DNA from: a virus
Length of the DNA stretch: 56,439 nt
IMG/VR virus record: IMGVR_UViG_3300034374_008412
Location: 1 to 56,439 of that record
Reading direction: 5' to 3' (one strand)
Numbering within the stretch: position 1 is the stretch's first letter; every line of letters begins with the position of its first letter. Position numbers and translations under genes: made by a program. Under the pieces are notes generated by a model. It saw only the letters and a list, made by a program, of their open reading frames with translations. It ran no database searches and had not been told where the DNA came from. This document shows, one piece after another, positions 1 to 56,439 of this stretch.

Positions 1-69
1 AGAAGACTTCTATTTAAAATAGATATATCATACCAAAAAAGTTTTTTTAATAGCTTAAAGAGGTTTTAA
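1..69 (+). CDS. Probable 3' end of the DnaQ-like exonuclease that runs off the right edge
   Basis: Frame 1 is open from base 1 for 22 codons and stops at TAA 67-69. It has no start codon of its own. The exonuclease at 55702 reaches base 56439 exactly on a codon boundary without a stop, so joining the two ends gives one continuous reading frame. The joined tail (DTKSHLKSI then RRLLFKI) resembles the usual end of cellular DnaQ-like exonucleases with a C-terminal extension, where a Thr-Lys-x-x-Leu stretch leads into Ile-Arg-Leu-Arg. I infer a circular molecule cut inside this gene. A 22-codon open frame alone could be chance in AT-rich DNA. Confidence 0.55.
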   Translation, partial: RRLLFKIDISYQKSFFNSLKRF

Positions 70-98
70 ATATATTTTGGAAATAAAATGAATATATT

Positions 99-128
99 TT
101 GTTATTCTAAACAATAACATTAACTTTG
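99..128 (+). promoter_or_regulatory. Bacteroidota-type promoter with embedded palindromic operator
   Basis: TTG at 99-101 and TAACTTTG at 121-128 fit the -33/-7 consensus of Bacteroidota (TTG, about 19 nt, TAnnTTTG). The spacer holds a perfect palindrome, GTTATT (101-106), six bases, AATAAC (113-118). The same layout recurs at 4482-4511 and in part at 9634-9659, so a repressor probably covers the spacer. The transcript would begin near 135 and lead into the gene at 168. Confidence 0.7.
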
Positions 129-167
129 TGTTGCTCCTGCTGATAGGGGTGTCAAAAAGAATCGGTT

Positions 168-605
168 ATGAATATATTTGTTTTAGACTACGATATTAAG
201 AAGTGTGCTGAAATGCACAAAAACAAACATATCGTAAAAATGCCTTTAGAAACTGCTCAAATGTTGTGTAGTGTTCATCACGTTATTACTGAAAATGATA
301 ACATACCTTACAAGTTGGCACACAAAAACCATCCTTGTTCTATTTGGGCAAGAGAATGTGCTGAAAATTATTTATGGCTATGCGAATTAGGTATTGAATT
401 ATGTAAAGAATATACTAAGCGATACAAAAAGGTTCATAAATGTCAAGAAGTTATTGAATGGGCAATTATCAATATGCCTACAAACTTAATTGTAAATGGC
501 AGTATTACTCCACACGCATTAGCTATGCCCGATGAATGTAAAATTGGGGATGCAGTTAAAAGCTACAACGAATATTATCAAAAGTATAAAGTTCATATAA
601 ACTAA
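168..605 (+). CDS. Pyrimidine-dimer DNA glycosylase-like phage protein
   Basis: This 145-residue protein resembles a conserved phage family sometimes labelled pyrimidine dimer DNA glycosylase. Visible conserved stretches are the His-Lys-rich segment KHIVKMPLETAQ (about 20-31), HPCSIWARE (55-63), the helix with WLCELGIELCKEYT, and AMPDECK near residue 120. If the family label is right it would nick DNA at ultraviolet lesions, but the similarity is to the phage family rather than to the well-studied T4 enzyme. It is the first gene after the promoter at 99-128 and starts at ATG 168, preceded by a leader (tcaaaaagaatcggtt) seen in related form before other early genes. Confidence 0.55.
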   Translation: MNIFVLDYDIKKCAEMHKNKHIVKMPLETAQMLCSVHHVITENDNIPYKLAHKNHPCSIWARECAENYLWLCELGIELCKEYTKRYKKVHKCQEVIEWAIINMPTNLIVNGSITPHALAMPDECKIGDAVKSYNEYYQKYKVHIN

Positions 606-655
606 AGTCAAATAAAATTGAACTTAACGATTTATAAGAATAAATTATTTATTGC

Positions 656-663
656 TATATTTG
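656..663 (+). promoter_or_regulatory. Possible -7 box (TATATTTG)
   Basis: TATATTTG fits TAnnTTTG and lies in the 115-base gap before the gene at 721. No clear TTG sits at the expected distance upstream, and no palindrome is present, so this is a weak call. It would give a leader of about 50 nt. Confidence 0.3.
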
Positions 664-720
664 AGCCGAATAAATGATATAATCGGTTCACGATTAGTAA
701 AAAATTTCTGAATTTAACGA

Positions 721-1650
721 ATGGCAAAATCAAATAAAAATACTCCGAAACCCTCTGTACCAAAGAAAAGGAGAAGTAGGAAAGGTGTTGCACTAAAGAG
801 GTACAATAAGTTACTTTCTATAACTCTATCTGATTATAAGAAAAAAGGTATAGAATATGACTTAAAAGAGGTTCGTAAGGAAGTATCATCTATATATCCC
901 GACTATAAAAATATTGCTCCATCAAGGATTAGAAAAAAGGAAGTAATAAAGTCTGTAAAGGGTTTTAAGCCAAAAGAAGAAGCACCCGAAAAAGATACTT
1001 TTACAATCAAAGCGACAGAAGTTCCAAAGTATTGGTTTGATGAAGAAATTAATTGGTTTGATTTAGATAAATGGATTATCCCATTTAATGAAGCATATCC
1101 CGAAATTCCTATTGTAATTACTTCAAAGAATAATGAGTTAAGAATAAAGGGAGATATTGGTGGTTATAGTGGAAGTTTATTACAAGAGTTTGTTAATGAA
1201 GAATTAAGGGAAGAGTTTGAAAATGATAGTCCAACTATGGTAGGTGGTATTTTCTTTGGTATTCCTGCTTGGCAGGATAGACCCGATAAACAATATGCTT
1301 TTTGGGGTACAATGGATGCTCCACTACCACCAAACGTAATAACAGATTATGATGAATTAGAACCAAGAGTAGAAAAAGAAATCGAAAAGAGAGAGGAAGA
1401 AGTTAAAAAGAAGCAGGAAGAAAGAAAAAAGCAGGAGAAAAAGAAACTACCAAAAGACAAAAAGAAAAAGGTTGTTCCACCAAAAGAAGTTCCTGCTGAA
1501 CCTAAAAGACAACCAACTCCACTTGCAGATAAAAATAGAGCAAAAGAAATTTTATTAGAAGAATTTAAACTCGGTATTTGGACTAAAGATGAATATAGAG
1601 AAAAGGCTAATAAAATTGATAATATGTACTCAAAAGGTGGGAAATTATGA
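721..1650 (+). CDS. Unknown protein with basic and charged coiled-coil segments
   Basis: I do not recognise this 309-residue protein. The first 20 residues are very basic (PKKRRSRKG), followed by a helical region. The centre (about 100-220) looks like a folded domain with WFDEEINWFDLDKW, then a Gly- and Trp-containing part (GGIFFGIPAWQD). Residues 220-265 are a Lys/Glu-rich coiled coil with Pro-Lys spacers, and the C-terminus ends MYSKGGKL, echoing the KGG motifs of the large proteins at 38-51 kb. It overlaps the next gene by 4 nt, so the two are probably co-translated. The basic N-terminus suggests nucleic-acid binding, which is inference only. Confidence 0.8.
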   Translation: MAKSNKNTPKPSVPKKRRSRKGVALKRYNKLLSITLSDYKKKGIEYDLKEVRKEVSSIYPDYKNIAPSRIRKKEVIKSVKGFKPKEEAPEKDTFTIKATEVPKYWFDEEINWFDLDKWIIPFNEAYPEIPIVITSKNNELRIKGDIGGYSGSLLQEFVNEELREEFENDSPTMVGGIFFGIPAWQDRPDKQYAFWGTMDAPLPPNVITDYDELEPRVEKEIEKREEEVKKKQEERKKQEKKKLPKDKKKKVVPPKEVPAEPKRQPTPLADKNRAKEILLEEFKLGIWTKDEYREKANKIDNMYSKGGKL

Positions 1651-1958
1651 TGGACAAGGTAAGCAACGTACAACAATTAGCGATATTTAAAATAGACAAA
1701 GCACATAGTACAGATGTTGAAGATACTATGTTGTTTTGTGGATATGCTGATAGCCAAGAAGAAGCATTGTCTTATATGGAGCAAGTTCAAAAAGAAATAG
1801 ATTATAATTTACAAGAAGATTTACAAGGAGAATATATTGTTATTCCTGCATTGTATTTTAATCTAAAGAAATCAGTAGATAGAAAAACAAAAGAAGAATC
1901 ATTAAAAAATAAATCAGATGAAAACGGAAGTACGAAAAGATTTAAAGAAGCACGTTGA
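1647..1958 (+). CDS. Small unknown protein
   Basis: A 103-residue protein of unknown function with an acidic first half and a strongly basic tail (KKSVDRKTKEESLKNKSDE). It starts inside the stop region of the preceding gene (4-nt overlap) and overlaps the following one by 41 nt, an arrangement typical of tightly packed viral early operons. Its position suggests a role with the flanking replication genes, but nothing in the sequence identifies it. Confidence 0.7.
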   Translation: MMDKVSNVQQLAIFKIDKAHSTDVEDTMLFCGYADSQEEALSYMEQVQKEIDYNLQEDLQGEYIVIPALYFNLKKSVDRKTKEESLKNKSDENGSTKRFKEAR

Positions 1959-2604
1959 TTTTGCTATTAAGTTCAAAAAAGATTTCAAAGTAAGAAGGTC
2001 GCCAAACTTTTCTGAAATGATTATGACTAATGGTAAGCAAAGACTTTTATTCAATGAAAATTCTACATTTACAAGTGGTCTTTTCTTATTCAGAATGGTG
2101 CAAAGAGATATTAAAGAATATATCGAAAGTAATGGAGCAGTAACTCCTATTGATGAAGCACCCGTAAATTGTATTAATAAAGATTATAATAAGAAGAATA
2201 AAACAATAGGTGTTGATTTAAACCACGCATATTGGAGAGTAGCTTATTTAAAAGATTACATAAGAGAAGAAACCTATTTGAAAGGTTTGGAATCAGATAA
2301 GTACAAACCTATCAGACTTTCTGCATTAAGTAATTTAGGTAGAAGTAAAGTTTATGATGTATATGAAAATGGAGAGTATTCGCATAAAGAAAAAACAGAA
2401 TATAATCAAGAGTATTTAGATTTATACAATGACATACGATATACAACATTCAACATAATGAAGGAACTATCTGAACAATTAGGTAAAGACTTCCATTCTT
2501 GGAGAACAGATTGTATATACTTTAAGGACACAAAAAAGAATATGAAATATGTTACTGAAACCCTTGATAGTTACGACCTTTTATGGAAAGTTGAGAAAGT
2601 TTAA
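1918..2604 (+). CDS. Candidate minimal family-B DNA polymerase-like palm protein
   Basis: This 228-residue protein carries three spaced motifs in the order of a family-B polymerase palm. An Asp-containing DLNHAYW at 100-106 is comparable to motif A, DxxSLYP. A Lys/Arg-rich KYKPIRLSALSNLG at 128-141 is comparable to motif B, KxxxNSxYG. WRTDCIYF at 195-202 is comparable to motif C, DTDS. No exonuclease domain is present and the protein is far shorter than any complete polymerase. The first 95 residues are basic and unrecognised. It could be a degenerate palm used as a primase-like or accessory factor, or the resemblance could be chance; I am moderately unsure. It overlaps the preceding gene by 41 nt. 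Confidence 0.5.
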   Translation: MKTEVRKDLKKHVDFAIKFKKDFKVRRSPNFSEMIMTNGKQRLLFNENSTFTSGLFLFRMVQRDIKEYIESNGAVTPIDEAPVNCINKDYNKKNKTIGVDLNHAYWRVAYLKDYIREETYLKGLESDKYKPIRLSALSNLGRSKVYDVYENGEYSHKEKTEYNQEYLDLYNDIRYTTFNIMKELSEQLGKDFHSWRTDCIYFKDTKKNMKYVTETLDSYDLLWKVEKV

Positions 2605-2619
2605 AAATTGAAGTTAATT

Positions 2620-2733
2620 ATGATTAAGAAGTTTATAAAAATATTATCTAATAGAATATCATTTACATTTATATTGTGCGTTTTATCACTATTATTTTGG
2701 GTTTTTATTTATTGTATTTTAAATAGTTTATAA
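2620..2733 (+). CDS. Small single-span membrane protein (37 aa)
   Basis: ATG at 2620 opens a 37-residue frame ending TAA 2731-2733. Five lysine/arginine residues at the N-terminus are followed by about 22 hydrophobic residues (SFTFILCVLSLLFWVFIYCI), a single membrane span with its N-terminus probably inside. The stop overlaps the next start (TAATG), and the preceding gene ends 15 nt upstream, so it fits the operon tightly. No homologue is recognised. Confidence 0.6.
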   Translation: MIKKFIKILSNRISFTFILCVLSLLFWVFIYCILNSL

Positions 2734-3032
2734 TGGGAGCAGGAGAAGATGATTTACAAATGTGGCAAAAGTTAGTTATAGGAGAAATAAGTCAAGAGCA
2801 ATTTAATCAATGGTTAAAGGATTGCGACCAACCATTTACAGAACTACATAAATCAATTAATAATTATGGATTAGAAAAAACTTTAAAGTTAAAGTATAAA
2901 TTGATTTCAGATGTAGAAGATTCTGAATTTAATAAGCTACTAAAATACTATAAACAACATTACAAATTACTTATAAACTATATAGAAAATAATGCTCATA
3001 AAGAAATAATAAAATCAAATGAAAATAATTGA
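2733..3032 (+). CDS. Small unknown helical protein
   Basis: A 99-residue, largely helical, charged protein rich in Lys and Tyr, with no recognised domain. The start overlaps the upstream stop (TAATG) and the end overlaps the nuclease gene by 14 nt, so it is very likely translated by coupling. Its neighbour suggests a part in DNA metabolism, but the sequence gives no direct support. Confidence 0.7.
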   Translation: MGAGEDDLQMWQKLVIGEISQEQFNQWLKDCDQPFTELHKSINNYGLEKTLKLKYKLISDVEDSEFNKLLKYYKQHYKLLINYIENNAHKEIIKSNENN

Positions 3033-3513
3033 AGTTATTATAAGTAAAAAACAACTTGAAAGAGCAGAAAAACTATATCCATTCAAAGGTTTAAAGGGTT
3101 CTATTACAAAAGGTAAGAGCAACATTTATGGAGCATTAGGAGAAATAATTGTTCACGATTATTTTAAGCTAAAAGGATATGTAGTTGATTTCAATTCTAC
3201 CTATGATTACGACTTAATAATTAATGGGTTCAAAGTAGATGTAAAAACCAAAAGGGGTAAAACAATTCCCGAACCTCATCATTGGGCAAGTATTCCTTCA
3301 TACAATACTAAACAAAATTGCCATATCTATATGTTCGCAAAGATATTAGAAGATTACTCTAAAGGTTATCTATTAGGATATAAGGTTAAATCTGATTTCT
3401 TTGAACAAGCTACATTTAATAAGAAAGGAGAAGAAGATTGGAACGGATGGAAGTTTAAAGATGATTGTTATAATTTAAGTTTTGAAAATCTTAATAGTTT
3501 TAATACAATATAA
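3019..3513 (+). CDS. PD-(D/E)XK family nuclease
   Basis: This 164-residue protein has the core of a restriction-endonuclease-like fold. Helix residue E42 lies in ALGEIIVHDYF, D65 in YDYDLIING, and the hallmark D74-x-K76 in FKVDVKTKRG. The aromatic C-terminal half (PHHWASIP, DWNGWKFKDD) would complete the fold. Such phage enzymes act as Holliday-junction resolvases, host-DNA nucleases or homing-type nucleases, and the sequence does not say which. It is the last gene of the first + strand block, ended by a hairpin terminator just after its stop. Confidence 0.7.
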   Translation: MKIIEVIISKKQLERAEKLYPFKGLKGSITKGKSNIYGALGEIIVHDYFKLKGYVVDFNSTYDYDLIINGFKVDVKTKRGKTIPEPHHWASIPSYNTKQNCHIYMFAKILEDYSKGYLLGYKVKSDFFEQATFNKKGEEDWNGWKFKDDCYNLSFENLNSFNTI

Positions 3514-3516
3514 AAA

Positions 3517-3539
3517 AAGCAGGATTAATTTTCCTGCTT
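3517..3539. terminator. Bidirectional rho-independent terminator
   Basis: AAGCAGGA at 3517-3524 pairs with TCCTGCTT at 3532-3539, with an A-rich run upstream and a T-rich run downstream, so it can end transcription from both sides. It sits between the convergent nuclease gene (stop 3513) and the PAP2 gene (stop 3525). Confidence 0.8.
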
Positions 3540-4223
3540 CTCTTTTTTCAATTTCTTTTCATTAAAGTATATATCTTTGATTTCCTTTTGTTTGATAAGT
3601 TCATCAACAATGTATCTACTAAACAAGTTATCACTTTCATAGTGAACTCCTAAAATTTCTCTACTATCAGCTATCATTTTAGCAAGTTGCATAATATCTT
3701 CTCTTTTTTCGGGATTATGAAAAGCAATTACTTCACATATAAAATATGCTTGTATAGTGTGTCCACTTGGATAAGAAGGACTTATTGCAGAACTACTATA
3801 AAGTGGATTAAAGTCTTGATTTGTATAGTAAGCAAATTGATAAGGTCTTGGTCTGTTATAATGTTTCTTTAGTATAAGAATTAAACCACCAATTTTCTCT
3901 TGTAACTTTTCAACGTATGCTCTTTTAAAATCAATATCAATAGCTTTACAATATTGCTCCATTACACTAATAGGGTCTTCATCACAACCTTGTATAAATT
4001 CTTTTATATCCTGCCAAGCAACACTATTCATATTTTCTTTTTGAATAGATATTAAAGATTCTATCTCTTTAGTTGTTGATTCGGGAAGTGGATATGGTTC
4101 ATCCATAAATATTTCAGCATACTTTGAAAATACTTTATCAGAATTATCTATTTGGTCTTGATGCTCTTTTAATATTTTACCATATTTGAGTTCTAATAAA
4201 TAATTTAATTCGTTCAATTTCAT
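3525..4223 (-). CDS. PAP2-family (acid phosphatase / vanadium haloperoxidase type) phosphatase
   Basis: A 232-residue protein with all three motifs of the PAP2 superfamily: K119 with RPRP (124-127), PSGH (152-155) with the catalytic His, and SREILGVHYESD (187-198) with the Arg and second His. Known members remove phosphate from lipid phosphates, nucleotides or small esters. No signal peptide or membrane span is evident, so a soluble cytoplasmic or virion enzyme is likely. It is a single-gene transcription unit, the only - strand gene within the + strand block, which suggests a cargo gene gained separately. In a membrane-containing virus a lipid-phosphate role is attractive but inferred. Confidence 0.85.
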   Translation of the reverse strand: MKLNELNYLLELKYGKILKEHQDQIDNSDKVFSKYAEIFMDEPYPLPESTTKEIESLISIQKENMNSVAWQDIKEFIQGCDEDPISVMEQYCKAIDIDFKRAYVEKLQEKIGGLILILKKHYNRPRPYQFAYYTNQDFNPLYSSSAISPSYPSGHTIQAYFICEVIAFHNPEKREDIMQLAKMIADSREILGVHYESDNLFSRYIVDELIKQKEIKDIYFNEKKLKKEKQEN

Positions 4224-4270
4224 TCTAATACATTTTAATTATCATATTCCGTAAAGGTAATTAATTTTAT

Positions 4271-4278
4271 TATCTTTG
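4271..4278 (+). promoter_or_regulatory. -7 box (TATCTTTG) for a short transcript
   Basis: TATCTTTG matches TAnnTTTG. It lies between the divergent PAP2 gene and the next + strand gene, about 50 nt before a strong intrinsic terminator and with no reading frame between. No perfect TTG box is visible upstream. Confidence 0.4.
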
Positions 4279-4283
4279 ACATC

Positions 4284-4366
4284 AGTTCTATTACATTCGT
4301 TATCATTTATTCATATCACATAGAACTAATAGAAGGGATAGTTTTACTACTCCCTTCTTTTTTTTG
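4284..4366 (+). ncRNA. Candidate small structured RNA
   Basis: Between the -7 box at 4271-4278 and a T-run at 4357-4365 lies a stretch with two stems and no credible coding frame. AGTTCTAT (4284-4291) pairs with ATAGAACT (4320-4327), enclosing a 28-nt loop. AGAAGGGA (4331-4338) pairs with TCCCTTCT (4351-4358), followed by eight T, a good intrinsic terminator. The product would be a roughly 80-nt RNA. It could instead be a leader or the 5' region of the PAP2 gene read on the other strand; no known RNA family is recognised. Confidence 0.4.
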
Positions 4367-4397
4367 TTTATATTCGTAATCTGATTCTTTTTGATTT

Positions 4398-4437
4398 AGG
4401 GGAGTTTGGTGTTTTATTTGATTTAGCCATCTCCCCT
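4398..4437 (+). terminator. Second hairpin with T-rich tail
   Basis: AGGGGAG (4398-4404) pairs with CTCCCCT (4431-4437) over a 26-nt loop and is followed by TTTCTTTT. It stands between the candidate small RNA and the promoter at 4482 and may insulate that promoter. The region from 4224 to 4606 has no protein-coding gene that I can support; it holds the small RNA, this hairpin, the promoter and a leader. Confidence 0.5.
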
Positions 4438-4481
4438 TTTCTTTTATTCTTAAAATTATTTTAAAAATATTTAATAAATAT

Positions 4482-4511
4482 TTGTTATTCTAAAAAATAA
4501 CACTAACTTTG
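4482..4511 (+). promoter_or_regulatory. Bacteroidota-type promoter with palindromic operator
   Basis: TTG 4482-4484 and TAACTTTG 4504-4511 are separated by 19 nt. The spacer contains GTTATT (4484-4489), six bases, AATAAC (4496-4501), the same palindrome in the same position as at 99-128. It drives the block from 4607 to at least 9599. Confidence 0.75.
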
Positions 4512-4556
4512 TTATGTAGTTGAGAGAGGGGGTTAAAAAGCCTTCCTATTGCGATT

Positions 4557-4576
4557 GTTCTTTGAAATCTTGGGAA
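4557..4576 (+). promoter_or_regulatory. Leader element resembling Bacteroidota rRNA-operon leaders
   Basis: The leader of the 4607 gene contains gttctttgaaatcttgggaa, close to the TTCTTTGACATATTGGAA-type sequence I remember upstream of rRNA genes in Bacteroidota. A second copy (gttcattgacatcgtggaaa) is in the leader at 52890-52909. In rRNA operons such leaders relate to strong or antiterminated transcription. The match is from memory and imperfect. Confidence 0.35.
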
Positions 4577-4606
4577 TCAGTTTTTAAATCAAATAAATTT
4601 ATAAAT

Positions 4607-5032
4607 ATGGAATCACGAAAAATAGAAATCAAACTTCATAGATGGTTTGATGAAGAAAGTTTAAGCAAAGAAGCACAAAACCTTTTATACAGAAAAGGAG
4701 ATTATTTTTATGCTAAACTTCCTGCAAAAGTTGATTGGTGTCATACTTGCAACGGAAGTGGCAAAAGAAGTAAGTACGATGTTGAAGGTTACGACATTAA
4801 CGAAATGATGTATGAAGATGGAGTTTTAGACCACGAGTTTGCAGAAGATTACTTTGGTGGTCGTACTGATGTTCCTTGCGATAAATGTGAAGGAACTAAA
4901 ATTCAGAATATTTTAGATTACGATTGTTGCAATCAAGTTGAGCAGGAGATAGTAAAACAAAATCAAAAAGCATACAGAGAAGAAGCTAACGACAGAGCAT
5001 ATTCAGATATGGAACGAAGAATGGGTGCTTAA
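4607..5032 (+). CDS. DnaJ-type zinc-finger protein
   Basis: A 141-residue protein with two Cys pairs of the DnaJ central-domain type, CHTCNGSGK and CDKCEGTK, separated by an acidic insert. A third Cys pair (DYDCCNQ) follows. These would bind one zinc. I place the start at ATG 4607 because the longer frame begins with TTG at 4520 inside the leader. A similar double CxxCxGxG motif occurs in the protein at 53963, also in an early block. Such proteins in phages are otherwise uncharacterised; a chaperone or host-protein-binding role is inferred. Confidence 0.7.
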   Translation: MESRKIEIKLHRWFDEESLSKEAQNLLYRKGDYFYAKLPAKVDWCHTCNGSGKRSKYDVEGYDINEMMYEDGVLDHEFAEDYFGGRTDVPCDKCEGTKIQNILDYDCCNQVEQEIVKQNQKAYREEANDRAYSDMERRMGA

Positions 5033-5042
5033 CCCGTTCTTC
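5016..5042 (+). terminator. Intercistronic hairpin after the zinc-finger gene
   Basis: GAAGAATGGGT (5016-5026) pairs with ACCCGTTCTTC (5032-5042), an 11-bp stem with one G-T pair and a 5-nt loop, followed by TTTAATT. It overlaps the stop codon at 5030-5032. The weak T-run suggests a partial terminator or an RNA-protecting hairpin within the operon. Confidence 0.55.
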
Positions 5043-5074
5043 TTTAATTAAATCAAAAATAAAAAGAATCAGTT

Positions 5075-5833
5075 ATGGAAAATTTAGTTTACGAAGCATC
5101 AATGATAGATGCAAACAAAAATGAAATCGGAAAAAATGAATTACACGATTTATTGTTTTATCCGAAAGCAAAAAATTTGGTCGGTTATATAGCCGAAGGA
5201 ATCAAAAGAAAAGACCCTTCTTTTCAATTCTTTAGTAAAAGAGAAAGTTGGTCGGTTTTGAACCATATAGTTCAAACACAATTCAATCAAAGTTTTGGAA
5301 GGATAGACCTTGCATCCGTTTTAAAAGGTATTGAGGAAGTAGGTCAGACTTATGAATACTTAGACTTTCTAAAAAGAGCCGAATTTGAAGGTTTGGAAGT
5401 ATTGGAAGAAGCAGAAGATAATATTATCGGATATGTAGAACTAACAGAAGATTTTGTAGATGGAGATAAAGACCCATACGAAACAGCAGGGGGTTATAGA
5501 AGTTGGAAAGCCTTGAAAGGAAGTGTTGGTTCTATTCACTTAAATAAAAATTTGAGTGCTTACATAGAGTTTGAAAGTAATTGTATGATAGACCACTACA
5601 ATAACAACTTTGCAGGAGTTTCTACGGGTGGTGGAACTACTAAATATAAAATAGGGGAAAGAGTTGAGAAAAGATTTCTTAAAGTTGATACTAAAGGGGT
5701 GTTTTGGGAAAATTGGACTAAAATGCCTATCGAAACAAAAGCTATTTCTGTTTGCAAGAATAACTTAGACAGATTACTTAAAGAATACCAACCCGAATTA
5801 TACGAAGTGGTTAAAAAGAAGGGGACTTATTAA
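5075..5833 (+). CDS. Unknown early protein
   Basis: This 252-residue soluble protein is not recognised. It is acidic in the middle (VELTEDFVDGDKDPYETAGGYRSW) and ends in a Lys/Tyr-rich helix. Aromatic residues are spread evenly, as in a globular domain. The leader just before it (aaaaagaatcagttATG) is the same short sequence found before 168, 9680 and 52948, so these genes share a translation-start context. A GGGGACTT hairpin lies across its stop. Confidence 0.8.
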   Translation: MENLVYEASMIDANKNEIGKNELHDLLFYPKAKNLVGYIAEGIKRKDPSFQFFSKRESWSVLNHIVQTQFNQSFGRIDLASVLKGIEEVGQTYEYLDFLKRAEFEGLEVLEEAEDNIIGYVELTEDFVDGDKDPYETAGGYRSWKALKGSVGSIHLNKNLSAYIEFESNCMIDHYNNNFAGVSTGGGTTKYKIGERVEKRFLKVDTKGVFWENWTKMPIETKAISVCKNNLDRLLKEYQPELYEVVKKKGTY

Positions 5834-5839
5834 GTCCTC
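5821..5839 (+). terminator. Intercistronic hairpin
   Basis: GGGGACTT (5821-5828) pairs with AAGTCCTC (5832-5839) over a 3-nt loop and is followed by TTTTTC. It covers the stop of the 5075 gene and may reduce transcription into 5877. Confidence 0.5.
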
Positions 5840-5876
5840 TTTTTCTATAAATTAGTAACAATAAAAATCAAATAAA

Positions 5877-6155
5877 ATGAAAAAATCAATTTTTAAGTTT
5901 AAGAGAGTGTTGTCAATGATAACATTATTAGTAAAGTACGATTTGTTAAGACAAACATTGTACTATGAATATTTCTCCCGTGATTGTGATATGTACCAAA
6001 CGGGTGGAGTAAAAAGAGTAAAAGGTTTTATAAACTACCTTATCGAAAGAAAAAAGTTTAGACAAACATACGGGTTCTCTTATATGAACATTATAGATAA
6101 ATCAGAGTTCTATGAACGAAGAAATTTAATTTTATTAACTTCAAAATCTTTTTAA
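5877..6155 (+). CDS. Small basic unknown protein
   Basis: A 92-residue, strongly basic, Tyr- and Phe-rich protein (FKFKRVLSMITLLVKYDLL near the N-terminus). It has no clear membrane span or known motif. It is the first of a run of ten or so small genes with gaps of only a few bases up to 9599. Confidence 0.65.
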   Translation: MKKSIFKFKRVLSMITLLVKYDLLRQTLYYEYFSRDCDMYQTGGVKRVKGFINYLIERKKFRQTYGFSYMNIIDKSEFYERRNLILLTSKSF

Positions 6156-6159
6156 AAAA

Positions 6160-6942
6160 ATGGAAAATATATTACTTATTTTAGTCGGTGTTATAATAAC
6201 AATTTTAGTATTTTCTTTTGTTATTAATAACCTTATTACTCGTAACATTCAATCAATAACCGAAGACTTATTTCATAAGGTAAATAAGATGCAGGACAAA
6301 CAGAAAGTAATTGAAACATCTGTTAATTCATTAGGAGAATTATTTATCCTTACAGAGAAACAAAAGGATGAAATTTTAAAATCTAATAATTCTAATTTTG
6401 AAAGACATCAAATTAGTTTAGATGTTATTTTGACAAACCTTGATGCACATATTAGAAGCAGTAAAATACTATTAGTTGATAATTATGATTTTAAAGAAAA
6501 CATTAAACCTATTTTTTCAAATTTAGTTCAGATTAAAAATATGATTGAGAATATTCAACCATCTTATGTAAAGAACTTACCTACAATTATGGATGATATA
6601 GGCAAACAAGTTGATTCTTTGGATGAAACATTATCTATTAGAAAGAAGCCAAGTAAGAAAGTTAATAGACCTAATATATCTCCAAAGGCAGATAAGTTAT
6701 TAAATATGACACTACAAGCATTTATTCATAGTGGAGAAGTGCATCAGTTTTTATCTTTAGACAAGCATAATATAAATGTTATAAATAGGTTTTTAAATCT
6801 AATTTATACTTATTCAAAGGATATTAAAGATGAAAAGATTATCAATATGAGTGGTAAAAAACTTACAGAGATAAAAGGAGCAGGAAAGGTAATGTCCGAT
6901 ATATTTGAAGAAATGAAAAAAGAAATTATAAACTTAAAATAG
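6160..6942 (+). CDS. Membrane-anchored coiled-coil protein
   Basis: A 260-residue protein with an N-terminal membrane span (about 4-26, ILLILVGVIITILVFSFVI) followed by a long helical, probably coiled-coil region. The C-terminal 80 residues look globular and include EIKGAGKVMSDIFEEM, which resembles a helix-hairpin-helix turn (Gly-x-Gly). It is unlike the - strand virion membrane proteins in length and in being early. A role tethering replication or defence factors to the membrane is possible but unproven. Confidence 0.75.
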   Translation: MENILLILVGVIITILVFSFVINNLITRNIQSITEDLFHKVNKMQDKQKVIETSVNSLGELFILTEKQKDEILKSNNSNFERHQISLDVILTNLDAHIRSSKILLVDNYDFKENIKPIFSNLVQIKNMIENIQPSYVKNLPTIMDDIGKQVDSLDETLSIRKKPSKKVNRPNISPKADKLLNMTLQAFIHSGEVHQFLSLDKHNINVINRFLNLIYTYSKDIKDEKIINMSGKKLTEIKGAGKVMSDIFEEMKKEIINLK

Positions 6943-6943
6943 T

Positions 6944-7171
6944 ATGCCTAAAAGTACATTATTGTTATTCACTTTAGAAAATAACAAAAGAATACACCAA
7001 GTTGTATTAGGTTATTATGGATTGGGGTTCTTTATTTTGAAGAACCCTATCTTGGGAATAGAGCAGTTTAAATGGAGTTTATCAATAATTTTTATAGGGT
7101 TCAAATACAACTATGGTAAAAAAAGAAAAACTAACTATGGAACTAACGAAAGAAAATATTGGCAGGGTTGA
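6944..7171 (+). CDS. Small hydrophobic protein, uncertain
   Basis: This 75-residue frame starts one base after the upstream stop, and its central region (about 22-55) is hydrophobic and aromatic. It overlaps the next gene by 59 nt, more than usual here, and its C-terminus is simply the shifted reading of that gene. Either the protein is real with a short tail or it ends later than it should; confidence is moderate. Confidence 0.45.
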   Translation: MPKSTLLLFTLENNKRIHQVVLGYYGLGFFILKNPILGIEQFKWSLSIIFIGFKYNYGKKRKTNYGTNERKYWQG

Positions 7172-7391
7172 GAGGTATTTTAAAAAGTACCCTGCTCCAA
7201 ATGTACCAATGAAGATTAATGTTTGCACAATAGTAAACGACCCACCTAAAATGATAACAACCCATTTAGCAACTTGTAAAACATATTTAGGGGATAGTAA
7301 AAGTAGATATAGAGCATTGCCTTATTGGGATAGGTTAATTTTAGTAGGTAAGCTAACAAAAAAATATTACGATAAATTAAATAATAAATAA
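7113..7391 (+). CDS. Small unknown protein
   Basis: A 92-residue basic protein with a compact pattern (PPKMITTHLATCKTYLG, YWDRLILVGKLT) typical of small phage DNA-associated proteins, but not one I can name. An internal ATG at 7137 is an alternative start. It is followed one base later by the next gene. Confidence 0.65.
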   Translation: MVKKEKLTMELTKENIGRVERYFKKYPAPNVPMKINVCTIVNDPPKMITTHLATCKTYLGDSKSRYRALPYWDRLILVGKLTKKYYDKLNNK

Positions 7392-7392
7392 A

Positions 7393-7584
7393 ATGGATGT
7401 AGAAACTAAAAATGAAAAGTTTGAAAGGATTGCTCCAAAAAGAGTTGAAAATTTCAAATTGTCAGCAGAAAGGTTAAGCAAAATATCTAATAAAGTTTAT
7501 TTTGAATATACCGATGAACAAAAAGCAGAGATACTTAAAGAAGTAGAGGAAGTTTATAAATTTTTAAAATCAAAATTCAATTAA
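7393..7584 (+). CDS. Small unknown helical protein
   Basis: A 63-residue, Lys/Glu-rich protein predicted to be almost entirely helical. No motif is recognised. The gaps on both sides are 1 nt, so it is part of the same translated cluster. Confidence 0.65.
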   Translation: MDVETKNEKFERIAPKRVENFKLSAERLSKISNKVYFEYTDEQKAEILKEVEEVYKFLKSKFN

Positions 7585-7585
7585 A

Positions 7586-7810
7586 ATGGCAAAATTAAAA
7601 ACGAACAAAACCAAATTAGTAAAACAACATTTATTAGAAGTCGGTCATATTACTTCTTGGATAGCAATAGAAAAATATGGAGCAACAAGATTAAGTGCTA
7701 TCATATTTAATTTAAGGGATGCAGGAATGGATATTAAGACCGAAAATATAGAATGGACTGATAGATATGGCAACGAAACAAGCTATGCTAAATATGTTCT
7801 TAACAGATAA
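7586..7810 (+). CDS. Helix-turn-helix protein (HTH_39-like)
   Basis: This 74-residue protein fits a widespread small phage helix-turn-helix family. A first helix ends LLEVGHITSW, the recognition region is AIEKYGATRLSAIIFNLRDAG, and a C-terminal strand pair includes a conserved Asp-x-x-Gly-Asn turn (DRYGNE) and an aromatic end. It probably binds DNA and may regulate early transcription. I base the family name on the pattern KYGATRLSA plus the GN turn. Confidence 0.75.
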   Translation: MAKLKTNKTKLVKQHLLEVGHITSWIAIEKYGATRLSAIIFNLRDAGMDIKTENIEWTDRYGNETSYAKYVLNR

Positions 7811-7852
7811 ATAATTATATTTAACAAATATTTACAATAAAATTTTAGAAAG

Positions 7853-8155
7853 ATGGGAGTTAAAAAAGAAACTACGACAAAGAAAGCTACAACTAAAGCT
7901 ACAACAAAGGCTACAACTAAATCAAGTGAGCCTAAAATCGAAATGATTAAGATTGATGTTAAGGGAGCAAAAAAAGGTAAGATTATTTCAAGAGTAGAGG
8001 TTACTCAAAGTGAAATTGATAAAAAACCACAAACGTACTTCCCTAATATTCAAGAAGCACAATCAGAAGCAAAGCACCAACTTAATGAATTAAAAGATAA
8101 GTTAGATGCAGAAGTTTTTGATGATATTAAGTGGGAAATTGAATTGTTTAGCTAA
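7853..8155 (+). CDS. Unknown protein with Lys-Ala-Thr-Thr repeats
   Basis: The 100-residue protein opens with a low-complexity region (residues 5-24) made of KATT repeats, encoded by a short DNA tandem at about 7875-7920. It is followed by a charged domain that ends in a helix and strand. Similar basic Ala/Thr/Lys tails occur in DNA-binding proteins, and the RecT protein at 11027 has one as well. The globular part is not recognised. Its stop overlaps the next start. Confidence 0.65.
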   Translation: MGVKKETTTKKATTKATTKATTKSSEPKIEMIKIDVKGAKKGKIISRVEVTQSEIDKKPQTYFPNIQEAQSEAKHQLNELKDKLDAEVFDDIKWEIELFS

Positions 8156-8436
8156 TGGAAAAGTTCGCTTGTATATTAGTTAATTCAGATGAATCTTTTG
8201 GAGATTTAATGAAGGAGAATGAAAAGTTTGGTATTGAGAGAGGTTTAAAGGCTTCTCTTGATACTGAAATGTTTAATAAACTTTCTTCTATGTTCAATCA
8301 ATTATCTACTAAAGGTTATCACGTTACGGGGTTTATTTTAGACAAAGACAATGGTATAGAGTTTTTATTTCAAAGAGATAAGAACCAAACAACCAAATTA
8401 AAGGAACAAGAAATTAAAAATAAGTATGTCTTATAA
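8155..8436 (+). CDS. Small unknown protein
   Basis: A 93-residue protein with an alpha/beta pattern: a short strand (FACILVNSD), a long helix, a second strand (GYHVTGFILDKDNGIEFLF) and a basic tail. Not recognised. It starts at the last base of the preceding gene's stop and overlaps the next gene by 11 nt. Confidence 0.65.
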   Translation: MEKFACILVNSDESFGDLMKENEKFGIERGLKASLDTEMFNKLSSMFNQLSTKGYHVTGFILDKDNGIEFLFQRDKNQTTKLKEQEIKNKYVL

Positions 8437-8788
8437 GGATAGTAAAGAGCATCAAAAGGAATTGGTTAATAAAATTTTAAGTCAGCCAAGAAAAATGTTA
8501 GAATGGCAATTTTCAGATGATAAGTCAGAAGTTGAGTTATTGTATTGGCACGAAGACCAACCCGAAATTACAGACCACTTTATTAGTGCAGAAGTTGATT
8601 TGTTCAATAAAGAAGTATCATACGTTCATTCTGTATATTATGATGATGGTTACCAACAAGACATCAGAGATAAAGAGATAAACATTTTAGATGAAGATGC
8701 AGACTTTGATATAGATGATGTTATTGATTGTTTTTTAGAAGTTTGGCATAAAGACATTAATAAAATTCACATAGGAAAAATAGAGTAA
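8426..8788 (+). CDS. Small acidic protein
   Basis: A 120-residue, very acidic protein; the C-terminal half contains runs such as DEDADFDIDDVIDCF. Acidic small early phage proteins often mimic DNA or bind host enzymes, but nothing here fixes the target. Its overlap with the upstream gene and direct abutment to the next place it in the operon. Confidence 0.65.
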   Translation: MSYKDSKEHQKELVNKILSQPRKMLEWQFSDDKSEVELLYWHEDQPEITDHFISAEVDLFNKEVSYVHSVYYDDGYQQDIRDKEINILDEDADFDIDDVIDCFLEVWHKDINKIHIGKIE

Positions 8789-9193
8789 ATGGAAATAATT
8801 TTTTATATAAGTATTGCTTTACTATTAATATTAAGCATAAAGAATAGAATAGATTTAATTCGTTATCGTAAATCAGTTAGAAGAGCAAGGTTCGATTACG
8901 AGAAAAAGGTTTCAATGTGGGAAGACCTTAAGTTTAAATCACAATTTTGGGAGCAGGATAAAAGCTATATTCTTAAAACTATTAATGCGATAGCAAAGAA
9001 TGTAATAAGAATTGATGAAGAACTTTATGATAGTTCTAAAAAAAGCAATTTAAAAAGTAAGGTTGTTAATAATGAAATAATGAGTAAAAATAAAATGACA
9101 AACCTTGAATTGTTATCTATGAAAGAAGATGAGGAAAAGTACAGAAAAGAAAGAAAAAACGCAGTTGCAAGGATTAAAAGAAGAATTGATTAA
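8789..9193 (+). CDS. Single-span membrane protein with coiled coil
   Basis: A 134-residue protein with an N-terminal membrane span (2-18, EIIFYISIALLLILSI) and a basic helical body that ends in a Lys/Arg-rich coiled coil. It begins immediately after the preceding stop. The layout (short outside end, basic helical body inside) is like that of phage membrane-tethered DNA-binding proteins, but no family is recognised. Confidence 0.7.
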   Translation: MEIIFYISIALLLILSIKNRIDLIRYRKSVRRARFDYEKKVSMWEDLKFKSQFWEQDKSYILKTINAIAKNVIRIDEELYDSSKKSNLKSKVVNNEIMSKNKMTNLELLSMKEDEEKYRKERKNAVARIKRRID

Positions 9194-9194
9194 A

Positions 9195-9599
9195 ATGCTT
9201 GAAGTTCAACAAGAATATGAAGAGGAATCAATAAAGTTTGTAATAAGTCAAGTTAAAATTATTGCTCACAATCTTCTGTTTCGTATTTACTCCAATGCAG
9301 TCCTAATTAATTTGATAAGACCACCCGAACCAAAAAATAGTATTTCTGAACTAATAAAGAAAGTTTGCTTTACAACTCAATCTAATATGGTTCAAATATT
9401 TATGAGTGATTACAATTTAGCAAATATTCTCGCAGTCAATTTTGAGGAAATTTTAAAAGAATCAGATACAAAAGATAAAAGCTACGAAGTAGTAGTTTCA
9501 GAGGAAGTAGAAGGAGCAGTTATTGATATTGTTCTAAATAAAAGCAGAATAGAAAGTTTCGTAGATTACTCTAAAGACAAAGAAGTTTATTCTGTTTAA
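9195..9599 (+). CDS. Unknown helical protein
   Basis: I start this 134-residue protein at ATG 9195, one base after the upstream stop; the longer frame from 9129 would overlap the previous gene by 65 nt. It is helical, acidic at both ends, with a hydrophobic centre (LLFRIYSNAVLINLI). No family is recognised. It is the last gene before the palindrome-bearing promoter at 9634. Confidence 0.65.
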   Translation: MLEVQQEYEEESIKFVISQVKIIAHNLLFRIYSNAVLINLIRPPEPKNSISELIKKVCFTTQSNMVQIFMSDYNLANILAVNFEEILKESDTKDKSYEVVVSEEVEGAVIDIVLNKSRIESFVDYSKDKEVYSV

Positions 9600-9633
9600 A
9601 AATTATCTTCTAAAAAAACATAAATTAGTTTAA

Positions 9634-9659
9634 GTTATTTTTAAAAATAACTATATTTG
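9634..9659 (+). promoter_or_regulatory. Promoter with palindromic operator before the recombination genes
   Basis: GTTATT (9634-9639), six bases, AATAAC (9646-9651) directly precedes TATATTTG (9652-9659), a TAnnTTTG -7 box. The -33 TTG is not perfect here. The palindrome matches those at 101-118 and 4484-4501, so the nuclease-RecT operon appears to be under the same regulator. Confidence 0.7.
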
Positions 9660-9679
9660 TTACATCAAAAGAATCAGTT

Positions 9680-10456
9680 ATGGAAAAGAAAATCAAATTA
9701 AGTCAGAGCCTTATTAAGTCGCTATATGCGTATAAGATGGGCGAAAAATGTGGTAAACTTATTGAAGCACACTATGTAGATGGAGTTCAATTTCCTTCTA
9801 CCGATGCTATGGAACTTGGTAACTACTTTGAGTACATTTGTACGGGAAGTTTAGCAAGGGATGGGCATACTCCCGAACCAACTACTACAAAAAAGGGAGA
9901 ACCAACTGCAAAGTATAAGTTAATGCAGGAACAGAAAGCAAATTTTGACAATATAATGTCAAATTATGGTTTCAAAATATTATCAATAGACCACCACTTT
10001 AAATCTAAAGAGTATTCGGGAATTGCAGATATAATTGCAGAAAAAGATGGTCAGAAAGTTATTATTGATGTTAAAACTTCGGGTTTATTAGAAGACAAAT
10101 GGAGTGATTTCGGTTGGCATAATGACTTTGTAATGAATAATGATAATTTAATGATACAAGCAAGGCATTATAAAATGTTAGCCTATGAAGAATGGGGAGT
10201 AGAAAATATACCTTTTTACTTTATGGTGTTCAGTACAACTAACGCAGTTGATTGTAAAGTGTTTGAAGTTGATTGTCCAACAGAATCATTAGATATGCAC
10301 CAAAGAAATTCAGAAGGTGCAAAAAGAATATTAGATAAACTATTAATTGATGGTTTTGAATCTATACCAAGTGTTAAAGAATGTGCTAAATGTCCTTTAA
10401 AAGATACTTGTAAAGACTTCACAAATGTTCCACCAATAGTAAAAATAGAATGTTAG
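9680..10456 (+). CDS. Cas4/RecB-like PD-(D/E)XK exonuclease
   Basis: A 258-residue protein with the RecB-type nuclease core: LGNYFE near 46-51, D117 in GIADIIA, and D130-x-K132 in VIIDVKTSG. A QARHYKMLAYEEW helix carries the conserved Gln and Tyr of the RecB motif. The C-terminal cluster ECAKCPLKDTC suggests the iron-sulphur site seen in Cas4 and AddB. It would resect double-stranded ends to feed the RecT protein two genes downstream, making a two-part recombination system. It follows the promoter at 9634 with the recurrent short leader agaatcagtt. Confidence 0.85.
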   Translation: MEKKIKLSQSLIKSLYAYKMGEKCGKLIEAHYVDGVQFPSTDAMELGNYFEYICTGSLARDGHTPEPTTTKKGEPTAKYKLMQEQKANFDNIMSNYGFKILSIDHHFKSKEYSGIADIIAEKDGQKVIIDVKTSGLLEDKWSDFGWHNDFVMNNDNLMIQARHYKMLAYEEWGVENIPFYFMVFSTTNAVDCKVFEVDCPTESLDMHQRNSEGAKRILDKLLIDGFESIPSVKECAKCPLKDTCKDFTNVPPIVKIEC

Positions 10457-10457
10457 G

Positions 10458-10856
10458 ATGAATAGAAAAGAATATATAGAGTTTATTAAAACAAAGATAA
10501 TAGACGAAAAATTAAATGGTAAAAGATTTAACGTAATTAGAGAACTTCAAAAAGAATTAGATATGGTATTAGAAAGTAAAGAAGAATCAGATTTCTTAAA
10601 AAACATATCCTTAAAGGATGTTAAAAAGGCAGATAAAAACGATACTCTTAATCAACTCGAAAAGTATCTTGTAGGTTTACAAAACATTAGTAGAACTCAC
10701 AAAGATAAATTGGTTGAAGAAAGATTGCCTAAAGATGGTAAGGTTAGGTTTATAAATTTGCAAGAAAGATTAACACTTGAAGAATTAGAAGGCATTGATG
10801 CTGAAATAGAATTTATACAAAAGCAAATAAATATATTGAAGGATGGCAATAGATAA
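10458..10856 (+). CDS. Small protein of the recombination operon
   Basis: A 132-residue, highly charged helical protein located between the exonuclease and RecT. Not recognised. The Lys/Glu-rich heptads suggest a coiled coil. It starts one base after the upstream stop and overlaps the next small gene by 14 nt, so its product probably works with the nuclease or annealase. Confidence 0.7.
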   Translation: MNRKEYIEFIKTKIIDEKLNGKRFNVIRELQKELDMVLESKEESDFLKNISLKDVKKADKNDTLNQLEKYLVGLQNISRTHKDKLVEERLPKDGKVRFINLQERLTLEELEGIDAEIEFIQKQINILKDGNR

Positions 10857-11022
10857 ACCAAAAAACAAAGAAGAACTATTAGACTATATTACTTTTAGAG
10901 CAAGTGGATTAGGTCAAAGCAAAGATTTTACATTTAAACGTTTCTATTATGAAATGCTTGAAATGGTAAGTAAAGAAAGAGAAATAGAATTAGAATTAAT
11001 TAAGTTACAAACCAAAAATTAA
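10843..11022 (+). CDS. Small helical protein (59 aa)
   Basis: ATG 10843 opens 59 codons that end TAA 11020-11022. The product begins MAIDKPKNKEELLDYI and ends in an acidic helix. It fills the otherwise empty gap between 10856 and the RecT gene at 11027, overlaps its upstream neighbour by 14 nt and has codon use like the flanking genes, so I consider it real. Function unknown. Confidence 0.6.
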   Translation: MAIDKPKNKEELLDYITFRASGLGQSKDFTFKRFYYEMLEMVSKEREIELELIKLQTKN

Positions 11023-11026
11023 TATT

Positions 11027-12142
11027 ATGAGTAAACAATTAACAACTTGGGAAAAATCGTTATCAGAAGGGCATACAAAGTACCTTAAAACGATGAATTA
11101 TGATGCAAACAATGTTCCACAAGAAGTAAAGCAAAAAGCTATGCAGGAAATTGGTTTTGCGTATCAGTCAATGATTAACAACACAATGCTCCAAAATTGT
11201 GAGCCACAAAGTATTGTAAATGCAATTACAAATATTGCAAGAACTTCAATAACTCTTAATCCCGTAATGAGATTAGCTTATTTAGTTCCTCGTAATGGTA
11301 AATGTGTTTTAGACTTCTCTTATATGGGTATGATTAGTTTATTAAAGAATAATGGTAACATTAGAACTATCAATGCTTATATTGTTTATGAAGACGAAGA
11401 TTTTAGGCACGATATTGTGGAAAATGTAATCTATCACACACCACGATATGCAAAAAGCGAAAAAGAACATAATACAAGAAGTATTCTTGGAGCATATTCA
11501 ATCGCTAAACTTCCAACGGGAGAAGTAGATTATTGCTTTATGCCTTATTGGGAAATAGAGAAAGTTAAAAACACTTCTAAAGGTGGAGATTCAAAGTATT
11601 CTCCTTGGGTTACTTGGAAGGATGAAATGATTAAGAAAACAATCATTAAAAGACATTTTAAGATGCTTATTAGTGTTAATGATACTTTTAATTCAAAGCT
11701 AACAACATTATTAGAAGTTGAAAATGATAATAATGGTTTGCAGGAGCAATACAAAGTTCAAAACAAAAGAAATGGTTTAGGTAATGCTTTTATTGAAGAA
11801 GAAGTTGTAGAAAAAACAAATACCGAAAGTAGAATTGCTGAAATAGTTGATTTTACAGAAGAAGAAACTAAAGTTGAAGAAAAGGTTTCTGCTCCAAAAA
11901 AAACAACTAAAACCCAAACCAAAACAAAGGCTACTAAAACAAAGATAGAAAGCCAATTAGATAATCTCGAAAATGATACTTTGTTTGATGATGAAGAAGA
12001 ATTGCCGAATGAAGTTATAGACCAACAAACGGGAGAAATAATAAGTTTTGAAGATGGAGAAGATGTTATTTCAGATGAAATGTTTGAAGATATTAAATCA
12101 CAAGAGAAAAAGTTTCAAGATAACCAATTAAGAATTGAATAA
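11027..12142 (+). CDS. recT: RecT-family single-strand annealing protein
   Basis: The N-terminal 230 residues have the RecT pattern. An early helix region lies around SMINNTMLQNCEPQSIVNAI. LNPVMRLAYLVPRNGKCVLDFSYMG (about 77-105) is the family's most typical segment, followed by the YEDEDF and GAYSIAKL strands and KKTIIKRHFKML. RecT proteins coat resected single strands and pair them with homologous DNA. Residues 260-371 are an added low-complexity tail, first Lys/Thr-rich, then very acidic; such tails can recruit host single-strand binding protein. The exonuclease partner is at 9680. The gene ends before the bidirectional terminator. Confidence 0.9.
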   Translation: MSKQLTTWEKSLSEGHTKYLKTMNYDANNVPQEVKQKAMQEIGFAYQSMINNTMLQNCEPQSIVNAITNIARTSITLNPVMRLAYLVPRNGKCVLDFSYMGMISLLKNNGNIRTINAYIVYEDEDFRHDIVENVIYHTPRYAKSEKEHNTRSILGAYSIAKLPTGEVDYCFMPYWEIEKVKNTSKGGDSKYSPWVTWKDEMIKKTIIKRHFKMLISVNDTFNSKLTTLLEVENDNNGLQEQYKVQNKRNGLGNAFIEEEVVEKTNTESRIAEIVDFTEEETKVEEKVSAPKKTTKTQTKTKATKTKIESQLDNLENDTLFDDEEELPNEVIDQQTGEIISFEDGEDVISDEMFEDIKSQEKKFQDNQLRIE

Positions 12143-12185
12143 TTATTATAACTTTGTGATGAAGTATTTATGAATTAGTTGTATT

Positions 12186-12218
12186 AAAAGGAGAATGTTT
12201 TTATAATGTTCTCCTTTT
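12186..12218. terminator. Bidirectional terminator where the two strand blocks converge
   Basis: AAAAGGAGAA (12186-12195) pairs with TTCTCCTTTT (12209-12218), flanked by A-rich and T-rich runs, so it ends both the + strand early block (last gene stop 12142) and the - strand late block (last stop 12221). Confidence 0.85.
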
Positions 12219-12220
12219 TT

Positions 12221-12352
12221 TTATTTACCAATCTTAATTTTCAATCCACTCTTTTTGATTTTAAAATAAGAATAAACCCCAATTCCTGCGAATACAGAAA
12301 TAGCAGTTGCTACTAAAACAATTTTCTTTTGTTTATCTGTCATACCTTTCAT
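12221..12352 (-). CDS. Small single-span membrane protein (43 aa)
   Basis: I start this at ATG 12352, 4 nt after the stop of the upstream gene; a longer frame to 12511 would overlap the DUF5754 gene by 155 nt and is not credible. The product has a basic start (MKGMTDKQKK), a membrane span (IVLVATAISVFAGIGVYSYF) and a basic tail, the same plan as many small proteins in this block. Probably a virion or envelope membrane protein. Confidence 0.6.
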   Translation of the reverse strand: MKGMTDKQKKIVLVATAISVFAGIGVYSYFKIKKSGLKIKIGK

Positions 12353-12356
12353 TATT

Positions 12357-12635
12357 TTACCATAAAAGTTTGTCTGCGTACCATCCGTTTGAACCTCTTT
12401 TATGTCTGTTGTTGTTATGTCTTTTTTTGTATGCTTTTCTTCTTTCATCTGCGTAAGCCTTTCCTTTTGTTTTAATGTATGTAGGATAGTCGCCATATCC
12501 AATAGCACCAACTGATGCTACCTTCTTACCATTCTTAAATACATCAATTTTCTTTCCCTTAACCCTGCTTGGCTTTACTTCAACTCCAAGTTTTTTAGCT
12601 TGTCGTTTCGTGTATTGAGTAATAGTATATGCCAT
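12357..12635 (-). CDS. DUF5754-like protein shared with eukaryotic giant viruses
   Basis: This 92-residue basic protein matches my memory of the DUF5754 family, known mainly from giant viruses and related elements of eukaryotes: VKPSRVKGKKIDVFKNGKK, then VGAIGYGDYPTYIKTKG, a basic RRKAYKKRH helix and a C-terminal GWYADKLLW. Its function is not known to me. Finding it in a bacterial virus that appears to carry a membrane and an A32-like ATPase is notable. The identification rests on the GYGDYPTY and YADKLLW signatures. Confidence 0.65.
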   Translation of the reverse strand: MAYTITQYTKRQAKKLGVEVKPSRVKGKKIDVFKNGKKVASVGAIGYGDYPTYIKTKGKAYADERRKAYKKRHNNNRHKRGSNGWYADKLLW

Positions 12636-12638
12636 ACC

Positions 12639-12800
12639 TTAGTTCTTTAAGTCTTTTTCCTCTAAGTCTTCAATTTGCATCCTTGTAATCTTAATGCGAT
12701 AATATGTATGAATACCCGTTAGAAGTAAAACTCCAATTCCTAAAATCGTTGCTATCTCCTTTCCTCTTTTAGTCTGTAAAAATTGTATTAAATTATTCAT
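12639..12800 (-). CDS. Small single-span membrane protein (53 aa)
   Basis: ATG at 12800 opens 53 codons ending TAA at 12639. The basic start (QTKRGKE) is followed by one span (IATILGIGVLLLTGIHTYY) and a charged tail (MQIEDLEEKDLKN). It abuts the DUF5754 gene (3-nt gap) and follows the methyltransferase-like gene by 2 nt. Confidence 0.6.
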   Translation of the reverse strand: MNNLIQFLQTKRGKEIATILGIGVLLLTGIHTYYRIKITRMQIEDLEEKDLKN

Positions 12801-12802
12801 AA

Positions 12803-13405
12803 CTATTGCTTTATATAACTACCCCACGCAACATTCAAAAACGTATCTTGCATTAAGGGTTCTAAATTATATCTACTTAAACTTTCTTTTATTGCTCCTT
12901 CATTACATTCAAAGTAATCCCAAACATTTAATTTAGTAAAAGAACTTAAATCTATTGCAAAGTCGTGTGCAAATATTATATCATTTGTATTTAAGAATTT
13001 ACTGAAATGATTAAATTCAGAAATCTTATCTCCACCATCACAAAATAGAATAGTATTCTTTTTACTACTATTTAAAATAAGTTCTATTGTATCTGTTTCA
13101 AAAACATTTTCTTCGTAAAACTTTACTTTTTTTACTTTATTTGATATTTGTCTTTGCCCTATTGAAGCATCAACATCAAAAGAATGTATTGTAGTATTAT
13201 CAGATAGTTTATGATTATCTAAAAAGGTTGTAAAACCACCTCTAAAAGTCCCTATCTCAATTATAGTGTCTATAATAATTTCATTAGAATTTAAATAGTC
13301 ATATAGCTTATCAAATGCACTTTCTATCTGATAGTGCTGACAAGTAAAAACACCATTTATATTACAATGGTTTCTCATATCATTATTTAAAACTACCTCT
13401 AACAT
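12803..13405 (-). CDS. Class I SAM-dependent methyltransferase-like protein
   Basis: From ATG 13405 (overlapping the upstream stop as TAATG) the protein has 200 residues. EIGTFRGGFTTFL at about 50-62 is the SAM-binding loop of a Rossmann methyltransferase, HSFDVDA follows at the second strand, and ILFCDGGDK resembles motif IV. The arrangement is like the Methyltransf_24 / cephalosporin-hydroxylase type. Such enzymes modify small molecules or sugars; a role in decorating virion or host-surface glycans would fit the glycosyltransferases at 33.8-36.1 kb but is not shown. Confidence 0.7.
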   Translation of the reverse strand: MLEVVLNNDMRNHCNINGVFTCQHYQIESAFDKLYDYLNSNEIIIDTIIEIGTFRGGFTTFLDNHKLSDNTTIHSFDVDASIGQRQISNKVKKVKFYEENVFETDTIELILNSSKKNTILFCDGGDKISEFNHFSKFLNTNDIIFAHDFAIDLSSFTKLNVWDYFECNEGAIKESLSRYNLEPLMQDTFLNVAWGSYIKQ

Positions 13406-14067
13406 TATTTCATTATTATTATACCACCAATTAAGCCAACTCCTAACCAAAAAACTTTTCGGTCATAGAATTTCTTTTCATCTTCAATTATTACGTTTTT
13501 CATATCAATAGTAGATAAGTAAGGGTTTGTATTTTCTAACTTTACTATTGGAATACTCTTTCTAAATATACCACCCGATTTATTTCCAATAGTTAATTTC
13601 ATTTCATTTGGTATAACAATACTATCAACCAATAATCCTTCCTTTAGAATTAATCCATTAAAAGAATAGTGTTCTTTTGTTAAATTAAACCTTTTAGGAA
13701 CTTCTATTACTCCTTTTGGATAAATTGTATCACTTATATATATAGTTTCAGTATAAGGAACGGGAACACTATCAATTCTTATTTCAGTAATAGTCTTTAC
13801 TTGTCCTTTTATTTTTTTTAGGTTTTCTATTTCCAATATACCTAATTCTATTGCATCTTTTTGAGATATAATTATTTGCTCTTGCTCGGCTATCTTAACA
13901 CTATCCTTTGATAGTTTTTCTTCAAAGAATTGATTATCTAATTGTAACTTTCCTATTTGTTTTTTAAATGAAGAAAGTCGCACTTGGGTATTGCATAGTT
14001 GCCAAACCAAAAACGCAACCACGCACCCAAGTACGACAAGCAGAGATTTTTGTATATCTATCTTCAT
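13405..14067 (-). CDS. Membrane-anchored coiled-coil protein (spanin-like)
   Basis: A 220-residue protein with an N-terminal span (LLVVLGCVVAFLVWQL), a coiled coil to about residue 95, a beta-rich periplasmic-type region (VPVPYTETIYISDTIYPKG) and a second span at the C-terminus (VFWLGVGLIGGIIIMK). This design is common among Bacteroidota phage lysis-cassette proteins and resembles an inner-membrane spanin or a structural tether. It lies beside the cell-wall enzymes, supporting a lysis or entry role. Confidence 0.7.
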   Translation of the reverse strand: MKIDIQKSLLVVLGCVVAFLVWQLCNTQVRLSSFKKQIGKLQLDNQFFEEKLSKDSVKIAEQEQIIISQKDAIELGILEIENLKKIKGQVKTITEIRIDSVPVPYTETIYISDTIYPKGVIEVPKRFNLTKEHYSFNGLILKEGLLVDSIVIPNEMKLTIGNKSGGIFRKSIPIVKLENTNPYLSTIDMKNVIIEDEKKFYDRKVFWLGVGLIGGIIIMK

Positions 14068-14267
14068 TACTGATTTCTTAATTTCTTCAAATGTGAAAGT
14101 GCTGAAAAAGTAAAAGCGACAATACCCATAGTAACAAATATTAAATCTAATTTTTGTTTGGTAGTCATTTTAGACCACTTGTTTTGCCCTTCCTTAATTT
14201 TCTTATCAACCTTATCTTCTATATAAGATTCAAGTTCTAATACCTCATCTGTAATACTCTTTTTCAT
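14067..14267 (-). CDS. Small membrane protein
   Basis: A 66-residue protein: an acidic helical start (DEVLELESYIEDKVDKKI), one hydrophobic span (LIFVTMGIVAFTFSALSHL) and a short basic end. It overlaps the upstream and downstream genes by at most a base, so it is translated with them. Unknown; possibly a holin accessory. Confidence 0.7.
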   Translation of the reverse strand: MKKSITDEVLELESYIEDKVDKKIKEGQNKWSKMTTKQKLDLIFVTMGIVAFTFSALSHLKKLRNQ

Positions 14268-14268
14268 C

Positions 14269-14478
14269 TTATTTATTTTGAATATCTTTTTTCTTTAACA
14301 TTCCTATTCCTGCTCCAATACCACCTAAAGCAATACCACCAAGAATAGTATATCCCCAACCTTTCCAAAAACCACTTTTAACTTTAAAAGCATAACCTAA
14401 TGCTATTGCAAACCCTAATGTACTACCTATTTGATAACCCTCTTTCATATAGGTATTTTTTATTTTTTCTTTATTCAT
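14269..14478 (-). CDS. Small glycine-rich membrane protein
   Basis: A 69-residue protein with two hydrophobic, Gly-rich segments (TLGFAIALGYAF and YTILGGIALGGIGAGIGML), the second a glycine-zipper pattern, and a basic end. Proteins of this kind insert in membranes as hairpins. It is similar in plan to the 30295 protein. Function unknown. Confidence 0.7.
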   Translation of the reverse strand: MNKEKIKNTYMKEGYQIGSTLGFAIALGYAFKVKSGFWKGWGYTILGGIALGGIGAGIGMLKKKDIQNK

Positions 14479-14479
14479 A

Positions 14480-15223
14480 TTATTTATTTTTACCTTTTAA
14501 ATATAATCCATAGCCTAACAAACCTAAACCACCTATTAAACCACTTAAAAATATTGTTCTTTTAAAATATAGTTTATTTTGTGTCCACTTATCAAATAAG
14601 GTATATGTGAAGTATTTATTTCTATAAATACCTTCCTGCTTCTCCACTAATTGCATAAACTCTTTAAAACAATAATAGTTTTGAAAAACTTGGCATCCTG
14701 CTGAATAATCTCCAATAAATTCTGTATTACCATTTCCATCGTCTGCTCCGTAATTCTTTGCTTTATGAATGTTTATACCAAACATACCACAATCTTTATC
14801 TTTTAAGTTGAATGATAAAGTTGCGTTCCTATCGTAATCACGATAAACACAAATAGGTTTAGCTTGAGTTAATGCTCTATATTTTCCTTTGTGAGAACCT
14901 ATTTTCCAAGTATCTATATATTGACCCGAAGGCAAAATTGCAGTTGCCGACCTTCCTTGATAACTACCTATACCACCCCTTGTTAAGTATTTAGTAGAAG
15001 GGTCGGTTGTAATTGCATACTTTCTTCCTTCCCAATTATTTTTATCATCCTTCCAAAATACATAAAGTGTATCATCAAACTTTTTGGGATTAGTATTCTT
15101 ATTCCTTACCCCGACTATATTTAGTTGATAAGGTTTTTTATAAATAATATACTTTTTAGACTTCATTAGTCCTAATAAGTATCTTATCTGTACTATACCT
15201 AAATTTTCAGCATTACAACTCAT
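14480..15223 (-). CDS. L,D-transpeptidase-like cell-wall protein with C-terminal membrane anchor
   Basis: This 247-residue protein has a YkuD-like signature: H153 in GINIHKA followed by S174-A-G-C177 in YSAGCQVF, the spacing and residues of the His/Cys active site. The preceding part (WKIGSHKGKYRAL) is beta-rich. A membrane span near 222-243 tethers the enzyme. Family enzymes form or break cross-links in peptidoglycan. With the muramidase at 15336 and DUF5675 protein at 15935 it makes a cell-wall module. Similar phage proteins are often left as hypothetical; the active-site assignment is mine. Confidence 0.7.
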   Translation of the reverse strand: MSCNAENLGIVQIRYLLGLMKSKKYIIYKKPYQLNIVGVRNKNTNPKKFDDTLYVFWKDDKNNWEGRKYAITTDPSTKYLTRGGIGSYQGRSATAILPSGQYIDTWKIGSHKGKYRALTQAKPICVYRDYDRNATLSFNLKDKDCGMFGINIHKAKNYGADDGNGNTEFIGDYSAGCQVFQNYYCFKEFMQLVEKQEGIYRNKYFTYTLFDKWTQNKLYFKRTIFLSGLIGGLGLLGYGLYLKGKNK

Positions 15224-15339
15224 TTTGCTTTCCCCCTTTCAAATTTACTTGCTCTACCCTTTCTAACTAAAAAATAAAGCAAAGATGTTCCTACTAATAA
15301 ACCTACACCACCAATAATATATTTATCTGACTTCTTCAT
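15220..15339 (-). CDS. Small single-span membrane protein (39 aa)
   Basis: ATG 15339 opens 39 codons ending TGA at 15220, overlapping the next gene start by 4 nt and the muramidase stop by 4 nt. The product is one hydrophobic span (IIGGVGLLVGTSLLYFLV) with a basic tail (RKGRASKFERGKAK). The tight overlaps support it being real. Confidence 0.65.
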   Translation of the reverse strand: MKKSDKYIIGGVGLLVGTSLLYFLVRKGRASKFERGKAK

Positions 15340-15935
15340 TTTTTTACACCCTTATAAATAAAATAACCCATCGAACCTAAAACAATTACTCCTAAAGCTA
15401 AAAACATAGCCTTTTTAGAAGTAAAACCACCTGCATACTTTATGTCCTCTAACCTACGCATCCAACCTTCTCTAAAAGCAGGATTACCACTTGCATATCT
15501 ATCAGCACGTTCTTTATAAATATCATCAAATAAAGTCTTTTGATTAGCCTTATTAATAACCTTTGCATCGAAGTTTGTAAAAGATATGTTTTGCTTTGAC
15601 AAAGCCTTTTTAACCATTGATTTAGTTCCATACAACCCGTGATTAACAGAAGCATCATATATTATCAATGCAACAGATTGATTTTTTAGTTTATCTCCAT
15701 CAATCTTATCCCAATAGTTCTGTTTATATATCATAGATGCAGTTTTAGGAGAAAGGTTTTTCATATCCGAAATAGTTATAGGTCTGCCTAAATATGCTTT
15801 AAGTATTGGAGCAGAAATACCATAGTTTGTTCCTATCAGTTTACCATCTACCCAATTACCATTATCTTTAGGATTATTTGTATAACCCCCTTCCGACTTA
15901 CCTACCTTTTTATGTGCATCTACAAAACTTGCCAT
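15336..15935 (-). CDS. GH108-type N-acetylmuramidase with C-terminal membrane anchor
   Basis: A 199-residue lysozyme-like protein. The N-terminal catalytic motif is EGGYTNNPKD (15-24) with E15 as the general acid, then TNYGIS (37-42), both typical of glycoside hydrolase family 108. DASVNHG follows near 94-100, and the C-terminal helix pair completes the domain. Unlike usual members it ends in a membrane span (about 175-196, AMFLALGVIVLGSMGYFIY), so the enzyme is tethered. It cleaves peptidoglycan glycan strands, either for lysis or, if in the virion membrane, for entry. Confidence 0.9.
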   Translation of the reverse strand: MASFVDAHKKVGKSEGGYTNNPKDNGNWVDGKLIGTNYGISAPILKAYLGRPITISDMKNLSPKTASMIYKQNYWDKIDGDKLKNQSVALIIYDASVNHGLYGTKSMVKKALSKQNISFTNFDAKVINKANQKTLFDDIYKERADRYASGNPAFREGWMRRLEDIKYAGGFTSKKAMFLALGVIVLGSMGYFIYKGVKK

Positions 15936-16420
15936 TATCCTTTATTTATATCTTTTACTTCTAATTCTATATATCCTTCACTACTTTTTTCAATAGCATC
16001 AACTAAAATAGGATAAAGGTCTTTATAAGCATCTCCACTTCTACTTCCCCTTGCACTTTTAAAGTCAATACTATAATTCGGAAGTAAGCATCCTGCCGTA
16101 GCATCATCTGAATTTCCTAAATGGATTAGTATATATTGAAATCTTTTACCATCATTCTCTAACACCCAATTAGGCTTATTATAAACACAAAGCATACCTT
16201 TATGAAAATCATACTTTTCAGAATATCTATTGTGAAAACCACCTTCTTTTCTTAATGAAACTTTATAAGTTCCTTCGGGTATTCGGGTTTCACTTGCAAC
16301 CTTTTCCCCACTTGGTCTGTCTTGGTCTTCAATGCAACCACAAAAAGCAACACCATCAATAAGAAAAACACCTATTGTAGTATCGCCATCATCTTTTAGT
16401 CTTAATAATTCAAACTTCAT
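15935..16420 (-). CDS. DUF5675-family protein
   Basis: I start at ATG 16420, 1 nt after the stop of the upstream gene; the longer frame would lie over that gene. The 161-residue protein matches the DUF5675 pattern: LLRLKDDGDTTIGVFLIDG, ED..RP with RIPEGTYKVSLR, an HIGNSDDATAGCLLP-type segment with conserved His, Asp and Cys, and a C-terminal strand. The family is frequent in phages and near cell-wall enzymes, and its exact chemistry is not settled to my knowledge. Location next to the GH108 gene supports a cell-wall or entry function. Confidence 0.8.
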   Translation of the reverse strand: MKFELLRLKDDGDTTIGVFLIDGVAFCGCIEDQDRPSGEKVASETRIPEGTYKVSLRKEGGFHNRYSEKYDFHKGMLCVYNKPNWVLENDGKRFQYILIHLGNSDDATAGCLLPNYSIDFKSARGSRSGDAYKDLYPILVDAIEKSSEGYIELEVKDINKG

Positions 16421-16421
16421 A

Positions 16422-16736
16422 CTATTTCTTATTTGCGAGTTCTTTGTTAAGGTATTCAAGCATATATTCGACTGCTTCTCTTTCTTCTGCATCAATGTTA
16501 TTGTCTGCAAGAAGTTGTTTATTAGCCGATATAGTTGTTTTAAGTTCATCTAAACTCATATTTTTTACATCATCAATAAACCTTTTAGGAAGGTTAGATT
16601 CAAAAGTTTGCTCAACCTTATTTGGTTCATTTTTCTTTTTTGGTTTGTTCTTTTTTGGTTTGTTAAAGTAAAATAATGCAAAAGCTATTGTCAATAACCC
16701 TACACCAATAATTACTCTATTGTTTCTCTGCTCCAT
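16422..16736 (-). CDS. Single-span membrane protein
   Basis: A 104-residue protein with an N-terminal span (VIIGVGLLTIAFALFYF), a very basic linker (NKPKKNKPKKKNEPNK) and a helical acidic C-terminal domain. The basic linker next to the span places the domain on the inner side. Unknown; same plan as several putative virion membrane proteins. Confidence 0.75.
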   Translation of the reverse strand: MEQRNNRVIIGVGLLTIAFALFYFNKPKKNKPKKKNEPNKVEQTFESNLPKRFIDDVKNMSLDELKTTISANKQLLADNNIDAEEREAVEYMLEYLNKELANKK

Positions 16737-17043
16737 CTTTTTTATTATTAGATTGTCTTATAAAATGATTATAATGAAAAATACAAGCCCACAAAAATAA
16801 AATTGATAAACCTATATTTAAAATTACCTCTGTTAATGGTGGTACACTCATTGTTAAAAAATTAAATAAGCTACCACAAGCTATTGTTATTAAACCTACT
16901 TTAATAGTAGTTTGCTCCCATTTTGGAAGTTTAGCCATCGTACCACTCCTACCATATACAAATACTATAAAAGCAGTAACACTTAATGCAATAACACAAT
17001 TACAAAAAGCATTTATAATTTTAATTATCTCCATTGTTTCCAT
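16717..17043 (-). CDS. Three-span membrane protein, holin-like
   Basis: A 108-residue protein with three hydrophobic segments (about 8-30, 45-62 and 72-92) and a basic tail. Size, topology and position beside the cell-wall enzymes fit a holin or holin-associated protein. It overlaps the upstream gene by 23 nt. No family name can be assigned. Confidence 0.6.
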   Translation of the reverse strand: METMEIIKIINAFCNCVIALSVTAFIVFVYGRSGTMAKLPKWEQTTIKVGLITIACGSLFNFLTMSVPPLTEVILNIGLSILFLWACIFHYNHFIRQSNNKKDGAEKQ

Positions 17044-17326
17044 TTTCTACTTTATTTAAAAATTTATTACTAATTAACTCAACACCTTTTAATCCTAAAA
17101 AACCAAGAACAAAAGCTATTGACATTTGATATTTCATATCTACTCTTGTTATATCTAATATCAAAGGAGTAATATAGTTTGCCGAAGCAACTCCCGATAT
17201 TAAACTAAAAAAAGTAGTCTTTATATTTAATGTTGCCTTCTTTCCTATAAGTAACAAAGCACCGAATAATCCTGCAACAGATATTCCGATGTTAAAACCT
17301 ATTTCCTGCAATATTTCCCTCATCAT
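17021..17326 (-). CDS. Two- to three-span membrane protein, holin-like
   Basis: A 101-residue protein with hydrophobic segments at about 12-30, 38-60 and 67-82, with a basic and polar C-terminus. It follows the spike gene at 17327 directly and overlaps the next membrane gene. A holin function is inferred from context only. Confidence 0.6.
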   Translation of the reverse strand: MMREILQEIGFNIGISVAGLFGALLLIGKKATLNIKTTFFSLISGVASANYITPLILDITRVDMKYQMSIAFVLGFLGLKGVELISNKFLNKVENGNNGDN

Positions 17327-18277
17327 TTATACGTTTTGATAATCATTTGAATAATTTATTAATACATCTGTACCATCATAATACAGAACTAAAGTAGTTA
17401 TTTCACTTGCTCCTTGTCCTATTGAAATAGTACCACTTGGTGCTTTACAATTACCACCCGATATAGTCCAAGTAGTAATATCAACGGGAGAAGATGATTT
17501 CTGTATTATCTTTATAAAATATGTTGCTCCTGCTTGTAAATTTGTAAATGTAACACTAACATTTGAAGTAGCAGAAGCTAAATCAAGTGGTTGGCTATTA
17601 CCATTATTACCATCAATAGTTACTGCGTTTGCAGTAATAGTATTTGTAGCACTTTGTGGAGAATATATATAACCACCTACTATTGAACCATTTATATCTA
17701 TTGAATTTGGTACATCATTAGTTCTACCAATAGCAGAAACTAAAAGACCTTGACATATTGTACCATTTGTTTTAATAACAATACCAACATTTTGAATTAA
17801 ATCATTTGAACCCGTAGGTTTTGTTTGAGTTAAAGTTCCCGTTTTAGAAACATATAAAACATCTCCTTCTGTTAATCCCGTAAAACCCGTTAAATTCTCA
17901 TTATAAACACCACTTACTACTCCATAGTTATCTTTTGTATCAGAAGTGTTCATTTCTTCTTTAGCAATACCAATACAAGGCATTTTTGAAGGGTCGTCTG
18001 CATCAGCTATTCCAACTAATATTCTATTAGAACCACCTATTTCTCCTTTTGAATACAATGGAGAACCTATTGGTATTGTAGCACCTTCATCGTTTCTAAC
18101 TTCAATCATATTAACTGAATTAAAGTTATTTTCCCAATTTGTACCATTGTATTTTAATACTTGTTGGGTTTCAAGAGAAGTTAAGGTAACATCTGTTAAA
18201 TCACCTAAAGAAGTTGCACCACCCGATGATGAACCACCACTTCCGAAAACTGAAAAGAATTGGTTGCTACGTTCCAT
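17327..18277 (-). CDS. Spike- or fibre-like protein with Gly/Ser anchor
   Basis: The 316-residue protein starts MERSNQFFSVFGSGGSSSGG, nearly identical to the start of the protein at 19369. A central part resembles phage fibre repeats (GDLTDVTLTSLETQQ, LKYNGTNWEN) and the DUF2190-like capsid-decorating pattern (IPIGSPLYSKGE). The C-terminal 110 residues are closely related to those of the 19369 protein (IDGNNGNSQPLDLASAT, IIQKSSSPVDI, LVLYYDGTDVLINYS), probably a trimeric beta domain that binds the host. It most likely projects from the capsid vertices. Confidence 0.75.
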   Translation of the reverse strand: MERSNQFFSVFGSGGSSSGGATSLGDLTDVTLTSLETQQVLKYNGTNWENNFNSVNMIEVRNDEGATIPIGSPLYSKGEIGGSNRILVGIADADDPSKMPCIGIAKEEMNTSDTKDNYGVVSGVYNENLTGFTGLTEGDVLYVSKTGTLTQTKPTGSNDLIQNVGIVIKTNGTICQGLLVSAIGRTNDVPNSIDINGSIVGGYIYSPQSATNTITANAVTIDGNNGNSQPLDLASATSNVSVTFTNLQAGATYFIKIIQKSSSPVDITTWTISGGNCKAPSGTISIGQGASEITTLVLYYDGTDVLINYSNDYQNV

Positions 18278-18286
18278 AATTATACT

Positions 18287-18568
18287 TTATACATCTATCG
18301 TTGTCCATTCCGTAGAATCGGGGTAGATTTCTATTAAACTATTTCTTTGTTCTTCTGTTAATCCTGCTAATGCAGGAGCAGAATGTCTTACACCTTCCAT
18401 AATAAAAGGCATAGCTACTTGTGTTCCATCTACCTTCTGTATTGTTCGAGTAGAATATTTAATAGCATTATAAGTAGGGTCATCAGCAAGTATTGATGCT
18501 TGAACTGAAGCATCGGTATCTTCCCATCCTTGCCAATCCGATATATCAAAAGGTAAATACTTAACCAT
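18287..18568 (-). CDS. Small spike-associated protein
   Basis: A 93-residue acidic protein with several Trp residues (ISDWQGWED, DSTEWTTIDV). It lies between two spike genes, with a 1-nt overlap upstream and a short gap downstream. Not recognised. It may be a chaperone or accessory of the fibres, like the small proteins that follow tail-fibre genes in tailed phages; this is inference. Confidence 0.6.
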   Translation of the reverse strand: MVKYLPFDISDWQGWEDTDASVQASILADDPTYNAIKYSTRTIQKVDGTQVAMPFIMEGVRHSAPALAGLTEEQRNSLIEIYPDSTEWTTIDV

Positions 18569-19365
18569 TATAATCCATATTTTGTATTAATATAACTATC
18601 TATTTCTGTTTTTTCGGAAGCAGATACCTTATGGTCTATTAAGATAGTTTCAGCTATCATTCCACCAAAACCTCTAAGACTTACTGAATCTCCACCACCG
18701 AAACCTAACTTACCATTTGAACTTGGAATTGCAGTTGTTCTCGTATCGGTAGAAGTACCTACTCCTGCTATTGTTTGAGTTAATGTTCCACTATCCAAAT
18801 CTTTATCCCAATATCCAATCATATAATACCAAGTATTTTTAACTATATCTAATCTTGTTAAATCAGTACCATCATCTCCTAAAAACCAATGTGATTCATC
18901 AGATGTTCTTCTTAAATATTGAGCATAACCTTCATTAGCAACTGAAGTTTCTGTATTACCAAAAATCATATGAATATCACTTGTATTATTCATATCTGTA
19001 TTCCACATAAAAACTGTTACCATAGTAACTGCATTATCTAAATCATAGACATTTGGACTTGGTAAACTTTCAGAGAATAAAAATGTTTTTTCACTCCCTA
19101 AAAATATTTCTTGCGATGTTTGAATTGCAGGTTGTCCGTTAATTTGATTATCGAACCATTCGGGTTGATTAACACCCGTTGATTGTGTAACATCTATATT
19201 TGTAGCAGACCTATCTTCAATTCTACTTACCTTATTAGAGCCATCTTTTGTTACTCTTGTAGAATCGGCATCGTACCAAGCAATTATGCCCGTTACGTTA
19301 GGTAAATCTCCACCTCCACCACTTCCCGATGAACCATTATTAATAAATTGAGGAATATGTACCAT
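18568..19365 (-). CDS. Spike protein with LamG/concanavalin-type domain
   Basis: A 265-residue protein: a Gly/Ser-rich N-terminus (QFINNGSSGSGGGGDLP) similar in character to the anchors of the neighbouring spikes, then a single jelly-roll lectin-like domain. The start of that domain (IIAWYDADSTRV), the VFMWNTD and WYYMIGYWD strands, and GGMIAETILIDHKVS near the end follow the LamG/pentraxin pattern. Such domains bind glycans, so this is probably a receptor-binding protein. Confidence 0.75.
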   Translation of the reverse strand: MVHIPQFINNGSSGSGGGGDLPNVTGIIAWYDADSTRVTKDGSNKVSRIEDRSATNIDVTQSTGVNQPEWFDNQINGQPAIQTSQEIFLGSEKTFLFSESLPSPNVYDLDNAVTMVTVFMWNTDMNNTSDIHMIFGNTETSVANEGYAQYLRRTSDESHWFLGDDGTDLTRLDIVKNTWYYMIGYWDKDLDSGTLTQTIAGVGTSTDTRTTAIPSSNGKLGFGGGDSVSLRGFGGMIAETILIDHKVSASEKTEIDSYINTKYGL

Positions 19366-19368
19366 ATT

Positions 19369-20955
19369 TTAAGAATAATTTAGTGAGAAGTTTACTAAGC
19401 AATCTGTACCATCATAATATACAACTAAAGTATCTATTGCAGATGCACCCGTAGATATAGTAGGTGCAGTTCCACTTGGGAATTTAACTACACCACCACT
19501 TATAGTGTATGTACCAATATTAACGGGAGAAGAAGACTTCTGAATAACGGGTATAAAATATGTACCCCCTGCTTTTAAGTTGGTAAATGTTAAGGTTATA
19601 TCTCCCGTAGCACTTGCTAAATCTAATCTTTGAGAATTACCATTATCCCCATCAAATGTACTTGCATTTGCCGATACCGAAATATCAGAACCTTGTGTAC
19701 TCCAAATTTGATTATCTACTTGAAGACCACCTTTAAATACGTTTAAATCATTTGCTCCTGCTTGATATATTCCGTATTTATTAGTTCCCGTTGTATGTCC
19801 ATCTAAGTAAATATGATAAGCATTGGTACAATTAGTAATAGCCATACCCAAACTTTTTAATCCGTGGTAAGTAGTAACTATTCCTGCACCACTTGGAGAA
19901 GAAATGTAAATATCACTTAAATTAGTAATTGTACCCGATATAGCAGTTAAACAACTTACACCTATTAAATTAGTATTTGTATTAGTTGAATTATTTATTA
20001 CACTAATATTAGTACCATCAGCATCTCCATTATTAATTCTTGAATATATACCATAAGCAGAACCCGTACCACCATTTTCAGAATTAATATACATTCCATA
20101 GTTTATACCATTTGCTCCTGCATTACTATTAGTAGATGAGTTTTCAACCCACATTCCAAAAGTAGCACTACTTCCACTCGTAGTTTTTGATATACCTAAT
20201 TTTATATCATCATTAGGAGTTTGACCTATTCCCGTATTACCATTTAAATAGTTTAAATTACTATTGCTATCATAAATACCATACGAATTTCCACTACTAA
20301 CACTATTTTGTATGTAAATACCTAATGAATCTCCACTACTCGTATTACTATTATTTACAAAAACTCCGTAAGCATCACTACTACTTGTATTAGTTGATTT
20401 TATATAAACCCCAATATTATCAGCACTTGATGAATCAGTTATAAATAAACCACCAACACTTTTACCACTACTTGTTGCTACTTGTGAATGAATACCTACA
20501 TATTCATTACCTAAATAAGTAATTGTGTATGGAGTATTTGCAGTTGCAAAACTTCCTGCTACATTAGAACCCGTTATTGTACCCTGCGTACTTGCTCTTA
20601 TACCTATATTATTAGTAGAAGTGTTTGAAGTTGCATTAAAAGTTCCACCAAAAATGTTAGTTCCACCACCCGTAGCTTGTGAGTTAATACCATAACCATC
20701 ATTAAAGGTATTTCTAAGCCTTAAAGTTTCTGATTTAGTAGAATTATCTATATAAACAAGAGAAGAAGAAAATGGAGCAACATTAATACCTATTGTTGTC
20801 CCATCATCTCTAATTAAAGAGTTTCCTAATGTAGTTCCATCGGGAGTCCATTTTGCTACATAATTAAGTGTACCACTACCCGATACACCACCACCACCAC
20901 CCGAAGATGAACCCCCACTTCCAAAGACTGCGAAAAATTGATTATTGCCCTGCAT
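19369..20955 (-). CDS. Large repetitive spike or fibre protein
   Basis: Start taken at ATG 20955; the longer frame begins with TTG. The 528-residue protein opens MQGNNQFFAVFGSGGSSSGGG, the same anchor as in the 17327 protein. Most of it (about 80-400) consists of short beta-strand repeats in which YGI or IGI alternates with Asn/Ser/Thr-rich turns (TNNIGIRAS, NSYGIYDSNSN), likely a triple beta-helix shaft. The last 110 residues are the shared tip domain (FDGDNGNSQRLDLAS, IQKSSSPVNIGTY, YYDGTDCLVNFS). The role is host recognition. Confidence 0.8.
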   Translation of the reverse strand: MQGNNQFFAVFGSGGSSSGGGGGVSGSGTLNYVAKWTPDGTTLGNSLIRDDGTTIGINVAPFSSSLVYIDNSTKSETLRLRNTFNDGYGINSQATGGGTNIFGGTFNATSNTSTNNIGIRASTQGTITGSNVAGSFATANTPYTITYLGNEYVGIHSQVATSSGKSVGGLFITDSSSADNIGVYIKSTNTSSSDAYGVFVNNSNTSSGDSLGIYIQNSVSSGNSYGIYDSNSNLNYLNGNTGIGQTPNDDIKLGISKTTSGSSATFGMWVENSSTNSNAGANGINYGMYINSENGGTGSAYGIYSRINNGDADGTNISVINNSTNTNTNLIGVSCLTAISGTITNLSDIYISSPSGAGIVTTYHGLKSLGMAITNCTNAYHIYLDGHTTGTNKYGIYQAGANDLNVFKGGLQVDNQIWSTQGSDISVSANASTFDGDNGNSQRLDLASATGDITLTFTNLKAGGTYFIPVIQKSSSPVNIGTYTISGGVVKFPSGTAPTISTGASAIDTLVVYYDGTDCLVNFSLNYS

Positions 20956-20989
20956 ATTTTTACCTTTAATTTTAGGCAAGACAATAAAA

Positions 20990-21142
20990 CTATTTGCCTT
21001 GCTTTTCTTTTATTCTTTTATTCCTTTGATAATTTTCGTATGCTTGATATATGTAACCCGTTAAAATTGCAGAAAAGAACAAACCCATAAAGTATCTTTG
21101 TTCCCAACTTAAATTCAATGGATTACCACTATCTTTATTCAT
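20990..21142 (-). CDS. Small single-span membrane protein (50 aa)
   Basis: ATG 21142 opens 50 codons ending TAG at 20990. The product has a polar start (MNKDSGNPLNLSWEQR), one span (YFMGLFFSAILTGYIYQ) and a basic tail (RNKRIKEKQGK). It fills the gap between the large spike gene and the 21147 gene, with a 4-nt spacing upstream. Confidence 0.6.
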   Translation of the reverse strand: MNKDSGNPLNLSWEQRYFMGLFFSAILTGYIYQAYENYQRNKRIKEKQGK

Positions 21143-21146
21143 AACA

Positions 21147-21782
21147 TTATCTATTTAATAAAAAGTCAATTATAGTTTTTGACTTCTTTTTATTTTTACC
21201 TTTTAATAATTCTGCATCTTTTTTATTTAAAGTATATTGTTTTGCAATACCACTTAAATATTCTTCCTTTTGATTACGTTCCTTATTCAGTTTAACAATT
21301 TCTTTAACCAATGCAGGATTACCCATTACAAAGTTTGTAATTTTTGTATATTCAAACTGAACATTAACAACTGCATACGGAAGTAATTGATAGCTAAACC
21401 TTGTCGTTCCATCAAATATAAACTCATCCCTTCTTTTACCTAAATTAACGTGCTTTAAAGTAGTAGATTCTTGGTTAGCATCAACTATTGGATTAAGTAC
21501 AAACACCCTATCAGTACCCCAAGCTAAATGTTTCCTAAATGTCATAGGTTGTAATAGCTGACTTATTCTTTCATTCAAAGAAAAAGTACCACTTGCGTAA
21601 GGTTGAATAGTTATTGAATTAATGCTTAAACTTTCTCCCGTTTGTGAGTTAAGCAATTCTCCATAACCTACTCCGTTTAAATCTACTACTCCACCACCAC
21701 TACCCGTTGTAAAAGTAGTAGTAAAAGTTCCCGATGCAGGACTTGGAGCAGTAGGGATGATATATGAATAAGACCACGACAT
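21147..21782 (-). CDS. Beta-rich structural protein
   Basis: A 211-residue protein whose first 150 residues are strand-rich with many Gly/Ser/Thr, including repeated ASGTF turns (PASGTFTTTF and YASGTFSLN), and whose last 50 residues are a very basic helical tail (LKGKNKKKSKTI). This resembles minor capsid or vertex proteins with a DNA- or membrane-facing tail. No family is recognised. It is a possible alternative capsid candidate to the 31845 protein. Confidence 0.6.
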   Translation of the reverse strand: MSWSYSYIIPTAPSPASGTFTTTFTTGSGGGVVDLNGVGYGELLNSQTGESLSINSITIQPYASGTFSLNERISQLLQPMTFRKHLAWGTDRVFVLNPIVDANQESTTLKHVNLGKRRDEFIFDGTTRFSYQLLPYAVVNVQFEYTKITNFVMGNPALVKEIVKLNKERNQKEEYLSGIAKQYTLNKKDAELLKGKNKKKSKTIIDFLLNR

Positions 21783-21810
21783 ATTTTATATATTTAATTT
21801 TATAAAATTT

Positions 21811-22350
21811 CTATGCTAACGTATTGAAAAGTACATTTTTAACTAATTTAGTATATGAATCAATAGGTAGTGTATAATTTATTTCAAAACCTATTTTTGC
21901 AAAAAGTACATCAATATTTCTCCTTATTTGTAATATAGGGTTTACATATACTACATTATCGGTTGGTAGAAACCCATTTACGTTAGTTACTCCATTTACA
22001 ATTTCATCAGCTACTTCTTGTAAAGTAGAATTAGCAGGGAAATTTGGACTTCCACTATCGTCTGAATATACAATCCTTTTAGTAGTAACGGCAGAAACTA
22101 ATTGAATTAAAGTTGGGTCATAGTTTCGATAAATATTATCATCAATAATACCAACAAAACCATTTGTAGTAAACCAAGGATTATCAAACGTATCTGTATC
22201 TGATGATGCAATTCGTTGTTCTTCAATACCATTAGTTGCTTGTGTTACTGCTTGAGGAACATTATCTCCACTTTGCCCTTGGTCAAACAAGTCAATAGTT
22301 ATTGTATCAGAAGTAGTATTAATTAACTTTAAACCCGTATTATTCGCCAT
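21811..22350 (-). CDS. Beta-rich structural protein
   Basis: This 179-residue protein begins with a strand-rich domain (TGLKLINTTSDTITIDLFDQG) and continues with Asn/Thr-rich loops and a hydrophobic C-terminus. It is probably a virion surface or minor capsid protein, judging from composition and position among structural genes. It has no recognised domain. It overlaps the 22340 gene by 11 nt. Confidence 0.6.
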   Translation of the reverse strand: MANNTGLKLINTTSDTITIDLFDQGQSGDNVPQAVTQATNGIEEQRIASSDTDTFDNPWFTTNGFVGIIDDNIYRNYDPTLIQLVSAVTTKRIVYSDDSGSPNFPANSTLQEVADEIVNGVTNVNGFLPTDNVVYVNPILQIRRNIDVLFAKIGFEINYTLPIDSYTKLVKNVLFNTLA

Positions 22351-22750
22351 CTTCTATAATTATTAAATCAATTAAATTTGATAAAAGACCACCATTAAGT
22401 TCAACATCTTTAAGTTTATCTATTGAAAATTTATGCCAATTTAGTTCGGGTGCATCTTCATTAATAAACTCATTCCAAATTTTTAGTTGCTCTTTTTCAG
22501 CCTTTTTATCTTTCCAAACAATCATTTGCATACCATTAATATTTTCAGTTTTTAACTGACCATTATCATCGTATGCTCCACAATTCTTTTTAATATCTTC
22601 TCTTACACCTTCTACTTCCTTCATAAAAGGTTTTACTAATCTTAAATTCTTACCAATTTGATACCAAGCAGGAGTTTCCTTACTCGCTAAATAGCTTAAT
22701 GAATCTGCTATGTTTATCAATTCTTCTTTGGTTAATTTTTGCTCTGCCAC
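22340..22750 (-). CDS. Unknown soluble protein
   Basis: A 136-residue, acidic, helical protein (EELINIADSLSYLASKET, KDKKAEKEQLKIW) without membrane segments, unusual in this region. Not recognised; possibly an assembly or scaffolding factor. It is coupled to the 21811 gene by an 11-nt overlap. Confidence 0.65.
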   Translation of the reverse strand: MAEQKLTKEELINIADSLSYLASKETPAWYQIGKNLRLVKPFMKEVEGVREDIKKNCGAYDDNGQLKTENINGMQMIVWKDKKAEKEQLKIWNEFINEDAPELNWHKFSIDKLKDVELNGGLLSNLIDLIIIEDGE

Positions 22751-22756
22751 TTTAAT

Positions 22757-22897
22757 TTAATTTTGGTTTTCTAATTCTCTTTTAATCTGCTTAATTCTAA
22801 GGACATCTAAGTATGCCCTAATAATAAAAGAGGTAGCCACACCGATTGCAACAATACCCCCAATTCCTATTACTCCTTTAAAATCTTTGTCATTCAT
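22757..22897 (-). CDS. Small single-span membrane protein (46 aa)
   Basis: ATG 22897 opens 46 codons ending TAA at 22757: short charged start (MNDKDFK), one span (GVIGIGGIVAIGVATSFII) and a charged tail. It lies 6 nt after the holin gene stop and 6 nt before the next gene, and shares the plan of the many other small membrane proteins in this block. Confidence 0.6.
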   Translation of the reverse strand: MNDKDFKGVIGIGGIVAIGVATSFIIRAYLDVLRIKQIKRELENQN

Positions 22898-22903
22898 AAT
22901 TCG

Positions 22904-23413
22904 CTATTTTTTCATATCAAAATATTTTGACATTAATTGATTTATCTTTTTAAATACTCTACTACTTTCTTGAAAACCTAAACGACTTAAATTTTCAAAA
23001 ACACTTACAATTAGTTGTATAGAAATTAAATGAAGTATAGTCCAATAAATAAAATCGTATATCACACCAACTTTATCTTGTATGAATGATAACTTCATAG
23101 TGTTTACAATAGCTATCATACAAGTATATATGATAACCTTTGCTACAAACCTACCTAATCTTTTGCTCTGTATCTTTTTACCTTCCTTTATAGAAGCATA
23201 AACACCCGTTACGAACTCTATTCCTAACAACAATAAAAAAGCTAAATAAACCATTAATTCTATCCCTAATATTTTATCTACTAAAGCACTTAATGTTCCA
23301 AAAGTAAACGACATACCAAGCATAGGCTTATAGTTTTTGTAATGTAATGTAGATTGAAATAAATCTTCCATTGATACAAACCCCCAATCTTTTATGTATT
23401 CATTAGCTTTCAT
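22904..23413 (-). CDS. Phage holin (TcdE / Phage_holin_4 type)
   Basis: A 169-residue protein with three to four spans. The central segment MVYLAFLLLLGIEFVTGVYASIKEGKKIQSKRLG contains the hallmark of this holin family, a span ending in a Gly-Val-Tyr-Ala turn followed by a basic SKR/GR loop. The fourth span is around HLISIQLIVSVFENL. Holins of this family are frequent in Bacteroidota phages; they open the inner membrane so that cell-wall enzymes reach their target. Confidence 0.8.
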   Translation of the reverse strand: MKANEYIKDWGFVSMEDLFQSTLHYKNYKPMLGMSFTFGTLSALVDKILGIELMVYLAFLLLLGIEFVTGVYASIKEGKKIQSKRLGRFVAKVIIYTCMIAIVNTMKLSFIQDKVGVIYDFIYWTILHLISIQLIVSVFENLSRLGFQESSRVFKKINQLMSKYFDMKK

Positions 23414-23423
23414 AAACTAAATT

Positions 23424-23675
23424 TTAAGATGCTACAATTTGTGCTTCCAAATTAGTTGCATCTGTTAATATTGTTATATCGGGTAAAGTTTGACCCGATG
23501 GAGCAACAAGAGAAACACTTTCTCCCGACTTCAATACTATGTAAGTTCCATTAGCTTGTTGAACTCTACAACCATCAGATGCGTGAGAGTTCAAAACTGC
23601 AATGTTATTTTTGTTTTGATAAGTCGTTTCACTTGTTATTGTTTCTGTAACTAATTGTGTAGTAATTGCACCCAT
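23424..23675 (-). CDS. Small beta-rich protein
   Basis: An 83-residue protein with alternating strand and turn pattern (GCRVQQANGTYIVLKSGESVSL) and a Ser/Thr-rich N-terminus. It could be a capsid decoration or spike component. Not recognised. It lies between the holin and the 23685 gene with 10-nt gaps. Confidence 0.6.
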   Translation of the reverse strand: MGAITTQLVTETITSETTYQNKNNIAVLNSHASDGCRVQQANGTYIVLKSGESVSLVAPSGQTLPDITILTDATNLEAQIVAS

Positions 23676-23684
23676 AATCTATAA

Positions 23685-24107
23685 TTAATCTCCAAATATT
23701 TCTCCAAAACTTAAAAGTTTCAAAGGTTTTTCATTGATACAAAGTATCAATCTTAAATCATTACATTCGTTATCATTTGTAGCAATTATAACTGATACTT
23801 TTTTTGAATCAATTTTTTGCTCTTTTGATAATCTATTCAATATTCCTTTGATTTTAGGTTGAACAAACAAATCTGCCTTTAGTCCTTTACCCGTAAAATC
23901 AACTTTGGGAACAAGCATTAGTTGTTTTAAAGTTATTTCATCAAACCCCTCATCTTTAAAGTTTGATAATAATTTATACTTTGGATTACATTCAGCATCT
24001 TCGGTATAAATTTTAATGTTTAACTCCTTTACTTCCTTCTCTTTTTCCCCTGCATAATGTATAATTGCATTACGCATAATTTTTTTGGTTTCGATTTCTG
24101 CATCCAT
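23685..24107 (-). CDS. Unknown soluble protein
   Basis: A 140-residue alpha/beta protein without membrane segments. The pattern LMLVPKVDFTGKG, KKVSVIIATNDNEC and CINEKPLKLLSF suggests a small globular fold. Not recognised. Sits at the upstream edge of the spike and holin module; a 61-nt gap separates it from the LEA-2 gene. Confidence 0.65.
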   Translation of the reverse strand: MDAEIETKKIMRNAIIHYAGEKEKEVKELNIKIYTEDAECNPKYKLLSNFKDEGFDEITLKQLMLVPKVDFTGKGLKADLFVQPKIKGILNRLSKEQKIDSKKVSVIIATNDNECNDLRLILCINEKPLKLLSFGEIFGD

Positions 24108-24168
24108 TTTCTCTGCTTTTTATTTGATTTTTACGTTATTTTATCTTATAAAGATAATTATTTAAGGT

Positions 24169-24654
24169 TTAATCCTCTAATAATTCTCTCAAAGAATATG
24201 TAACATCAATCGGAGCATCAACAGATATTAATCCTTTTTTTACTGAAACGAAACCTCTCGTAGTAAATTTAGAAGTACCTCTTCTTGTTAAAAGCGAGTA
24301 AATTACATTTGCAATTCCTACTTCTTTTGGATTAAATGAGAAATCAAAAGTTATTTGAGAAGTACCCCCAAAACCTTTAACTAAAGTATCTACATTAGAA
24401 TTTATAATTTTACCAATAAAACTATTATTAATAATAAAGGCTAAATCATATTTTCTAATCGTAAAGTCAATTTCACTATTATTAGTTATATTAACACTAA
24501 TTCTTAAAGTTACGTTTGAAGGACTTTTATCAATTACCTTTATACCACTTAAAGAAATATCAGATTCTTCTAAAATAGCAACTTCGGTCTTATAGTAAGT
24601 ATAAGCACCATAACCAACTAAACCTAACCCCCCTAAAAGTAATAAACTTCTCAT
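24169..24654 (-). CDS. Membrane-anchored LEA-2 (WHy) domain protein
   Basis: A 161-residue protein with a very short N-terminal span (LLLLGGLGLVGYGAYTYY) followed by one LEA-14-like domain: ISLSGIKVIDKSPSNVTLR, then the family's Asn-Pro-like element ISVNITNNSEIDFTI, YDLAFIINNSFIGKI, and a strand ending TFDFSFN. LEA-2 domains form a beta sandwich and occur in membrane-linked proteins of bacteria and archaea. In a virion it could line or stabilise the internal membrane. Family recognised by pattern; no paralogue in the window. Confidence 0.7.
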   Translation of the reverse strand: MRSLLLLGGLGLVGYGAYTYYKTEVAILEESDISLSGIKVIDKSPSNVTLRISVNITNNSEIDFTIRKYDLAFIINNSFIGKIINSNVDTLVKGFGGTSQITFDFSFNPKEVGIANVIYSLLTRRGTSKFTTRGFVSVKKGLISVDAPIDVTYSLRELLED

Positions 24655-24657
24655 ATC

Positions 24658-24807
24658 TTATTTTTTTATAAACTTATTATAACCATAATAAGCAATTACT
24701 AAAGCACCACCAATCATAATTAATTTTTTGTGCTTCATCCAAATCTTTTGTAATGGACTAATTTTATCCACTACAACTACTTCCTCTGTTACGTTTGTTT
24801 CTTCCAT
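24658..24807 (-). CDS. Small single-span membrane protein (49 aa)
   Basis: ATG 24807 opens 49 codons ending TAA at 24658. The start is acidic (MEETNVTEEVVVVDK), then a basic helix and one span (LIMIGGALVIAYYGYNKF) and a short basic end. The ATG overlaps the upstream stop. One of the series of C-terminally anchored virion-type proteins. Confidence 0.65.
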   Translation of the reverse strand: MEETNVTEEVVVVDKISPLQKIWMKHKKLIMIGGALVIAYYGYNKFIKK

Positions 24808-25367
24808 TATCTTCTAAATTTTCTAATTGCAAAAACACCTAATCCTAAAAGAATAACTCCCCCTGCAATCATTAAACCTTTATTTTGTAAAATTCCTGCT
24901 TTTTTTGGTTCTTCCATTAATTCTTCACTTGCTCCTGCTCCTGCGTTTTCACTACCTAATGCCTTATCTTTAAGAACATTAGTTAAATCTTTTACTATTG
25001 ATGGTTTTACTGCTTCCTCGATTTCAGCAGGAGTATCATCTATGGCAGGATTAGAACCTGCACTTAAATTGTTAGGATGAACGCTTCTACAAAGGCTATT
25101 CCATTTTGCTCTACCAACACCTAAAGGCTTTTTACGAGTACAACTTTCATAGTCAGTCGTTCTTTTCGCCTTCATATCAAGTCTTTCTTTTCTGTTGTCA
25201 AGACCTCTTTTCTTTATTCTATCTCTCATCGCTTTTCCTTTCTTACCAAAGAGATAATCAAAATCTTCATCAATAGACATATCTTCTCCATCAAAGTCTA
25301 AATATGGCGATACTTCCAATTCATCTAACTCATTGAAACCATCAAAGTTTGAACTACATCCACACAT
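24807..25367 (-). CDS. Virion-type membrane protein with acidic FDG motif
   Basis: A 186-residue protein. The N-terminus is Cys-rich (MCGCSSNFDG), then acidic with FDGFNELDEL, LDFDGEDMSIDEDFDYLFGKK, a motif also in the 25411 protein and echoed in the capsid candidate. A basic segment with CTRKKPLGVGRAKW follows, similar to KKPLGCGANCKAKF in the 25909 protein. A C-terminal span ends in RKFRR. I infer a structural protein with the acidic head facing the capsid shell or DNA and the tail in the membrane. Confidence 0.75.
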   Translation of the reverse strand: MCGCSSNFDGFNELDELEVSPYLDFDGEDMSIDEDFDYLFGKKGKAMRDRIKKRGLDNRKERLDMKAKRTTDYESCTRKKPLGVGRAKWNSLCRSVHPNNLSAGSNPAIDDTPAEIEEAVKPSIVKDLTNVLKDKALGSENAGAGASEELMEEPKKAGILQNKGLMIAGGVILLGLGVFAIRKFRR

Positions 25368-25410
25368 AATTTTTAATTTTATTGTTACTTATTTATTACT
25401 TATTTATTAC

Positions 25411-25899
25411 TTATTTTCTTGGTCTTAAAGCAAAGAAACCTACTAAACCGATTGCTAATATACTACCAACAATGATTAAACCTTTTTTACTTCCTAATCC
25501 TGCAAGTTTTTGTCCTTGGTCAGTTGGCATACCATTTTCAGTAGTTAAATCATCTCCCCCAACGATTGAATCTCCAACATCAGCAATAGTGTTACCAATT
25601 TTATTTCCAAGTTTTGAAGCCTTACATTTTAAAACTGCACTTCTTCTTGACATACCTTTGTCTTGGTAAAACTGAACACAAGACTTTTTATCAGTTGGAG
25701 CATCAGCACTACTACCAACATCATCCCCTCTTTTTTCTAACCTTTTAATTTTTCTTGCTTGTCTTCTTGCTTTTGCTTTTTTACCGAAAAGATTATCAAA
25801 ATCTTCATCAAAATTAGAATCATCTATATCTCCATTAAAATCAAGCATTTGAGATTCTTCTCCATCCCAACCATCAAAATTTAAAAATTCATTTTTCAT
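25411..25899 (-). CDS. Virion-type membrane protein with acidic FDG motif
   Basis: This 162-residue protein is a likely paralogue of the 24807 product: acidic N-terminus (LNFDGWDGEESQMLDFNGD, then DEDFDNLFGKKAKARRQ), basic middle, a conserved KSCVQFYQDKGMSRRSA segment and a C-terminal span (LIIVGSILAIGLVGFFAL) ending RPRK. The shared LFGKK hinge and FDG motifs suggest duplication. No outside family recognised. Confidence 0.75.
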   Translation of the reverse strand: MKNEFLNFDGWDGEESQMLDFNGDIDDSNFDEDFDNLFGKKAKARRQARKIKRLEKRGDDVGSSADAPTDKKSCVQFYQDKGMSRRSAVLKCKASKLGNKIGNTIADVGDSIVGGDDLTTENGMPTDQGQKLAGLGSKKGLIIVGSILAIGLVGFFALRPRK

Positions 25900-25908
25900 A
25901 ATTACTTA

Positions 25909-26661
25909 TTATTTGTTTGTTCTTCTTTTTCTTAATATAAATAAACCACCTATTATAACTACACTTAAAACACTTGCACCAATAATAAGTGTTTTTGTTC
26001 TTTTACTTTTTTCTTCTTGTTGCTTTTTCAAAAACCCTGCTTGTGCTTCTGCTCCTTCTTTATTAGCTTCTGCTTCTAATTTAGTCATTCTTGTTTTTGA
26101 AATTGCTCCTGCCATAGCACCTAAAACTGCTCCACCCGTTGCTATTAAAGATGAAGTAACAGCAGGTTCTAAATTTGAAAATGAAAAGTCGGGGTTTTCT
26201 TCTAAAAATATCATTTCATCATCTGTATAATCAATGAAATTACTTTTTAAGTCAAATTTAGCTTTACAATTTGCTCCACATCCTAAAGGTTTTTTGTCTT
26301 TTCCTGCACTCATACCTTTTAATAAAGCATCCTCGTTACCACCAAGACTTAACCATTTTCGGGTTGCTCTTTTCCATTCAGTCGTTTGTTCAGATTTTGC
26401 TCTGTAAAGCCTTGATGCCATCCCTCTAAAGTTGAATCTTAACAAAGTAAGAAAAGCACCTCTCGGAATAGCTAAACCAACTTTTTTAGCACCTCTACCT
26501 ATTGCAGAACCACCTAATTCAGTTCTACATTGTATTCTTGCTTGTCTTTTATTTTTTCCTTGTGCCTTTGCTTCATCTTCGCAAGACCTTCTTTTTTTAC
26601 CCTTGAAGAAATTATCAAATTCATTTAATTCTTCGTCTATATAATAAGTTCCGTTTTTCAT
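25909..26661 (-). CDS. Virion-type membrane protein
   Basis: A 250-residue protein of the same family plan: short acidic start (DEELNEFDNFFKGKKRR), a basic Cys-containing middle (SCEDEAKAQGKNKRQARIQC; later KKPLGCGANCKAKF), an Ala/Gly-rich hydrophobic segment (ATGGAVLGAMAGAISK) and a C-terminal span (LIIGASVLSVVIIGGLFIL) with a basic end. The Gly-rich segment could form a second membrane hairpin. The link to 24807 and 25411 rests on the shared KKPLG and GKK motifs. Confidence 0.75.
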   Translation of the reverse strand: MKNGTYYIDEELNEFDNFFKGKKRRSCEDEAKAQGKNKRQARIQCRTELGGSAIGRGAKKVGLAIPRGAFLTLLRFNFRGMASRLYRAKSEQTTEWKRATRKWLSLGGNEDALLKGMSAGKDKKPLGCGANCKAKFDLKSNFIDYTDDEMIFLEENPDFSFSNLEPAVTSSLIATGGAVLGAMAGAISKTRMTKLEAEANKEGAEAQAGFLKKQQEEKSKRTKTLIIGASVLSVVIIGGLFILRKRRTNK

Positions 26662-26670
26662 AATAAATAA

Positions 26671-27456
26671 TTAATCAACATCTAATCCAAATTCCATATC
26701 ATCGCCATCAAAATCAGAAAATTTTCTCATTTTAGTATTCACTCTTCCTGCCATAGCTTTTGCTTTTGCTTCTAATTGTGCTTTATAAGGACTTGCAGAA
26801 GGCTTTGCAATAGTAGTCGGTCTTGATGTAGCTATTGGTCTTACAGATGGTGGTCTTACAGATGGTTTTTTATATATAGTTGGTTTACCAAAAATAGCAT
26901 TTCCAACAGACGACACACCTTTACCAATATTTCCAAACAATCCCGTACCCGTTGGTTTTCTAAAGCCACCACCACTAATAGGTTTTGGACTTGTACCACC
27001 ACTAATAGGTTTTGGACTTGTACCACCTCGAATTGGGTCGCCTAAAGGTACGATTGGTAAACTTGGCTTATCGGGTATATCAATTCCAATAGGTCTATCG
27101 GGTCTTAACCAAGAAGGAGTATCATTTGATGGTTTTCCTTCACTTGGCTTATTATCGCCAATATTGACATTAAGGATGCTTCCTGCTCCCGTTACACCAC
27201 CACCCGTAGCAATATCAACATCAGAACCTTGTCCTGCTTCACTTTCTACATCTCCACCTACCGATGGTTCAGATGGCATACCGAAGCCACCACCACCACC
27301 ACCACCTAAAGATTCTTCTTCTTCGGGTAGTCCTTCTGTTTCCATTTGAGAACGCAACAAGGCTTCTTGTTGTCTTTTTCTTTTTAAATAGATATATCCA
27401 CCACCTAATAAAAGTAGAAGTATAAGTAAATTCCTATTTGTTTTATCCTTTGCCAT
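26671..27456 (-). CDS. Single-span protein with Gly/Pro-rich repeats and acidic FDG tail
   Basis: A 261-residue protein with an N-terminal span (LLILLLLLGGGYIYL) after a basic start, then a long low-complexity region rich in Gly, Pro and Ser that includes two perfect copies of a nine-residue unit GTSPKPISG (DNA repeat 26968-27021). A second set of PPSVRP-type repeats follows. The C-terminus (KFSDFDGDDMEFGLDVD) carries the acidic FDG motif of the neighbouring proteins. It probably forms an extended connector between membrane and capsid. Confidence 0.7.
   Translation of the reverse strand: MAKDKTNRNLLILLLLLGGGYIYLKRKRQQEALLRSQMETEGLPEEEESLGGGGGGGFGMPSEPSVGGDVESEAGQGSDVDIATGGGVTGAGSILNVNIGDNKPSEGKPSNDTPSWLRPDRPIGIDIPDKPSLPIVPLGDPIRGGTSPKPISGGTSPKPISGGGFRKPTGTGLFGNIGKGVSSVGNAIFGKPTIYKKPSVRPPSVRPIATSRPTTIAKPSASPYKAQLEAKAKAMAGRVNTKMRKFSDFDGDDMEFGLDVD
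26968..27021. repeat. Two perfect 27-nt tandem units
   Basis: The unit begins accaccactaatagg and ends gacttgt; copies at 26968-26994 and 26995-27021 are identical and in frame, encoding GTSPKPISG repeats on the - strand. A partial third copy follows. Perfect identity suggests a recent expansion. Confidence 0.85.
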
Positions 27457-27461
27457 AATTC

Positions 27462-27866
27462 CTATTTATTATTCTTTCCGTAATAAGCTAAAGCCTTTTT
27501 TAAATCTGCTCCATCTAAATCATCTTTAAACCAAGCTATCAAATCTTCTCCATTACCAAAATTTGCATCAAAGTAGTTTTTAACCTCTATTCTTTTTTGA
27601 GAATCTAATGGGTCTAAAGTATTCCAAATTAATTTTTCGTTAGTACCCCATCCTTTCATAGCCTTATATAAGTTTTCAGCACTTTCTTTTGGATTAAATT
27701 TAGTATCTGTTCCCTTATCAACATTAGCTATACCCTTTGCAACTTCATCTATTTCATTATTATTCTTAAAAGATTTTTTACCTTTCTTTTTAATGAAAAA
27801 ATATGCTCCTGCTCCTAAAAGTCCAACAACACCTATTCCTATCGCTATTTTAATATTCTTATTCAT
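27462..27866 (-). CDS. Membrane-anchored annexin-like repeat protein 1
   Basis: A 134-residue protein: N-terminal span (IAIGIGVVGLLGAGAYFFI), basic linker, then one annexin-like repeat from about 62 to 130. It has AENLYKAMKGWGTNEKLIW, the Gly-x-Gly-Thr turn of the type II calcium site, a five-helix length, and DLIAWFKDDLDG, placing an Asp about 42 residues after the turn as in true annexins. Annexin repeats bind acidic phospholipid through calcium. It probably sits in the virion membrane. Paralogues at 28342 and 28764. Confidence 0.75.
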   Translation of the reverse strand: MNKNIKIAIGIGVVGLLGAGAYFFIKKKGKKSFKNNNEIDEVAKGIANVDKGTDTKFNPKESAENLYKAMKGWGTNEKLIWNTLDPLDSQKRIEVKNYFDANFGNGEDLIAWFKDDLDGADLKKALAYYGKNNK

Positions 27867-27871
27867 ATACT

Positions 27872-28336
27872 TTACTTATATGCGTTTCTAAAATCACTTT
27901 GTTTTTTAATCAAATCATTAATACTACTTGATTTTCTTCCCATTATTACTGAATGAACATTATCTGTTTTTCTTCCCCAAACACCATCTTCTACTAAATA
28001 AGAAAAATCAGCTATTTTTTTTCTTCTTGCTTCTTTTGAAGAATCAGAATTTTTAGGAGATTTTCTTGCTATGTTAATAATGCTATTCAAAAGTTTTTGT
28101 GATGATTTAACCGATTCTCCCCTTGAACCTCTACTCAGCTTTTTATTCTTATCAACTGAATTAGAATTTGTTTTAGAAGTAGAAGTGGAAGTAGAAGTAT
28201 TAATATCGCTTGAAGTAATTGAATCTACGTCAAAATTTGAATCTTTCTTTAAAAACTTTTTATATAAGAAAAAACCACCAACACTAATTAATGCTAATGA
28301 ACCTATACCTATTGCTATTTTTGTACCTTTTTTCAT
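27872..28336 (-). CDS. Membrane-anchored protein with peptidoglycan-binding-like domain
   Basis: A 154-residue protein with an N-terminal span (IAIGIGSLALISVGGFFLY), a Ser/Thr-rich linker, then a domain with LSRGSRGESVKSSQKLL (about 67-83) and VEDGVWGRKTDNVHS. This matches the PG_binding_1 pattern, in which a Gly-x-x-Gly-x-x-Val helix is followed by a DG.(F/W)G..T loop. It would dock a membrane protein on the cell wall during entry or exit. It lies between two annexin-like genes. Confidence 0.7.
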   Translation of the reverse strand: MKKGTKIAIGIGSLALISVGGFFLYKKFLKKDSNFDVDSITSSDINTSTSTSTSKTNSNSVDKNKKLSRGSRGESVKSSQKLLNSIINIARKSPKNSDSSKEARRKKIADFSYLVEDGVWGRKTDNVHSVIMGRKSSSINDLIKKQSDFRNAYK

Positions 28337-28341
28337 ATTGT

Positions 28342-28761
28342 TTAATTAAAATATCCTTTTGCTTTAGCTAATTCGCTTCCATCTAAATCATCTTCAAACC
28401 ATTGAAATAAAGATTCTCCTTTACCTAAATAGGCATCAAAATATTGTTTAACACTATTTCTTTGTTCTTTATTTAATGGCTCTAAAGTGTTCCAAATCAA
28501 ATTTTCGTCTGTACCCCATCCCTTCATAGCTTTGTATAATTGTTCAGCAGGAAATTTAGGGTCAAATTGAACCTTTGTGTTTTTACCTTGTAAGTTACCT
28601 TTACTTTCTTTTGATAGAATAGATTTATTTCCAAGTTTACGAAGAACTTTACCTCTACCCGTTACTTTTTGATAAACCTTTAAACCAACATAAGCTACAC
28701 CAATACCTAAACCTAAATAGATAGCTAATTTAATTTTTCCTTCTTTTGTAGATATATCCAT
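28342..28761 (-). CDS. Membrane-anchored annexin-like repeat protein 2
   Basis: A 139-residue paralogue of the 27462 protein: N-terminal span (LAIYLGLGIGVAYVGLKVY), basic linker, and one annexin-like repeat with AEQLYKAMKGWGTDENLIW, then LFQWFEDDLDGSEL. The GWGTDE turn is closer to the animal annexin consensus (GxGTDE) than in copy 1. Identity with copy 1 over the repeat is high, indicating duplication around the 27872 gene. Confidence 0.75.
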   Translation of the reverse strand: MDISTKEGKIKLAIYLGLGIGVAYVGLKVYQKVTGRGKVLRKLGNKSILSKESKGNLQGKNTKVQFDPKFPAEQLYKAMKGWGTDENLIWNTLEPLNKEQRNSVKQYFDAYLGKGESLFQWFEDDLDGSELAKAKGYFN

Positions 28762-28763
28762 TA

Positions 28764-29264
28764 TTAAAAGTTTGTAATTTTACTTGCTAAAGTTAATTGT
28801 TCCTCATCATCTAATTCTGACTTTAATCTCTCAGATAATGATTCTCCACCTTGTATTCTTGAATATGATTCTGCTACTTTTGATACATTACCTTTACTTC
28901 CTAATTGCTCAAAAACACCATAAATAGCTTCTTCATCAGTTCCCCAACCATCAACTGCATCTTTAATTATATTAGCATAAGATACTGCTTGTTGTTCAGT
29001 TATTGATTTACCACCATTAGTTTTATACCATAATGGCGACCAATATCTTCCCGACCAAAGACTATCGTTTACCTTATCCATTTCTTTTGATTCGGGAGTA
29101 TCAATAACACCCGTTTTCTTTAGGATAGGTCTAACAATACCAAAATAGGCAAAACCTATTACTACGGGTATTCCTATCACATATAAATATACTTGTGGTG
29201 GAATCATCCCTAAAGCACTTGCTCCTGCTTGACCTTGTGTCATACCCTTTCCTTTAACTGCCAT
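28764..29264 (-). CDS. Membrane-anchored annexin-like repeat protein 3
   Basis: A 166-residue, more divergent member: a hydrophobic span near 22-45 (PPQVYLYVIGIPVVIGFAYF), then AVDGWGTDEEAIYGVFEQL and, about 40 residues later, LSERLKSELDDEEQL, the helix D-E pattern of an annexin repeat. It differs in having a longer N-terminus and a longer linker. It overlaps the metallopeptidase gene by 11 nt. Confidence 0.7.
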   Translation of the reverse strand: MAVKGKGMTQGQAGASALGMIPPQVYLYVIGIPVVIGFAYFGIVRPILKKTGVIDTPESKEMDKVNDSLWSGRYWSPLWYKTNGGKSITEQQAVSYANIIKDAVDGWGTDEEAIYGVFEQLGSKGNVSKVAESYSRIQGGESLSERLKSELDDEEQLTLASKITNF

Positions 29265-30024
29265 ATTCCCAATTTTTTATAAAAGCATCTAACTTTTCAA
29301 ATCTATCTAAACTTTGTTTACTATTTGCTGACTTAAATACATTTAAGAAAACATTATATGCATCTATTCTTGGATAACCTAATGCTAAATAAATTCTAAG
29401 TCCATTTAAGTCTGCTTCAACCTCACTACTCGGAGTTTTATTAACGTAATAATGCGAATACTCGTGAAGTAAAATAGCCATTCTCATAGGTATAGAATAC
29501 CTTTCAAATGCTTTTTTTGACACTTCTATTCTACCCGTTAATTGACTTATCCTTGCAGGAGTTTTAATTGGCTTATTGTCTGCCTTGCTCCTTACTTGGT
29601 CGTAATAGTCAATTTGAAATTTACCATTATCACTAAAGTAACTTTCTCCTTTCATACTTGCAGGAAGATAACTTGCTTCCTCTGAAAATTCTTGTGCGAA
29701 ATTTACAAAAGCCTTTGTCTTCCTTGACATAGGTATTCTTTTAGTGCTTTTTAAAGGCAATATTTCTATTGCTTTTATTTTAAACCCATCATTATTTAAA
29801 GGTGTTTGCCCATCTTTATAAACTAACAACCTTGAAACATTTGCACTTTCGGGTAAACCGATATAATATATTTCAGTACCATTAACCCTTGCGTACCTTT
29901 TAGAGTAATATGTTTTTGGTGCATTTGCATCACATATCTTTATCCATAGTTTTTCTGACTTTGGAGTAGATATTACTACTTTTATAGTACAAGCTAATTC
30001 ATCTGTTTTTATATCTCTAACCAT
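29254..30024 (-). CDS. Zinc metallopeptidase (HExxH) of the virion module
   Basis: Start taken at ATG 30024, 1 nt after the stop of the upstream gene; a longer frame begins with GTG. The 256-residue protein has an N-terminal beta-rich region (about 1-95) and a C-terminal zincin domain with LLHEYSHYYVNK (H187, E188, H191) and, ten residues on, SSEVEADLNGLR whose Glu/Asp supply the third zinc ligand. No signal peptide is visible. It is embedded among virion membrane genes, so it may mature structural or polyvalent proteins, or attack the host envelope. Confidence 0.75.
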   Translation of the reverse strand: MVRDIKTDELACTIKVVISTPKSEKLWIKICDANAPKTYYSKRYARVNGTEIYYIGLPESANVSRLLVYKDGQTPLNNDGFKIKAIEILPLKSTKRIPMSRKTKAFVNFAQEFSEEASYLPASMKGESYFSDNGKFQIDYYDQVRSKADNKPIKTPARISQLTGRIEVSKKAFERYSIPMRMAILLHEYSHYYVNKTPSSEVEADLNGLRIYLALGYPRIDAYNVFLNVFKSANSKQSLDRFEKLDAFIKNWEYGS

Positions 30025-30025
30025 C

Positions 30026-30292
30026 CTATAACGATGCTTCTGCACCTTCTAATTTACCACTCTTATTTAATTTATAAATACCATATATAGCTAAAGCAAC
30101 ACCGAAAGCAATCATCAAATTTCTTTTTCTTTTATTTCCGATTTCACTCATAGTTGGAGTATTACCAACTGCGTTTCTATATGTATTTTCATCGTGAACT
30201 TCTAATTGACCTTCTTTTTGTTGTTCAACTAACCATTCTTTAAATGGCTTTGAAGTTCCACTCATTTTGTATTTTTGGTTTGCACTTGACAT
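30026..30292 (-). CDS. Single-span membrane protein
   Basis: An 88-residue protein: soluble, polar N-terminal two-thirds (KPFKEWLVEQQKEGQLEVHDE), then a basic stretch (NKRKRN), a span (LMIAFGVALAIYGIYKL) and a short polar end. Unknown. Plan shared with other C-terminally anchored proteins here. Confidence 0.7.
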   Translation of the reverse strand: MSSANQKYKMSGTSKPFKEWLVEQQKEGQLEVHDENTYRNAVGNTPTMSEIGNKRKRNLMIAFGVALAIYGIYKLNKSGKLEGAEASL

Positions 30293-30294
30293 AT

Positions 30295-30519
30295 CTACTT
30301 GTTTTTAATAATTAATCTCCCTGCTACTACACCAACTAATATTCCAATCCAAGGTTTCTTTCTTAAAGCAATAGAACCAATTAAACCGAGTACCCCACCG
30401 ATAACTGCTCCTTGCATATTATCTTTGGAGTTCTTTAAGATTTTATTTGAAAGGTCTTTATTTCCAATATCCTTAACAACCTCAATCTTTTGTTTAAATT
30501 CCTTGCTATCAGTTTTCAT
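30295..30519 (-). CDS. Small glycine-zipper membrane protein
   Basis: A 74-residue protein with a charged helical start and two Gly-rich hydrophobic segments (GAVIGGVLGLIGSIAL and WIGILVGVVAGRLII) separated by a basic loop (RKKP). Glycine-zipper hairpins of this type insert in membranes and can form oligomers. Resembles the 14269 protein in plan. Confidence 0.7.
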   Translation of the reverse strand: MKTDSKEFKQKIEVVKDIGNKDLSNKILKNSKDNMQGAVIGGVLGLIGSIALRKKPWIGILVGVVAGRLIIKNK

Positions 30520-31148
30520 TAATTTCTACTTCTTCTAATTAAAAAAGCAGTCAAACCGATAACTGCAATAGCACCTACTCCAATACCAATTATTAATCCC
30601 GTTTTAGATTTTTTTGGTTGATTATCAAATTGTTGATTTTGATAAGTTTGCATTTGTGAATCTACTTGCTCGTTACCACCTCTATTAAATAAACCACCAA
30701 AAATTGCAGTACCAATTTGTGCGATTGAATCTGCGTTATCTTTTAAGAAGTCGCCTTTCTTTTTTTCATCGCCTTTTTTATCTTCATCAGAATCAGAATC
30801 AGAATCAGCATCAGCTACATTTTTATCTTTTTTTCTATTAAAGAAGTTTGCAAATTCTTCTGTTTTATCCTTTTGTTCAATAAGGATTAAAGCAGATATA
30901 TTGCGTATTAAAGCCTTTGCTTTAGGACTTCTTTTTTCTTTAAGTCTTAAAACTGCTTTTCGCAATATTAATTTTAACTTTTTTGGAGAAGCATCATCAT
31001 CTACTTCAAAACCTGCATCTCTAAATGCTTCAATAACTCCTTTTCTATTATTTACTAATAACCAAGCTAATTGATTAAGAACAAGTCTTTGTCTTTTTCT
31101 TTTACCTTGTCCTTCAACACCTCTTATATTTCTTCTCTTACTAATCAT
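30519..31148 (-). CDS. Basic virion-type membrane protein
   Basis: A 209-residue protein with a very basic helical N-terminal half (SKRRNIRGVEGQGKRKRQR), an acidic centre (DADSDSDSDEDKKGDEKKK) and a C-terminal span (GLIIGIGVGAIAVIGLTAFLI) ending RRSRN. The basic half could bind genomic DNA and anchor it to the inner membrane face, as proposed for some membrane-containing phages. Not recognised as a family. Confidence 0.7.
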   Translation of the reverse strand: MISKRRNIRGVEGQGKRKRQRLVLNQLAWLLVNNRKGVIEAFRDAGFEVDDDASPKKLKLILRKAVLRLKEKRSPKAKALIRNISALILIEQKDKTEEFANFFNRKKDKNVADADSDSDSDEDKKGDEKKKGDFLKDNADSIAQIGTAIFGGLFNRGGNEQVDSQMQTYQNQQFDNQPKKSKTGLIIGIGVGAIAVIGLTAFLIRRSRN

Positions 31149-31158
31149 TTTTTTTAAT

Positions 31159-31578
31159 TTACTTTTTCAACATTAAAGCTACTCCCATAAGGACAAAACC
31201 ACCGATAATAATTGAGTTTATTGCCATTTTATTGACTACTCTATTTTCTGATTCTCCCATAGCATTATAATAAGCACTCTGTTGTTGTCCTAAAAAATTA
31301 GAATGTAAATCTCTATTCATAGCTAATGAGTTTATTTCCTTATCTTTTGAAGAACAAGAACTACATATACCTTCTAAAAGTTCTCTATCGGGATGAATTT
31401 CTGCAAGGCTATTCAAACCTTTTTCCCCATAGTTTCTTACAAAGTGCTTTATTTGGCTTTCAAGTTCTTCTGTATTTCTCGCTTTTCTATACGAATCATA
31501 CTTGTTCAAAGTAAAATGAACATCAGCAGGAACTCTCTCTGCCAAATATTTAAACATTGTAATTCTTTCTGAACTCAT
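31159..31578 (-). CDS. C-terminally anchored virion-type protein
   Basis: A 139-residue protein with a helical soluble part, a Cys cluster (GICSSCSSKD, about 70-79), an Asn/Gln-rich region and a C-terminal span (INSIIIGGFVLMGVALML) with two Lys at the end. The Cys pair might form a disulphide or bind metal. Function unknown. Confidence 0.7.
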   Translation of the reverse strand: MSSERITMFKYLAERVPADVHFTLNKYDSYRKARNTEELESQIKHFVRNYGEKGLNSLAEIHPDRELLEGICSSCSSKDKEINSLAMNRDLHSNFLGQQQSAYYNAMGESENRVVNKMAINSIIIGGFVLMGVALMLKK

Positions 31579-31579
31579 A

Positions 31580-31711
31580 TTAGTTATTTATTTCAATAGA
31601 TGCTTTATTTTTTTTCATTTGGTTATAAATCACAAATGAAACTAAACCGATAATTAATAGGTTGTGAACATTCTGACCACCTAAAAACTTTGGACTTTTA
31701 ATATCAAACAT
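31580..31711 (-). CDS. Small single-span membrane protein (43 aa)
   Basis: ATG 31711 opens 43 codons ending TAA at 31580. The product starts MFDIKSPKFLGGQNVHN, followed by one span (LLIIGLVSFVIYNQM) and a charged tail. It lies just downstream of the terminator that follows the capsid candidate, so its expression needs read-through or a separate promoter. Confidence 0.6.
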   Translation of the reverse strand: MFDIKSPKFLGGQNVHNLLIIGLVSFVIYNQMKKNKASIEINN

Positions 31712-31741
31712 TTTTTATTTTTTTTAAGATTAAACAAAAAA

Positions 31742-31771
31742 AGGTAGGTTTAACTTTAAGCTAACCTACCT
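31742..31771 (-). terminator. Terminator after the capsid candidate
   Basis: AGGTAGGTT (31742-31750) pairs with AACCTACCT (31763-31771). On the - strand the stem is followed by a run of T (complement of the A-run at 31735-31741). It lies 73 nt beyond the capsid candidate's stop and would make a short, abundant capsid transcript with partial read-through into the membrane genes. Confidence 0.75.
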
Positions 31772-31844
31772 TTCAGTATTATACAATTAATAACTTTAAT
31801 CGTAGCAACTTGCTGAAAAGCAAGTCTAATAAGTTAAGACTTTC

Positions 31845-32582
31845 TTATCCTCTTCTTCCTTTCAAAGCACGTAATGCACCTTTTGAAAGTTTTAAAGTTT
31901 CAGATTTTACAAGTCTTGGGTTTCCATAACCTCTAACTGCTCTTCTACCCGTTAAAGTTCTTGCAGTAGATACAGTTTCAGAAGGATAGAAGTAAATCTT
32001 CACAACTGCTGATGCTAATACTGAACTTAATACGATTGCTGTGAAACCATCAATTTTATAAGAGAACTTCACAACTACGATAGTAGATTGTTGCTGATAA
32101 GGGTCAATAGTTGGAACTAAAGTCTTTTGACTTTCATTACCATTAACATCCTTTTGAATTAATGTTAAAGTTTCTAATACTTGGTTAGCAGTAGAAGATT
32201 GGTAATAGGTTTGCCCCACTACGAAACTTTTATTCATTGACTGATACAAAAATTCTTGGTAAGTAACCCCTGCAATTCCCATTGTAATAGAAATCGCTGA
32301 CGAATTTTGCCAATTCGGAGAAGAATAAGCTAACGTACTATACGCACCTAAAATAGTACAAGGAAACGCAGTAGTCGTGTTCGTGTTTGTGATAGATACG
32401 ATGTAAGGTTGAGATGTCGGAGCAGATGCTTGTCCTACTGCCATATCAAACTCATCATCTGCGTAACCATCGAAATCATAATCTTCATCTGCAAAATCGT
32501 AGTCGTCATCCCACCCATCTGCATTGAAGAAATTTTCGTTAGCTTCTTCTTGTGCTTCTGAAAAATATTTTCTTAAATCCAC
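31845..32582 (-). CDS. Candidate major capsid protein
   Basis: A 245-residue protein in three parts. Residues 1-50 are extremely acidic (FFNADGWDDDYDF, DEDYDFDGYADDEFD) with FDG/DGW motifs shared with nearby membrane proteins. Residues 55-200 are strand-rich (TYQEFLYQSMNKSFVVGQTY, LTLIQKDVNGNES, then IDPYQQQ, KIDGFTAIVL, VKIYFYP). Residues 205-245 are basic. The middle resembles my memory of capsid proteins of FLiP-like and other jelly-roll viruses (a Pro-Tyr-Gln-x-Gln stretch before a DG strand). Own promoter, own terminator and position beside the ATPase fit a capsid. The core is short for a double jelly roll, so a single jelly roll is possible. Confidence 0.55.
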   Translation of the reverse strand: MDLRKYFSEAQEEANENFFNADGWDDDYDFADEDYDFDGYADDEFDMAVGQASAPTSQPYIVSITNTNTTTAFPCTILGAYSTLAYSSPNWQNSSAISITMGIAGVTYQEFLYQSMNKSFVVGQTYYQSSTANQVLETLTLIQKDVNGNESQKTLVPTIDPYQQQSTIVVVKFSYKIDGFTAIVLSSVLASAVVKIYFYPSETVSTARTLTGRRAVRGYGNPRLVKSETLKLSKGALRALKGRRG

Positions 32583-32646
32583 TTTTGATAAATTTTTAAT
32601 AATTAATAACTAATTTCTTTTTTTTTCTAATTCAATCCTTCCTTGA

Positions 32647-32766
32647 TTATTCAGCAGAAGCAGACTTTTTTTCAGCCAATTTCTTTTGAACCATTGATGC
32701 GATAATTACACCTCCTGCAACACCTAATGCAGTAAATACAATTCCCATAATTGCTTTCTTGTCCAT
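32647..32766 (-). CDS. Small single-span membrane protein (39 aa)
   Basis: ATG 32766 opens 39 codons ending TAA at 32647: MDKKA, one span (IMGIVFTALGVAGGVIIASMV) and a basic, Ser/Ala-rich tail (QKKLAEKKSASAE). It is the first gene of the capsid transcript. Small membrane proteins co-transcribed with the capsid are common in membrane-containing viruses. Confidence 0.65.
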   Translation of the reverse strand: MDKKAIMGIVFTALGVAGGVIIASMVQKKLAEKKSASAE

Positions 32767-32833
32767 AATTTCAAAATTATTTTTTAGATTAATAAAATGT
32801 TTTTTAATGCCTACTATTCAAATAGCGACACTC

Positions 32834-32887
32834 CAAATTTATTTTATTATACTCAATTAATAGCTATTAATATTATTTTTGAAAATA
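32834..32887 (-). promoter_or_regulatory. Capsid-operon promoter region with operator-like palindrome
   Basis: On the - strand, TAAATTTG (32834-32841) fits the -7 box. Upstream (32870-32887) lies TTTATT-N6-AATAAT, and the 23-nt stretch containing it is repeated at the divergent control region (52833-52855). A perfect -33 TTG at the usual distance is not present. The region from 32767 to 32960 holds no gene that I can support. Confidence 0.5.
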
Positions 32888-32892
32888 AAAAA

Positions 32893-32919
32893 AGCCTATT
32901 GCATTTTTTACAATAGGCT
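32893..32919 (-). terminator. Terminator after the ATPase gene
   Basis: AGCCTATTG (32893-32901) pairs with CAATAGGCT (32911-32919), with a T-run on the - strand side (complement of 32882-32892). It ends the transcript that carries the ATPase and glycosyltransferase genes, and isolates the capsid promoter. Confidence 0.85.
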
Positions 32920-32960
32920 GATATTCAATAGATTATATGTTGCAAATAAATTGCTACATT

Positions 32961-33773
32961 TTATTTATTTGGAATGTACATTTTTACCATTAAATCTTTA
33001 ATATGTTTATGTGCAGTTTCGGGAGTAAACTTTAGCTTACCTTTTGCATCTCTCATATTTAGTAAAGGTTTAACTTTTTTATTGTAATTCAAAGAAATGT
33101 ATTCATCAATAGCTTCTAATATTTGTTTTTTGCTATAATTACCATAGATATATTCATCATCACAATTATATGTAACGTGAAATCTTTTATTTCCATTATG
33201 ATATTGGTTATTAACCATAATCTCTACTAACTTCAATGCTTCGTGCCTATCATCAAACTTTTTATGATGTTTGTCAACTGAATCAGAATTTTTGTGAAAT
33301 CTAATCCAATTTAAGTTTTGCCATACTTTAGGCGATACACGACCAATACTTTGAAAGTGCATAATAATATCAGTAGAGGTATGACGATTAGTACATAAAG
33401 CACCAATAAGGTCATTCGGAGCATAGTCAGAAACATATTTATTGACATCTTCTATTAATAATAACCCCCCTTTGTAATTATCTAAAATAAGTTTTAGTGT
33501 ATCTGCAATTTCAGTTAAACTCATTTTTGAACCATCGGGGTTATATGGTCTTATTCGTCTAACTTCTACTTTTGGATGGTGGCTAAATACTTTAACGTGG
33601 GAAATTGATAAACCCTTTACATTTTCAAATTCATCGTTTACATCAAGTATTAATGCTCTACGAGGTCTAATTGTTGAACCACCTTTAACATATTGCTCTA
33701 TGACTTGCATAGTAGTATATGTTTTTCCTATTCCTTTTTTACCAACTGCAACCCCTAATTGTGCTTCTCTCAT
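32961..33773 (-). CDS. Packaging-type P-loop ATPase (FtsK/HerA, A32/P9-like)
   Basis: A 270-residue ATPase with Walker A GKKGIGKT (11-18), Walker B LLLIED (104-109), TNRH (128-131) and a sensor Gln (141, FQSIGRV), followed by QNLNWIRFHK. This order and compact size match the genome-packaging ATPases of membrane-containing icosahedral viruses. The filamentous-phage Zot-type ATPase is the main alternative, but that family has a membrane span and no capsid neighbour. It would pump DNA into preformed capsids. It overlaps the upstream glycosyltransferase gene by 4 nt. Confidence 0.8.
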   Translation of the reverse strand: MREAQLGVAVGKKGIGKTYTTMQVIEQYVKGGSTIRPRRALILDVNDEFENVKGLSISHVKVFSHHPKVEVRRIRPYNPDGSKMSLTEIADTLKLILDNYKGGLLLIEDVNKYVSDYAPNDLIGALCTNRHTSTDIIMHFQSIGRVSPKVWQNLNWIRFHKNSDSVDKHHKKFDDRHEALKLVEIMVNNQYHNGNKRFHVTYNCDDEYIYGNYSKKQILEAIDEYISLNYNKKVKPLLNMRDAKGKLKFTPETAHKHIKDLMVKMYIPNK

Positions 33774-34567
33774 ATTTTTATATTAAATAAATTTTTAGTT
33801 TCAACTACATCATATATACGTTTACCTAACAAAATTGCTCGTTTACCTAATTCAAAATCTTTAAAATTTTGTACGCAATCTTCAATTTCTTCTTTTGGAA
33901 ATACACTTGATGAGTTATTAAACTTTTTCAAAATATTTTTTCTTACGAATGAATAATGGTGCATCTCTAATTCATCCCTATCAAAAACAATACAATTTCC
34001 TACTTTGCTTTGCCTTGTTTGGTCAATACGGATTGGATAATTTTGGTGTAGTTTATATTCTGTATCTTCTTTTAACTTAATAATAAAAGGTACATAATAG
34101 GTTTCTTTTGGTTCTAATCTATAAAAAGGTTCTTTGTAATATGTAACCATTTGACAAAATGAAGTATCATAATTACCATCAATTATTTCATTAAAGGCAT
34201 AACTAAATTGTTCGGAAGTGTAAAATTCATCGGTGTCCATCATTAACAAGTAGTCGCAACCAACTTCCTTGCAATCATTTAAACCAACATTTCTTTTTAC
34301 TAATTCATTAGCAGTACCACTTTCCCAATAAGTTTCTCCATTATCTAAATACAATACTTCGGGTTCATACTTGATAATATTATCAACTAAACCTTGATTC
34401 ATAAGTTTTTTAGAAATTAATTCACTTGAATTATTATGCTCCCCAAAATTAGAAACCACTTGATAGACTATTGTTATATAATCTACCAAGGGTCTAATTG
34501 ACATAATGGAATGTTCTAAAAGTTCTTCTCCATCAAAAAGGTTATATACTACACCAATTTTATTCAC
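33770..34567 (-). CDS. GT-A fold glycosyltransferase
   Basis: A 265-residue protein with a Rossmann-like start (IGVVYNLFDGEELLEHSI), the metal-binding DxD motif as DTDEF at 111-115 after DYLLMM, and a catalytic-region Tyr/Glu-rich middle. A C-terminal HHYSFVRKN segment is typical of family-2-like enzymes that handle surface sugars. It probably glycosylates a virion or host-surface component. It overlaps the ATPase gene by 4 nt, so the two are co-translated. Confidence 0.8.
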   Translation of the reverse strand: MNKIGVVYNLFDGEELLEHSIMSIRPLVDYITIVYQVVSNFGEHNNSSELISKKLMNQGLVDNIIKYEPEVLYLDNGETYWESGTANELVKRNVGLNDCKEVGCDYLLMMDTDEFYTSEQFSYAFNEIIDGNYDTSFCQMVTYYKEPFYRLEPKETYYVPFIIKLKEDTEYKLHQNYPIRIDQTRQSKVGNCIVFDRDELEMHHYSFVRKNILKKFNNSSSVFPKEEIEDCVQNFKDFELGKRAILLGKRIYDVVETKNLFNIKI

Positions 34568-35235
34568 TATGCTTTGTTTTGTTCTAATTTATCATTAAAA
34601 GCATTGCTTAATCTTCTAATTGCTTTGAACAAATATAGCTTATATTCCATATCGTTTTTATGTTCATCCTCTAATTGACTATACCAATACAACTCATCTT
34701 TAATTTCAGACTTAATTGTTTTGCAATCTTCGGATAAGTTTAACTCAACTAAATTATTTGCAATAGAAGATGCAGTTTCAAATACTTTTTCAAACTCTCC
34801 ATCCTTCATTTCTTCACATTCTTTGTCAAATTGCTTTTTGGCAATATTTTCAAAATGGAATAATTTGTCATTGATTAATTTATTGTGAGTTTCAATCATA
34901 CCTCTAACATCATAAAGTTTGATTTTAACTTCATCCCATTCTACAAATTCTTTTGCTCTTTTATACCTCTTATCATCATCATTCTTAATAGGTGTAAGTT
35001 TTTGTGCTAATAATCTTTCGTATAAAGATAAGTTAGCTTGTAAACTTTGAAGAGTACCTAAATAAATTTTATCGTGTTCAATTACTTTTTTAAAATCTGT
35101 AATTGGAAGTATTCTACCATTCATAGTAGCTTGTTTGCTACCATCTCCTTTTACTTCTTTTACTTTGTTTTCAGCAAATCTTTTTGCTAAATCTTTTGAA
35201 TCTGTTGCTCCTGCAATCTCTTTAATCTTTCCCAT
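34567..35235 (-). CDS. Unknown helical protein
   Basis: A 222-residue, charged, helix-rich protein (LQANLSLYERLLAQK, WSQL-like helices near the end) without membrane segments. It lies between two glycosyltransferases and shares single-base junctions. Possibly an assembly factor; nothing specific is recognised. Confidence 0.7.
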   Translation of the reverse strand: MGKIKEIAGATDSKDLAKRFAENKVKEVKGDGSKQATMNGRILPITDFKKVIEHDKIYLGTLQSLQANLSLYERLLAQKLTPIKNDDDKRYKRAKEFVEWDEVKIKLYDVRGMIETHNKLINDKLFHFENIAKKQFDKECEEMKDGEFEKVFETASSIANNLVELNLSEDCKTIKSEIKDELYWYSQLEDEHKNDMEYKLYLFKAIRRLSNAFNDKLEQNKA

Positions 35236-35383
35236 TGTTTTTTATTTTTGGTTTATGTAAAGTTTTTCTGTTTTTCTTATCTTCAATATATATCGTGTAA
35301 AAGAAATCAAAAAATCTATACACGAATAATAATGCAAAAAAGCATAATATAGTTATTCCCATAACTTTTAAAAAGTAAATCAT
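35222..35383 (-). CDS. Small single-span membrane protein (53 aa)
   Basis: ATG 35383 opens 53 codons ending TAA at 35222, overlapping the stop of the glycosyltransferase upstream and the start of the next gene by 14 nt. One long aromatic span (VMGITILCFFALLFVYRFFDFFY) is followed by a basic tail. An alternative ATG lies one codon earlier at 35386. Confidence 0.6.
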   Translation of the reverse strand: MIYFLKVMGITILCFFALLFVYRFFDFFYTIYIEDKKNRKTLHKPKIKNNGKD

Positions 35384-36150
35384 CATTCGCTTTTATGGTA
35401 TTTCATATATTTAAAATGCCTTCCCCAATCTTCTTTGTTCCAATGAAATGCGTGTACTCCCGTGTGTACCCAATTTTGAACTCCCCTTTGCAATAAATCT
35501 TCTGCAAAATAAGTGTCGGGTGGATTATTACCATTTTCGGGATGCCTAAACTCAAAATGTTGCATTACCTTACGTTTCATTAAGCAACAACCAATACCTG
35601 CAATATATGTAGGTTGTAATTTTCCATTAACGTAAGAATGCCAAAATAAAGAAGACTTAACGTGAAATCTAAATGCTCTCCAATATTCGTGGTTCTTATC
35701 AACTTGTGCTAAACAAGGAGTTCTATTTGCTCCATCTAATATTTGATACAAAGCATTTACAATAGGCTTCCTACATTCTAAAAGTCTTTCTATAACATCG
35801 TGTTGAGGAAATACATCACTTTCTAAATGTAACATATAATCGCAATCACTTTCTAAAAAGTATCTTCTTAATTGATTATGGCTATCTGCCATTTTATCAA
35901 ATACTGAATAACCCGTATAGTCTTTCCAAAATACTTTTAATCCATACTTCTTATTAAGCATCCTTGCATTTTTATTAGTAGCTGAATTATCTGCTACATA
36001 ATATTCTAATCTGCTTTTAGGATAACTAAACTTATTTAAGTTATCTAAAAAAGCATCAAGGCAATAATTTTTACCTTCGTATGTAGGTATAGCTATTAAT
36101 ATCTTTGGTAGATTTTTAGGTTTCTCCTTTTTGACTTCAACGTAATTCAT
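35383..36150 (-). CDS. Family-2-like glycosyltransferase
   Basis: A 255-residue protein with ILIAIPTYEGKNYC at the nucleotide-binding start, an acidic DxD-like ESD (110-112) in YMLHLESDVFPQ, then AGIGCCLMKRKVM and an HxxxN-type C-terminal end (HAFHWNKEDW). Pattern matches GT-A transferases found in phages. Together with the 33770 gene this gives two sugar transferases on the capsid-ATPase transcript, suggesting glycosylated virions. Confidence 0.8.
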   Translation of the reverse strand: MNYVEVKKEKPKNLPKILIAIPTYEGKNYCLDAFLDNLNKFSYPKSRLEYYVADNSATNKNARMLNKKYGLKVFWKDYTGYSVFDKMADSHNQLRRYFLESDCDYMLHLESDVFPQHDVIERLLECRKPIVNALYQILDGANRTPCLAQVDKNHEYWRAFRFHVKSSLFWHSYVNGKLQPTYIAGIGCCLMKRKVMQHFEFRHPENGNNPPDTYFAEDLLQRGVQNWVHTGVHAFHWNKEDWGRHFKYMKYHKSE

Positions 36151-36151
36151 A

Positions 36152-37246
36152 TTATTTCTTTCTTTCCTTTGCTTTTGCTTCTGCGTTTGCCTTATCCATC
36201 TCTTTCTGAACTAAATCGGGATGATTTGTTTCTTGTGGTCTTTTAAATTCGTGAATATTCATTTTCTGCGTTTGAACTTCATATTCTGAATTATCTAATC
36301 CTTGACCGATTTCTGTTTCATCATCCAAAATCATCTCTTGAACCCTTGGTTCTTGTCTTCTTTGCCTTTGAACGGGTATTTCTTCTTCATAAACATCTTC
36401 TTGCTCTACTCGTTCTGCCTTATCAGTCGGAATACCACCTTTTGATTCTTCGTGAATTTCTTTTAGTAGATTCATTGTAGAATTAATAGACTTTTTTAAT
36501 CCTATAAATTGAGTTGTTTTTGCAAGTATGTCTTTACCGAACATAAAGATTAGGTATTGTTCATCAGTCATACCCCAACCTTTCTTCATAAATACCCTAA
36601 TCATAGCAGGGCGAACCTTCATACCAAACTCTCTATCGTAGCTTAACACTTCCTCTGCTTGTTCATTATAACTTTGAACGAACTCGGTTAATGAAACATC
36701 TCCACCACTTTCTAAAGGCATACGCATAGTTCCATCAATTTCATCATTTAAGATTAATTGATTTAGCTTATCTTCGGGAAATTTAGCAAAGTTACTTACT
36801 ACTTTATGTAGTCCTGCATAAGTATCTAAAACTGTATCTACCATTGATTCACAAGCAATTTGTTTTTCTTGTGGTGGTAAATCATTTAATGCAGGATTAG
36901 GATTATCAAAAGGGTTTCCTGCTTCCTCTTCCTCTTCACTTGGAGTATTCATTAAATCATCAAAAGACAAGTCCTGCTCAAATGAAGGTTCGGGAATATC
37001 ATCAGTCAAACCTTCGGCAGTTTTTGGAGTTGCATATTCTCTCTCAACTACATTGTCTGCTAATGGATTATAATTGCCAAAAGTACCTTCCAATGGGTCT
37101 TGGCTTTGTGTTTGTTGAACCTCTGCTTCAAATGGTTCATTGTTCGCTTCCTCTACCACGTTTGCATCTTCTATTTCCATTACTTCTACTTCTTGTTCCT
37201 CTACTATTGGTTCGGGAGTTTTTCTTGGTCTTCCTCTTTTTGCCAT
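36152..37246 (-). CDS. Acidic protein with N-terminal AT-hook
   Basis: A 364-residue protein that begins MAKRGRPRKTPEP, a perfect AT-hook core (Arg-Gly-Arg-Pro) suited to the minor groove of AT-rich DNA. Residues 15-135 are acidic and disordered. A folded helical domain lies at about 135-275 (VVSNFAKFPEDKLNQL, MKKGWGMTDEQYLIFMFG). The C-terminus is charged again. It could organise the viral genome or be a transcription factor for late genes; both are inference. Follows the DnaA-like gene directly. Confidence 0.7.
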   Translation of the reverse strand: MAKRGRPRKTPEPIVEEQEVEVMEIEDANVVEEANNEPFEAEVQQTQSQDPLEGTFGNYNPLADNVVEREYATPKTAEGLTDDIPEPSFEQDLSFDDLMNTPSEEEEEAGNPFDNPNPALNDLPPQEKQIACESMVDTVLDTYAGLHKVVSNFAKFPEDKLNQLILNDEIDGTMRMPLESGGDVSLTEFVQSYNEQAEEVLSYDREFGMKVRPAMIRVFMKKGWGMTDEQYLIFMFGKDILAKTTQFIGLKKSINSTMNLLKEIHEESKGGIPTDKAERVEQEDVYEEEIPVQRQRRQEPRVQEMILDDETEIGQGLDNSEYEVQTQKMNIHEFKRPQETNHPDLVQKEMDKANAEAKAKERKK

Positions 37247-37247
37247 T

Positions 37248-37688
37248 TTATAGATTTTTGTTAATAATATTGTTTTTAAAATCTCTTACCTTAACTTCTA
37301 TTACATCTAACTTGTCAAGTATTCTTTTATCTTCTTGATGGTTAGAATCTAAATATGTTATTTTCTTTATGTATTTAGAAACAACTGAATCGTGTTTCTT
37401 TAAGATTGATGCTATTCTACCTTGCGAATAACCCAAATGTCCTTTTAACTCAACAGAACAAATTGCAAGGGCATTGGTTTTGTCTAAACTACTTTTGCCC
37501 TTTAGAAGTTCTCTTTTTGACATTGAGAAAGCATTACAAACACTTTCAATAATAAATTCTTGCAATATTATATCTTTGTCTTTTGCAAGATTTCTACTAT
37601 TCTTAATTATCTCTAATGTTTTTTCAATTCCTATCTTATCTATTGTCAATACTAATTCTTCAAGAATTGTAAATTCACTTTTGCTCAT
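37248..37688 (-). CDS. DnaA domain IV-like DNA-binding protein
   Basis: A 146-residue protein whose residues 48-112 follow the DnaA DNA-binding domain: VCNAFSMSKRELLKGKSSLDK, a helix with ICSVELKGHLGYSQGRIASIL, then KKHDSVVSKYIKKI, matching the basic loop, the GxS..EIG helix and the RDHSTV signature (here KHDSVV). The ATPase domain is absent. Stand-alone copies could recognise DnaA boxes, regulating replication or mimicking host DnaA. The gene lies downstream of a - strand element at 37724-37736. Confidence 0.7.
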   Translation of the reverse strand: MSKSEFTILEELVLTIDKIGIEKTLEIIKNSRNLAKDKDIILQEFIIESVCNAFSMSKRELLKGKSSLDKTNALAICSVELKGHLGYSQGRIASILKKHDSVVSKYIKKITYLDSNHQEDKRILDKLDVIEVKVRDFKNNIINKNL

Positions 37689-37723
37689 TATTTTGCATTA
37701 AGAAGGTTTAAATTTATGTTGCA

Positions 37724-37736
37724 ATAAATATACGCA
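37724..37736 (-). promoter_or_regulatory. 13-nt element shared with the methyltransferase promoter
   Basis: ataaatatacgca occurs here 36 nt upstream of the DnaA-like gene and again at 51301-51313 upstream of the 51269 gene, in the same orientation. Read on the - strand it is TGCGTATATTTAT, whose TATATTTA is one base off a TAnnTTTG box. Probably a promoter core for late - strand transcripts. Confidence 0.45.
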
Positions 37737-37741
37737 TTATT

Positions 37742-38149
37742 TTAAGATAAGTACCAATCAACTATCTTTTTAGCTTCTTCTAAACCAACTGCAAACTCAC
37801 AATAGTAGCCTTTTAATCTTAATCTTTGTTGAATTTCCTCTTGTTCCTGCAAATGTTTATCAGATTTAATACTTCCATCTTGTTTTAAGATTTTAACATC
37901 ATCTTTTTTCAATTCGATAAAACATCCGTGATAACCTTTTTTGGCTTCCATTATCCACATATCGGGCAATCCACGAGAACTACGACATCTTTTTGCAACT
38001 ATTGATTGACCCATTGTTAGTTTAATACCACTACTTTCGGCAGTAAAAATTATATCGGGATAAACACTTTTAATATACTCTGAAAGGTCTATTTGGACTT
38101 TAGTTTCAAAATTTTTACTTGTTGGTTTTCTTCCTGCTTTAGTGTTCAT
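37742..38149 (-). CDS. VRR-NUC domain nuclease
   Basis: A 135-residue protein with the complete VRR-NUC pattern: E16 in FETKVQIDL, RGLPDM (59-64) with D63, IELKK (78-82) with E79 and K81, Gln-Glu at about 102-104 and the final GYYCEFAVGLEEA. These PD-(D/E)XK enzymes cut branched or flapped DNA and are frequent in phages, often as Holliday-junction resolvases. It would resolve replication or recombination intermediates before packaging. Confidence 0.9.
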   Translation of the reverse strand: MNTKAGRKPTSKNFETKVQIDLSEYIKSVYPDIIFTAESSGIKLTMGQSIVAKRCRSSRGLPDMWIMEAKKGYHGCFIELKKDDVKILKQDGSIKSDKHLQEQEEIQQRLRLKGYYCEFAVGLEEAKKIVDWYLS

Positions 38150-38181
38150 ATCTTGTGAGAAAAATTATAAAGAATAAAAAA

Positions 38182-38224
38182 AGCCAATGGCTAAAAGGAG
38201 TAATCTCAACTTCTACCATTGGCT
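38182..38224 (-). terminator. Terminator after the large-protein block
   Basis: AGCCAATGG (38182-38190) pairs with CCATTGGCT (38216-38224). On the - strand it is followed by a T-run (complement of 38174-38181). It ends the transcript that starts near 51.3 kb and includes the large proteins. The 24-nt loop is long. Confidence 0.75.
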
Positions 38225-38295
38225 AAAACAAACAATCTTTAAAAGCAACTAATACTCAACACAAATCAAGATTGAAGTTGCTACTAAATTAAGAA

Positions 38296-38721
38296 TTAAA
38301 AGTCAAAGAAACCTATCTTTCCTTTAGATTCTTCTTTAGTAGTTGTTGTTGTTGTTTGAGTAGTAGTTGTTTCAGTAGTTTCCATCGTTGGGGTTGATTC
38401 CACTTTTGGAGTTTCTACAACTTTCTTCTCTACAACTTCTTCTTTTACCTTATTTTGGGTCGGAGTTCTTAATTCTTCCTTTTGTTTAGTTTCTAAATAA
38501 TCCCAAATATCGTTTACAATTTGTTCATCGAGTTGGTCTAATTTAGACTTAACATTAGGAGTAATAATATAATCTCCATTTTCATCTTTCTTACCAAAAC
38601 TTGCAACACTTCTTAATGTAGCTTCAACCTTTTTGATTTTAGCTTGAATGTTGTTTGGTAACTCTGCTTTTGTCAAACCCTTTGTTTGTATTAAGGCTTG
38701 ATATGGTAACATTTTTTCCAT
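38296..38721 (-). CDS. Unknown protein with Thr-rich tail
   Basis: A 141-residue protein: a helical N-terminal half (LTKAELPNNIQAKIKKVEATL), then a low-complexity Val/Glu/Thr-rich tail (TETTTTQTTTTTTKEESK) and a hydrophobic end (GKIGFFDF). Not recognised. It is the last gene of the transcript of large proteins and might be a small partner of them. Confidence 0.65.
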   Translation of the reverse strand: MEKMLPYQALIQTKGLTKAELPNNIQAKIKKVEATLRSVASFGKKDENGDYIITPNVKSKLDQLDEQIVNDIWDYLETKQKEELRTPTQNKVKEEVVEKKVVETPKVESTPTMETTETTTTQTTTTTTKEESKGKIGFFDF

Positions 38722-38762
38722 ATTATTTGAATTTTTGGTTTATACAAATTTAAAAAAAAATA

Positions 38763-40535
38763 CTAATTAATTGGACTACCTATTTTAGAATACTCTCTAT
38801 TTTGTGGAAGTTTCATACCACCTTCTTCTATAATATTGTAATTATTATTTCCACCATCAACAATCATATATCCATCAACCTCTTTTTTAATTTCATTAAG
38901 AGCAGATTTACCTTTACTAAAGAAATCATCAATCACTTCTAATGGAACAAACCTTCCCGATTTTTGGTATCTTTTTAAGGCTCTATCAACTATTACATCT
39001 TTAGGTACATTATCAATGTAAACTACATAAATCTTATATCCAAGTTCTTTTAATATTTTGATTAATGGAAGATACGATTTAGTATTGTTCATTGTTCCAT
39101 CATAAATTAAATCGAAATTACAAGGCAAACCAATAGTTCTATCAGACAATAAAGTATTTACAATGTCTTTAGTTTCTAAATGTGTTTGAGATGCGTTCCA
39201 ACCTTCATATTCGGGTAACATAGAACGAACTTCATCAGCATCAATTCTTAATAGTTCTTCGCTTAATAAATAAGGTGCATATTTTTTAAGGAATGTACTT
39301 TTACCACTTGCAGGAGAACCACCCATTAAAATAGCAATAGGTTCATCAGATTCAATACAAACTAAATTGTCTTTAAACTCATTAAGTATTTCTTTATGAA
39401 GTTTTTGTCTTGCAGGAGAATACTTTTTTGTTTTCTCGTTAAAGTGTTTAGACTTTGTTTGCTCCAAAGAATTTACATAATCAGTAAGTTCCTTGATGCT
39501 TTTTCTGTCAATCTTTCTTGTACCATCAGAATCAAACAATTTGTCCTTCATTTCCTTTGACATAATTGTTCCACCTTTTTCGTAGTATTCCGACCAATTA
39601 ATTTTAGTCTTACCACCTTTAGCAAATTCTTCAAACCCTTCTAATTCATTTAATGAAACACCTATTGGTCTTAAACCATAAGGCTCATTATCTAACCCGT
39701 AATCAAAAGTATATCCTGCCGATTCCATTTCTTTAAGGAAGTTCTTACTATCCTTGTAATTATAGTCGCCTTCTATGATTTTAGCTTCGTACTTTGCATA
39801 TATATCACGAGCATCTTTTGGTAACTTTTCGTAGTCCTCAAATAAATCTACCATTCCACCTTTAGCGAAAGAGCCACAAGTAGGGCAAACTTCTCCACCT
39901 TTTGCGTAATAATTACCTTTTCTTTTAGATTTATAGGCTTGTTCCCAAGGTTCTTTGCTCAATCTTCTTGCATCTACCCTTCTTGAATGTGTAGTTCTTC
40001 CACCTTTAGCGAATAAACTTATTCCCGTTCCATCCTCTACCCTAATTGTAGCATTTGGATATTTCTCTTTAAGAACTCTATAATGAGCAGGAATTAATTG
40101 CCAATCTTGAATACTAATAGCTTGTTCTAAAACTTTACGATTATCAGTATCTACTGCAACCACAGAAAAAGGAGCATTATAATTATGTATATCTTTCATA
40201 ATACTTCTTAATCTTCCACCTTTAGCAAAGTTTGTAATATAATCTCTATTAACATTATATTGAGCATTTGAAATAAACCTACTATTCCAATTAGAATTAT
40301 TTAGTCTATATGCTTCATCTTTAGTGTGATTTTGTAAATATTCTACTATATCAGAATCGGGTTTATTAATCTTTTCTCCAATTATTTCAGTCCAACCATT
40401 AGGAAGTACATTAGTTTTTACCTCATACCCCATACGTTCATAGTACGGGATAAAAGGTTCAACTGAAAGTTCGGGATGCAGTCTTTCAAGAACTACACCC
40501 CCTTTTTCAAATCTTTCTTCGTTTAAAATATCCAT
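38763..40535 (-). CDS. AKGG-punctuated polyvalent protein with zeta-toxin-like kinase
   Basis: A 590-residue protein in modules separated by FAKGG, YAKGG or EKGG. The C-terminal module has a P-loop kinase of the zeta toxin / polynucleotide kinase type: AILMGGSPASGKSTF (Walker A near 408), IDADEVRSMLPEY, a Thr-His-Glu segment, and DGTMNN. A zinc-like CPTCGSF lies between two KGG motifs. One module (SKEPWEQAYKSKRKGNYYAKGG region) is duplicated in the 40538 protein. I infer a precursor cut at KGG sites or a virion protein delivered with DNA; zeta-type kinases phosphorylate UDP-sugars or nucleotides. Confidence 0.7.
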   Translation of the reverse strand: MDILNEERFEKGGVVLERLHPELSVEPFIPYYERMGYEVKTNVLPNGWTEIIGEKINKPDSDIVEYLQNHTKDEAYRLNNSNWNSRFISNAQYNVNRDYITNFAKGGRLRSIMKDIHNYNAPFSVVAVDTDNRKVLEQAISIQDWQLIPAHYRVLKEKYPNATIRVEDGTGISLFAKGGRTTHSRRVDARRLSKEPWEQAYKSKRKGNYYAKGGEVCPTCGSFAKGGMVDLFEDYEKLPKDARDIYAKYEAKIIEGDYNYKDSKNFLKEMESAGYTFDYGLDNEPYGLRPIGVSLNELEGFEEFAKGGKTKINWSEYYEKGGTIMSKEMKDKLFDSDGTRKIDRKSIKELTDYVNSLEQTKSKHFNEKTKKYSPARQKLHKEILNEFKDNLVCIESDEPIAILMGGSPASGKSTFLKKYAPYLLSEELLRIDADEVRSMLPEYEGWNASQTHLETKDIVNTLLSDRTIGLPCNFDLIYDGTMNNTKSYLPLIKILKELGYKIYVVYIDNVPKDVIVDRALKRYQKSGRFVPLEVIDDFFSKGKSALNEIKKEVDGYMIVDGGNNNYNIIEEGGMKLPQNREYSKIGSPIN

Positions 40536-40537
40536 AA

Positions 40538-42616
40538 TTACATATTAAATTCGTTCTTCATAAATTGTGCTTGTCTGCGAGTTCTTTCATCGTAGTAAGA
40601 AGGATTATGTAATACTTGATTCATAAAATCTTCTGTATCTAAACCTCTTGCTTCTGCTTTGCGTGAAAATGAATTTTCAACATTTCCACCTTTAGCAAAT
40701 TTATCTTCATCTATTGCATAATAAATGTCTTCTCCTCTTATATAGTCATCTACACCTTCTTCTCCATATACTGCAACACTATATCCATCTAATTCAATAG
40801 CAGTATCATCATTTTGTCCATTTGAGTAAAGCATATCCATTAATTCTTCAATAGTTTGCTTATCTCTTTTTCCACTTTTTAGTTTTTTAGATAATTCTCT
40901 TGAATTAATTGAATAATTTTCTCCTTGTAATGGCTCATTTTCATCTAACCAATAGATAGCAATATCAATAATATCACTTGATGCAGTTACTCCACCTTTA
41001 GCATAGTAATTACCTTTTCTTTTTGACTTATATGCTTGTTCCCAAGGTTCTTGGCTTAATCTTGCTCTGTCTTTTCTGATTGAACGTAATGAACGAGTTT
41101 TACCACCTTTAGCAAATAAGTGTTCATAGTCTTCAAGCATATCGTATTCTTCTAATACTTCTTTTGCTTTTTCATCACTATCATAAGCAACGTATGAATC
41201 TTGTACTGCATAATAAACATCTGAATCTCTACCCCAATCTTCTGCGATAGCACTTAGAACTTTTCCACCTTTAGCGAATTTTTTACCTTTTAATCTATTT
41301 GAGAAATTATCTTCCATAAAATAGTGTAATGGTGCTTCTTTTACTGAATTATTTAATGCTGAAACCATTAATAAAGCATCTCCTTTACCTTTAACTAAAG
41401 CAACAAACTCTCTGTTATCTTTATTTGGGTTATTAGTATTTGTAACAAAAATGTCATAACCTAATTGTTTATCTACAATTACAGATTTAGTAGAACCACC
41501 TTTAGCAAAGTTAATTCCTGCACTTTCTCTTGCTGACAAAATCATATTTTCAAGACCTTTAAGTGTCTTTTTTCCATAATTAGTTTCTATTTTACCATTA
41601 GAAGAATTTATTGTGAAAATTGACTTTGCAATCGTTTCGGAATCAAATTGAGTATTTGAAATCATATCCGATAAACCTTCAATAGATTTTTTACCTCTTG
41701 ACGTTTGTATTTGACCACTCATCTCATTTGGCTCAAATATAGCTTTAACTATATCTGAATCTACCTCTCCACCTTTAGAATACATAGATGGCTTTCCACC
41801 CATCCAAGGAACTTCGTATGCTTGAACTCCTGCTCCAAGTTCTCCACCATAACCATAATCTCTTAATAAAACGTCAATTTCCTTTCTTAAATTAATTAAG
41901 AACTTTTTTTGGTCGTCTTTCTTGAATCTACCAATTTCATCACTAACAGATTCTATGAATTTAGTAGTAGCAGATATAAGGTCTTCGGTCATATCCTCAA
42001 CCTTTTTCTCAATGATTTCCTCTTTCTTTTTTTCAACTTGCTTTTTAACCTCTGTTGCAGTTTTACCTTGTGGCTTAACAACTTTTTTAGCTTCTCTCTC
42101 TGCTTCTTTTTCTATTTGCTCTACTTCCTTTTTAATTTTTGGAGCAACTTCTTTTGCAGTTGTTTTAGTTGTAGCATCAGCAGTTTTAACATTAGTACCA
42201 TCAATGATTTCATCTTTCTTTTTAAGTTCTGAAACTCTTTCTTTTTGCTCCTTATTTGTTTTAAGTCGCATAGCTTCATACTTGGCAAGAATTTCTTTAC
42301 ATTCCTCTATTGTCTTACCCGTAGCATCTTTAACTTCTGCCTTCTTTTTCTCTCTTTCCTCTTTTGTAGTTTTAGGCTTTGTAGTTCTCTTTGCAGTTGT
42401 CTTTTTTGCAGGACTTTTCTTTGGAGCAGGACTTTTTTTTGCTCCACCAATACTAAACTTTGTTTTTAATCTACCTATCTCTTTTTTCAAGTCTTCATCG
42501 GCATCTTTCTCTAATTTGCCAATCATATCTTTAAGACCTTTCAAGTAAAATTCTCTTTCTTCTCCTTTTTCAGAATCTATTACTTGCTCGAACATTGTTA
42601 AATTTTCTTTGCTCAT
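40538..42616 (-). CDS. AKGG-punctuated polyvalent coiled-coil protein
   Basis: A 692-residue protein. Residues 1-240 are a Lys/Glu/Ala-rich coiled coil with a Lys-Pro-Ala basic stretch (PKKSPAKKTTAKRTTKPK), likely DNA-binding. The rest is a string of small modules ended by YSKGG or FAKGG (six copies), 40-90 residues each. One module repeats a segment of the 38763 protein. Several modules have the look of small alpha/beta domains (FVTNTNNPNKDNREFVALVKG) but no enzyme motif. Abutment (2-nt gap) to the 38763 gene suggests a common origin. Confidence 0.65.
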   Translation of the reverse strand: MSKENLTMFEQVIDSEKGEEREFYLKGLKDMIGKLEKDADEDLKKEIGRLKTKFSIGGAKKSPAPKKSPAKKTTAKRTTKPKTTKEEREKKKAEVKDATGKTIEECKEILAKYEAMRLKTNKEQKERVSELKKKDEIIDGTNVKTADATTKTTAKEVAPKIKKEVEQIEKEAEREAKKVVKPQGKTATEVKKQVEKKKEEIIEKKVEDMTEDLISATTKFIESVSDEIGRFKKDDQKKFLINLRKEIDVLLRDYGYGGELGAGVQAYEVPWMGGKPSMYSKGGEVDSDIVKAIFEPNEMSGQIQTSRGKKSIEGLSDMISNTQFDSETIAKSIFTINSSNGKIETNYGKKTLKGLENMILSARESAGINFAKGGSTKSVIVDKQLGYDIFVTNTNNPNKDNREFVALVKGKGDALLMVSALNNSVKEAPLHYFMEDNFSNRLKGKKFAKGGKVLSAIAEDWGRDSDVYYAVQDSYVAYDSDEKAKEVLEEYDMLEDYEHLFAKGGKTRSLRSIRKDRARLSQEPWEQAYKSKRKGNYYAKGGVTASSDIIDIAIYWLDENEPLQGENYSINSRELSKKLKSGKRDKQTIEELMDMLYSNGQNDDTAIELDGYSVAVYGEEGVDDYIRGEDIYYAIDEDKFAKGGNVENSFSRKAEARGLDTEDFMNQVLHNPSYYDERTRRQAQFMKNEFNM

Positions 42617-42625
42617 AACTATTGT

Positions 42626-44083
42626 TTATTTATTCATTAAATTTAAAAGTTTTATTTTCTTTTCGATTAGTTCCTTATCTGAACCACTTGCACTTGTAAG
42701 CATTAAAGTTAATACTTTCAGTTTTTTATTAATTATATTATTTGATGGATTAATATTTTCAACAAAAGAAGTTTTATTAATTTCATCTTCTTTACCTAAT
42801 CTGTTTATTAATTGAATAGTGTTTTTATCCACTTCACTTTCAAAAGTTTTTTCAAAAATTTCATCTTCACTTAATTGTTCTCCAAACATATTAGGCTCAA
42901 TGTTTTGCTCCATTGAATTATTATACTTTGATAAAACATTTTTAAGTTTTGTTGAATTTTCTTTTGTAACTGAATTTATAATTAATGCTTTTTTATTTTT
43001 ATGCCCTTCTTTTATATCTCCAAAATCAAATGTTTTTTGTTTGATATAATCTTTTAAAGATATGTTACCATTATTTACTAAATCATTTTGAATTAAAAAT
43101 GAATCGTTTATTGAATCAATTAAACTTCCTTTTGATAAAGACTTATTTTTAATTAATGGTATAATAGCATTAACAATATTTTTAGTATAACTTTTTACTC
43201 CATCATTTTGAGAAATTTCAAGGCTATTTTCATTTAAAACTAAACTTAAAAGTATAGTGTTATACATTATTTTACCTTGCTCTGATAAACTATTTGAAGT
43301 AAATAAAGCAGAAATATCATTTTCAGTTATTAAACCACAATCAAGTAATATTTTTTTGAATCGTGAAACACTACTTACATTATTATATAATTCTGAAACA
43401 ATTTCTTGTTCATTTATCAAATCAATAAGTTGATTTTGACAACCTTCGTTCTTTTGTAATAATTGACTTATCCTAATTGACTTATCAATCTGTTTTTCAG
43501 ACTTTGCCCTACTAACATTATATTTATTTAATTCAGTAGAGTTGTATTCGTTAAAATCTACATCAATTCTAACTAAAATTGGAAACTTGAAATCATTACG
43601 ATTTAGTAAGCGATAAGGGTCTAATGTATTTCCATATCCACCATATCCAAGTTCTCTTAATAATGTTTTTCTATAATTAGCATAGTTTTCGGGATAATCA
43701 CTTTTAGCAAGTTTTAATGACATTACTCGATTATTACCACTAACAACAATACCATCTAAAGATATTATAGGAGTACCACTTGAAGTAGCACTTGTTGATA
43801 TTATAATATTTGGCTCTAAATTTTGAGCAACACTTTGAACTTTAGCTTGTGCATTTTCATCATTTTTGTAGTTCCTATCATTTACATTTCTGCCATTTTT
43901 ATCTACGGGATAGTCTTTTGAATTACTAAACGTTTTTTCATTGTGAGATGCAACTATGCTATCTAATTCACATACTGCAAAATAAGATTTTCTTATCTCA
44001 TTATTACCAATCAACAAAATTCTTTCCCTACCTTTTACGATAGGGAATGAACTAAATTTTTCTATTCTGTAACCTACTCTCAT
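42626..44083 (-). CDS. DdrB-like ParB-superfamily polyvalent protein
   Basis: A 485-residue protein. The N-terminal 190 residues match the DdrB-like ParB domain of phage P1-type polyvalent proteins: RVGYRIEKFSSFPIVKGRE, then ISTSATSSGTPIISLDGIVVSGNNRVMSL, the DG..V.GN.R core seen in ParB-like nucleases, followed by a long helical region. In P1, DdrB acts with the Dar proteins against host restriction. The C-terminal 33 residues (KLKVLTLM, SGSDKELIEKKIKLLNLM) are a tag shared with the 44098 protein. Confidence 0.75.
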   Translation of the reverse strand: MRVGYRIEKFSSFPIVKGRERILLIGNNEIRKSYFAVCELDSIVASHNEKTFSNSKDYPVDKNGRNVNDRNYKNDENAQAKVQSVAQNLEPNIIISTSATSSGTPIISLDGIVVSGNNRVMSLKLAKSDYPENYANYRKTLLRELGYGGYGNTLDPYRLLNRNDFKFPILVRIDVDFNEYNSTELNKYNVSRAKSEKQIDKSIRISQLLQKNEGCQNQLIDLINEQEIVSELYNNVSSVSRFKKILLDCGLITENDISALFTSNSLSEQGKIMYNTILLSLVLNENSLEISQNDGVKSYTKNIVNAIIPLIKNKSLSKGSLIDSINDSFLIQNDLVNNGNISLKDYIKQKTFDFGDIKEGHKNKKALIINSVTKENSTKLKNVLSKYNNSMEQNIEPNMFGEQLSEDEIFEKTFESEVDKNTIQLINRLGKEDEINKTSFVENINPSNNIINKKLKVLTLMLTSASGSDKELIEKKIKLLNLMNK

Positions 44084-44097
44084 AAATTGCTTATTGA

Positions 44098-47000
44098 TTA
44101 ACTTGCCATTTTCATTAAGTTCAGTAGTTTTATTTTCTTTTCAATTAAGGACTTTTGTTCTCCTTCGGCAGTCATAACCATTAGATTAAGAAGTTTAAGT
44201 TTTTTATCAAAAATTGAAAGTTCCTTAACTTCTTCCTTTTGTTCCTTAATTTCCTTCTTTTGTTCCTTAACAACTTTTTTACCCGTTTTTTCTTCTAAAT
44301 ATTTTTCATCAAAAATATCAAGTAGTTCATTTCCAAGGTAATCGGGATTAGGTTTTGCAAATAATATAGATGCTTCTAAAGGACTTAAAGGTTTATCGCC
44401 TAATTGTTCACGTTCCTTAATTTCAATTTCTGCTTCCTTAATAAGTTCTTCTTCATATTCTTTACCATCTATTGATTTTAATTTATCAGTAAGTAAAGCA
44501 ATATCTTCTCTGAACTTCGTTAGTTTTTCTGTTAATTGGTCTTCATTTTTAATACCTAAAGGAATTAAATACTTTTTCCAATATTCATCATTTTCACGAA
44601 CCCATCTCGACCACTCTAATCCATAGTAATTGCCTTTTAAGTATTCATCAGTAAAGTAGTCTTTTACTTTAGCAAATGAATTGAATGATTCTATAACTTT
44701 TTCTTTATTCCAAAAACTTAATAGAGGTTTAAAAGGGGTTTCATAATAATCTTTTCCGAAGAAATTTAAACTTTTATAATCAGTATCTAAATTATATCTC
44801 AAACTTTCTGCCCAATCAAATACATCTCTTAATTCTTCAATAGATTTTTTTGAACCTAATTTTAATTCTTTACCACTTAAATCAAAATTGTCTAAAACAA
44901 CAATAGGATTATCTAATGATTCCATATTGTTTTCGTTTAATGTAATATCTTCGGCAACATTATCTCCACCTAAGTCTATATCATAGCTACGCATCTCTGC
45001 ACTCGCACTTGGATTAAGCACTTCTAAAATAACTCCTTCTTTATCTCCTCTACGAGTTGAAAATTTTACTTTTTCCCCTACCTCAAATTTTGGTAATGGT
45101 TTATTCTTTTCTTCCTTCCATCCCGTTTTATAACCTCTTGGATATTCAATAATTGCATCCTTTCTAAATACATTCATTAATTCAGTTAAGTCTTCAAATG
45201 AATAATTTAACGCATCGGGGTTTACTCTTAATTGTCTTCCCTCTTGTAAAGAAGTAGGTCTAAATAATAAATCTTCATCTCTTACTAAAGGTTTGTCAAT
45301 TAAACTCGGTCTAAAAAAGTTAAGGAAGTTCCAAACTGCTTGAAGTGGATTAGATGTTCTATATCTATTATTATAATTTTTTAAATCGTTGTATTTATCA
45401 ATTATGTTTCCACTAATCTTTCTAACCTCACGCATACCATTATATTCAGTTGTTTGTTCAGTTAGCTTTTCAGTAATTTCTTTAACCTTTTCTTTTTTAA
45501 TTAAATCGGCTATTTGTTTCGGGTTTCGTGAAACTTGCCTTGTCATTTCTTCGGGGTCGAAATCATCTAAATCAAATTCATTTTTACCATCACGTTCCCA
45601 AATTTGATTAATCCTTCCCGTTTTCTCCTGCAACTTTGAATAAATAAAGGCATCTAAACTATTTTCAAGTAATGGAATAACTATACGAACATTAGCAAAT
45701 GCGTTCTTTTGTCGCCATATACGACCTTCTAATTGTGTCATATCAGTAGGATTCCAATCTACCTCACAAACGTAAAGACAAGTAGAATAGAATTGTAAGT
45801 TTACACCTTCTTTAATTGAATTTGAACCAACTAATACTTTTATTCTATCTTCATCGGGTATAGATACATATTTAGGGTTTTTTGGGTCTGTAATATCCAA
45901 TCTTCTACCTAAGAAAGCATCTTGAACTGCATCTTTTCCTTTTTGTTTCTTTTTACCAATAAAGTTTTCAGAAGCAATAATACCTACTTCGTGTTCTTTT
46001 AAACCTAAATATTCAACGCAATAATCAGTTATTAAGTTAAAACAATTTGTTCCTTTAGTCATAAAAATAACTTGACCCGACATAGGAGTTTTTGTTTTTT
46101 CGTGATGCTCTTTTACACTTTTAATACATTCTATTGCATATTCAATTTTTGGACTGCTTTGAACAAACTCGGCAGGAGTAGGGTCTTTATCATACGGAGC
46201 AAAACGATAGAAATAAGGAGATAAAGCAATAGTTCTACCATAAGTTAATGCAAATACACTTCGTATTCCTCCTGCGTTATAATCTGCTCTATTACCTTCT
46301 TCTGCATCTTTTTGTGCTTTTTTAAGCATCGCTTTGATACTACCACATTTTGTATTGTTCCAATACTCTTGGTCGGATAATTGCTCATAAGTCATTTTTC
46401 CCTCTCCGTATGATTCCAATCTTTGCCATAGTTCTTGTTGCTCTCCACTCATTTTAAGCAAAGTAGTAACTTGATTAGAATCTGAAACTTTTATGTTTTC
46501 TTCTCCTATTCTTTTATCCCATAATGGGAGTACAACCTTATTAGGTCTTCTAACCTTTGATGCTTCTTCTTCTTTTGTAGGTTTATCAATTAACGAGTAA
46601 ATTAAACCCTGCATAGCAACCACATTTCTAAAACCTTTTACAACTTGTTTATTAATAGGTTGTAGTGTTGTTGTTACTGCACTTATTGTTCCAATATCAG
46701 CAAAGAAATCAAAGAAATCTGCCATACTTCCAAAACCATTAGCTTTAAGGAAATCGTATCTAACTAAAGATAACATCGCATAAATCTCTAACGGAGTATT
46801 TGTAAATGGAGTAGCAGTAAGCAATAAGCAGTTTCCGTTAGGACTTTTCATTTGAACATATTGAGCAATAGAAAATAATTTAATCGCTTCAATAGATACA
46901 CTTCCCGTAATTGTATAACCACTTGACTTTTCTCTTTTCCCCGTTTCTTCATTTATTCTTGCTTTAACGGATGCAAATAAGTTTTTATAATTATGTGCTT

Positions 47001-48918
47001 CATCAACTACCAAATAATCCCATCCTATTTCATCAAAGAATACTTCTGTTTCAGATTGTGCTAATCCTACAAATTCAGCAGTCTTTTGTGCAATTCTTGA
47101 CTTTTCTCTTTCCCCTCTTTTATCAAGGTTTTCTTCATCCATTCCTTGCTCAATAATCCCCTCGTATCTTTTATAAAGTTTTTTACCCGTTTCATTGTCT
47201 TTAAACCCTAAAATACCTAAAGCACTTGCACTAATTATTGTAATTGAATTATCTTCTACTTCCTTTGCAAGTTCTGAATAAATACTTCTTAAATTGTATA
47301 AACCATTTACCTTGTATTGTGGTAAAAGCATTTTTATTTCTTGTAAGAATTGAGGATAAACAGAATTAGGAACAATTATTAAAGGTCTTTTACATAACCC
47401 CATATCTAAATTTTGACCTATTGTAAATATGGAACAAAATGTTTTACCCATACCTACACCATAAGCTAAACAAGAAGAACCCGTTAGCATATTAAAACCT
47501 AATGCTCTACGTTTTTCGGGTCTTATGTCCATTGTACCAACCCCTACATTCTTAACGAATTGAAATAAAATAGGAACTCTGTTTACATCAAAGTTTAATA
47601 ATCCGTTGTATTGTTGATTCCATACATTTTCAATACCTATTCTATCTACTTCCTGCAAACCTTTTTCAAGGAATAAAGCAAACAATTCATTTCCTATATC
47701 TTTTATCTCTTGCAATTTAACATACCAAGAATCTTTAATGATTGTTTCTTTACCCACACCCGATAAATAATTTTCGGGAATAGCCTTTTTATTATTTGCA
47801 TTGTATTTACCATTAACAAAGAATTTCATTACTAAATCGTAATTAACCCCCGATGGATATATAATATTATAATCTGATGCAGTATATTGAGAAAAGTCTG
47901 TGTACCAAAAAATAAAGGCTTCCTTTAATGTAAGTTTATAATCTCCAAAATAAGCATTACGACCATTTCTTGATTCGGGAACATATCCTTTCGCAGTTTC
48001 ATTAACTTTCCATTCTATTTTACCATCATCTTTTCTTATCCAAGAAGTCCAAGACCTATCAAAAGATTTTTCGTCTATTGGAACACAAGGAGAAACTTTG
48101 AAATCTTCTGCAAACTTACCATCTATTCTTATAAAAATTCTTTTTGACTTATCTGCTCCTGCAAGTGTAAGTTTATTATCATTTACTTTTGATAAAGCAT
48201 CTTTAATTGCGTTTAGATGATTTTCATAAACATCTTCCCCAAAGTTACTTACATAAAAATCTTTATCTTTTACTAATGCTTGATTTTTCTTTCTAATATT
48301 ACCACTTGCATAGTAGAATGTAGGCTTATATCTCCTACGTTCTTCATTTTCGGTATTATCAAAACATAGAACACCCTTCTTCATTAACATTTTAATATTT
48401 GAAGGATTATCTTGAATATCGTATTTTTGAAAACCACCTTGTATTGGCTTACCCGTAAATCTTTTTATATAAAGAACGTATGCTTGTTTTTCGGCTTCTG
48501 TAATAGCTTTTGAGATGAGGTTTCCATCTTTATCGTACCTTGCACCATTATATTCTTCATCTACTTCATCATACGACCAAATATTTTCGGAAGGAGAAAA
48601 ATCGGGAGAAAGTTTTGTTTCTCTTTTTTTGTCAATCCTTTTCTTTGATTTAGTTAAAGCAGTATCAATGTTTGCTACTTCACTTGGAGTTGCGTTTGTT
48701 TCATTTATAACAACCTTTTCAGTAGATACTAAAGGGTCTTCATTTGAAACTTGCATATAATCGGGAATATCTAAAGAAAACAACTTTTCTTTATCTCCAA
48801 TAATAGTTGTGTAAACTTTATCTTTATCGTATTTAGTACCCTTATGTGTTTTTACTTCTCCTAATATTTTATCGGGGTTATCTATAAACCACCTTGCGAA
48901 TTTGTCTAAATTTTCCAT
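44098..48918 (-). CDS. Giant SNF2-family helicase (DarB/strawberry-notch-like polyvalent protein)
   Basis: A 1606-residue protein with a SNF2-type helicase core: Walker A GVGMGKTF (about 487-494), DEAHNYKN near 640, LLLTATPFTN near 700, a C-terminal helicase motif VI QLEGRIWRQKN near 1067, and between them an insertion-rich segment. N- and C-terminal extensions of 480 and 500 residues look like extra modules; the last 33 residues match the tag of the 42626 protein. DarB-type proteins combine helicase and methylase domains and travel in the P1 head to shield incoming DNA. Here the methylase lies in the next gene at 49161. Confidence 0.8.
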   Translation of the reverse strand: MENLDKFARWFIDNPDKILGEVKTHKGTKYDKDKVYTTIIGDKEKLFSLDIPDYMQVSNEDPLVSTEKVVINETNATPSEVANIDTALTKSKKRIDKKRETKLSPDFSPSENIWSYDEVDEEYNGARYDKDGNLISKAITEAEKQAYVLYIKRFTGKPIQGGFQKYDIQDNPSNIKMLMKKGVLCFDNTENEERRRYKPTFYYASGNIRKKNQALVKDKDFYVSNFGEDVYENHLNAIKDALSKVNDNKLTLAGADKSKRIFIRIDGKFAEDFKVSPCVPIDEKSFDRSWTSWIRKDDGKIEWKVNETAKGYVPESRNGRNAYFGDYKLTLKEAFIFWYTDFSQYTASDYNIIYPSGVNYDLVMKFFVNGKYNANNKKAIPENYLSGVGKETIIKDSWYVKLQEIKDIGNELFALFLEKGLQEVDRIGIENVWNQQYNGLLNFDVNRVPILFQFVKNVGVGTMDIRPEKRRALGFNMLTGSSCLAYGVGMGKTFCSIFTIGQNLDMGLCKRPLIIVPNSVYPQFLQEIKMLLPQYKVNGLYNLRSIYSELAKEVEDNSITIISASALGILGFKDNETGKKLYKRYEGIIEQGMDEENLDKRGEREKSRIAQKTAEFVGLAQSETEVFFDEIGWDYLVVDEAHNYKNLFASVKARINEETGKREKSSGYTITGSVSIEAIKLFSIAQYVQMKSPNGNCLLLTATPFTNTPLEIYAMLSLVRYDFLKANGFGSMADFFDFFADIGTISAVTTTLQPINKQVVKGFRNVVAMQGLIYSLIDKPTKEEEASKVRRPNKVVLPLWDKRIGEENIKVSDSNQVTTLLKMSGEQQELWQRLESYGEGKMTYEQLSDQEYWNNTKCGSIKAMLKKAQKDAEEGNRADYNAGGIRSVFALTYGRTIALSPYFYRFAPYDKDPTPAEFVQSSPKIEYAIECIKSVKEHHEKTKTPMSGQVIFMTKGTNCFNLITDYCVEYLGLKEHEVGIIASENFIGKKKQKGKDAVQDAFLGRRLDITDPKNPKYVSIPDEDRIKVLVGSNSIKEGVNLQFYSTCLYVCEVDWNPTDMTQLEGRIWRQKNAFANVRIVIPLLENSLDAFIYSKLQEKTGRINQIWERDGKNEFDLDDFDPEEMTRQVSRNPKQIADLIKKEKVKEITEKLTEQTTEYNGMREVRKISGNIIDKYNDLKNYNNRYRTSNPLQAVWNFLNFFRPSLIDKPLVRDEDLLFRPTSLQEGRQLRVNPDALNYSFEDLTELMNVFRKDAIIEYPRGYKTGWKEEKNKPLPKFEVGEKVKFSTRRGDKEGVILEVLNPSASAEMRSYDIDLGGDNVAEDITLNENNMESLDNPIVVLDNFDLSGKELKLGSKKSIEELRDVFDWAESLRYNLDTDYKSLNFFGKDYYETPFKPLLSFWNKEKVIESFNSFAKVKDYFTDEYLKGNYYGLEWSRWVRENDEYWKKYLIPLGIKNEDQLTEKLTKFREDIALLTDKLKSIDGKEYEEELIKEAEIEIKEREQLGDKPLSPLEASILFAKPNPDYLGNELLDIFDEKYLEEKTGKKVVKEQKKEIKEQKEEVKELSIFDKKLKLLNLMVMTAEGEQKSLIEKKIKLLNLMKMAS

Positions 48919-48919
48919 T

Positions 48920-49156
48920 TTAATCTACTAATCTATTTGGGTCTAAAATTTGTTCTTTTAAATTTACTGCTTGGTCTATTGTATCTCCCAATGCCATTCT
49001 TTGTAAAATGAATTGCTCTAATTCCTTATATCCTTTTTCAGTAGATGCTAACTTACATACATAAAAAGAATCGTTTTCATTACAAAATTCATCAATGAAG
49101 GCTTTAATAGTTCTTTTTGCCTCATTAATAATGTACTTTTTATTATCTATATTCAT
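48920..49156 (-). CDS. Small protein between helicase and methyltransferase genes
   Basis: A 78-residue helical, acidic protein (IIDNKKYIINEAKRTIKAF-like start; FILQRMALGDTIDQAVNL near the end). It has the size of a small adaptor and lies with 1-4 nt gaps between the two large genes, so it may link their products. Not recognised. Confidence 0.65.
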   Translation of the reverse strand: MNIDNKKYIINEAKRTIKAFIDEFCNENDSFYVCKLASTEKGYKELEQFILQRMALGDTIDQAVNLKEQILDPNRLVD

Positions 49157-49160
49157 AACC

Positions 49161-51269
49161 TTATTTTTTTCTTAAAACAATTATATCGGCATCAACACTT
49201 GTAAATTCAAACATTGAATTACCTAATCTATAAGCATCAACTAAATCAGATTTAGCCAATATTCTACTTTTAGATGGTGTCATTTTCTTTTCTAAAAAAG
49301 GAACTCCACCTAAAGCATTAACACTACCAATTACAAATACTAATAATCCATTTGGAACTAATAAGTCTAATCCTCTTTGAATAAAGTAATCAATGAAATC
49401 ATCTGCCTTTGTATGTTTTTTTTCTGATTTACTTCCACCCATTACTGCATACTTACCTTTATATTCTCCGTATGGTGGGTTTCCTATAACTAAATCATAC
49501 ATAGGTGTAACATTATCTTTAACCGATTTATAGTTATTTATAAATAACTTTTCAAATGAATCGTGATAGAAATTAAATCTATCTTCAGTATATAGAATTT
49601 TGTTTATCATATAACAATACTTGTTAATATCATAACCATCTATATTTACATTTAAAGGTGCTTGGCTAATAAATGCTCCTGCTCCCATTGAAGGTTCAAG
49701 TACGTTTTTAATACTTAAATTTCCACTATGTTTATAAGCTAATCCCCACATAATTTGACAAAGTTTTGCAGGAGTAAAAAATTCGTAAAGCAATCCATAA
49801 TCAAAATCAACCCCTTCGCCTACATCCCTTCTTTTTGCACCATACTTCTCCATTCCACCTATTCCCGTATATTCAGAAATAAACTTCTTTTCTATTACAG
49901 AATAGTTATTTGGGTCTTCGCCTTTTTCATCAAGCATATTTTCTATTGCTTCTGCTTTTTCAAAAGGGTTTTTAAAAGAATTTTCTTCTATTAGTTTTTG
50001 CCAATCTGTTTTCATTAAAGTTGGCACTACCATTCCTTTTTCTGCTTCATATCTTTTGATAGGTGGTTGAACTCCTTGTGGATATTCTTTTTCTAATATT
50101 TCATTAATAGTTTTATACTTCCAATAGAAATCAAGTTGGGGTTTATTTAATGGACTTAAATCATTATCAATTAAATACTCTTTTGGAATATAGCCAAACT
50201 CTGCCATCTGCCAATCTCCATTTAAAACTACAAAACCATAAAATTCATTTGCTCTATCCCATTCTGTTATATACCAATCTGTACCACCAACAAAGTAATG
50301 TAAATAACATACTGCATTTTTACCTTTACCATCCTGCTTGTATAATTTTGGAATTTCTTGATATGCGTTTACAACATTTATAAGCATATCTCTTACTTCT
50401 ATTGGGTCTGCTCCACCATCTTCTTCTAACTCCATTAAATAAGCAACTTGTTGTTTTGGTACAAGTTCTTTTCTTGCATCCATCCACAACTTTACTTTAT
50501 CTTCAACACTTCCACCAAACTCCATTTTACGAGTTTTAATATCTGCATATTCAGTTAAAGGAAAAGACCTTAAATAATGTAATAATTCTCTTATAGGTAA
50601 ATCAATACGCAAGGCTTTAATTTCCTTATCGTTCATTTCTGCCCACTTCCATCTATGATGTCCATCTAAAACATAATCATCGGAAGAAACAATTAAATGC
50701 TTACTATTAACTAAATCTTCCGTAATCATATTAACCCTATCCATATTAATTTCTTTTTGGGTAGGTTTAAGGTTTTTTGCTTCTATAATAGAATAACCAT
50801 AGCTAATATTATCTTCTTTTAATGTATCTAAAAAATCATCTAAATAATGACTTCTAACTTGTGGCATTTCGTGTCTATATAAGCCTAAAGAATTATCGTG
50901 ATAAATAATTGTAGGTATCTTAACTCCATTTTTAGCAAACAAATCTATTCTTTGTTGTTTTTGCCAACCTTCGTAATCAATTTCATCACTAACTGAACCA
51001 CCTTTAGCGTATTTATATTTTTTACCCTCAACTGAATCACAATCTAATGTAACTCCATTATTATTTTTACTATTCAAATCAGAAAGTATTTCGCAAGTCG
51101 TTTTTTGTTCTCCCTCAAATTCATATTTAGTAGGGTCTGCAACATTAGTTTTATTGACAATAACTTCTCCACCTTCAAACTCTATTCTTTGACCCGTGCT
51201 TTTGACTTTAGCTTTTATTCCACCTTCTGCGTGGCTTTTACCTTTTGCTAATCCACCTTTTGCGTTCAT
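49161..51269 (-). CDS. Polyvalent protein: KGG leader, ParB-like, DUF2958, adenine DNA methyltransferase
   Basis: A 702-residue fusion. Residues 1-100: KGG-type leader (MNAKGGLAKGKSHAEGG, IEFEGGEVIVNKTN, YKYAKGG), a pattern recurring in virion and plasmid proteins of Bacteroidota. About 100-260: ParB-like domain with VLDGHHRWKWAEM near 203. About 280-390: DUF2958-like (CYLHYFVGGTDWYITEWD, GDWQMAEFGYI). About 450-702: Rossmann N6-adenine methyltransferase with EPSMGAGAF and the catalytic NPPYGEYKG near 598. The methylase probably protects viral DNA from host restriction. Confidence 0.8.
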   Translation of the reverse strand: MNAKGGLAKGKSHAEGGIKAKVKSTGQRIEFEGGEVIVNKTNVADPTKYEFEGEQKTTCEILSDLNSKNNNGVTLDCDSVEGKKYKYAKGGSVSDEIDYEGWQKQQRIDLFAKNGVKIPTIIYHDNSLGLYRHEMPQVRSHYLDDFLDTLKEDNISYGYSIIEAKNLKPTQKEINMDRVNMITEDLVNSKHLIVSSDDYVLDGHHRWKWAEMNDKEIKALRIDLPIRELLHYLRSFPLTEYADIKTRKMEFGGSVEDKVKLWMDARKELVPKQQVAYLMELEEDGGADPIEVRDMLINVVNAYQEIPKLYKQDGKGKNAVCYLHYFVGGTDWYITEWDRANEFYGFVVLNGDWQMAEFGYIPKEYLIDNDLSPLNKPQLDFYWKYKTINEILEKEYPQGVQPPIKRYEAEKGMVVPTLMKTDWQKLIEENSFKNPFEKAEAIENMLDEKGEDPNNYSVIEKKFISEYTGIGGMEKYGAKRRDVGEGVDFDYGLLYEFFTPAKLCQIMWGLAYKHSGNLSIKNVLEPSMGAGAFISQAPLNVNIDGYDINKYCYMINKILYTEDRFNFYHDSFEKLFINNYKSVKDNVTPMYDLVIGNPPYGEYKGKYAVMGGSKSEKKHTKADDFIDYFIQRGLDLLVPNGLLVFVIGSVNALGGVPFLEKKMTPSKSRILAKSDLVDAYRLGNSMFEFTSVDADIIVLRKK

Positions 51270-51279
51270 ATATTAAAAT

Positions 51280-51313
51280 GTTATTCTTACTAATAATTCG
51301 ATAAATATACGCA
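51280..51313 (-). promoter_or_regulatory. Promoter/operator region of the large-protein block
   Basis: GTTATT (51280-51285), six bases, AATAAT (51292-51297) is an imperfect copy of the early operator palindrome and lies only 11 nt upstream of the start codon. The element ataaatatacgca (51301-51313) is identical to that at 37724-37736. Together they look like a regulated promoter for the 38-51 kb block. Confidence 0.5.
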
Positions 51314-51316
51314 AAA

Positions 51317-51340
51317 AAGTCGGATAATGATACCCGACTT
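51317..51340 (-). terminator. Terminator after the regulator genes
   Basis: AAGTCGG (51317-51323) pairs with CCGACTT (51334-51340); on the - strand it is followed by a T-run. It lies between the XRE gene stop and the promoter for the large-protein block, ending the regulator transcript. Confidence 0.75.
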
Positions 51341-51390
51341 CTTCACGTTCAATAACTTACGTTATCTTTAAAAATAAATAATTATTTTAG

Positions 51391-51624
51391 TTAATAACAT
51401 TCCTCTTTTAAGAATGTTTCTTTATCAACTATATCATTTGGTGTGAGATTCAATGCCATACATATCTTTAGTAACGTAAAAACAGAATAGTTATTTACCT
51501 TTCCATTTACTATCATACTAATCCTATCCTTACCAATAGGTGTTTTGCATTTATCTATAATTAACCTATGCAGTTCTGCTTGACTAATTCCTTTTTCTAT
51601 TAATATTGCTTTTAGTTTATTCAT
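51391..51624 (-). CDS. XRE-family helix-turn-helix regulator
   Basis: A 77-residue Cro/C1-type protein with the five-helix layout: KLKAILIEKGISQAELHRLI (helices 1-2), GKDRISMIVNGKVN (recognition helix and turn), VFTLLKICMALNL (helices 4-5). It has no other domain. It lies next to the divergent control region and is the most likely binder of the GTTATT-N6-AATAAC palindromes, as such dimers bind short inverted repeats. It overlaps the 51617 gene by 8 nt. Confidence 0.85.
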   Translation of the reverse strand: MNKLKAILIEKGISQAELHRLIIDKCKTPIGKDRISMIVNGKVNNYSVFTLLKICMALNLTPNDIVDKETFLKEECY

Positions 51625-52363
51625 TTTCCTCTACTTTAATTAAATCTTCGTATTTCAATCCTGCATCTGATAAAATTTCTTCTATCGTTACAAAATCACT
51701 CTCAAAAGAATCTGTTTCTCCATTATAAGCATAGCACGTTTTTGGAACTCCTATTTCACGTTGAACGAATTTAATTCCGTTTTCAGTAATACCATACCAA
51801 CCATCTTTATAAACAACCTTATCGGGTCTTGTAGGCATCCTTGAAAGCAAGTCCCAATGGTGCAACAATTCAAAGTTTTCAAATAGTTCTCCGTATTCTT
51901 CTATATTTCCTGCAAAAAAATCTTCCTTTGTATAATATTTACTTTCATCTGCATCGGGATTATGTCTATAAAATTTAACTATCTCAATTAAAGAAATACA
52001 CATTTGAAGGTTTAATTCAAGTGTATTTAAAATAGCTTTATTTCCACAACACCTACAAGTTGTACCATTTTTAGCAAAGTCCTTAATTCTTTGTGCTTCT
52101 TTTGAAGTTTTTGTTTCTTCATCATCTATTATTATAGATAACGAAGAAATTGTTTGATTACAAGCATCGCATTGAGCAATTCCACTTTTATTTATTTCTC
52201 TTGTTAATCTCTCACGTTCTGATTTTAAAGTTCTATTTGAACCTTTTAACTTTGATAGTCCTAATCTTTCAAATTCTGTTGAATTTTCAACTATTGCATC
52301 TTGCATTTTTTTTACATCTCTGTAATCCTCTGTTTTTACTTCTTTTTTATTAGAGTTTTCCAT
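51617..52363 (-). CDS. Zinc-binding protein of the regulator operon
   Basis: A 248-residue protein with two Cys pairs, CDAC (65-68) and CRCC (103-106), 35 residues apart, giving one zinc site of the ribbon type. Flanking helices are charged (LKSERERLTREINK). The C-terminal half contains HHWDLLSRMPTRPDKVVYKDGWYGITENGI, a winged-helix-like pattern. A transcription or host-interaction factor is likely. It is coupled to the XRE gene by an 8-nt overlap. Confidence 0.65.
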   Translation of the reverse strand: MENSNKKEVKTEDYRDVKKMQDAIVENSTEFERLGLSKLKGSNRTLKSERERLTREINKSGIAQCDACNQTISSLSIIIDDEETKTSKEAQRIKDFAKNGTTCRCCGNKAILNTLELNLQMCISLIEIVKFYRHNPDADESKYYTKEDFFAGNIEEYGELFENFELLHHWDLLSRMPTRPDKVVYKDGWYGITENGIKFVQREIGVPKTCYAYNGETDSFESDFVTIEEILSDAGLKYEDLIKVEENE

Positions 52364-52380
52364 AATTAATTATTTATTGT

Positions 52381-52716
52381 TTAACCTTTAACCTTCCATC
52401 CACAAGCTAACTCTATTATCTTGTAGATTATTCTATTCAAATACTTTTCTCTTTCTCCTGCTAATTGAAAACCTATCCTTCTCCAACTAAAATAATGGTA
52501 GGTTTCATTTACCATAAGTATATATTCTATCCTAACAGATTTACAAAAGTTAAGGAAGACATAATTAGTGTCATAGGTATATGAAGTAGTTTCATTCATT
52601 TCATTATCAGTAATAACAAAATAAGTTCCCATATTAACTATTGTGTACCTTTTAGAAACCTTTTCAAATATGTTTCTAACTTGACCTTGACTTATTATCT
52701 TAACTCTGCTTTGCAT
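52381..52716 (-). CDS. Small unknown protein at the head of the regulator operon
   Basis: I start at ATG 52716; the longer frame (to 52842) begins with TTG and would run across the operator palindromes. The 111-residue protein is basic and strand-rich in the middle (TIVNMGTYFVITDNEMNET, NYVFLNFCKSVRIEYIL), ending in a helix with a Cys and Trp. Not recognised. It is the first gene of the - strand after the divergent control region. Confidence 0.6.
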   Translation of the reverse strand: MQSRVKIISQGQVRNIFEKVSKRYTIVNMGTYFVITDNEMNETTSYTYDTNYVFLNFCKSVRIEYILMVNETYHYFSWRRIGFQLAGEREKYLNRIIYKIIELACGWKVKG

Positions 52717-52813
52717 ATTTGGTTTGAAATATAATTCTGCTAATTTAATTATTTTTATCAATAACAACCAACTTTTAAACCTAATACTATTCAGATATAA
52801 TTTTTTTTGAAAA

Positions 52814-52859
52814 TATTTTGAAAATAATTTTGTTATTTTCAAAAATAATATTAATTTAG
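52814..52859. promoter_or_regulatory. Divergent control region with nested inverted repeats
   Basis: TATTTTGAAAATAA (52814-52827) and TTATTTTCAAAAATA (52833-52847) form a near-perfect inverted repeat across a 5-nt centre. Within it GTTATT-N6-AATAAT (52832-52849) is the operator family member. TTG at 52830-52832 and TAATTTAG (52852-52859, two off consensus) give the + strand promoter with 19-nt spacing. The 231-nt gap 52717-52947 holds this site and a leader; no gene is seen in it. Confidence 0.65.
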
Positions 52860-52889
52860 CTATGCGTTTGGGGGTTGAGGGGTTTGAGA

Positions 52890-52910
52890 GTTCATTGACA
52901 TCGTGGAAAA
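52890..52910 (+). promoter_or_regulatory. Leader element resembling Bacteroidota rRNA-operon leaders, copy 2
   Basis: gttcattgacatcgtggaaa lies in the 90-nt leader of the 52948 gene, about 40 nt after the promoter, as in the first copy at 4557-4576. A G-rich stretch (gggggttgagggg) precedes it. Confidence 0.35.
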
Positions 52911-52947
52911 ATTGTTAGTTTAAATAAAAATCAAAAAAAAATCAGTT

Positions 52948-53211
52948 ATGAAAAATTTAATCGAATTATGGATGAAGTATTGTTGGAACTATAAATCTGT
53001 TCATCACGAGTTTAAATATAAAAAGGAGCAATATTGTTATGCTCCCGAATTGGTTGTTCACTTGGGCGACCACTTCGTTGAAAAGTGGAACAACAAAGCA
53101 AGTCAAGAAGGAATGAACGGAACTTGGGCATTACTTTGGTTGTGGCACGAATTAGATTATCAGAATCAAGATAAAGCAGTAAAATGGTTAGAAGAAAATT
53201 ATAAAGGTTAA
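52948..53211 (+). CDS. Small Trp/His-rich early protein
   Basis: An 87-residue protein with many Trp, His and Tyr (LWMKYCWNYKSVHHEFKYKKE, HLGDHFVEKWNNKASQEG, WALLWLWHELDYQ). Composition suggests a compact helical domain. Not recognised. It is the first gene of the right-hand early operon, preceded by the shared leader aaaatcagttATG, and followed by a strong hairpin. Confidence 0.7.
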   Translation: MKNLIELWMKYCWNYKSVHHEFKYKKEQYCYAPELVVHLGDHFVEKWNNKASQEGMNGTWALLWLWHELDYQNQDKAVKWLEENYKG

Positions 53212-53216
53212 TCATC

Positions 53217-53232
53217 GGGGGGTTATCCCCCC
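53217..53232 (+). terminator. G6/C6 intercistronic hairpin, copy 1
   Basis: GGGGGG (53217-53222), a 4-nt loop, CCCCCC (53227-53232), followed by acaaatttt. In DNA of about 30 percent G+C such a stem stands out. The T-run is weak, so it may protect RNA ends or tune expression rather than fully terminate. Copy 2 is at 53792-53808. Confidence 0.6.
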
Positions 53233-53248
53233 ACAAATTTTAAATCAA

Positions 53249-53782
53249 ATGAAAAAGCAAAGCAGAAAAATAGGGGTTGCAGGTGGTTTTATCAATCAAT
53301 TAATGGGTAACAATGCAACTGAACCAAAAGTAGGAGAAGGAGCAACAATCCTTCATTATAGCGACAGAGAACCTTATGAGGTTATAGAAGTTAGCGAAGA
53401 TGGTAATAAATGTGTTATTAGAACAATGGGTTACAAGTTCATCGGACAATGTTACGGAGATGAAAAATATGAATATTTCAGCGACCCCGATGGATATACT
53501 ACAACTTTGGAATGGAACGAAAAGAAAGGTTGTTGGGGAATGGTAAATTATAGTATTGAGATTATCAAAAAACTTAAAAATGACTTATGGAAAGAGTTTG
53601 GTTTTGATTGGAGTGATAATCTTCCTAATGGAATTAAGTACAAAGACCTTATAGATGGAGAACCAAAAGGTATGTACACAAAGTTGAAGTTGGTTAAAGG
53701 AGTTACAAAGGAATATAAGAACTTCAATAAGGTTAGTATAATTTTCGGGGTTGCCGAAAAATATTACGACCCACACTTTTAA
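53249..53782 (+). CDS. Unknown early protein
   Basis: A 177-residue protein with a basic start (MKKQSRKIG), a Gly-rich loop and a mostly strand-rich body (EVIEVSEDGNKCVIRTMGYKFI, YTTTLEWNEKKGCWGMV). It has the look of a small beta-barrel or SH3-like fold. Not recognised. It lies between the two G6/C6 hairpins, so its transcript segment would be bracketed by them. Confidence 0.7.
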   Translation: MKKQSRKIGVAGGFINQLMGNNATEPKVGEGATILHYSDREPYEVIEVSEDGNKCVIRTMGYKFIGQCYGDEKYEYFSDPDGYTTTLEWNEKKGCWGMVNYSIEIIKKLKNDLWKEFGFDWSDNLPNGIKYKDLIDGEPKGMYTKLKLVKGVTKEYKNFNKVSIIFGVAEKYYDPHF

Positions 53783-53791
53783 ATTATTAAC

Positions 53792-53808
53792 GGGGGGTTT
53801 ATCCCCCC
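53792..53808 (+). terminator. G6/C6 intercistronic hairpin, copy 2
   Basis: GGGGGG (53792-53797), a 5-nt loop, CCCCCC (53803-53808), followed by acttttaaatcaaat, nearly the same tail as copy 1. The pair frames the 53249 gene. Confidence 0.6.
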
Positions 53809-53826
53809 ACTTTTAAATCAAATATT

Positions 53827-54009
53827 ATGATATACATAAATATAAAAAATCAATACGGAGTTGAAACAATTGATGAATTAGATAGAAAAGATTACACTAC
53901 ATATAGAGAGTATGTAAAAGCATTAAAAAAATTAATTAAAGACTATCAAGATGCAGGAATGAATGCTTATAGTAGCCAAAGAGCAACAAGTGATTACAGA
54001 AATAGATAA
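53827..54009 (+). CDS. Small basic protein
   Basis: A 60-residue protein, strand then basic helix (INIKNQYGVETIDELDRKDYTTY; YVKALKKLIKDYQDAG). It overlaps the next gene by 47 nt, which is long but still found in this window (1918, 13450 region). It could be shorter or not expressed; moderately confident. Confidence 0.55.
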   Translation: MIYINIKNQYGVETIDELDRKDYTTYREYVKALKKLIKDYQDAGMNAYSSQRATSDYRNR

Positions 54010-54553
54010 ATCAAATGATATGTTAGCAGAAACTAAACAGACAACAGAATTAGGTAAAAGTTATTGGAGCAATAACGGAGTTTACCAAAAGCAATACGAT
54101 GAATTGTATGAGCAACTTGTTCCTTCAAGTGGAGAGTCAGATACGATTCACGGAGAAATGATAAGAGCAGTATCAAGACTTTATTATGATTTCTGTAATA
54201 ATGGTAATTGTAATGTAATAGAAATTGAACGAGATACTTGCCAAGAATGTGGTGGTAGTGGTTATGTAGATAATGATGATGAAGATGGCATAGAAGATTG
54301 TTATTGGTGTGAAGGTCAAGGTACAGAAGAAGGAGATATTGTTATAGATGAATATTATAAAGAAATGATAGACTTCTTAGAAAACAATATGGAAAACACA
54401 AAGAGCCTTGATGTCCTAATAGATTTTTTAGAAGATAAGTCTTTAGGCTATGGTAAATATAGCTTTGATGATAAGCAAATGAAAATCTATAATGATTTAG
54501 TGGATGCAGTAATGTATCAAGTTATAAATAGTGAAAATCAAAAAATAGTTTAG
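53963..54553 (+). CDS. DnaJ-type zinc-finger protein 2
   Basis: A 196-residue protein with CQECGGSGYVD and CYWCEGQGTEE, two CxxCxGxG repeats 16 residues apart (about 94-120), as in the DnaJ cysteine-rich domain. The rest is helical and acidic. No J domain is present. Together with the 4607 protein it makes two early proteins of this kind, each near a promoter with the rRNA-leader-like element. A role in host chaperone takeover is speculative. An alternative start lies further downstream, near MLAETKQ. Confidence 0.65.
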   Translation: MLIVAKEQQVITEIDKSNDMLAETKQTTELGKSYWSNNGVYQKQYDELYEQLVPSSGESDTIHGEMIRAVSRLYYDFCNNGNCNVIEIERDTCQECGGSGYVDNDDEDGIEDCYWCEGQGTEEGDIVIDEYYKEMIDFLENNMENTKSLDVLIDFLEDKSLGYGKYSFDDKQMKIYNDLVDAVMYQVINSENQKIV

Positions 54554-54555
54554 TT

Positions 54556-54798
54556 ATGAATATTAGAAGTGCAGAAGTTTTAGAAGGGTACAATCCCGAT
54601 ATGAAATTAATCGTGAACTATAAACCTAAAATGATGGTTAAAACTCACGGAGTAATTGGAACATACGAACAACTATTTGAAAGTATTGCAGAGATAATTA
54701 AAGATGCAGATTATGAAGATAGAAAATTGGCATCGGAAGGCATTAGAAACTTACAAGTAGATAAGATGGAAGTTGGAGATAAACTTATTTTTTACTAA
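54556..54798 (+). CDS. Small unknown protein
   Basis: An 80-residue protein, strand-helix-strand in pattern (EGYNPDMKLIVNYKPKMMV, LFESIAEIIKDADYED, VDKMEVGDKLIFY). Not recognised. It begins 2 nt after the upstream stop and is the last gene before the operator-like site at 54849. Confidence 0.65.
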   Translation: MNIRSAEVLEGYNPDMKLIVNYKPKMMVKTHGVIGTYEQLFESIAEIIKDADYEDRKLASEGIRNLQVDKMEVGDKLIFY

Positions 54799-54848
54799 CA
54801 ATTATAAACACGATTTTGGGGGAGATAGTATCAAACCCATTTTTTTTA

Positions 54849-54866
54849 TTTATTTTTGAAAATAAT
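54849..54866 (+). promoter_or_regulatory. Operator-like palindrome before the last early genes
   Basis: TTTATT (54849-54854), six bases, AATAAT (54861-54866) resembles the other operators with one mismatch per arm. No good -7 box lies right after it. The TTG inside it (54856) could be read as a start codon of the next gene, which I reject in favour of ATG 54883. Confidence 0.45.
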
Positions 54867-54882
54867 TAAATCAATAAGAATT

Positions 54883-55263
54883 ATGATTAATGGTTTTAAG
54901 GATTATACAGAAGAATTGAATAATGAGGAACGCAAAATGCTTCCCATTATCGCAAATGGCTTAAACACAAAGAAAGGTCAAGACAAAGCAGTAACGAATG
55001 AAAACATTATTGCAGGGATGCAAAAGATAGGACATAAAATAGGTTCTGCCCGTGTACGCAAAATTATTAATATCATTCGTAGATATGGATTAGTAAATTT
55101 TTTAATTGCATCGAGCAAAGGTTATCACGTTGCGACAAGCAGAGATGAAGTCGTTGAATATATTGATTCATTACGACAAAGAGAAAGTGCTATTCGTGAG
55201 GTGCGAGTAGCACTTGAAAATCAGTTAGCACAATACGATGAAAAATACGGAGATAATAATTAA
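54883..55263 (+). CDS. Winged-helix-like phage protein
   Basis: Start at ATG 54883. The 126-residue protein matches a pattern common in Bacteroidota phages and mobile elements: TKKGQDKAVTNENIIAGM, then KIGSARVRKIINIIRRYGLVNFLIASSKGYHVATSRDEVVEYI, which reads as a winged helix with a GYHVA wing, followed by a C-terminal coiled coil. Probably binds DNA; often placed in replication modules. Codon use (CGT for Arg, many CpG) differs from the rest of the window. Confidence 0.7.
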   Translation: MINGFKDYTEELNNEERKMLPIIANGLNTKKGQDKAVTNENIIAGMQKIGHKIGSARVRKIINIIRRYGLVNFLIASSKGYHVATSRDEVVEYIDSLRQRESAIREVRVALENQLAQYDEKYGDNN

Positions 55264-55279
55264 ATCAAATAAATAAATT

Positions 55280-55705
55280 ATGGTACATTACGACTTAACA
55301 GAAATCAACAATTATTCAGATAATTGTTACACGAGTTTAACACACGAAGAATACGATGAAATAAAGAACGATAAACGTATTGAATTAATGCCTTGCCCTA
55401 TCGTTAAATGTGAGGATGGTTATATACAAATGAAACGTAGAACAAATACGTTAATTTTTCTAATGGCAACTACGTTAGGTTTCGATGAAATTAATGAACG
55501 TAATTACGAGCAAGTTTTTAATCGAATTAATTACATTGAAAAATTAAATGGTGCGTATCATTCAGCAAAAGATTTTGATGGTAAGGTTGAACCTATGTAT
55601 TATACGTTAGATGATATTAAAAAACATATCGGTTTAAAAACGAATGGTACACCTTTAAATAAAACACAATTTTTAAGTAGAATTTCTAAACAATTTAATT
55701 TATGA
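55280..55705 (+). CDS. Unknown early protein
   Basis: A 141-residue soluble protein with Cys-Pro (LMPCPIVKCEDGY), helical C-terminal half. Not recognised. It is CpG- and CGT-rich like its neighbours at 54883 and 55702, suggesting the three genes arrived together. Its stop overlaps the exonuclease start (ATGA). Confidence 0.7.
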   Translation: MVHYDLTEINNYSDNCYTSLTHEEYDEIKNDKRIELMPCPIVKCEDGYIQMKRRTNTLIFLMATTLGFDEINERNYEQVFNRINYIEKLNGAYHSAKDFDGKVEPMYYTLDDIKKHIGLKTNGTPLNKTQFLSRISKQFNL

Positions 55706-56439
55706 TTTTAAAAAGACCTTTGATAATATTTGACCTCGAAACAACGGGGTTAAATATTGCTAATGATAGAATAGTAGAAATCGGAGCATTAATAATTAAT
55801 CCCGATAATTCAACAGAGTTATATCAAACGTATATCAATCCCGAAGTAGATATACCAAAACAAGCATCAGATATTCACGGAATAACTAACGATATGGTTA
55901 AAGATTCTCCTACGTTCAAAGATGTGTCAAAAGAATTGTTTGATATATTCGATAACGCAGACCTTGGTGGTTATAATAGCAATATGTTTGATGTACCTTT
56001 TTTAGTATCAGAATTTAAACGTGCAGGTTTGTTATATAACATATCTAATCGTGCATTAATTGATGCGTGTTATATTTTTAAAAAGAAGGAACGTAGAAAT
56101 TTAGAAGGTGCATATAAATTTTATTGTAATGCTAAATTAGAAAATAGTCATAGTGCAGTTGCAGATTTAAAAGCAACGTGGTTAGTTTTGCAGGAGCAAA
56201 TTAAACGATATGATGATTTAAGTTTTGATGTTAATGTTTTACATCGTGCAAGTAACGATGAAGCGACTATTGATTTAGCAGGAAGAATGAAGATGGATAT
56301 GGAAGGTTTTGCTTGTATGAATTTTGGTAAGTATAAAGGTCAAAGAATATGCGACCTTGTTTTAACTAATCCCGATTATTTTGATTGGATGTTATCTTCC
56401 GATTTTACAGACGATACTAAAAGCCATTTAAAATCAATT
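55702..56439 (+). CDS. DnaQ-like 3'-5' exonuclease (runs off the window)
   Basis: ATG 55702 (overlapping TGA of the upstream gene) opens 246 codons to the window edge without a stop. Exo I is IIFDLETTGLNIANDRIVEIGA (Asp and Glu catalytic, about 10-12), Exo II NSNMFDVPFL (about 94-103), Exo III HSAVADLKAT (about 153-162). A C-terminal extension (MNFGKYKGQRICDLV, then PDYFDWMLSSDF) is like that of many DnaQ-type exonucleases in Bacteroidota. It would proofread or degrade DNA. The frame continues in bases 1-66 if the molecule is circular. Confidence 0.85.
   Translation, partial: MILKRPLIIFDLETTGLNIANDRIVEIGALIINPDNSTELYQTYINPEVDIPKQASDIHGITNDMVKDSPTFKDVSKELFDIFDNADLGGYNSNMFDVPFLVSEFKRAGLLYNISNRALIDACYIFKKKERRNLEGAYKFYCNAKLENSHSAVADLKATWLVLQEQIKRYDDLSFDVNVLHRASNDEATIDLAGRMKMDMEGFACMNFGKYKGQRICDLVLTNPDYFDWMLSSDFTDDTKSHLKSI

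Follow-up and report, generated by a model that had tools for sequence, protein, structure and literature searches.

An apparently undescribed lineage of probably tailless, membrane-containing viruses of Bacteroidota hosts

Results

The DNA analysed here is a single uncultured virus record (IMG/VR IMGVR_UViG_3300034374_008412; 56,439 nt, hereafter the window), and we consider it likely that the virus is tailless, has a dsDNA genome, infects a member of the Bacteroidota and comes from an unnamed lineage which also has small integrated members. On the same reading the record would hold most of a virus genome, and it may be incomplete. A tailless, membrane-containing virus was already proposed in the preliminary description, and our analysis supports this, with the particle and the membrane deduced from the genes: Terminase_6N and Phage_portal were found in 0/28 records, the capsid candidate is modelled as a sandwich of the jelly-roll type, with moderate support, and the ATPase groups with the packaging ATPase B204 and not with Zot or VirB4. 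The reading is based on a conserved gene core and its order, the class of the ATPase, an excess of proteins with membrane spans, absence of two tailed-phage markers, inverted terminal repeats in three relatives and the existence of integrated relatives.

The window has 54 related viral loci, and no relative of its ATPase, capsid candidate or peptidase was found among 50,697 phage records; the group is apparently undescribed among bacterial viruses and, in line with the earlier failure to recognise the lineage, fits no named family. Eight gene families, including the packaging ATPase, a capsid candidate of ~230 aa and an HExxH peptidase, form a core common to 12/12 long records, and the core order F7-F6-F5-F4-F3-F2 (Table 1) is kept in 8/8 maps drawn, the conserved module running past position 33773 to 37688 (F7, F9). 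When the ends of 30 records or contigs were compared, inverted terminal repeats of 123-133 bp were found in three relatives of 67.8-72.5 kb, which therefore look like complete linear genomes, and one terminus was common to two records. The largest relative contig has 101.8 kb. No terminal repeat was found in the window record, of which the left end is a possible genome terminus.

Table 1. Features of the window with their positions, strands and occurrence or basis
Feature	Position	Strand	Occurrence or basis
Possible genome terminus (left end)	1..167	+	TAnnTTTG promoter box 39 bp before first gene
F0, PAP2-family phosphatase	3525..4223	-	12/12 records; PAP2 3.7e-12 in set, member assigned by sequence
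PD-(D/E)XK exonuclease and RecT annealing protein	9680..12142	+	each 9/12 records; members assigned by sequence
F1, DUF5754-like	12357..12635	-	12/12 records
GH108 muramidase with C-terminal span	15336..15935	-	Glyco_hydro_108 6.3e-22 in set
Spike/fibre genes	17327..20979	-	LamG-like protein at 18568-19365
Distant shorter F5a relative (F5b type), perhaps penton/vertex protein	21147..21782	-	iterated search
Holin candidate, three spans	22904..23413	-	Phage_holin_4_1 1.1e-10 in set, member presumed
F8, conserved, hydrophobic N-terminus	24169..24654	-	11/12 records
Structural-type proteins (four) with acidic stretches; C-terminal span in three	24807..27456	-	sequence
Four short single-span proteins	27462..29264	-	annexin repeats in some
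F2, zinc metallopeptidase, candidate maturation or entry peptidase	29254..30045	-	conserved, 12/12 records
Two small conserved proteins, F3 and a 74-aa protein	30026..30519	-	each 12/12 records (iterated HMM)
Single-span protein	30519..31148	-	12/12 records (iterated HMM); relatives adjoin capsid gene in integrated elements
F4, single membrane span at C-terminus (residue 117)	31159..31578	-	12/12 records
F5a, major capsid protein candidate, single jelly-roll-like domain ~residues 60-202	31845..32582	-	12/12 records and integrated relatives
Terminator-like hairpin between ATPase and capsid genes	32893..32919	-	11 bp stem and T tract
F6, DNA-packaging ATPase, FtsK/HerA superfamily, B204/A32 type	32961..33773	-	12/12 long records
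F7, acidic protein upstream of ATPase gene	36152..37246	-	12/12 records, 5/8 integrated loci
F9, DnaA C-terminal-like DNA-binding protein	37248..37688	-	11/12 records
Polyvalent-protein block	38763..51269	-	zeta-toxin kinase, ddrB-ParB, SNF2 helicase, Eco57I/N6 methylase models

The compact FtsK/A32-like ATPase claimed earlier was borne out as one compact P-loop protein of 270 aa, with Walker A, Walker B (LLLIED) and an RH..D(I/V)...Q motif in 37/37 aligned sequences. Its AF2 model (pLDDT 88.6) finds the best fold match in the packaging NTPase B204 of STIV2 (Z 19.3, rmsd 2.4 over 186 residues), and HerA/VirB4-like folds come next (HerA 16.8, VirB4 13.0), followed by the Zot domain (11.7). The packaging ATPases of P23-77, PM2 and PRD1, in this order, are the top three of 263 reference-phage ORFs (45.4, 31.9 and 25.7, with M13 gp1 at 23.4 and lambda gpA at the bottom, 15.0); since shuffling the P23-77 ATPase 100 times gave a score of 32.0 once, the PM2 and PRD1 scores taken alone are within noise. 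With a Helvetiavirae profile of four sequences the score is 52.2, and none of 60 column shuffles exceeded 24.5. By sequence and fold comparison, then, the A32/FtsK-type packaging ATPase, a trait of Helvetiavirae/Singelaviria, is present in the lineage; assignment to the Zot/gp1 type of inoviruses (Zot Z below B204, M13 gp1 below P23-77) or to the VirB4 type (again below B204) was rejected.

The beta-rich product noticed earlier at 31845-32582(-) was confirmed, and we take it as a candidate for the major capsid protein. Its core of 145 residues makes one folded domain (model pLDDT block means 71-93), which is modelled as a single jelly-roll-like sandwich with cowpea mosaic virus coat protein as the best VIA match (Z 6.3); the best PDB Foldseek match has E 3.8e-3. 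We grade this jelly-roll match as moderate to weak, the Z falling in the range reached by common arrangements and non-viral folds standing level with coat proteins (AlgX Z 6.2, nucleoplasmin 5.7). Judged from their titles, 24 of the 50 VIA entries listed come from the coats of small icosahedral viruses; none of the 50 is a Helvetiavirae coat protein, which excludes nothing, and a comparison with 23 known capsid or structural proteins gave no sequence similarity. A domain of ~145 residues has not the length needed for a double jelly roll, and a coat of that kind was rejected, provided that this product is the major capsid protein.

Two more jelly-roll candidates had been suggested, at 21147 and 21811; the former product proved distantly related to the capsid candidate, and the latter (21811-22350) has no relative in 59 other sources searched. 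Iterated searches started from the 21147 and the 31845 products converge on one set of 57 proteins. The profile of 12 F5a proteins alone did not reach the 21147 product at 1e-3, and its value of 4.6e-25 comes from an iterated profile which may already contain it; the window's F5b is linked to F5a only via intermediates. Clear F5b genes lie at the same block end in seven other records, so that the type occurs in 8/12 overall (not found in records G001, G013, G017 and G019). A penton or vertex role is perhaps the one to suggest for it.

As for the promoter and terminator ascribed to the capsid gene, a TAnnTTTG box of the Bacteroidota type is present 189 bp upstream, and sigma-70-type promoter matches there are at chance level (15 vs 12.6). 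The terminator-like hairpin (one found, 0.4 expected) precedes the gene, on the ATPase side, and none was found behind it.

Membrane spans were scanned by the Kyte-Doolittle measure (19 residues, mean above 1.6). At least one span was seen in 18/33 block proteins of up to 350 aa, with three spans at most; of the about thirty small proteins with one to four spans described before, the many short single-span proteins stand, and both figures come out lower. Across the records, span proteins make 225/371 (61%) in the block against 150/705 (21%) elsewhere, and 10/51 and 10/67 in tailed-phage controls; by this measure known membrane phages are not outstanding (PRD1 6/20, P23-77 4/22, PM2 7/16, IN93 12/31). 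The excess would be in keeping with a membrane inside the virion.

Among the other genes, the peptidase keeps HExxH, E208 and D212 in 43/43 aligned sequences. The acidic F7 has no Pfam or PHROG match and might, with a question mark, be a scaffold or packaging partner, and Bac_DnaA_C matches one protein of the set at 5.4e-4, presumably F9. The annexin repeat PF00191 was found in the products of 27462 and 28342 above the Pfam cut-off and of 28764 below it (1.3e-5, 3.3e-7 and 0.014), and DUF5754 matches F1 at 3.6e-4 and 20.9 bits, below the cut-off of 27.4. The spikes predicted earlier were confirmed as a spike/fibre region, where the 18568 product matches phrog_10356 'virion structural protein' (2.8e-8) and whose genes have no relatives in other records; the polyvalent-protein block was likewise found again, at about 38.7-51.3 kb. 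Lysis genes are confirmed in the window, its muramidase being 43.5% identical to a Fluviicola protein matching GH108. PDDEXK_1 (3.5e-5) and RecT (9.9e-29) were matched in the protein set.

Discussion

Taken together, these genes point to a lineage which may work like PRD1 or P23-77 viruses, and from them we infer the virion shape, its membrane, the capsid and penton roles and the maturation step. The single-jelly-roll coat protein would build a capsid around a membrane that carries numerous short one-span proteins, of which two have the annexin repeat, while the vertices would be formed by the 21147 product, as a distant coat relative, with the spike proteins. The zinc peptidase could act in maturation or entry, the B204-type ATPase would pump a linear genome into the shell, and the membrane-anchored muramidase and the holin would open the cell wall.

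It would be logical to ask whether the same virus may have another coat, with a minor, vertex or internal role for the 31845 product and some other core protein, for instance one with a double jelly roll, as the true major capsid protein. The moderate fold support of the 31845 product leaves room for this, but we find it unlikely: among the other genes of 12/12 records none resembles a beta-rich coat protein (F7 is acidic and by eye helical, F2 is the HExxH peptidase, the PAP2 phosphatase is F0 and the rest have at most 143 aa), the hairpin parts the candidate from the ATPase gene, and in integrated relatives the candidate stands in a fixed cassette. Rather less probable still is a highly diverged tailed phage, with a degenerate terminase as the ATPase and portal, HK97 capsid and tail genes beyond recognition. 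Holin, GH108, RecT and polyvalent genes are frequent in tailed phages, and phrog_2666 'terminase large subunit' matches 33/37 lineage ATPases (best 1.3e-7; the window's own at 9.2e-7, positions 323-484 of 555). This label is the sole exception to the absence of named terminase, portal or tail families, which agrees with the preliminary description, among the families listed for 83 window proteins, ten of which were scanned a second time (best 25 of 36 and 25 of 34 Pfam; all 22 and best 25 of 48 PHROGs), and the families listed for the proteins of the window and of record G008 include no HK97 family. Moreover, Terminase_6N (PF03237) and Phage_portal (PF04860) were found in 0/28 records each, with positive controls at 6/14 and 4/14; the ATPase is compact, fits B204 and scores far lower with lambda gpA than with P23-77, and the longest other protein in 12/12 records has 370 aa.

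A plasmid-like or conjugative element, whose ATPase would move DNA between cells, we hold to be very improbable. Its polyvalent/antirestriction block does resemble that of mobile elements, and HerA/VirB4-like folds rank next after B204, but the ATPase is closer to B204 than to VirB4, no relaxase or type IV secretion model is among the families listed, and there are lysozyme, holin and spike genes, as well as integrated relatives with repressor-like and recombinase genes.

The tailless virus that we prefer was compared with known ones. Its closest packaging ATPase by sequence belongs to Helvetiavirae (Singelaviria: P23-77 and IN93 of Thermus, SH1 and HHIV-2 of haloarchaea), which also have lytic enzymes, small hydrophobic proteins and a capsid protein as large as a single jelly roll, accompanied by a related second one; they differ in hosts (Bacteroidota here), in the absence of detectable capsid sequence similarity, in the one F5 match given by each integrated element here and in genome size (17.0-30.9 kb in four records, against 56.4 kb in the window and up to 101.8 kb in relatives). 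Helvetiavirae have two single vertical jelly-roll coats per virus; here F5a has a jelly-roll-like model, and F5b relatives occur in 8/12 records. The much larger genome claimed earlier is upheld. In PRD1 and PM2 (Bamfordvirae) the capsid gene likewise has a B204/A32-type ATPase nearby, membrane proteins and lytic enzymes are shared too, and the PRD1 genome is linear with inverted terminal repeats; the coat proteins of the two (395 and 269 aa) have the double-jelly-roll fold and their genomes measure 14.9 and 10.1 kb. A search for a PRD1-type polymerase, which had no working control, found none. STIV2 provides the best structural match of the ATPase, but STIV/STIV2 have an archaeal host, a double-jelly-roll capsid and a much smaller genome. 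The lineage exceeds the limit of 20 kb below which, according to PMC8812541, genomes of prokaryotic double-jelly-roll viruses (Bamfordvirae: PRD1, PM2, FLiP, STIV) are placed. FLiP (Finnlakeviridae) shares the flavobacterial host group and would share the membrane in its particle; FLiP has a circular genome of 9.2 kb and a 311-aa major capsid protein and, according to PMC8812541 and PMC5894146, is an ssDNA virus without packaging ATPase. Finnlakeviridae membership was rejected, the ATPase being present in 12/12 records and three relatives being linear with terminal repeats. The fit to a PM2/PRD1/FLiP-like set proposed before is retained as to the tailless type and amended otherwise: by sequence the closest ATPase is that of the single-jelly-roll virus P23-77 and not of PM2 or PRD1, FLiP lacks one, and a capsid candidate of this length could not form a double jelly roll.

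We may even suggest, at slightly less than an even chance, a separate lineage of high rank (class or above): bacterial viruses, tailless and with a membrane, that have linear genomes of ~50-100 kb with inverted terminal repeats and a single-jelly-roll coat untraceable to known ones and are descended from or sister to the ~23 kb integrated elements of Flavobacteriales. If so, they would be among the largest tailless prokaryotic viruses and would parallel, in bacteria, the growth of the large DNA viruses of eukaryotes. A tailless-virus core on three apparently complete linear genomes of 67.8-72.5 kb and on a 101.8 kb contig would change ideas on the DNA capacity of capsids and on how large membrane viruses arise, and would account for a group of uncultured virus records that lack the tailed-phage markers tested (Terminase_6N, Phage_portal).

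The integrated elements, which at ~23 kb do fit the genome range of Helvetiavirae, occur with serine recombinases in Fluviicola and other genomes of the same order; they carry the core, a lysozyme and repressor-like genes and hold one F5 match each. Because relatives are integrated in the family and order of Fluviicola and promoters are of the Bacteroidota type (TAnnTTTG), the Bacteroidota host named in the preliminary description is supported, probably within Flavobacteriales. The genome of Fluviicola chungangensis MAH-3, a named strain, carries a related element, which makes the lineage accessible to direct experiment.

Relatives and the shared gene set

The window, one whole IMG/VR virus record of 56,439 bases that is classified as linear, has one close relative, and a two-sequence profile led to 54 related viral loci, the ATPases of which show 45-81% identity over the best segment. 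One alignment (A4) joins the window with 36 of these 54, with fragments, near-duplicates and some full-length loci omitted and L052 excluded for a stop in its sequence. Eleven relatives taken at length (one of them 1,560 bases short) make up 12 long records with the window, and clustering of their ORFs gave eight families common to all 12. The order F7-F6-F5-F4-F3-F2, with other genes interspersed, is the same in 8 of 8 maps, which cover eight of the 12 records.

According to our analysis, F2, F5 and F7 of the window have no PHROG match and F2, F4 and F7 no Pfam match, the sole Pfam row for F5 being sub-threshold (0.06). The HExxH motif, E208 and D212 of F2 are invariant (43/43). Searches of phage records, from which very near records may be omitted, gave no similarity either at the DNA level with window bases 32900-38200 or by tblastn with two ATPases, the capsid candidate and the F2 peptidase, or with the Fluviicola capsid and ATPase proteins. 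No description of the lineage was found among the matches listed for open-licence PMC papers (titles and abstract starts). Families F15 and F16 are tabulated below; a bpMoxR match is present in record G008.

Conserved families, located features and terminal repeats of the lineage
Feature	Record or locus	Coordinates or length	Occurrence or remark
F0, PAP2 phosphatase			12/12 long records
F1			12/12 long records
F2, HExxH peptidase			12/12 long records
F3			12/12 long records
F4			12/12 long records
F5, capsid candidate (F5a)	window	31845..32582 (-)	12/12 long records
F6, packaging ATPase	window	32961..33773 (-)	12/12 long records
F7			12/12 long records
F8			11/12 long records
F9			11/12 long records
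F15, MoxR-type AAA ATPase	L064	16495-17862	9/12 long records, absent from window
F16, adjoining ~500-aa protein	L064	17862-19436	9/12 long records, absent from window
Annexin repeats, short single-span protein	window	27462-27866	above Pfam cut-off
Annexin repeats, short single-span protein	window	28342-28761	above Pfam cut-off
Second P-loop protein, 227 aa	G031:C1 (L122), 101.8 kb contig	4889-5572	22-28% identity to packaging ATPases of 12 records
Patatin-like phospholipase	L128	10346-11434	5/8 integrated loci
Inverted terminal repeat	G002, 68,799 bp	133 bp	99%
Inverted terminal repeat	G008, 72,545 bp	123 bp	100%
Inverted terminal repeat	G009, 67,810 bp	123 bp	100%

Packaging ATPase

When the ATPase profile was compared with 263 ORFs of six reference phages, the packaging ATPases of P23-77, PM2 and PRD1 took ranks 1-3, followed by M13 gp1 at rank 4 (23.4), and lambda gpA scored 15.0. 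The P23-77 score, 45.4, is the only one above all 100 shuffles of the P23-77 protein (maximum 32.0), and a profile of four Helvetiavirae ATPases reached 52.2, with a maximum of 24.5 in 60 column shuffles. For the AlphaFold model (pLDDT 88.6) the top 15 rows from Foldseek are the packaging NTPase B204 of STIV2/STIV, with E 3.8e-10 at best, and VIA-align matches B204 at Z 19.3 over 186 residues, with HerA (16.8), VirB4 (13.0) and Zot (11.7) lower. The expectation that this enzyme would be of the packaging type and not Zot-like is thus borne out. Against solved-structure sequences the best row of the profile was ClpB, at 0.028.

A terminase reading comes from phrog_2666, labelled 'terminase large subunit', which matches 33 of the 37 ATPase members; the match covers positions 323-484 out of the 555 in that profile, and the label is in conflict with both the rankings and the B204 fold match. 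In the search for tail genes, Terminase_6N (PF03237) and Phage_portal (PF04860) were each found in none of 28 records (G000-G028 with G028 omitted); of 14 control genomes, 6 were positive for the former and 4 for the latter. Neither terminase, portal nor tail families appeared for the 45 proteins of G008 among the best 25 of 30 PHROGs or the best 25 of 34 Pfam families. For these two families, the absence of terminase and portal stated in the preliminary description holds across the 28 records.

Capsid candidate and membrane proteins

F5a, about 230-245 aa long, begins with an acidic stretch modelled at low confidence, followed by a core rich in beta strands (about residues 60-202), for which the pLDDT block means are 71-93. 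The model was built from a 33-row alignment (A6) holding 33 of 47 capsid-homologue proteins; omitted were the product of window gene 21147, two L102 pieces, one short L011 paralogue and ten more. Foldseek found nothing below 0.001 in the PDB and three viral models just below that value, two of them collagen-like proteins. VIA-align, with a best Z of 6.3 among the matches listed, gave coat proteins of small viruses (CPMV, broad bean stain virus, BMV, STMV and enteroviruses) alongside the non-viral folds AlgX (6.2), nucleoplasmin (5.7) and CD40 ligand (4.8). The model supports a fold of the single jelly-roll class and pinpoints no family. At this level of a predicted fold, the jelly-roll capsid that had been proposed has moderate support. 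Helvetiavirae coat proteins are absent among the matches listed, which excludes nothing. By sequence, F5a matched none of 23 known capsid or structural proteins, the capsid profile gave one chance row (0.55) with solved-structure sequences, and a Pfam scan of 33 homologues returned five weak scattered families, the best at 0.014.

Nearer the spike end there is a shorter paralogue, F5b, seen by clustering in 7 of the 12 long records and also present in the 101.8 kb contig. The window 21147 product, out of reach of a profile of F5a only, enters the F5b group by iterated search, and an F5b profile that includes 21147 aligns with the F5a profile at an hhalign probability of 98.1. The acidic motif F-x-N-A-D-G of the capsid candidate's N-terminus is also present in the window's 24807, 25411 and 26671 products; we considered it as a general tag for virion sorting or cleavage and rejected this, since the block behind the ATPase in 12 genomes has 17 matches (7.1 expected), of which eight belong to the capsid protein and the remaining nine are close to chance.

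Of the 371 proteins of up to 350 aa encoded within 21.5 kb behind the ATPase, 225 have a predicted membrane span, versus 150 of 705 elsewhere and 10/51 and 10/67 in two tailed flavobacterial phages; the measure is only suggestive, because PRD1, PM2, P23-77 and IN93 give 6/20, 7/16, 4/22 and 12/31. Annexin repeats are taken as a local oddity of the window rather than a trait of the family, the two integrated relatives and the one on a MAG contig that were scanned having no Annexin match.

Genome form and replication

We compared the two ends of each of 29 records and of one contig, taking matches of at least 30 bases that start no more than 60 bases from each end. Three of the 30 carry inverted terminal repeats that are perfect or nearly so, and these three genomes are probably complete and linear; PRD1 too has inverted terminal repeats. 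In G022, a further IMG/VR record, the first base coincides with that of G002, and the two are identical across the 2 kb compared. The other 27, the window among them, have no such repeats by this comparison and may be incomplete. Terminal repeats, tRNA genes and Rfam matches at gathering score were all absent from the window. The 101,828 bp contig, from a Flavobacteriales MAG, has no terminal repeat; lineage genes occupy it from about 5 kb to 79 kb, and the remainder has few relatives in the set.

Replication seems to rely on the replisome of the host, alongside a DnaA-like protein, an exonuclease and RecT; G008 has initiator and helicase-loader matches and also weak polymerase-type rows. DNA_pol_B_2, the family of protein-primed replication, was seen in 0/16 records and is uninformative, as the controls likewise had no match; the telomere resolvase family was absent from the same number, with one control positive. 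An 11-mer, AATAGCTTAAA, is shared by the window, from base 49, and the G002 inverted repeat, from base 42; the left end of the window may be a natural terminus.

Proposed way of working and placement

From these parts and their conservation, we infer a virus that works in the way of the PRD1/P23-77 kind. Spikes would bind the host and a membrane-anchored muramidase would breach its wall; beneath a jelly-roll shell there may be a membrane lined with one-span proteins, the F2 peptidase serving in maturation or entry. Linear DNA would be packaged by the ATPase, and the progeny released by a holin and GH108. We place the lineage neither in Helvetiavirae, from which its genome size sets it apart, nor in Bamfordvirae, whose double jelly roll differs from the predicted fold, nor in Finnlakeviridae or Caudoviricetes; it is possibly a new lineage of high rank.

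Hosts and integrated elements

A profile scan of species genomes gave five loci. Both Fluviicola chungangensis MAH-3 and CP034120 ('Glaciecola') contain the core within a stretch of about 23 kb, flanked by a serine recombinase on one side and a Cro/CI-type gene on the other; for Fluviicola the Pfam domains were checked. CP034120.1 (L104/G030) is a complete chromosome labelled Glaciecola amylolytica, of the Gammaproteobacteria, and this label looks wrong because the genome is assigned to the family of Fluviicola and its 16S, compared with a plasmid collection, has Bacteroidota in all 12 top-ranked matches. Lineage contigs inside MAGs labelled Gammaproteobacteria and Alphaproteobacteria (L101, L102) are probably binning errors. 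The capsid gene was found in 7/399 genomes sampled from Fluviicola's order, 5/240 of its family and 1/395 drawn across the phylum, that one being Fluviicola.

Recombinase, capsid, peptidase, GH108, F7 and ATPase are all present in four of eight integrated loci examined: Fluviicola, CP034120 and G140 twice. G034 has one locus without the recombinase and another without the ATPase and F7, and G065 keeps three cassette genes, with a stop in the capsid gene; for G043 the part read is the first 20 kb of a contig 45.6 kb long. G140:C1 and G034:C1 each stand for a genome with two separate element copies. The patatin-like phospholipase gene adjoins the recombinase, or the ATPase in G034. TTG-N18-22-TAnnTTTG, which we take to be the Bacteroidota promoter consensus, is present in 41 of 659 upstream regions of the 12 records versus 6.9 expected from mononucleotide shuffles.

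Follow-up and report, generated by a model that had tools for sequence, protein, structure and literature searches.

The analyzed window, a 56,439-nt stretch of bacterial-virus DNA that makes up one IMG/VR virus record, contains at positions 27462-29264 four consecutive minus-strand genes. They lie in the order P3, P2, a fourth gene and P1, and are separated by gaps of 2, 5 and 5 bases:

28764-29264, minus strand: P3, 166 aa, with an N-terminal membrane span and a single annexin repeat at 28809-28976
28342-28761, minus strand: P2, 139 aa, with an N-terminal membrane span and a single annexin repeat at 28345-28572
27872-28336, minus strand: a membrane-anchored peptidoglycan-binding-like protein between P1 and P2, with a 5-base gap on each side
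27462-27866, minus strand: P1, 134 aa, with an N-terminal membrane span and a single annexin repeat at 27489-27683

P1, P2 and P3 each consist of a membrane span and one annexin repeat. The preliminary description of this DNA had read three neighboring genes for anchored single-repeat annexins here, and both its coordinates and its reading were right. Pfam, an independent profile and the predicted fold support the annexin identity. The fourth anchored gene, lying between P1 and P2, had been missed. P1 and P2 are 47% identical across 130 residues. The hydrophobic segment near the N terminus of each protein has a best 19-residue Kyte-Doolittle mean of 2.19 in P1, 1.63 in P2 and 2.07 in P3. The net charges after and before the span (4 vs 2 in P1, 5 vs 1 in P2) would place the heads in the cytoplasm under a positive-inside topology, a signal too weak for use. 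A promoter scan revealed promoter-like sites no more often than in shuffled sequences.

The assignment to the annexins was made by profile and by fold. With the Pfam annexin family PF00191 (curated cut-off 25 bits), P1 and P2 scored 25.6 and 30.7 bits, respectively, and P3 scored 15.9 bits, below the cut-off. A profile built from the repeats of other loci, containing no window sequences, found all three, with 37.7 bits for both P1 and P2 and 63.5 bits for P3, the highest-scoring window repeat with this profile of phage and bacterial sequences; the top score among 3,000 shuffled copies was 12.2 bits. All 60 matches listed in a PDB sequence search with P2 were annexins or annexin fusions, the best of those listed being annexin VI (1.1e-26 summed over its repeats). 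An AlphaFold model of P2, the only one of the three proteins with a model, was generated from 14 aligned sequences and shows the five-helix (A-E) annexin fold. Its five helices are confidently predicted, the mean pLDDT per 10-residue block is 85-98 from residue 61 onward, and the anchor and linker are poorly predicted. Annexins were the leading Foldseek matches, and the model can be aligned with domain 1 of annexin A8 with a Z score of 13.8 and an rmsd of 1.2 Å over 74 residues, and with the isolated domain 1 of annexin I (A1) with a Z score of 11.3. Because of the shuffle control and the fold match of P2, a chance resemblance was rejected.

Annexins, best known from animals and plants, are textbook membrane binders of eukaryotes, with calcium-dependent binding to acidic phospholipid as a defining property. 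Eukaryotic annexins are soluble and contain four or eight repeats. P2 resembles them in fold and calcium motif, whereas P1, P2 and P3 are anchored and contain one repeat each instead of a four- or eight-repeat core, and we therefore classify them as bacterial-type annexin-repeat proteins and not as eukaryotic-type annexins. The GWGT turn is kept in all three, and an acidic residue that aligns with the annexin D/E is located 41 positions after its T. In annexin V the acidic residue follows the T of the motif by 39 positions, which indicates a two-residue insertion in P1-P3. Each of the three sequences thereby carries the type II calcium motif, GxGT plus D/E in the D-E loop, and calcium binding by P1-P3 is plausible on this basis.

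Alignment of 14 repeats showed GxGT intact in ten rows. It is altered in L036 and in L074, and both repeats of L004, the closest relative of the window, have lost it; four of the ten intact rows had been retrieved by a GWGTDE pattern and therefore carry no evidential weight. Of the 14 repeats, 13 retain the acidic calcium-site residue, and the sole exception, L004:14309-14809, is also without GxGT. Among the seven rows from relatives found through the ATPase, a route blind to the motif, GxGT is intact in three and the acidic residue in six. With the GxGT loop gone from several relatives, calcium binding is not a property of the group as a whole.

The fourth gene product, 27872-28336, shares its stalk with the annexin-repeat proteins. 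Its N-terminal anchor is identical to that of P1 at 18 of 42 positions (E 1e-06, a single pairwise comparison). Searched alone, it gave no Pfam PG-binding match. It scores 37.7 bits across residues 1-146 with a profile made from nine relatives, a score to which the anchor contributes, so that the wall-binding identity of the window's own copy is less than certain. Six of ten aligned members of its family match PG_binding_1 at E<=0.01, and a PDB search with the family profile led to the PG-binding domains of cortex-lytic enzymes and endolysins (best match 4e-08). The protein is probably, judging from these family relationships, a wall-binding head on a stalk of the same kind as that of P1.

This company raises the question of whether the annexin repeat itself has turned to a wall or glycan ligand and binds peptidoglycan or an envelope polysaccharide directly, with calcium helping or unneeded. 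PG-binding domains are constant neighbors of the repeat and one of them shares its anchor, some relatives keep the repeat though GxGT is lost, and a structure of annexin A2 with a heparin tetrasaccharide exists (2hyu). A pure glycan binder would have no need of the acidic calcium ligand that nearly all aligned repeats retain, and we consider this explanation unlikely.

Several other window genes bear on the type of virus and on its dealings with the cell wall:

14480-15223, minus strand: endolysin-family-like protein with a C-terminal membrane span (phrog_33083 'lysis, endolysin', 1e-11)
15336-15935, minus strand: GH108 endolysin with a C-terminal membrane span
15935-16549, minus strand: DUF5675 protein, weakly Tlde1-like (PF18925 72.4 bits; Tlde1_dom E 0.01)
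29254-30045, minus strand: HExxH (HEYSH) metallopeptidase-like protein directly upstream of P3, with homologues in 31 of 54 related loci
31845-32582, minus strand: conserved protein, candidate jelly-roll coat protein, present in 36 of 54 related loci
32961-33773, minus strand: P-loop ATPase, candidate genome-packaging ATPase (phrog_2666, 9.2e-07)

The GH108 endolysin matches Pfam GH108 at 6.3e-22 and a PHROG endolysin at 6.2e-28, and its hydrophobic segment is found at residue 176. That of 14480-15223 is at residue 224, and three bacterial islands encode a similar protein, with E values down to 5.6e-55. The HExxH protein gave no Pfam match. Between 24807 and 31578, nine of 12 scanned proteins exceed a hydropathy of 1.5. 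Among 30 window proteins scanned against PHROG there was no portal, tail or head-protease match, and the sole terminase-named match was the ATPase. Tailless membrane-containing phages of the PRD1/PM2/FLiP type are marked by a jelly-roll coat, a packaging ATPase, an internal membrane and the lack of tail genes. Those of the PRD1 and PM2 types possess membrane-bound wall enzymes, many small one-span proteins and a packaging-type ATPase, and the window virus resembles them in all three respects; it differs in that no sequence link to them was found and in that the model of its candidate coat protein is weak (pLDDT 63, best fold match Z 5.8). No published description of this virus group was found in the open-access text available to us, that of PMC5894146 and PMC9719478 included. 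The PRD1 group includes a lytic transglycosylase, and annexin is not mentioned in the text available to us of the study that reports it (Yutin 2018, PMC5894146). Elsewhere in the window, 44098-51269 encodes a 1606-aa helicase-like and a 702-aa methyltransferase-like protein that both match DarB-like antirestriction families, and a short FAKGG/YAKGG motif is repeated in three large proteins at 38763-42616 and 49161-51269.

A tblastn search of 50,697 phage records with P2, P3, the ATPase, the coat candidate and one L004 annexin as queries yielded no match, and back-translated P2 peptides detected no close homologues among viral contigs. Relatives were therefore sought through the ATPase and through DNA patterns. 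The ATPase as query led to 54 related loci, of which 53 share the protein encoded at 36152-37246 and 49 the ATPase under stricter gene calls. In one of them, L035, the candidate coat protein is present in two tandem copies (12537-13238 and 13262-13963). The Pfam annexin search covered 50 of the 53 newly found relatives (all except L070, L075 and L079; L004 was searched apart) and gave matches at E<=0.01 in five. The repeat profile, applied to 50 of the 54 (all except L033, L045, L048 and L053), found an annexin repeat in nine, three of which (L028, L030 and L036) had supplied rows of the model and which include the near-duplicates L028/L078 and L029/L030. The other 41, many of them fragmentary records, have no detectable annexin.

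Where the repeat is present, wall-directed genes are close by. The corresponding interval of L004 contains, in order, an HExxH protein, an annexin, an SH3-like protein (SH3_3 17.2 bits, cut-off 27), a glucosaminidase (97.3 bits), a 75-residue protein, a PG_binding_1 protein (20.5 bits, cut-off 23) and a second annexin. In L028, L029 and L030 the annexin gene has a wall-binding gene immediately after it, and in L036 and L074 the annexin gene is separated from the nearest wall binder by 2 and 4 genes, respectively. The same region in annexin-less relatives holds other anchored heads: in L039 a GH56-like protein and two wall binders, upstream of which lies an M15 peptidase, and in L040 a glucosaminidase-like protein recognized by eye. 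The GH56-like protein, L039:16441-17364, is membrane-anchored, scores 30.2 bits with GH56 (hyaluronidase-like) and occupies the place at which other relatives have annexins or wall binders.

The same data allow P1-P3 to be viewed as structural parts, the repeat being a compact five-helix head that packs on capsid or membrane proteins and the GxGT turn a helix cap and not a calcium site. The abundance of one-span proteins in the region fits such a role, as does the absence of the repeat from most related viruses. A capsid packing unit would not be expected to recur with wall modules in different backgrounds, which is what we observe here and in the loci described below, and this role is quite improbable.

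The search by DNA patterns extended the occurrence of the repeat to other kinds of phage. A pattern for GWGTDExxI matched 16 viral contigs and one for AMxGxGTDE matched 116 stretches; with a third pattern, an annexin-repeat protein was encoded in 56 of the 116 newly fetched loci, corresponding to 40 distinct proteins. The tailed-phage contigs were fetched with a GxGT pattern, so how often GxGT occurs among them says nothing about conservation. By a crude pattern, 31 of the 40 distinct tailed-phage-type proteins have no wall-binding motif in the same chain. In the phage contig L012, the repeat and a C-terminal wall-binding domain (1.3e-06, residues 322-368) are joined in one chain. L021 is a tailed phage contig with a terminase (3.8e-37), a portal (2.4e-65) and a major head protein (2.7e-67); its annexin gene is located one short reading frame beyond the head protein gene and adjoins genes for two short proteins that look by eye like wall binders. 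The annexin proteins of the tailed-phage-type contigs (L140, L189, L013, L136 and others) start with recurrent tags, for example LTESDLARIVRRVI and ELNRIKNLMGYDRSKTLNE, which we take to recall the capsid-targeting sequences of T4-like phages.

Anchored single repeats were recognized by eye in four further viral contigs, L144, L177, L180 and L247. The HExxH protein is common to the window group and to L180 (9.7e-41 against the window) and L247 (6.9e-37 against L057), while a transglutaminase-like protein is common to bacterial islands and to L144 (2.1e-21) and L177 (2e-16). Wall-binding-like neighbors in these four contigs are weak, and none has a Pfam PG-binding match.

In bacteria, PF00191 matches were found in 8 of 395 Bacteroidia genomes. 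One of these, G073, encodes toxin-like proteins in which a HELTH motif precedes four to five repeats. The other seven each encode one anchored protein with one repeat, or two by eye. The next gene is that of a membrane-anchored wall binder in six of these seven single-annexin loci (three identified by profile, three by eye) and that of an SLT transglycosylase in the seventh; after it, L119 and L116 carry GH108 or amidase genes. In the order to which genome G330 belongs, the repeat was found in 10 of 87 genomes.

The loci L116-L122 represent a conserved island of ~10 kb (for example L116:3143-12383) that contains a transglutaminase-like protein of 590-640 aa, a coiled-coil-like protein, an anchored annexin, an anchored wall binder and an amidase or GH108 protein. 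The transglutaminase-like protein occurs in 45 of the 395 genomes, including all seven single-annexin genomes and not G073. An independent draw would place it in all seven with p ~2e-7, a value that serves only as a guide because the genomes are related. In six of the seven, its gene is on the same contig as the annexin gene, 4-5 kb away; the exception is G188, whose annexin contig is just 9 kb long and whose transglutaminase-like matches are on other contigs. Since genes for annexin and for the transglutaminase-like protein are also paired in L144 and L177, which IMG/VR classes as viral, the single-annexin islands look, from gene content, like proviruses or their remains of the L144/L177 virus group type. 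Window protein 24169-24654 was compared with an island protein as a candidate relative and showed no similarity.

The preliminary description had suggested that the proteins could drive calcium-dependent fusion of the virion membrane, or its curvature, at entry. On this reading the anchored repeats would bridge the virion and host membranes and draw them together. The membrane anchors and the intact calcium motif of P1, P2 and P3 agree with this, and three genes would supply valency. The genes found around the repeat are peptidoglycan-binding and wall-degrading ones, which lend fusion no particular support: all seven bacterial loci have anchored repeats beside wall-binding or wall-cutting genes. 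Fusion also leaves unexplained why a single L012 chain combines the repeat with a wall-binding domain and why tailed phages that encode a terminase, a portal and a major head protein have the repeat too. We judge it unlikely.

The recurring peptidoglycan-binding and wall-degrading neighbors point, as indirect evidence, to a role in breaching the envelope. We propose tentatively, as an explanation with a substantial chance of being correct though not yet a probable one, that P1-P3 are docking heads in an envelope-breaching set that also comprises wall binders and wall cutters. Each would present one annexin head on a flexible linker behind its N-terminal membrane span and would act beside the similarly built protein with the peptidoglycan-binding head and the wall-cutting enzymes of the virus. 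The annexin heads may grip an acidic surface of the envelope, phospholipid or lipopolysaccharide, probably by way of calcium that the GxGT loop and the acidic residue coordinate. During the grip, the wall binder and the enzymes would open the peptidoglycan, most likely for genome entry and possibly for exit. A single repeat presumably binds weakly, and three genes could place many copies on a membrane surface. In their anatomy these are one-span proteins on which the heads are exchangeable (annexin, wall binder, SH3 or wall-cutting enzyme), most simply read as a device that would keep a viral membrane attached to the host envelope during wall cutting. The location of P1-P3 in the virion, their ligand, their dependence on calcium and the timing of their action are what we infer as the best explanation of the fold, anchors, motif, gene neighborhood and recurrence of that neighborhood that were observed.

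Single annexin domains have been described in other settings. They occur in PVC-type toxins, for which help in breaching membranes was proposed (Zhang 2012, PMC3482391), and an annexin domain is listed among eCIS effectors (Nat Commun 2021, PMC8213781). As far as the accessible text of these reports goes, P1-P3 resemble the PVC-type (eCIS) toxins in having a single annexin domain with a proposed accessory role at membranes, but in the toxins the annexin precedes a toxin domain in a delivered protein, whereas P1-P3 are anchored and have no toxin domain. Bacteroidetes also have single-domain annexins: in the portion available to us, the survey of Kodavali 2014 (PMC3894181) describes one repeat per protein with a GxGTD motif, often GWGTD, in short genes that form adjacent pairs, with membrane regions predicted in some, all of which is similar to P1-P3. 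Those proteins were reported as cellular, while P1-P3 are viral and tied to a wall-binding module. The same portion of the survey reports a few bacterial annexins and none in viruses, and the words phage and peptidoglycan are absent from it.

The membrane-tethered repeats had at first been thought to be without precedent in viruses. We too found no earlier report of phage or prophage annexins in the open-access literature. Single repeats are not confined to this virus, as they are also present in tailed phages and bacterial islands. The phage repeats, anchored and tied to wall genes, give bacterial-type annexins a concrete setting for function, and since they occur in phages of several kinds, viruses become a candidate vehicle for movement of the repeat between organisms. 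Proteins of the P1-P3 type also offer a minimal one-repeat annexin usable in biochemistry. A broader conjecture, which we regard as having a small chance of being right, is that single repeats are a standard envelope-crossing part of Bacteroidota phages and that bacterial single-domain annexins are viral genes borne by proviruses. These bacterial proteins were proposed to be relatives of the ancestor of eukaryotic annexins; if they are provirus-borne, the simplest living annexins would be phage proteins working on bacterial envelopes. Annexin proteins with multiple repeats were seen as well, in a Chitinophagaceae MAG (L027:3-1799 and 4730-6202) and a cyanobacterial MAG (L023:1951-7959). Those of the Chitinophagaceae MAG come after a HELTHTVQQ motif, presumably the motif as found in DUF4157.

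Follow-up and report, generated by a model that had tools for sequence, protein, structure and literature searches.

Several proteins encoded by one uncultured virus carry copy after copy of the same short Gly-Gly motif, and the question is what this motif does: does it mark the sites where a polyprotein is cut, join modules, or present a signal to another protein? The window analyzed here, 56,439 nucleotides in length, is a whole IMG/VR virus record (IMGVR_UViG_3300034374_008412), for which an earlier note, made from the sequence, had proposed that the motif may be a processing code in giant proteins.

Motif-bearing proteins of the window

Three genes on the minus strand encode most copies of the motif. 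The 38763-40535 product, a string of modules with seven motifs, contains a zeta-type kinase (Zeta_toxin, Pfam PF06414; 38847-39359) toward its C-terminal side, and the 40538-42616 product has a Lys-rich N-terminal region followed by six motifs; at 590 and 692 amino acids (aa), respectively, both are of ordinary size; the motif is there as described, but the label “giant” does not fit. The first 280 residues of the 40538 product resemble histone H1, being rich in Lys, Pro and Thr; such a region is a frequent start of strings, seen also in the related contigs L067, L079 and L080, and could hold the string protein on packaged DNA. The 49161-51269 product (702 aa) combines a GG-rich leader of 90 aa with ParB-like (phrog_2859), phrog_5203 and N6-methylase regions. 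The same strand of this block encodes a ddrB-like ParB domain protein (42626-44083) and a 1606-aa SNF2-type helicase with DarB-like PHROG matches (44098-48918), neither of which contains a single copy of the motif. The 38763, 40538 and 49161 products are polyvalent-type proteins, put together as strings of small separable domains. At least two disparate catalogued domains occur in one polypeptide, namely, the ParB-like and methylase domains of the 49161 product, and relatives combine ART-PolyVal with DUF5824, or Zeta with DUF5824 and ART.

The strict motif, [FY][ASE]KGG, is present in 14 copies across these three products (7, 6 and 1, respectively), and the 721-1650 product, outside the range covered by the note, has a 15th copy at its C-terminus, compared to a mean of 0.023 and a maximum of 1 in 2000 residue shuffles of the motif proteins. 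The 38763 product contains FEKGG (residues 9-13; 40497-40511), FAKGG (40215-40229 and 39999-40013), YAKGG (39894-39908), FAKGG (39855-39869 and 39612-39626) and YEKGG (39570-39584), and the 40538 product contains YSKGG (41768-41782), FAKGG (41495-41509, 41264-41278 and 41102-41116), YAKGG (40991-41005) and FAKGG (40685-40699), all on the minus strand. On the same strand, the YAKGG of the 49161 product (residues 87-91; 50997-51011) closes the leader module, and a variant, NAKGG, occupies residues 2-6 (51252-51266). After the YSKGG of the 721-1650 product (1627-1641, plus strand), only KL remains before the stop codon.

The repetition and near-identity at the DNA level that had been noticed previously are thus borne out: with at most one mismatch, CCACCTTTAGC occurs 15 times in the window versus 0.53 expected, and the 10 exact copies all lie within motif-bearing ORFs. 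Two of the one-mismatch matches fall in other genes, one of them encoding YVKGG in the ATPase gene. Successive motifs are separated by 13 to about 100 residues, which replaces the module length of 40-90 residues given before. The earlier note was right that one module is common to two proteins: a module of ~35 aa (EPWEQAYKSKRKG; 39897-39998, minus strand) is duplicated in the next protein (SxEPWEQAYKSKRKGNYYAKGG in the 38763 and 40538 products; second copy of this EPWEQAY module at 40994-41101, minus strand) and is found also in L041 and L080.

No match to the KGG stress-repeat family PF10685 was among the Pfam matches for the window strings and their relatives, and nothing relevant to the motif was found in open PubMed Central papers. 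Tandem repeats of the MKKKGYAKGG type occur in short proteins rich in Lys (about 85-170 aa) from L044, L051, L052, L057, L062, L066, L070 and L077; having no modules, these proteins were set aside as probably unrelated or convergent.

A heptad conserved across a virus lineage

Searching with the window ATPase yielded 62 loci from viruses plus two contigs from metagenome bins, with contigs of up to 101 kb, and the lineage considered here consists of about 60 related uncultured virus contigs. Among the loci found with the ATPase and the relatives found earlier, 37 proteins contain at least three motifs under a looser pattern. A module common to L009 and L067 led to L078-L085, where strings reach 1614 aa and 19 motifs (looser pattern). 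The ATPase, the coat candidate and the longest string have no matches among 50,697 cultured phage records; in cultured phages, the 40538 product has no sequence relatives, and the 38763 product has domain-level matches only.

Across these contigs, the complete element is seven residues long, with the form Phi-[A/E]-[K/D/E/N]-G-G-x-[ILVMTF]: the aligned copies have Y/M/F/L at position 0, A or E at position 1, K/D/E/N at position 2, then GG, any residue, and I/L/V/T/M at +6. The collecting pattern set positions 0-4 by class and left +6 free; after removal of repeated contexts, I/L/V/M/T/F was present at +6 in 204 of the 210 unique-context copies from 20 genomes, versus about 30% in these proteins overall. 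This preference is kept in the AK, A[DEN] and other spellings, including YEDGG and FENGG, and the flanks of the heptad hold little further information. The spelling is partly genome-specific, the fraction of identical pairs being 0.123 within and 0.072 between genomes (shuffle maximum 0.10). Across genomes with different spellings, the aligned copies thus show the heptad to be conserved as a protein motif.

Several other features recur in the strings. A short conserved ending, IRKDGEKWTDAIKRAS.QLK, which resembles the internal EPWEQAY module, closes most strings of L115-L171. The module LPTPFGQAGLVGETG..NEIDLFAMGGGLPQGVHQYY, present in two or three repeats per string in L067, L079 and L080, is reminiscent of motifs rich in Gly in tape measure proteins. 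Consecutive string genes overlap by ~40 bases, in a different frame, shortly after the last motif (2-2038 and 1992-5348 in L135; 3-1556 and 1519-3252 in L148).

The heptad separates domains

Twelve string proteins contain 16 Pfam domains of the kinds counted here (zeta, ART-PolyVal, ArdA, RelA_SpoT, DUF2958 and DUF5824), and only one motif, 6 residues from the domain edge, falls inside any of them, versus 12.0 expected. Likewise, the ends of protein matches lie near a motif in 115 of 310 cases versus 45 expected (~2.5-fold; maximum of 75 in 500 shuffles), a comparison that ignores kinship. In L041, the KGG motifs of a syntenic relative of the 40538 product flank DUF5824, ART-PolyVal and ArdA. 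Structure prediction for the 38763 product gives three folded parts (residues 13-55, ~230-290 and ~330-575) and places six of its seven motifs in low-confidence blocks; few or no aligned sequences covered residues 58-220, which makes low confidence there a weak sign of disorder, and one row from an annotated phage record was left out of the folding alignment. The first motif is in a predicted beta hairpin. Domain boundaries and match ends together show the heptad to be a standard junction between domains, in agreement with the view that the motif punctuates separate modules; these modules are, in addition, exchangeable.

Modules are exchanged within the heptad

Compared with L082, L083 and L084, the contig L081 is >97% identical over 3.5-3.8 kb, with one module of about 65-80 residues replaced; all four are metagenome contigs, one of which could be misassembled. 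The breakpoints of the swap are GCTGATGGGGG and GGTGGT: upstream identity stops in GCT GAT GGG GG, and downstream identity restarts at GGT GGT. Over all string genes, 99 of 178 internal ends of DNA matches lie within 20 nucleotides of a motif versus 40 expected (shuffle maximum 75), again with kinship ignored. When only blocks with an identity of 80% or more are counted, 5' ends concentrate in the interval from -16 to 0 nucleotides, measured from the first Gly codon, and 3' ends are most frequent at +4, which is base two of the second Gly codon. Synonymous codon usage in the motif is biased toward GCT for Ala, AAA for Lys and GGT for the first Gly, with no such bias at the second Gly of the motif. 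Because GGT is also favored as the first codon of other Gly-Gly pairs (0.55-0.63), part of the GGT bias is general.

The zeta module of G004 is 80% identical to that of the window although the ATPases are only 60% identical, indicating that modules move independently of the backbone. The PHROG 37263 module (39663-39854, minus strand) adjoins motifs here and in relatives within the lineage; as a control, the same module occurs without the motif in a Cellulophaga phage protein. Sequence comparison shows that viruses exchange, duplicate and replace entire modules, in frame, with breakpoints inside the heptad. That the heptad is a junction at which modules are exchanged is, taken by itself, very probable.

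A conserved heptad at the C-terminus of an unrelated protein

The 721-1650 gene (plus strand), which has orthologs in many members of the lineage, encodes a 309-aa protein with a possibly SHOCT-like C-terminus and is located in the block that contains RecT, not in the presumed virion block. The 16 distinct orthologs, which are 16-28% identical to the window protein, all have the Gly-Gly at this end, with nearly all tails reading PhixxGGx[ILV] followed by the stop codon, and two further near-identical contigs agree with this. In the alignment of these orthologs, only 6 of the 427 columns are invariant, and two of these are the Gly-Gly just before the end. SHOCT-like profiles gave only sub-threshold matches, in one ortholog. 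A few strings also end with the heptad; as a class, proteins ending with the motif are in mild excess (10 versus 5.2 expected), and the case is made by this one conserved family and a few strings. The ortholog alignment shows, then, that an unrelated protein conserves the heptad at its very C-terminal end.

Possible roles of the heptad

The best reading, in our assessment, is that the heptad serves both as an exchange junction and as a recognition tag, a combination to which we give about an even chance. The shared 11 bases (GCTAAAGGTGG) would provide a short homology through which annealing-type recombination joins modules in frame, and the RecT-like annealing protein (11027-12142, plus strand), possibly together with the exonuclease-like protein (phrog_69; 9680-10456, plus strand), could perform the exchange. 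The heptad would be retained because a protein of the virus or of the host recognizes it; its most likely function would be docking or loading, such as the packing of the string proteins into the particle, and the strings would bear many such tags but the 721-1650 protein a single one. Recognition is ranked above processing, and a plain linker appears less likely still, because a linker has no task at a C-terminus and a cut there would free only one to three residues. The tag reading is weakened by the location of the 721-1650 gene outside the presumed virion block and by the merely mild excess of proteins that end with the motif.

Processing, the function originally proposed, would mean that a viral peptidase cuts at or near the Gly-Gly and frees the modules as separate effectors. 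The previously reported metallopeptidase is indeed encoded in the window: the 29254-30045 product (minus strand) is a zincin with an HExxH motif (HEYSH) and a downstream ExEAD, found in 47 lineage loci near the presumed coat and ATPase genes and intact wherever the HExxH region was read, which makes it a fair candidate for a maturation enzyme. The predicted low-confidence stretches around six of the seven copies in the 38763 product are consistent with cleavage, and since many zincins prefer a hydrophobic P1' residue, the hydrophobic +6 position would suit such an enzyme. Furthermore, zincins are believed to process polyvalent proteins, and DdrB of phage P1 is cut before packaging (PMC5512222). 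However, cleavage would remove merely one to three residues from the 721-1650 family and would free modules of 13 residues, some copies lie very close to an N-terminus (residues 2-13), and none of the presumed virion proteins of the window contains the strict motif. As the zincin belongs to the core genes of the lineage, its co-occurrence with the motif carries no weight; in addition, polyvalent proteins usually have their zincin fused to them, whereas here the enzyme is encoded by a separate gene among presumed virion genes. Thus, the sites are not confined to positions between segments to be separated, as expected of a polyprotein cut by a protease, and the idea of a processing code, which gains from the location of the copies and from the intact zincin, loses from the terminal copies. 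We consider it unlikely, though the strongest of the alternatives. The RadC/JAB protease was dropped as a general cutter after Gly-Gly because a RadC-like protein is present in two loci only, in one of them as a module itself.

Somewhat less probable is a plain flexible linker, in which Gly-Gly joins spread with the modules and are kept merely because they tolerate fusion, with no recognition involved. The low predicted structural confidence around most copies would agree with such a linker, and recombinational spread would also account for the genome-specific spellings, but a linker needs neither an aromatic residue or Met at position 0, nor a hydrophobic +6, nor conservation at the C-terminus. 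It is improbable by a wide measure that the DNA came first, with GCTAAAGGTGG or its core, GGTGG, acting as a site-specific or Chi-like recombination signal and the peptide as a by-product. The synonymous bias at three codons, strongest for GGT, and the block ends inside the DNA motif speak for such a signal; yet the protein pattern persists under other DNA spellings (GAAGATGGTGG, GAAAATGGTGG), all exact copies in the window are in frame and within motif-string genes, and GGT comes first by preference in other Gly-Gly pairs as well. A Chi-like site with the GGTGG core was rejected because the exact 11-mer is not scattered across the window.

Relation to known systems and implications

To our knowledge, no such repeated motif is present in the Dar proteins of phage P1. 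Like the polyvalent proteins described by Iyer et al. 2017 (PMC5512222), the strings place unrelated domains in one polypeptide, encoded together, and share with that set the zeta-type kinase, ART-PolyVal, ArdA, ddrB-ParB, SNF2, N6-methylase, RadC and RelA/SpoT domains. They differ in that a single repeated heptad connects small modules and is the site of their exchange, with the zincin encoded separately in the window; the main text of PMC5512222 contains no occurrence of “KGG” or “linker”. DarB-like and DdrB-like domains, known from the Dar proteins of P1 (DarA, DarB, DdrB, Hdf; PMC12810830), are encoded in the same block here; the P1 proteins are packed in the head and injected (PMC12810830).

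The resemblance to proteolytic processing in ASFV, suggested previously, is reduced to the Gly-Gly itself. ASFV and adenovirus processing sites are Gly-Gly with preferred flanking residues between segments of a long protein, and flanked Gly-Gly doublets separate segments here too, but the heptad is also found at a C-terminus, the spacing of the conserved hydrophobic residues differs, and no papain-like or adenain-like protease was found here. Integron gene cassettes offer an analogy only: in both cases, a constant junction permits the swapping of cargo units, but the heptad works in frame within one ORF, and a dedicated integrase and attC-like structure are features of integrons.

Among the ORFs examined in window positions 12800-37250, we found no portal, tail or standard large terminase. 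The ORFs 31845-32582 and 32961-33773 belong to this region, which encodes a HerA/Zot-like ATPase with only sub-threshold Pfam matches and one weak PHROG terminase match, a conserved beta-rich protein of 245 aa beside it and many small proteins with a single membrane span. The structure predicted for the presumed coat protein (candidate 31845) is of low confidence (pLDDT 60) and gave no convincing fold matches. Possibly, then, these viruses lack a tail; the contigs of 40-101 kb would be far above the 7-18 kb of the known prokaryotic double-jelly-roll viruses (PMC5894146).

Going further, one could envisage a protein-level cassette system in which the heptad is at once in-frame DNA homology and protein recognition tag, such that any tagged effector domain from other viruses can be taken into one string, expressed and handled in common; we put this forward tentatively, with less confidence than the junction-and-tag reading on which it builds. 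For the assembly and exchange of multi-domain effectors by phages, natural siblings reveal the exchange points at nucleotide resolution, and the search for a partner can start from a junction peptide that is short and conserved. If the heptad is indeed a tag, sequence alone would suffice to list the effector cargo carried by a lineage of uncultured viruses, and the heptad itself might be a portable tag for loading proteins.
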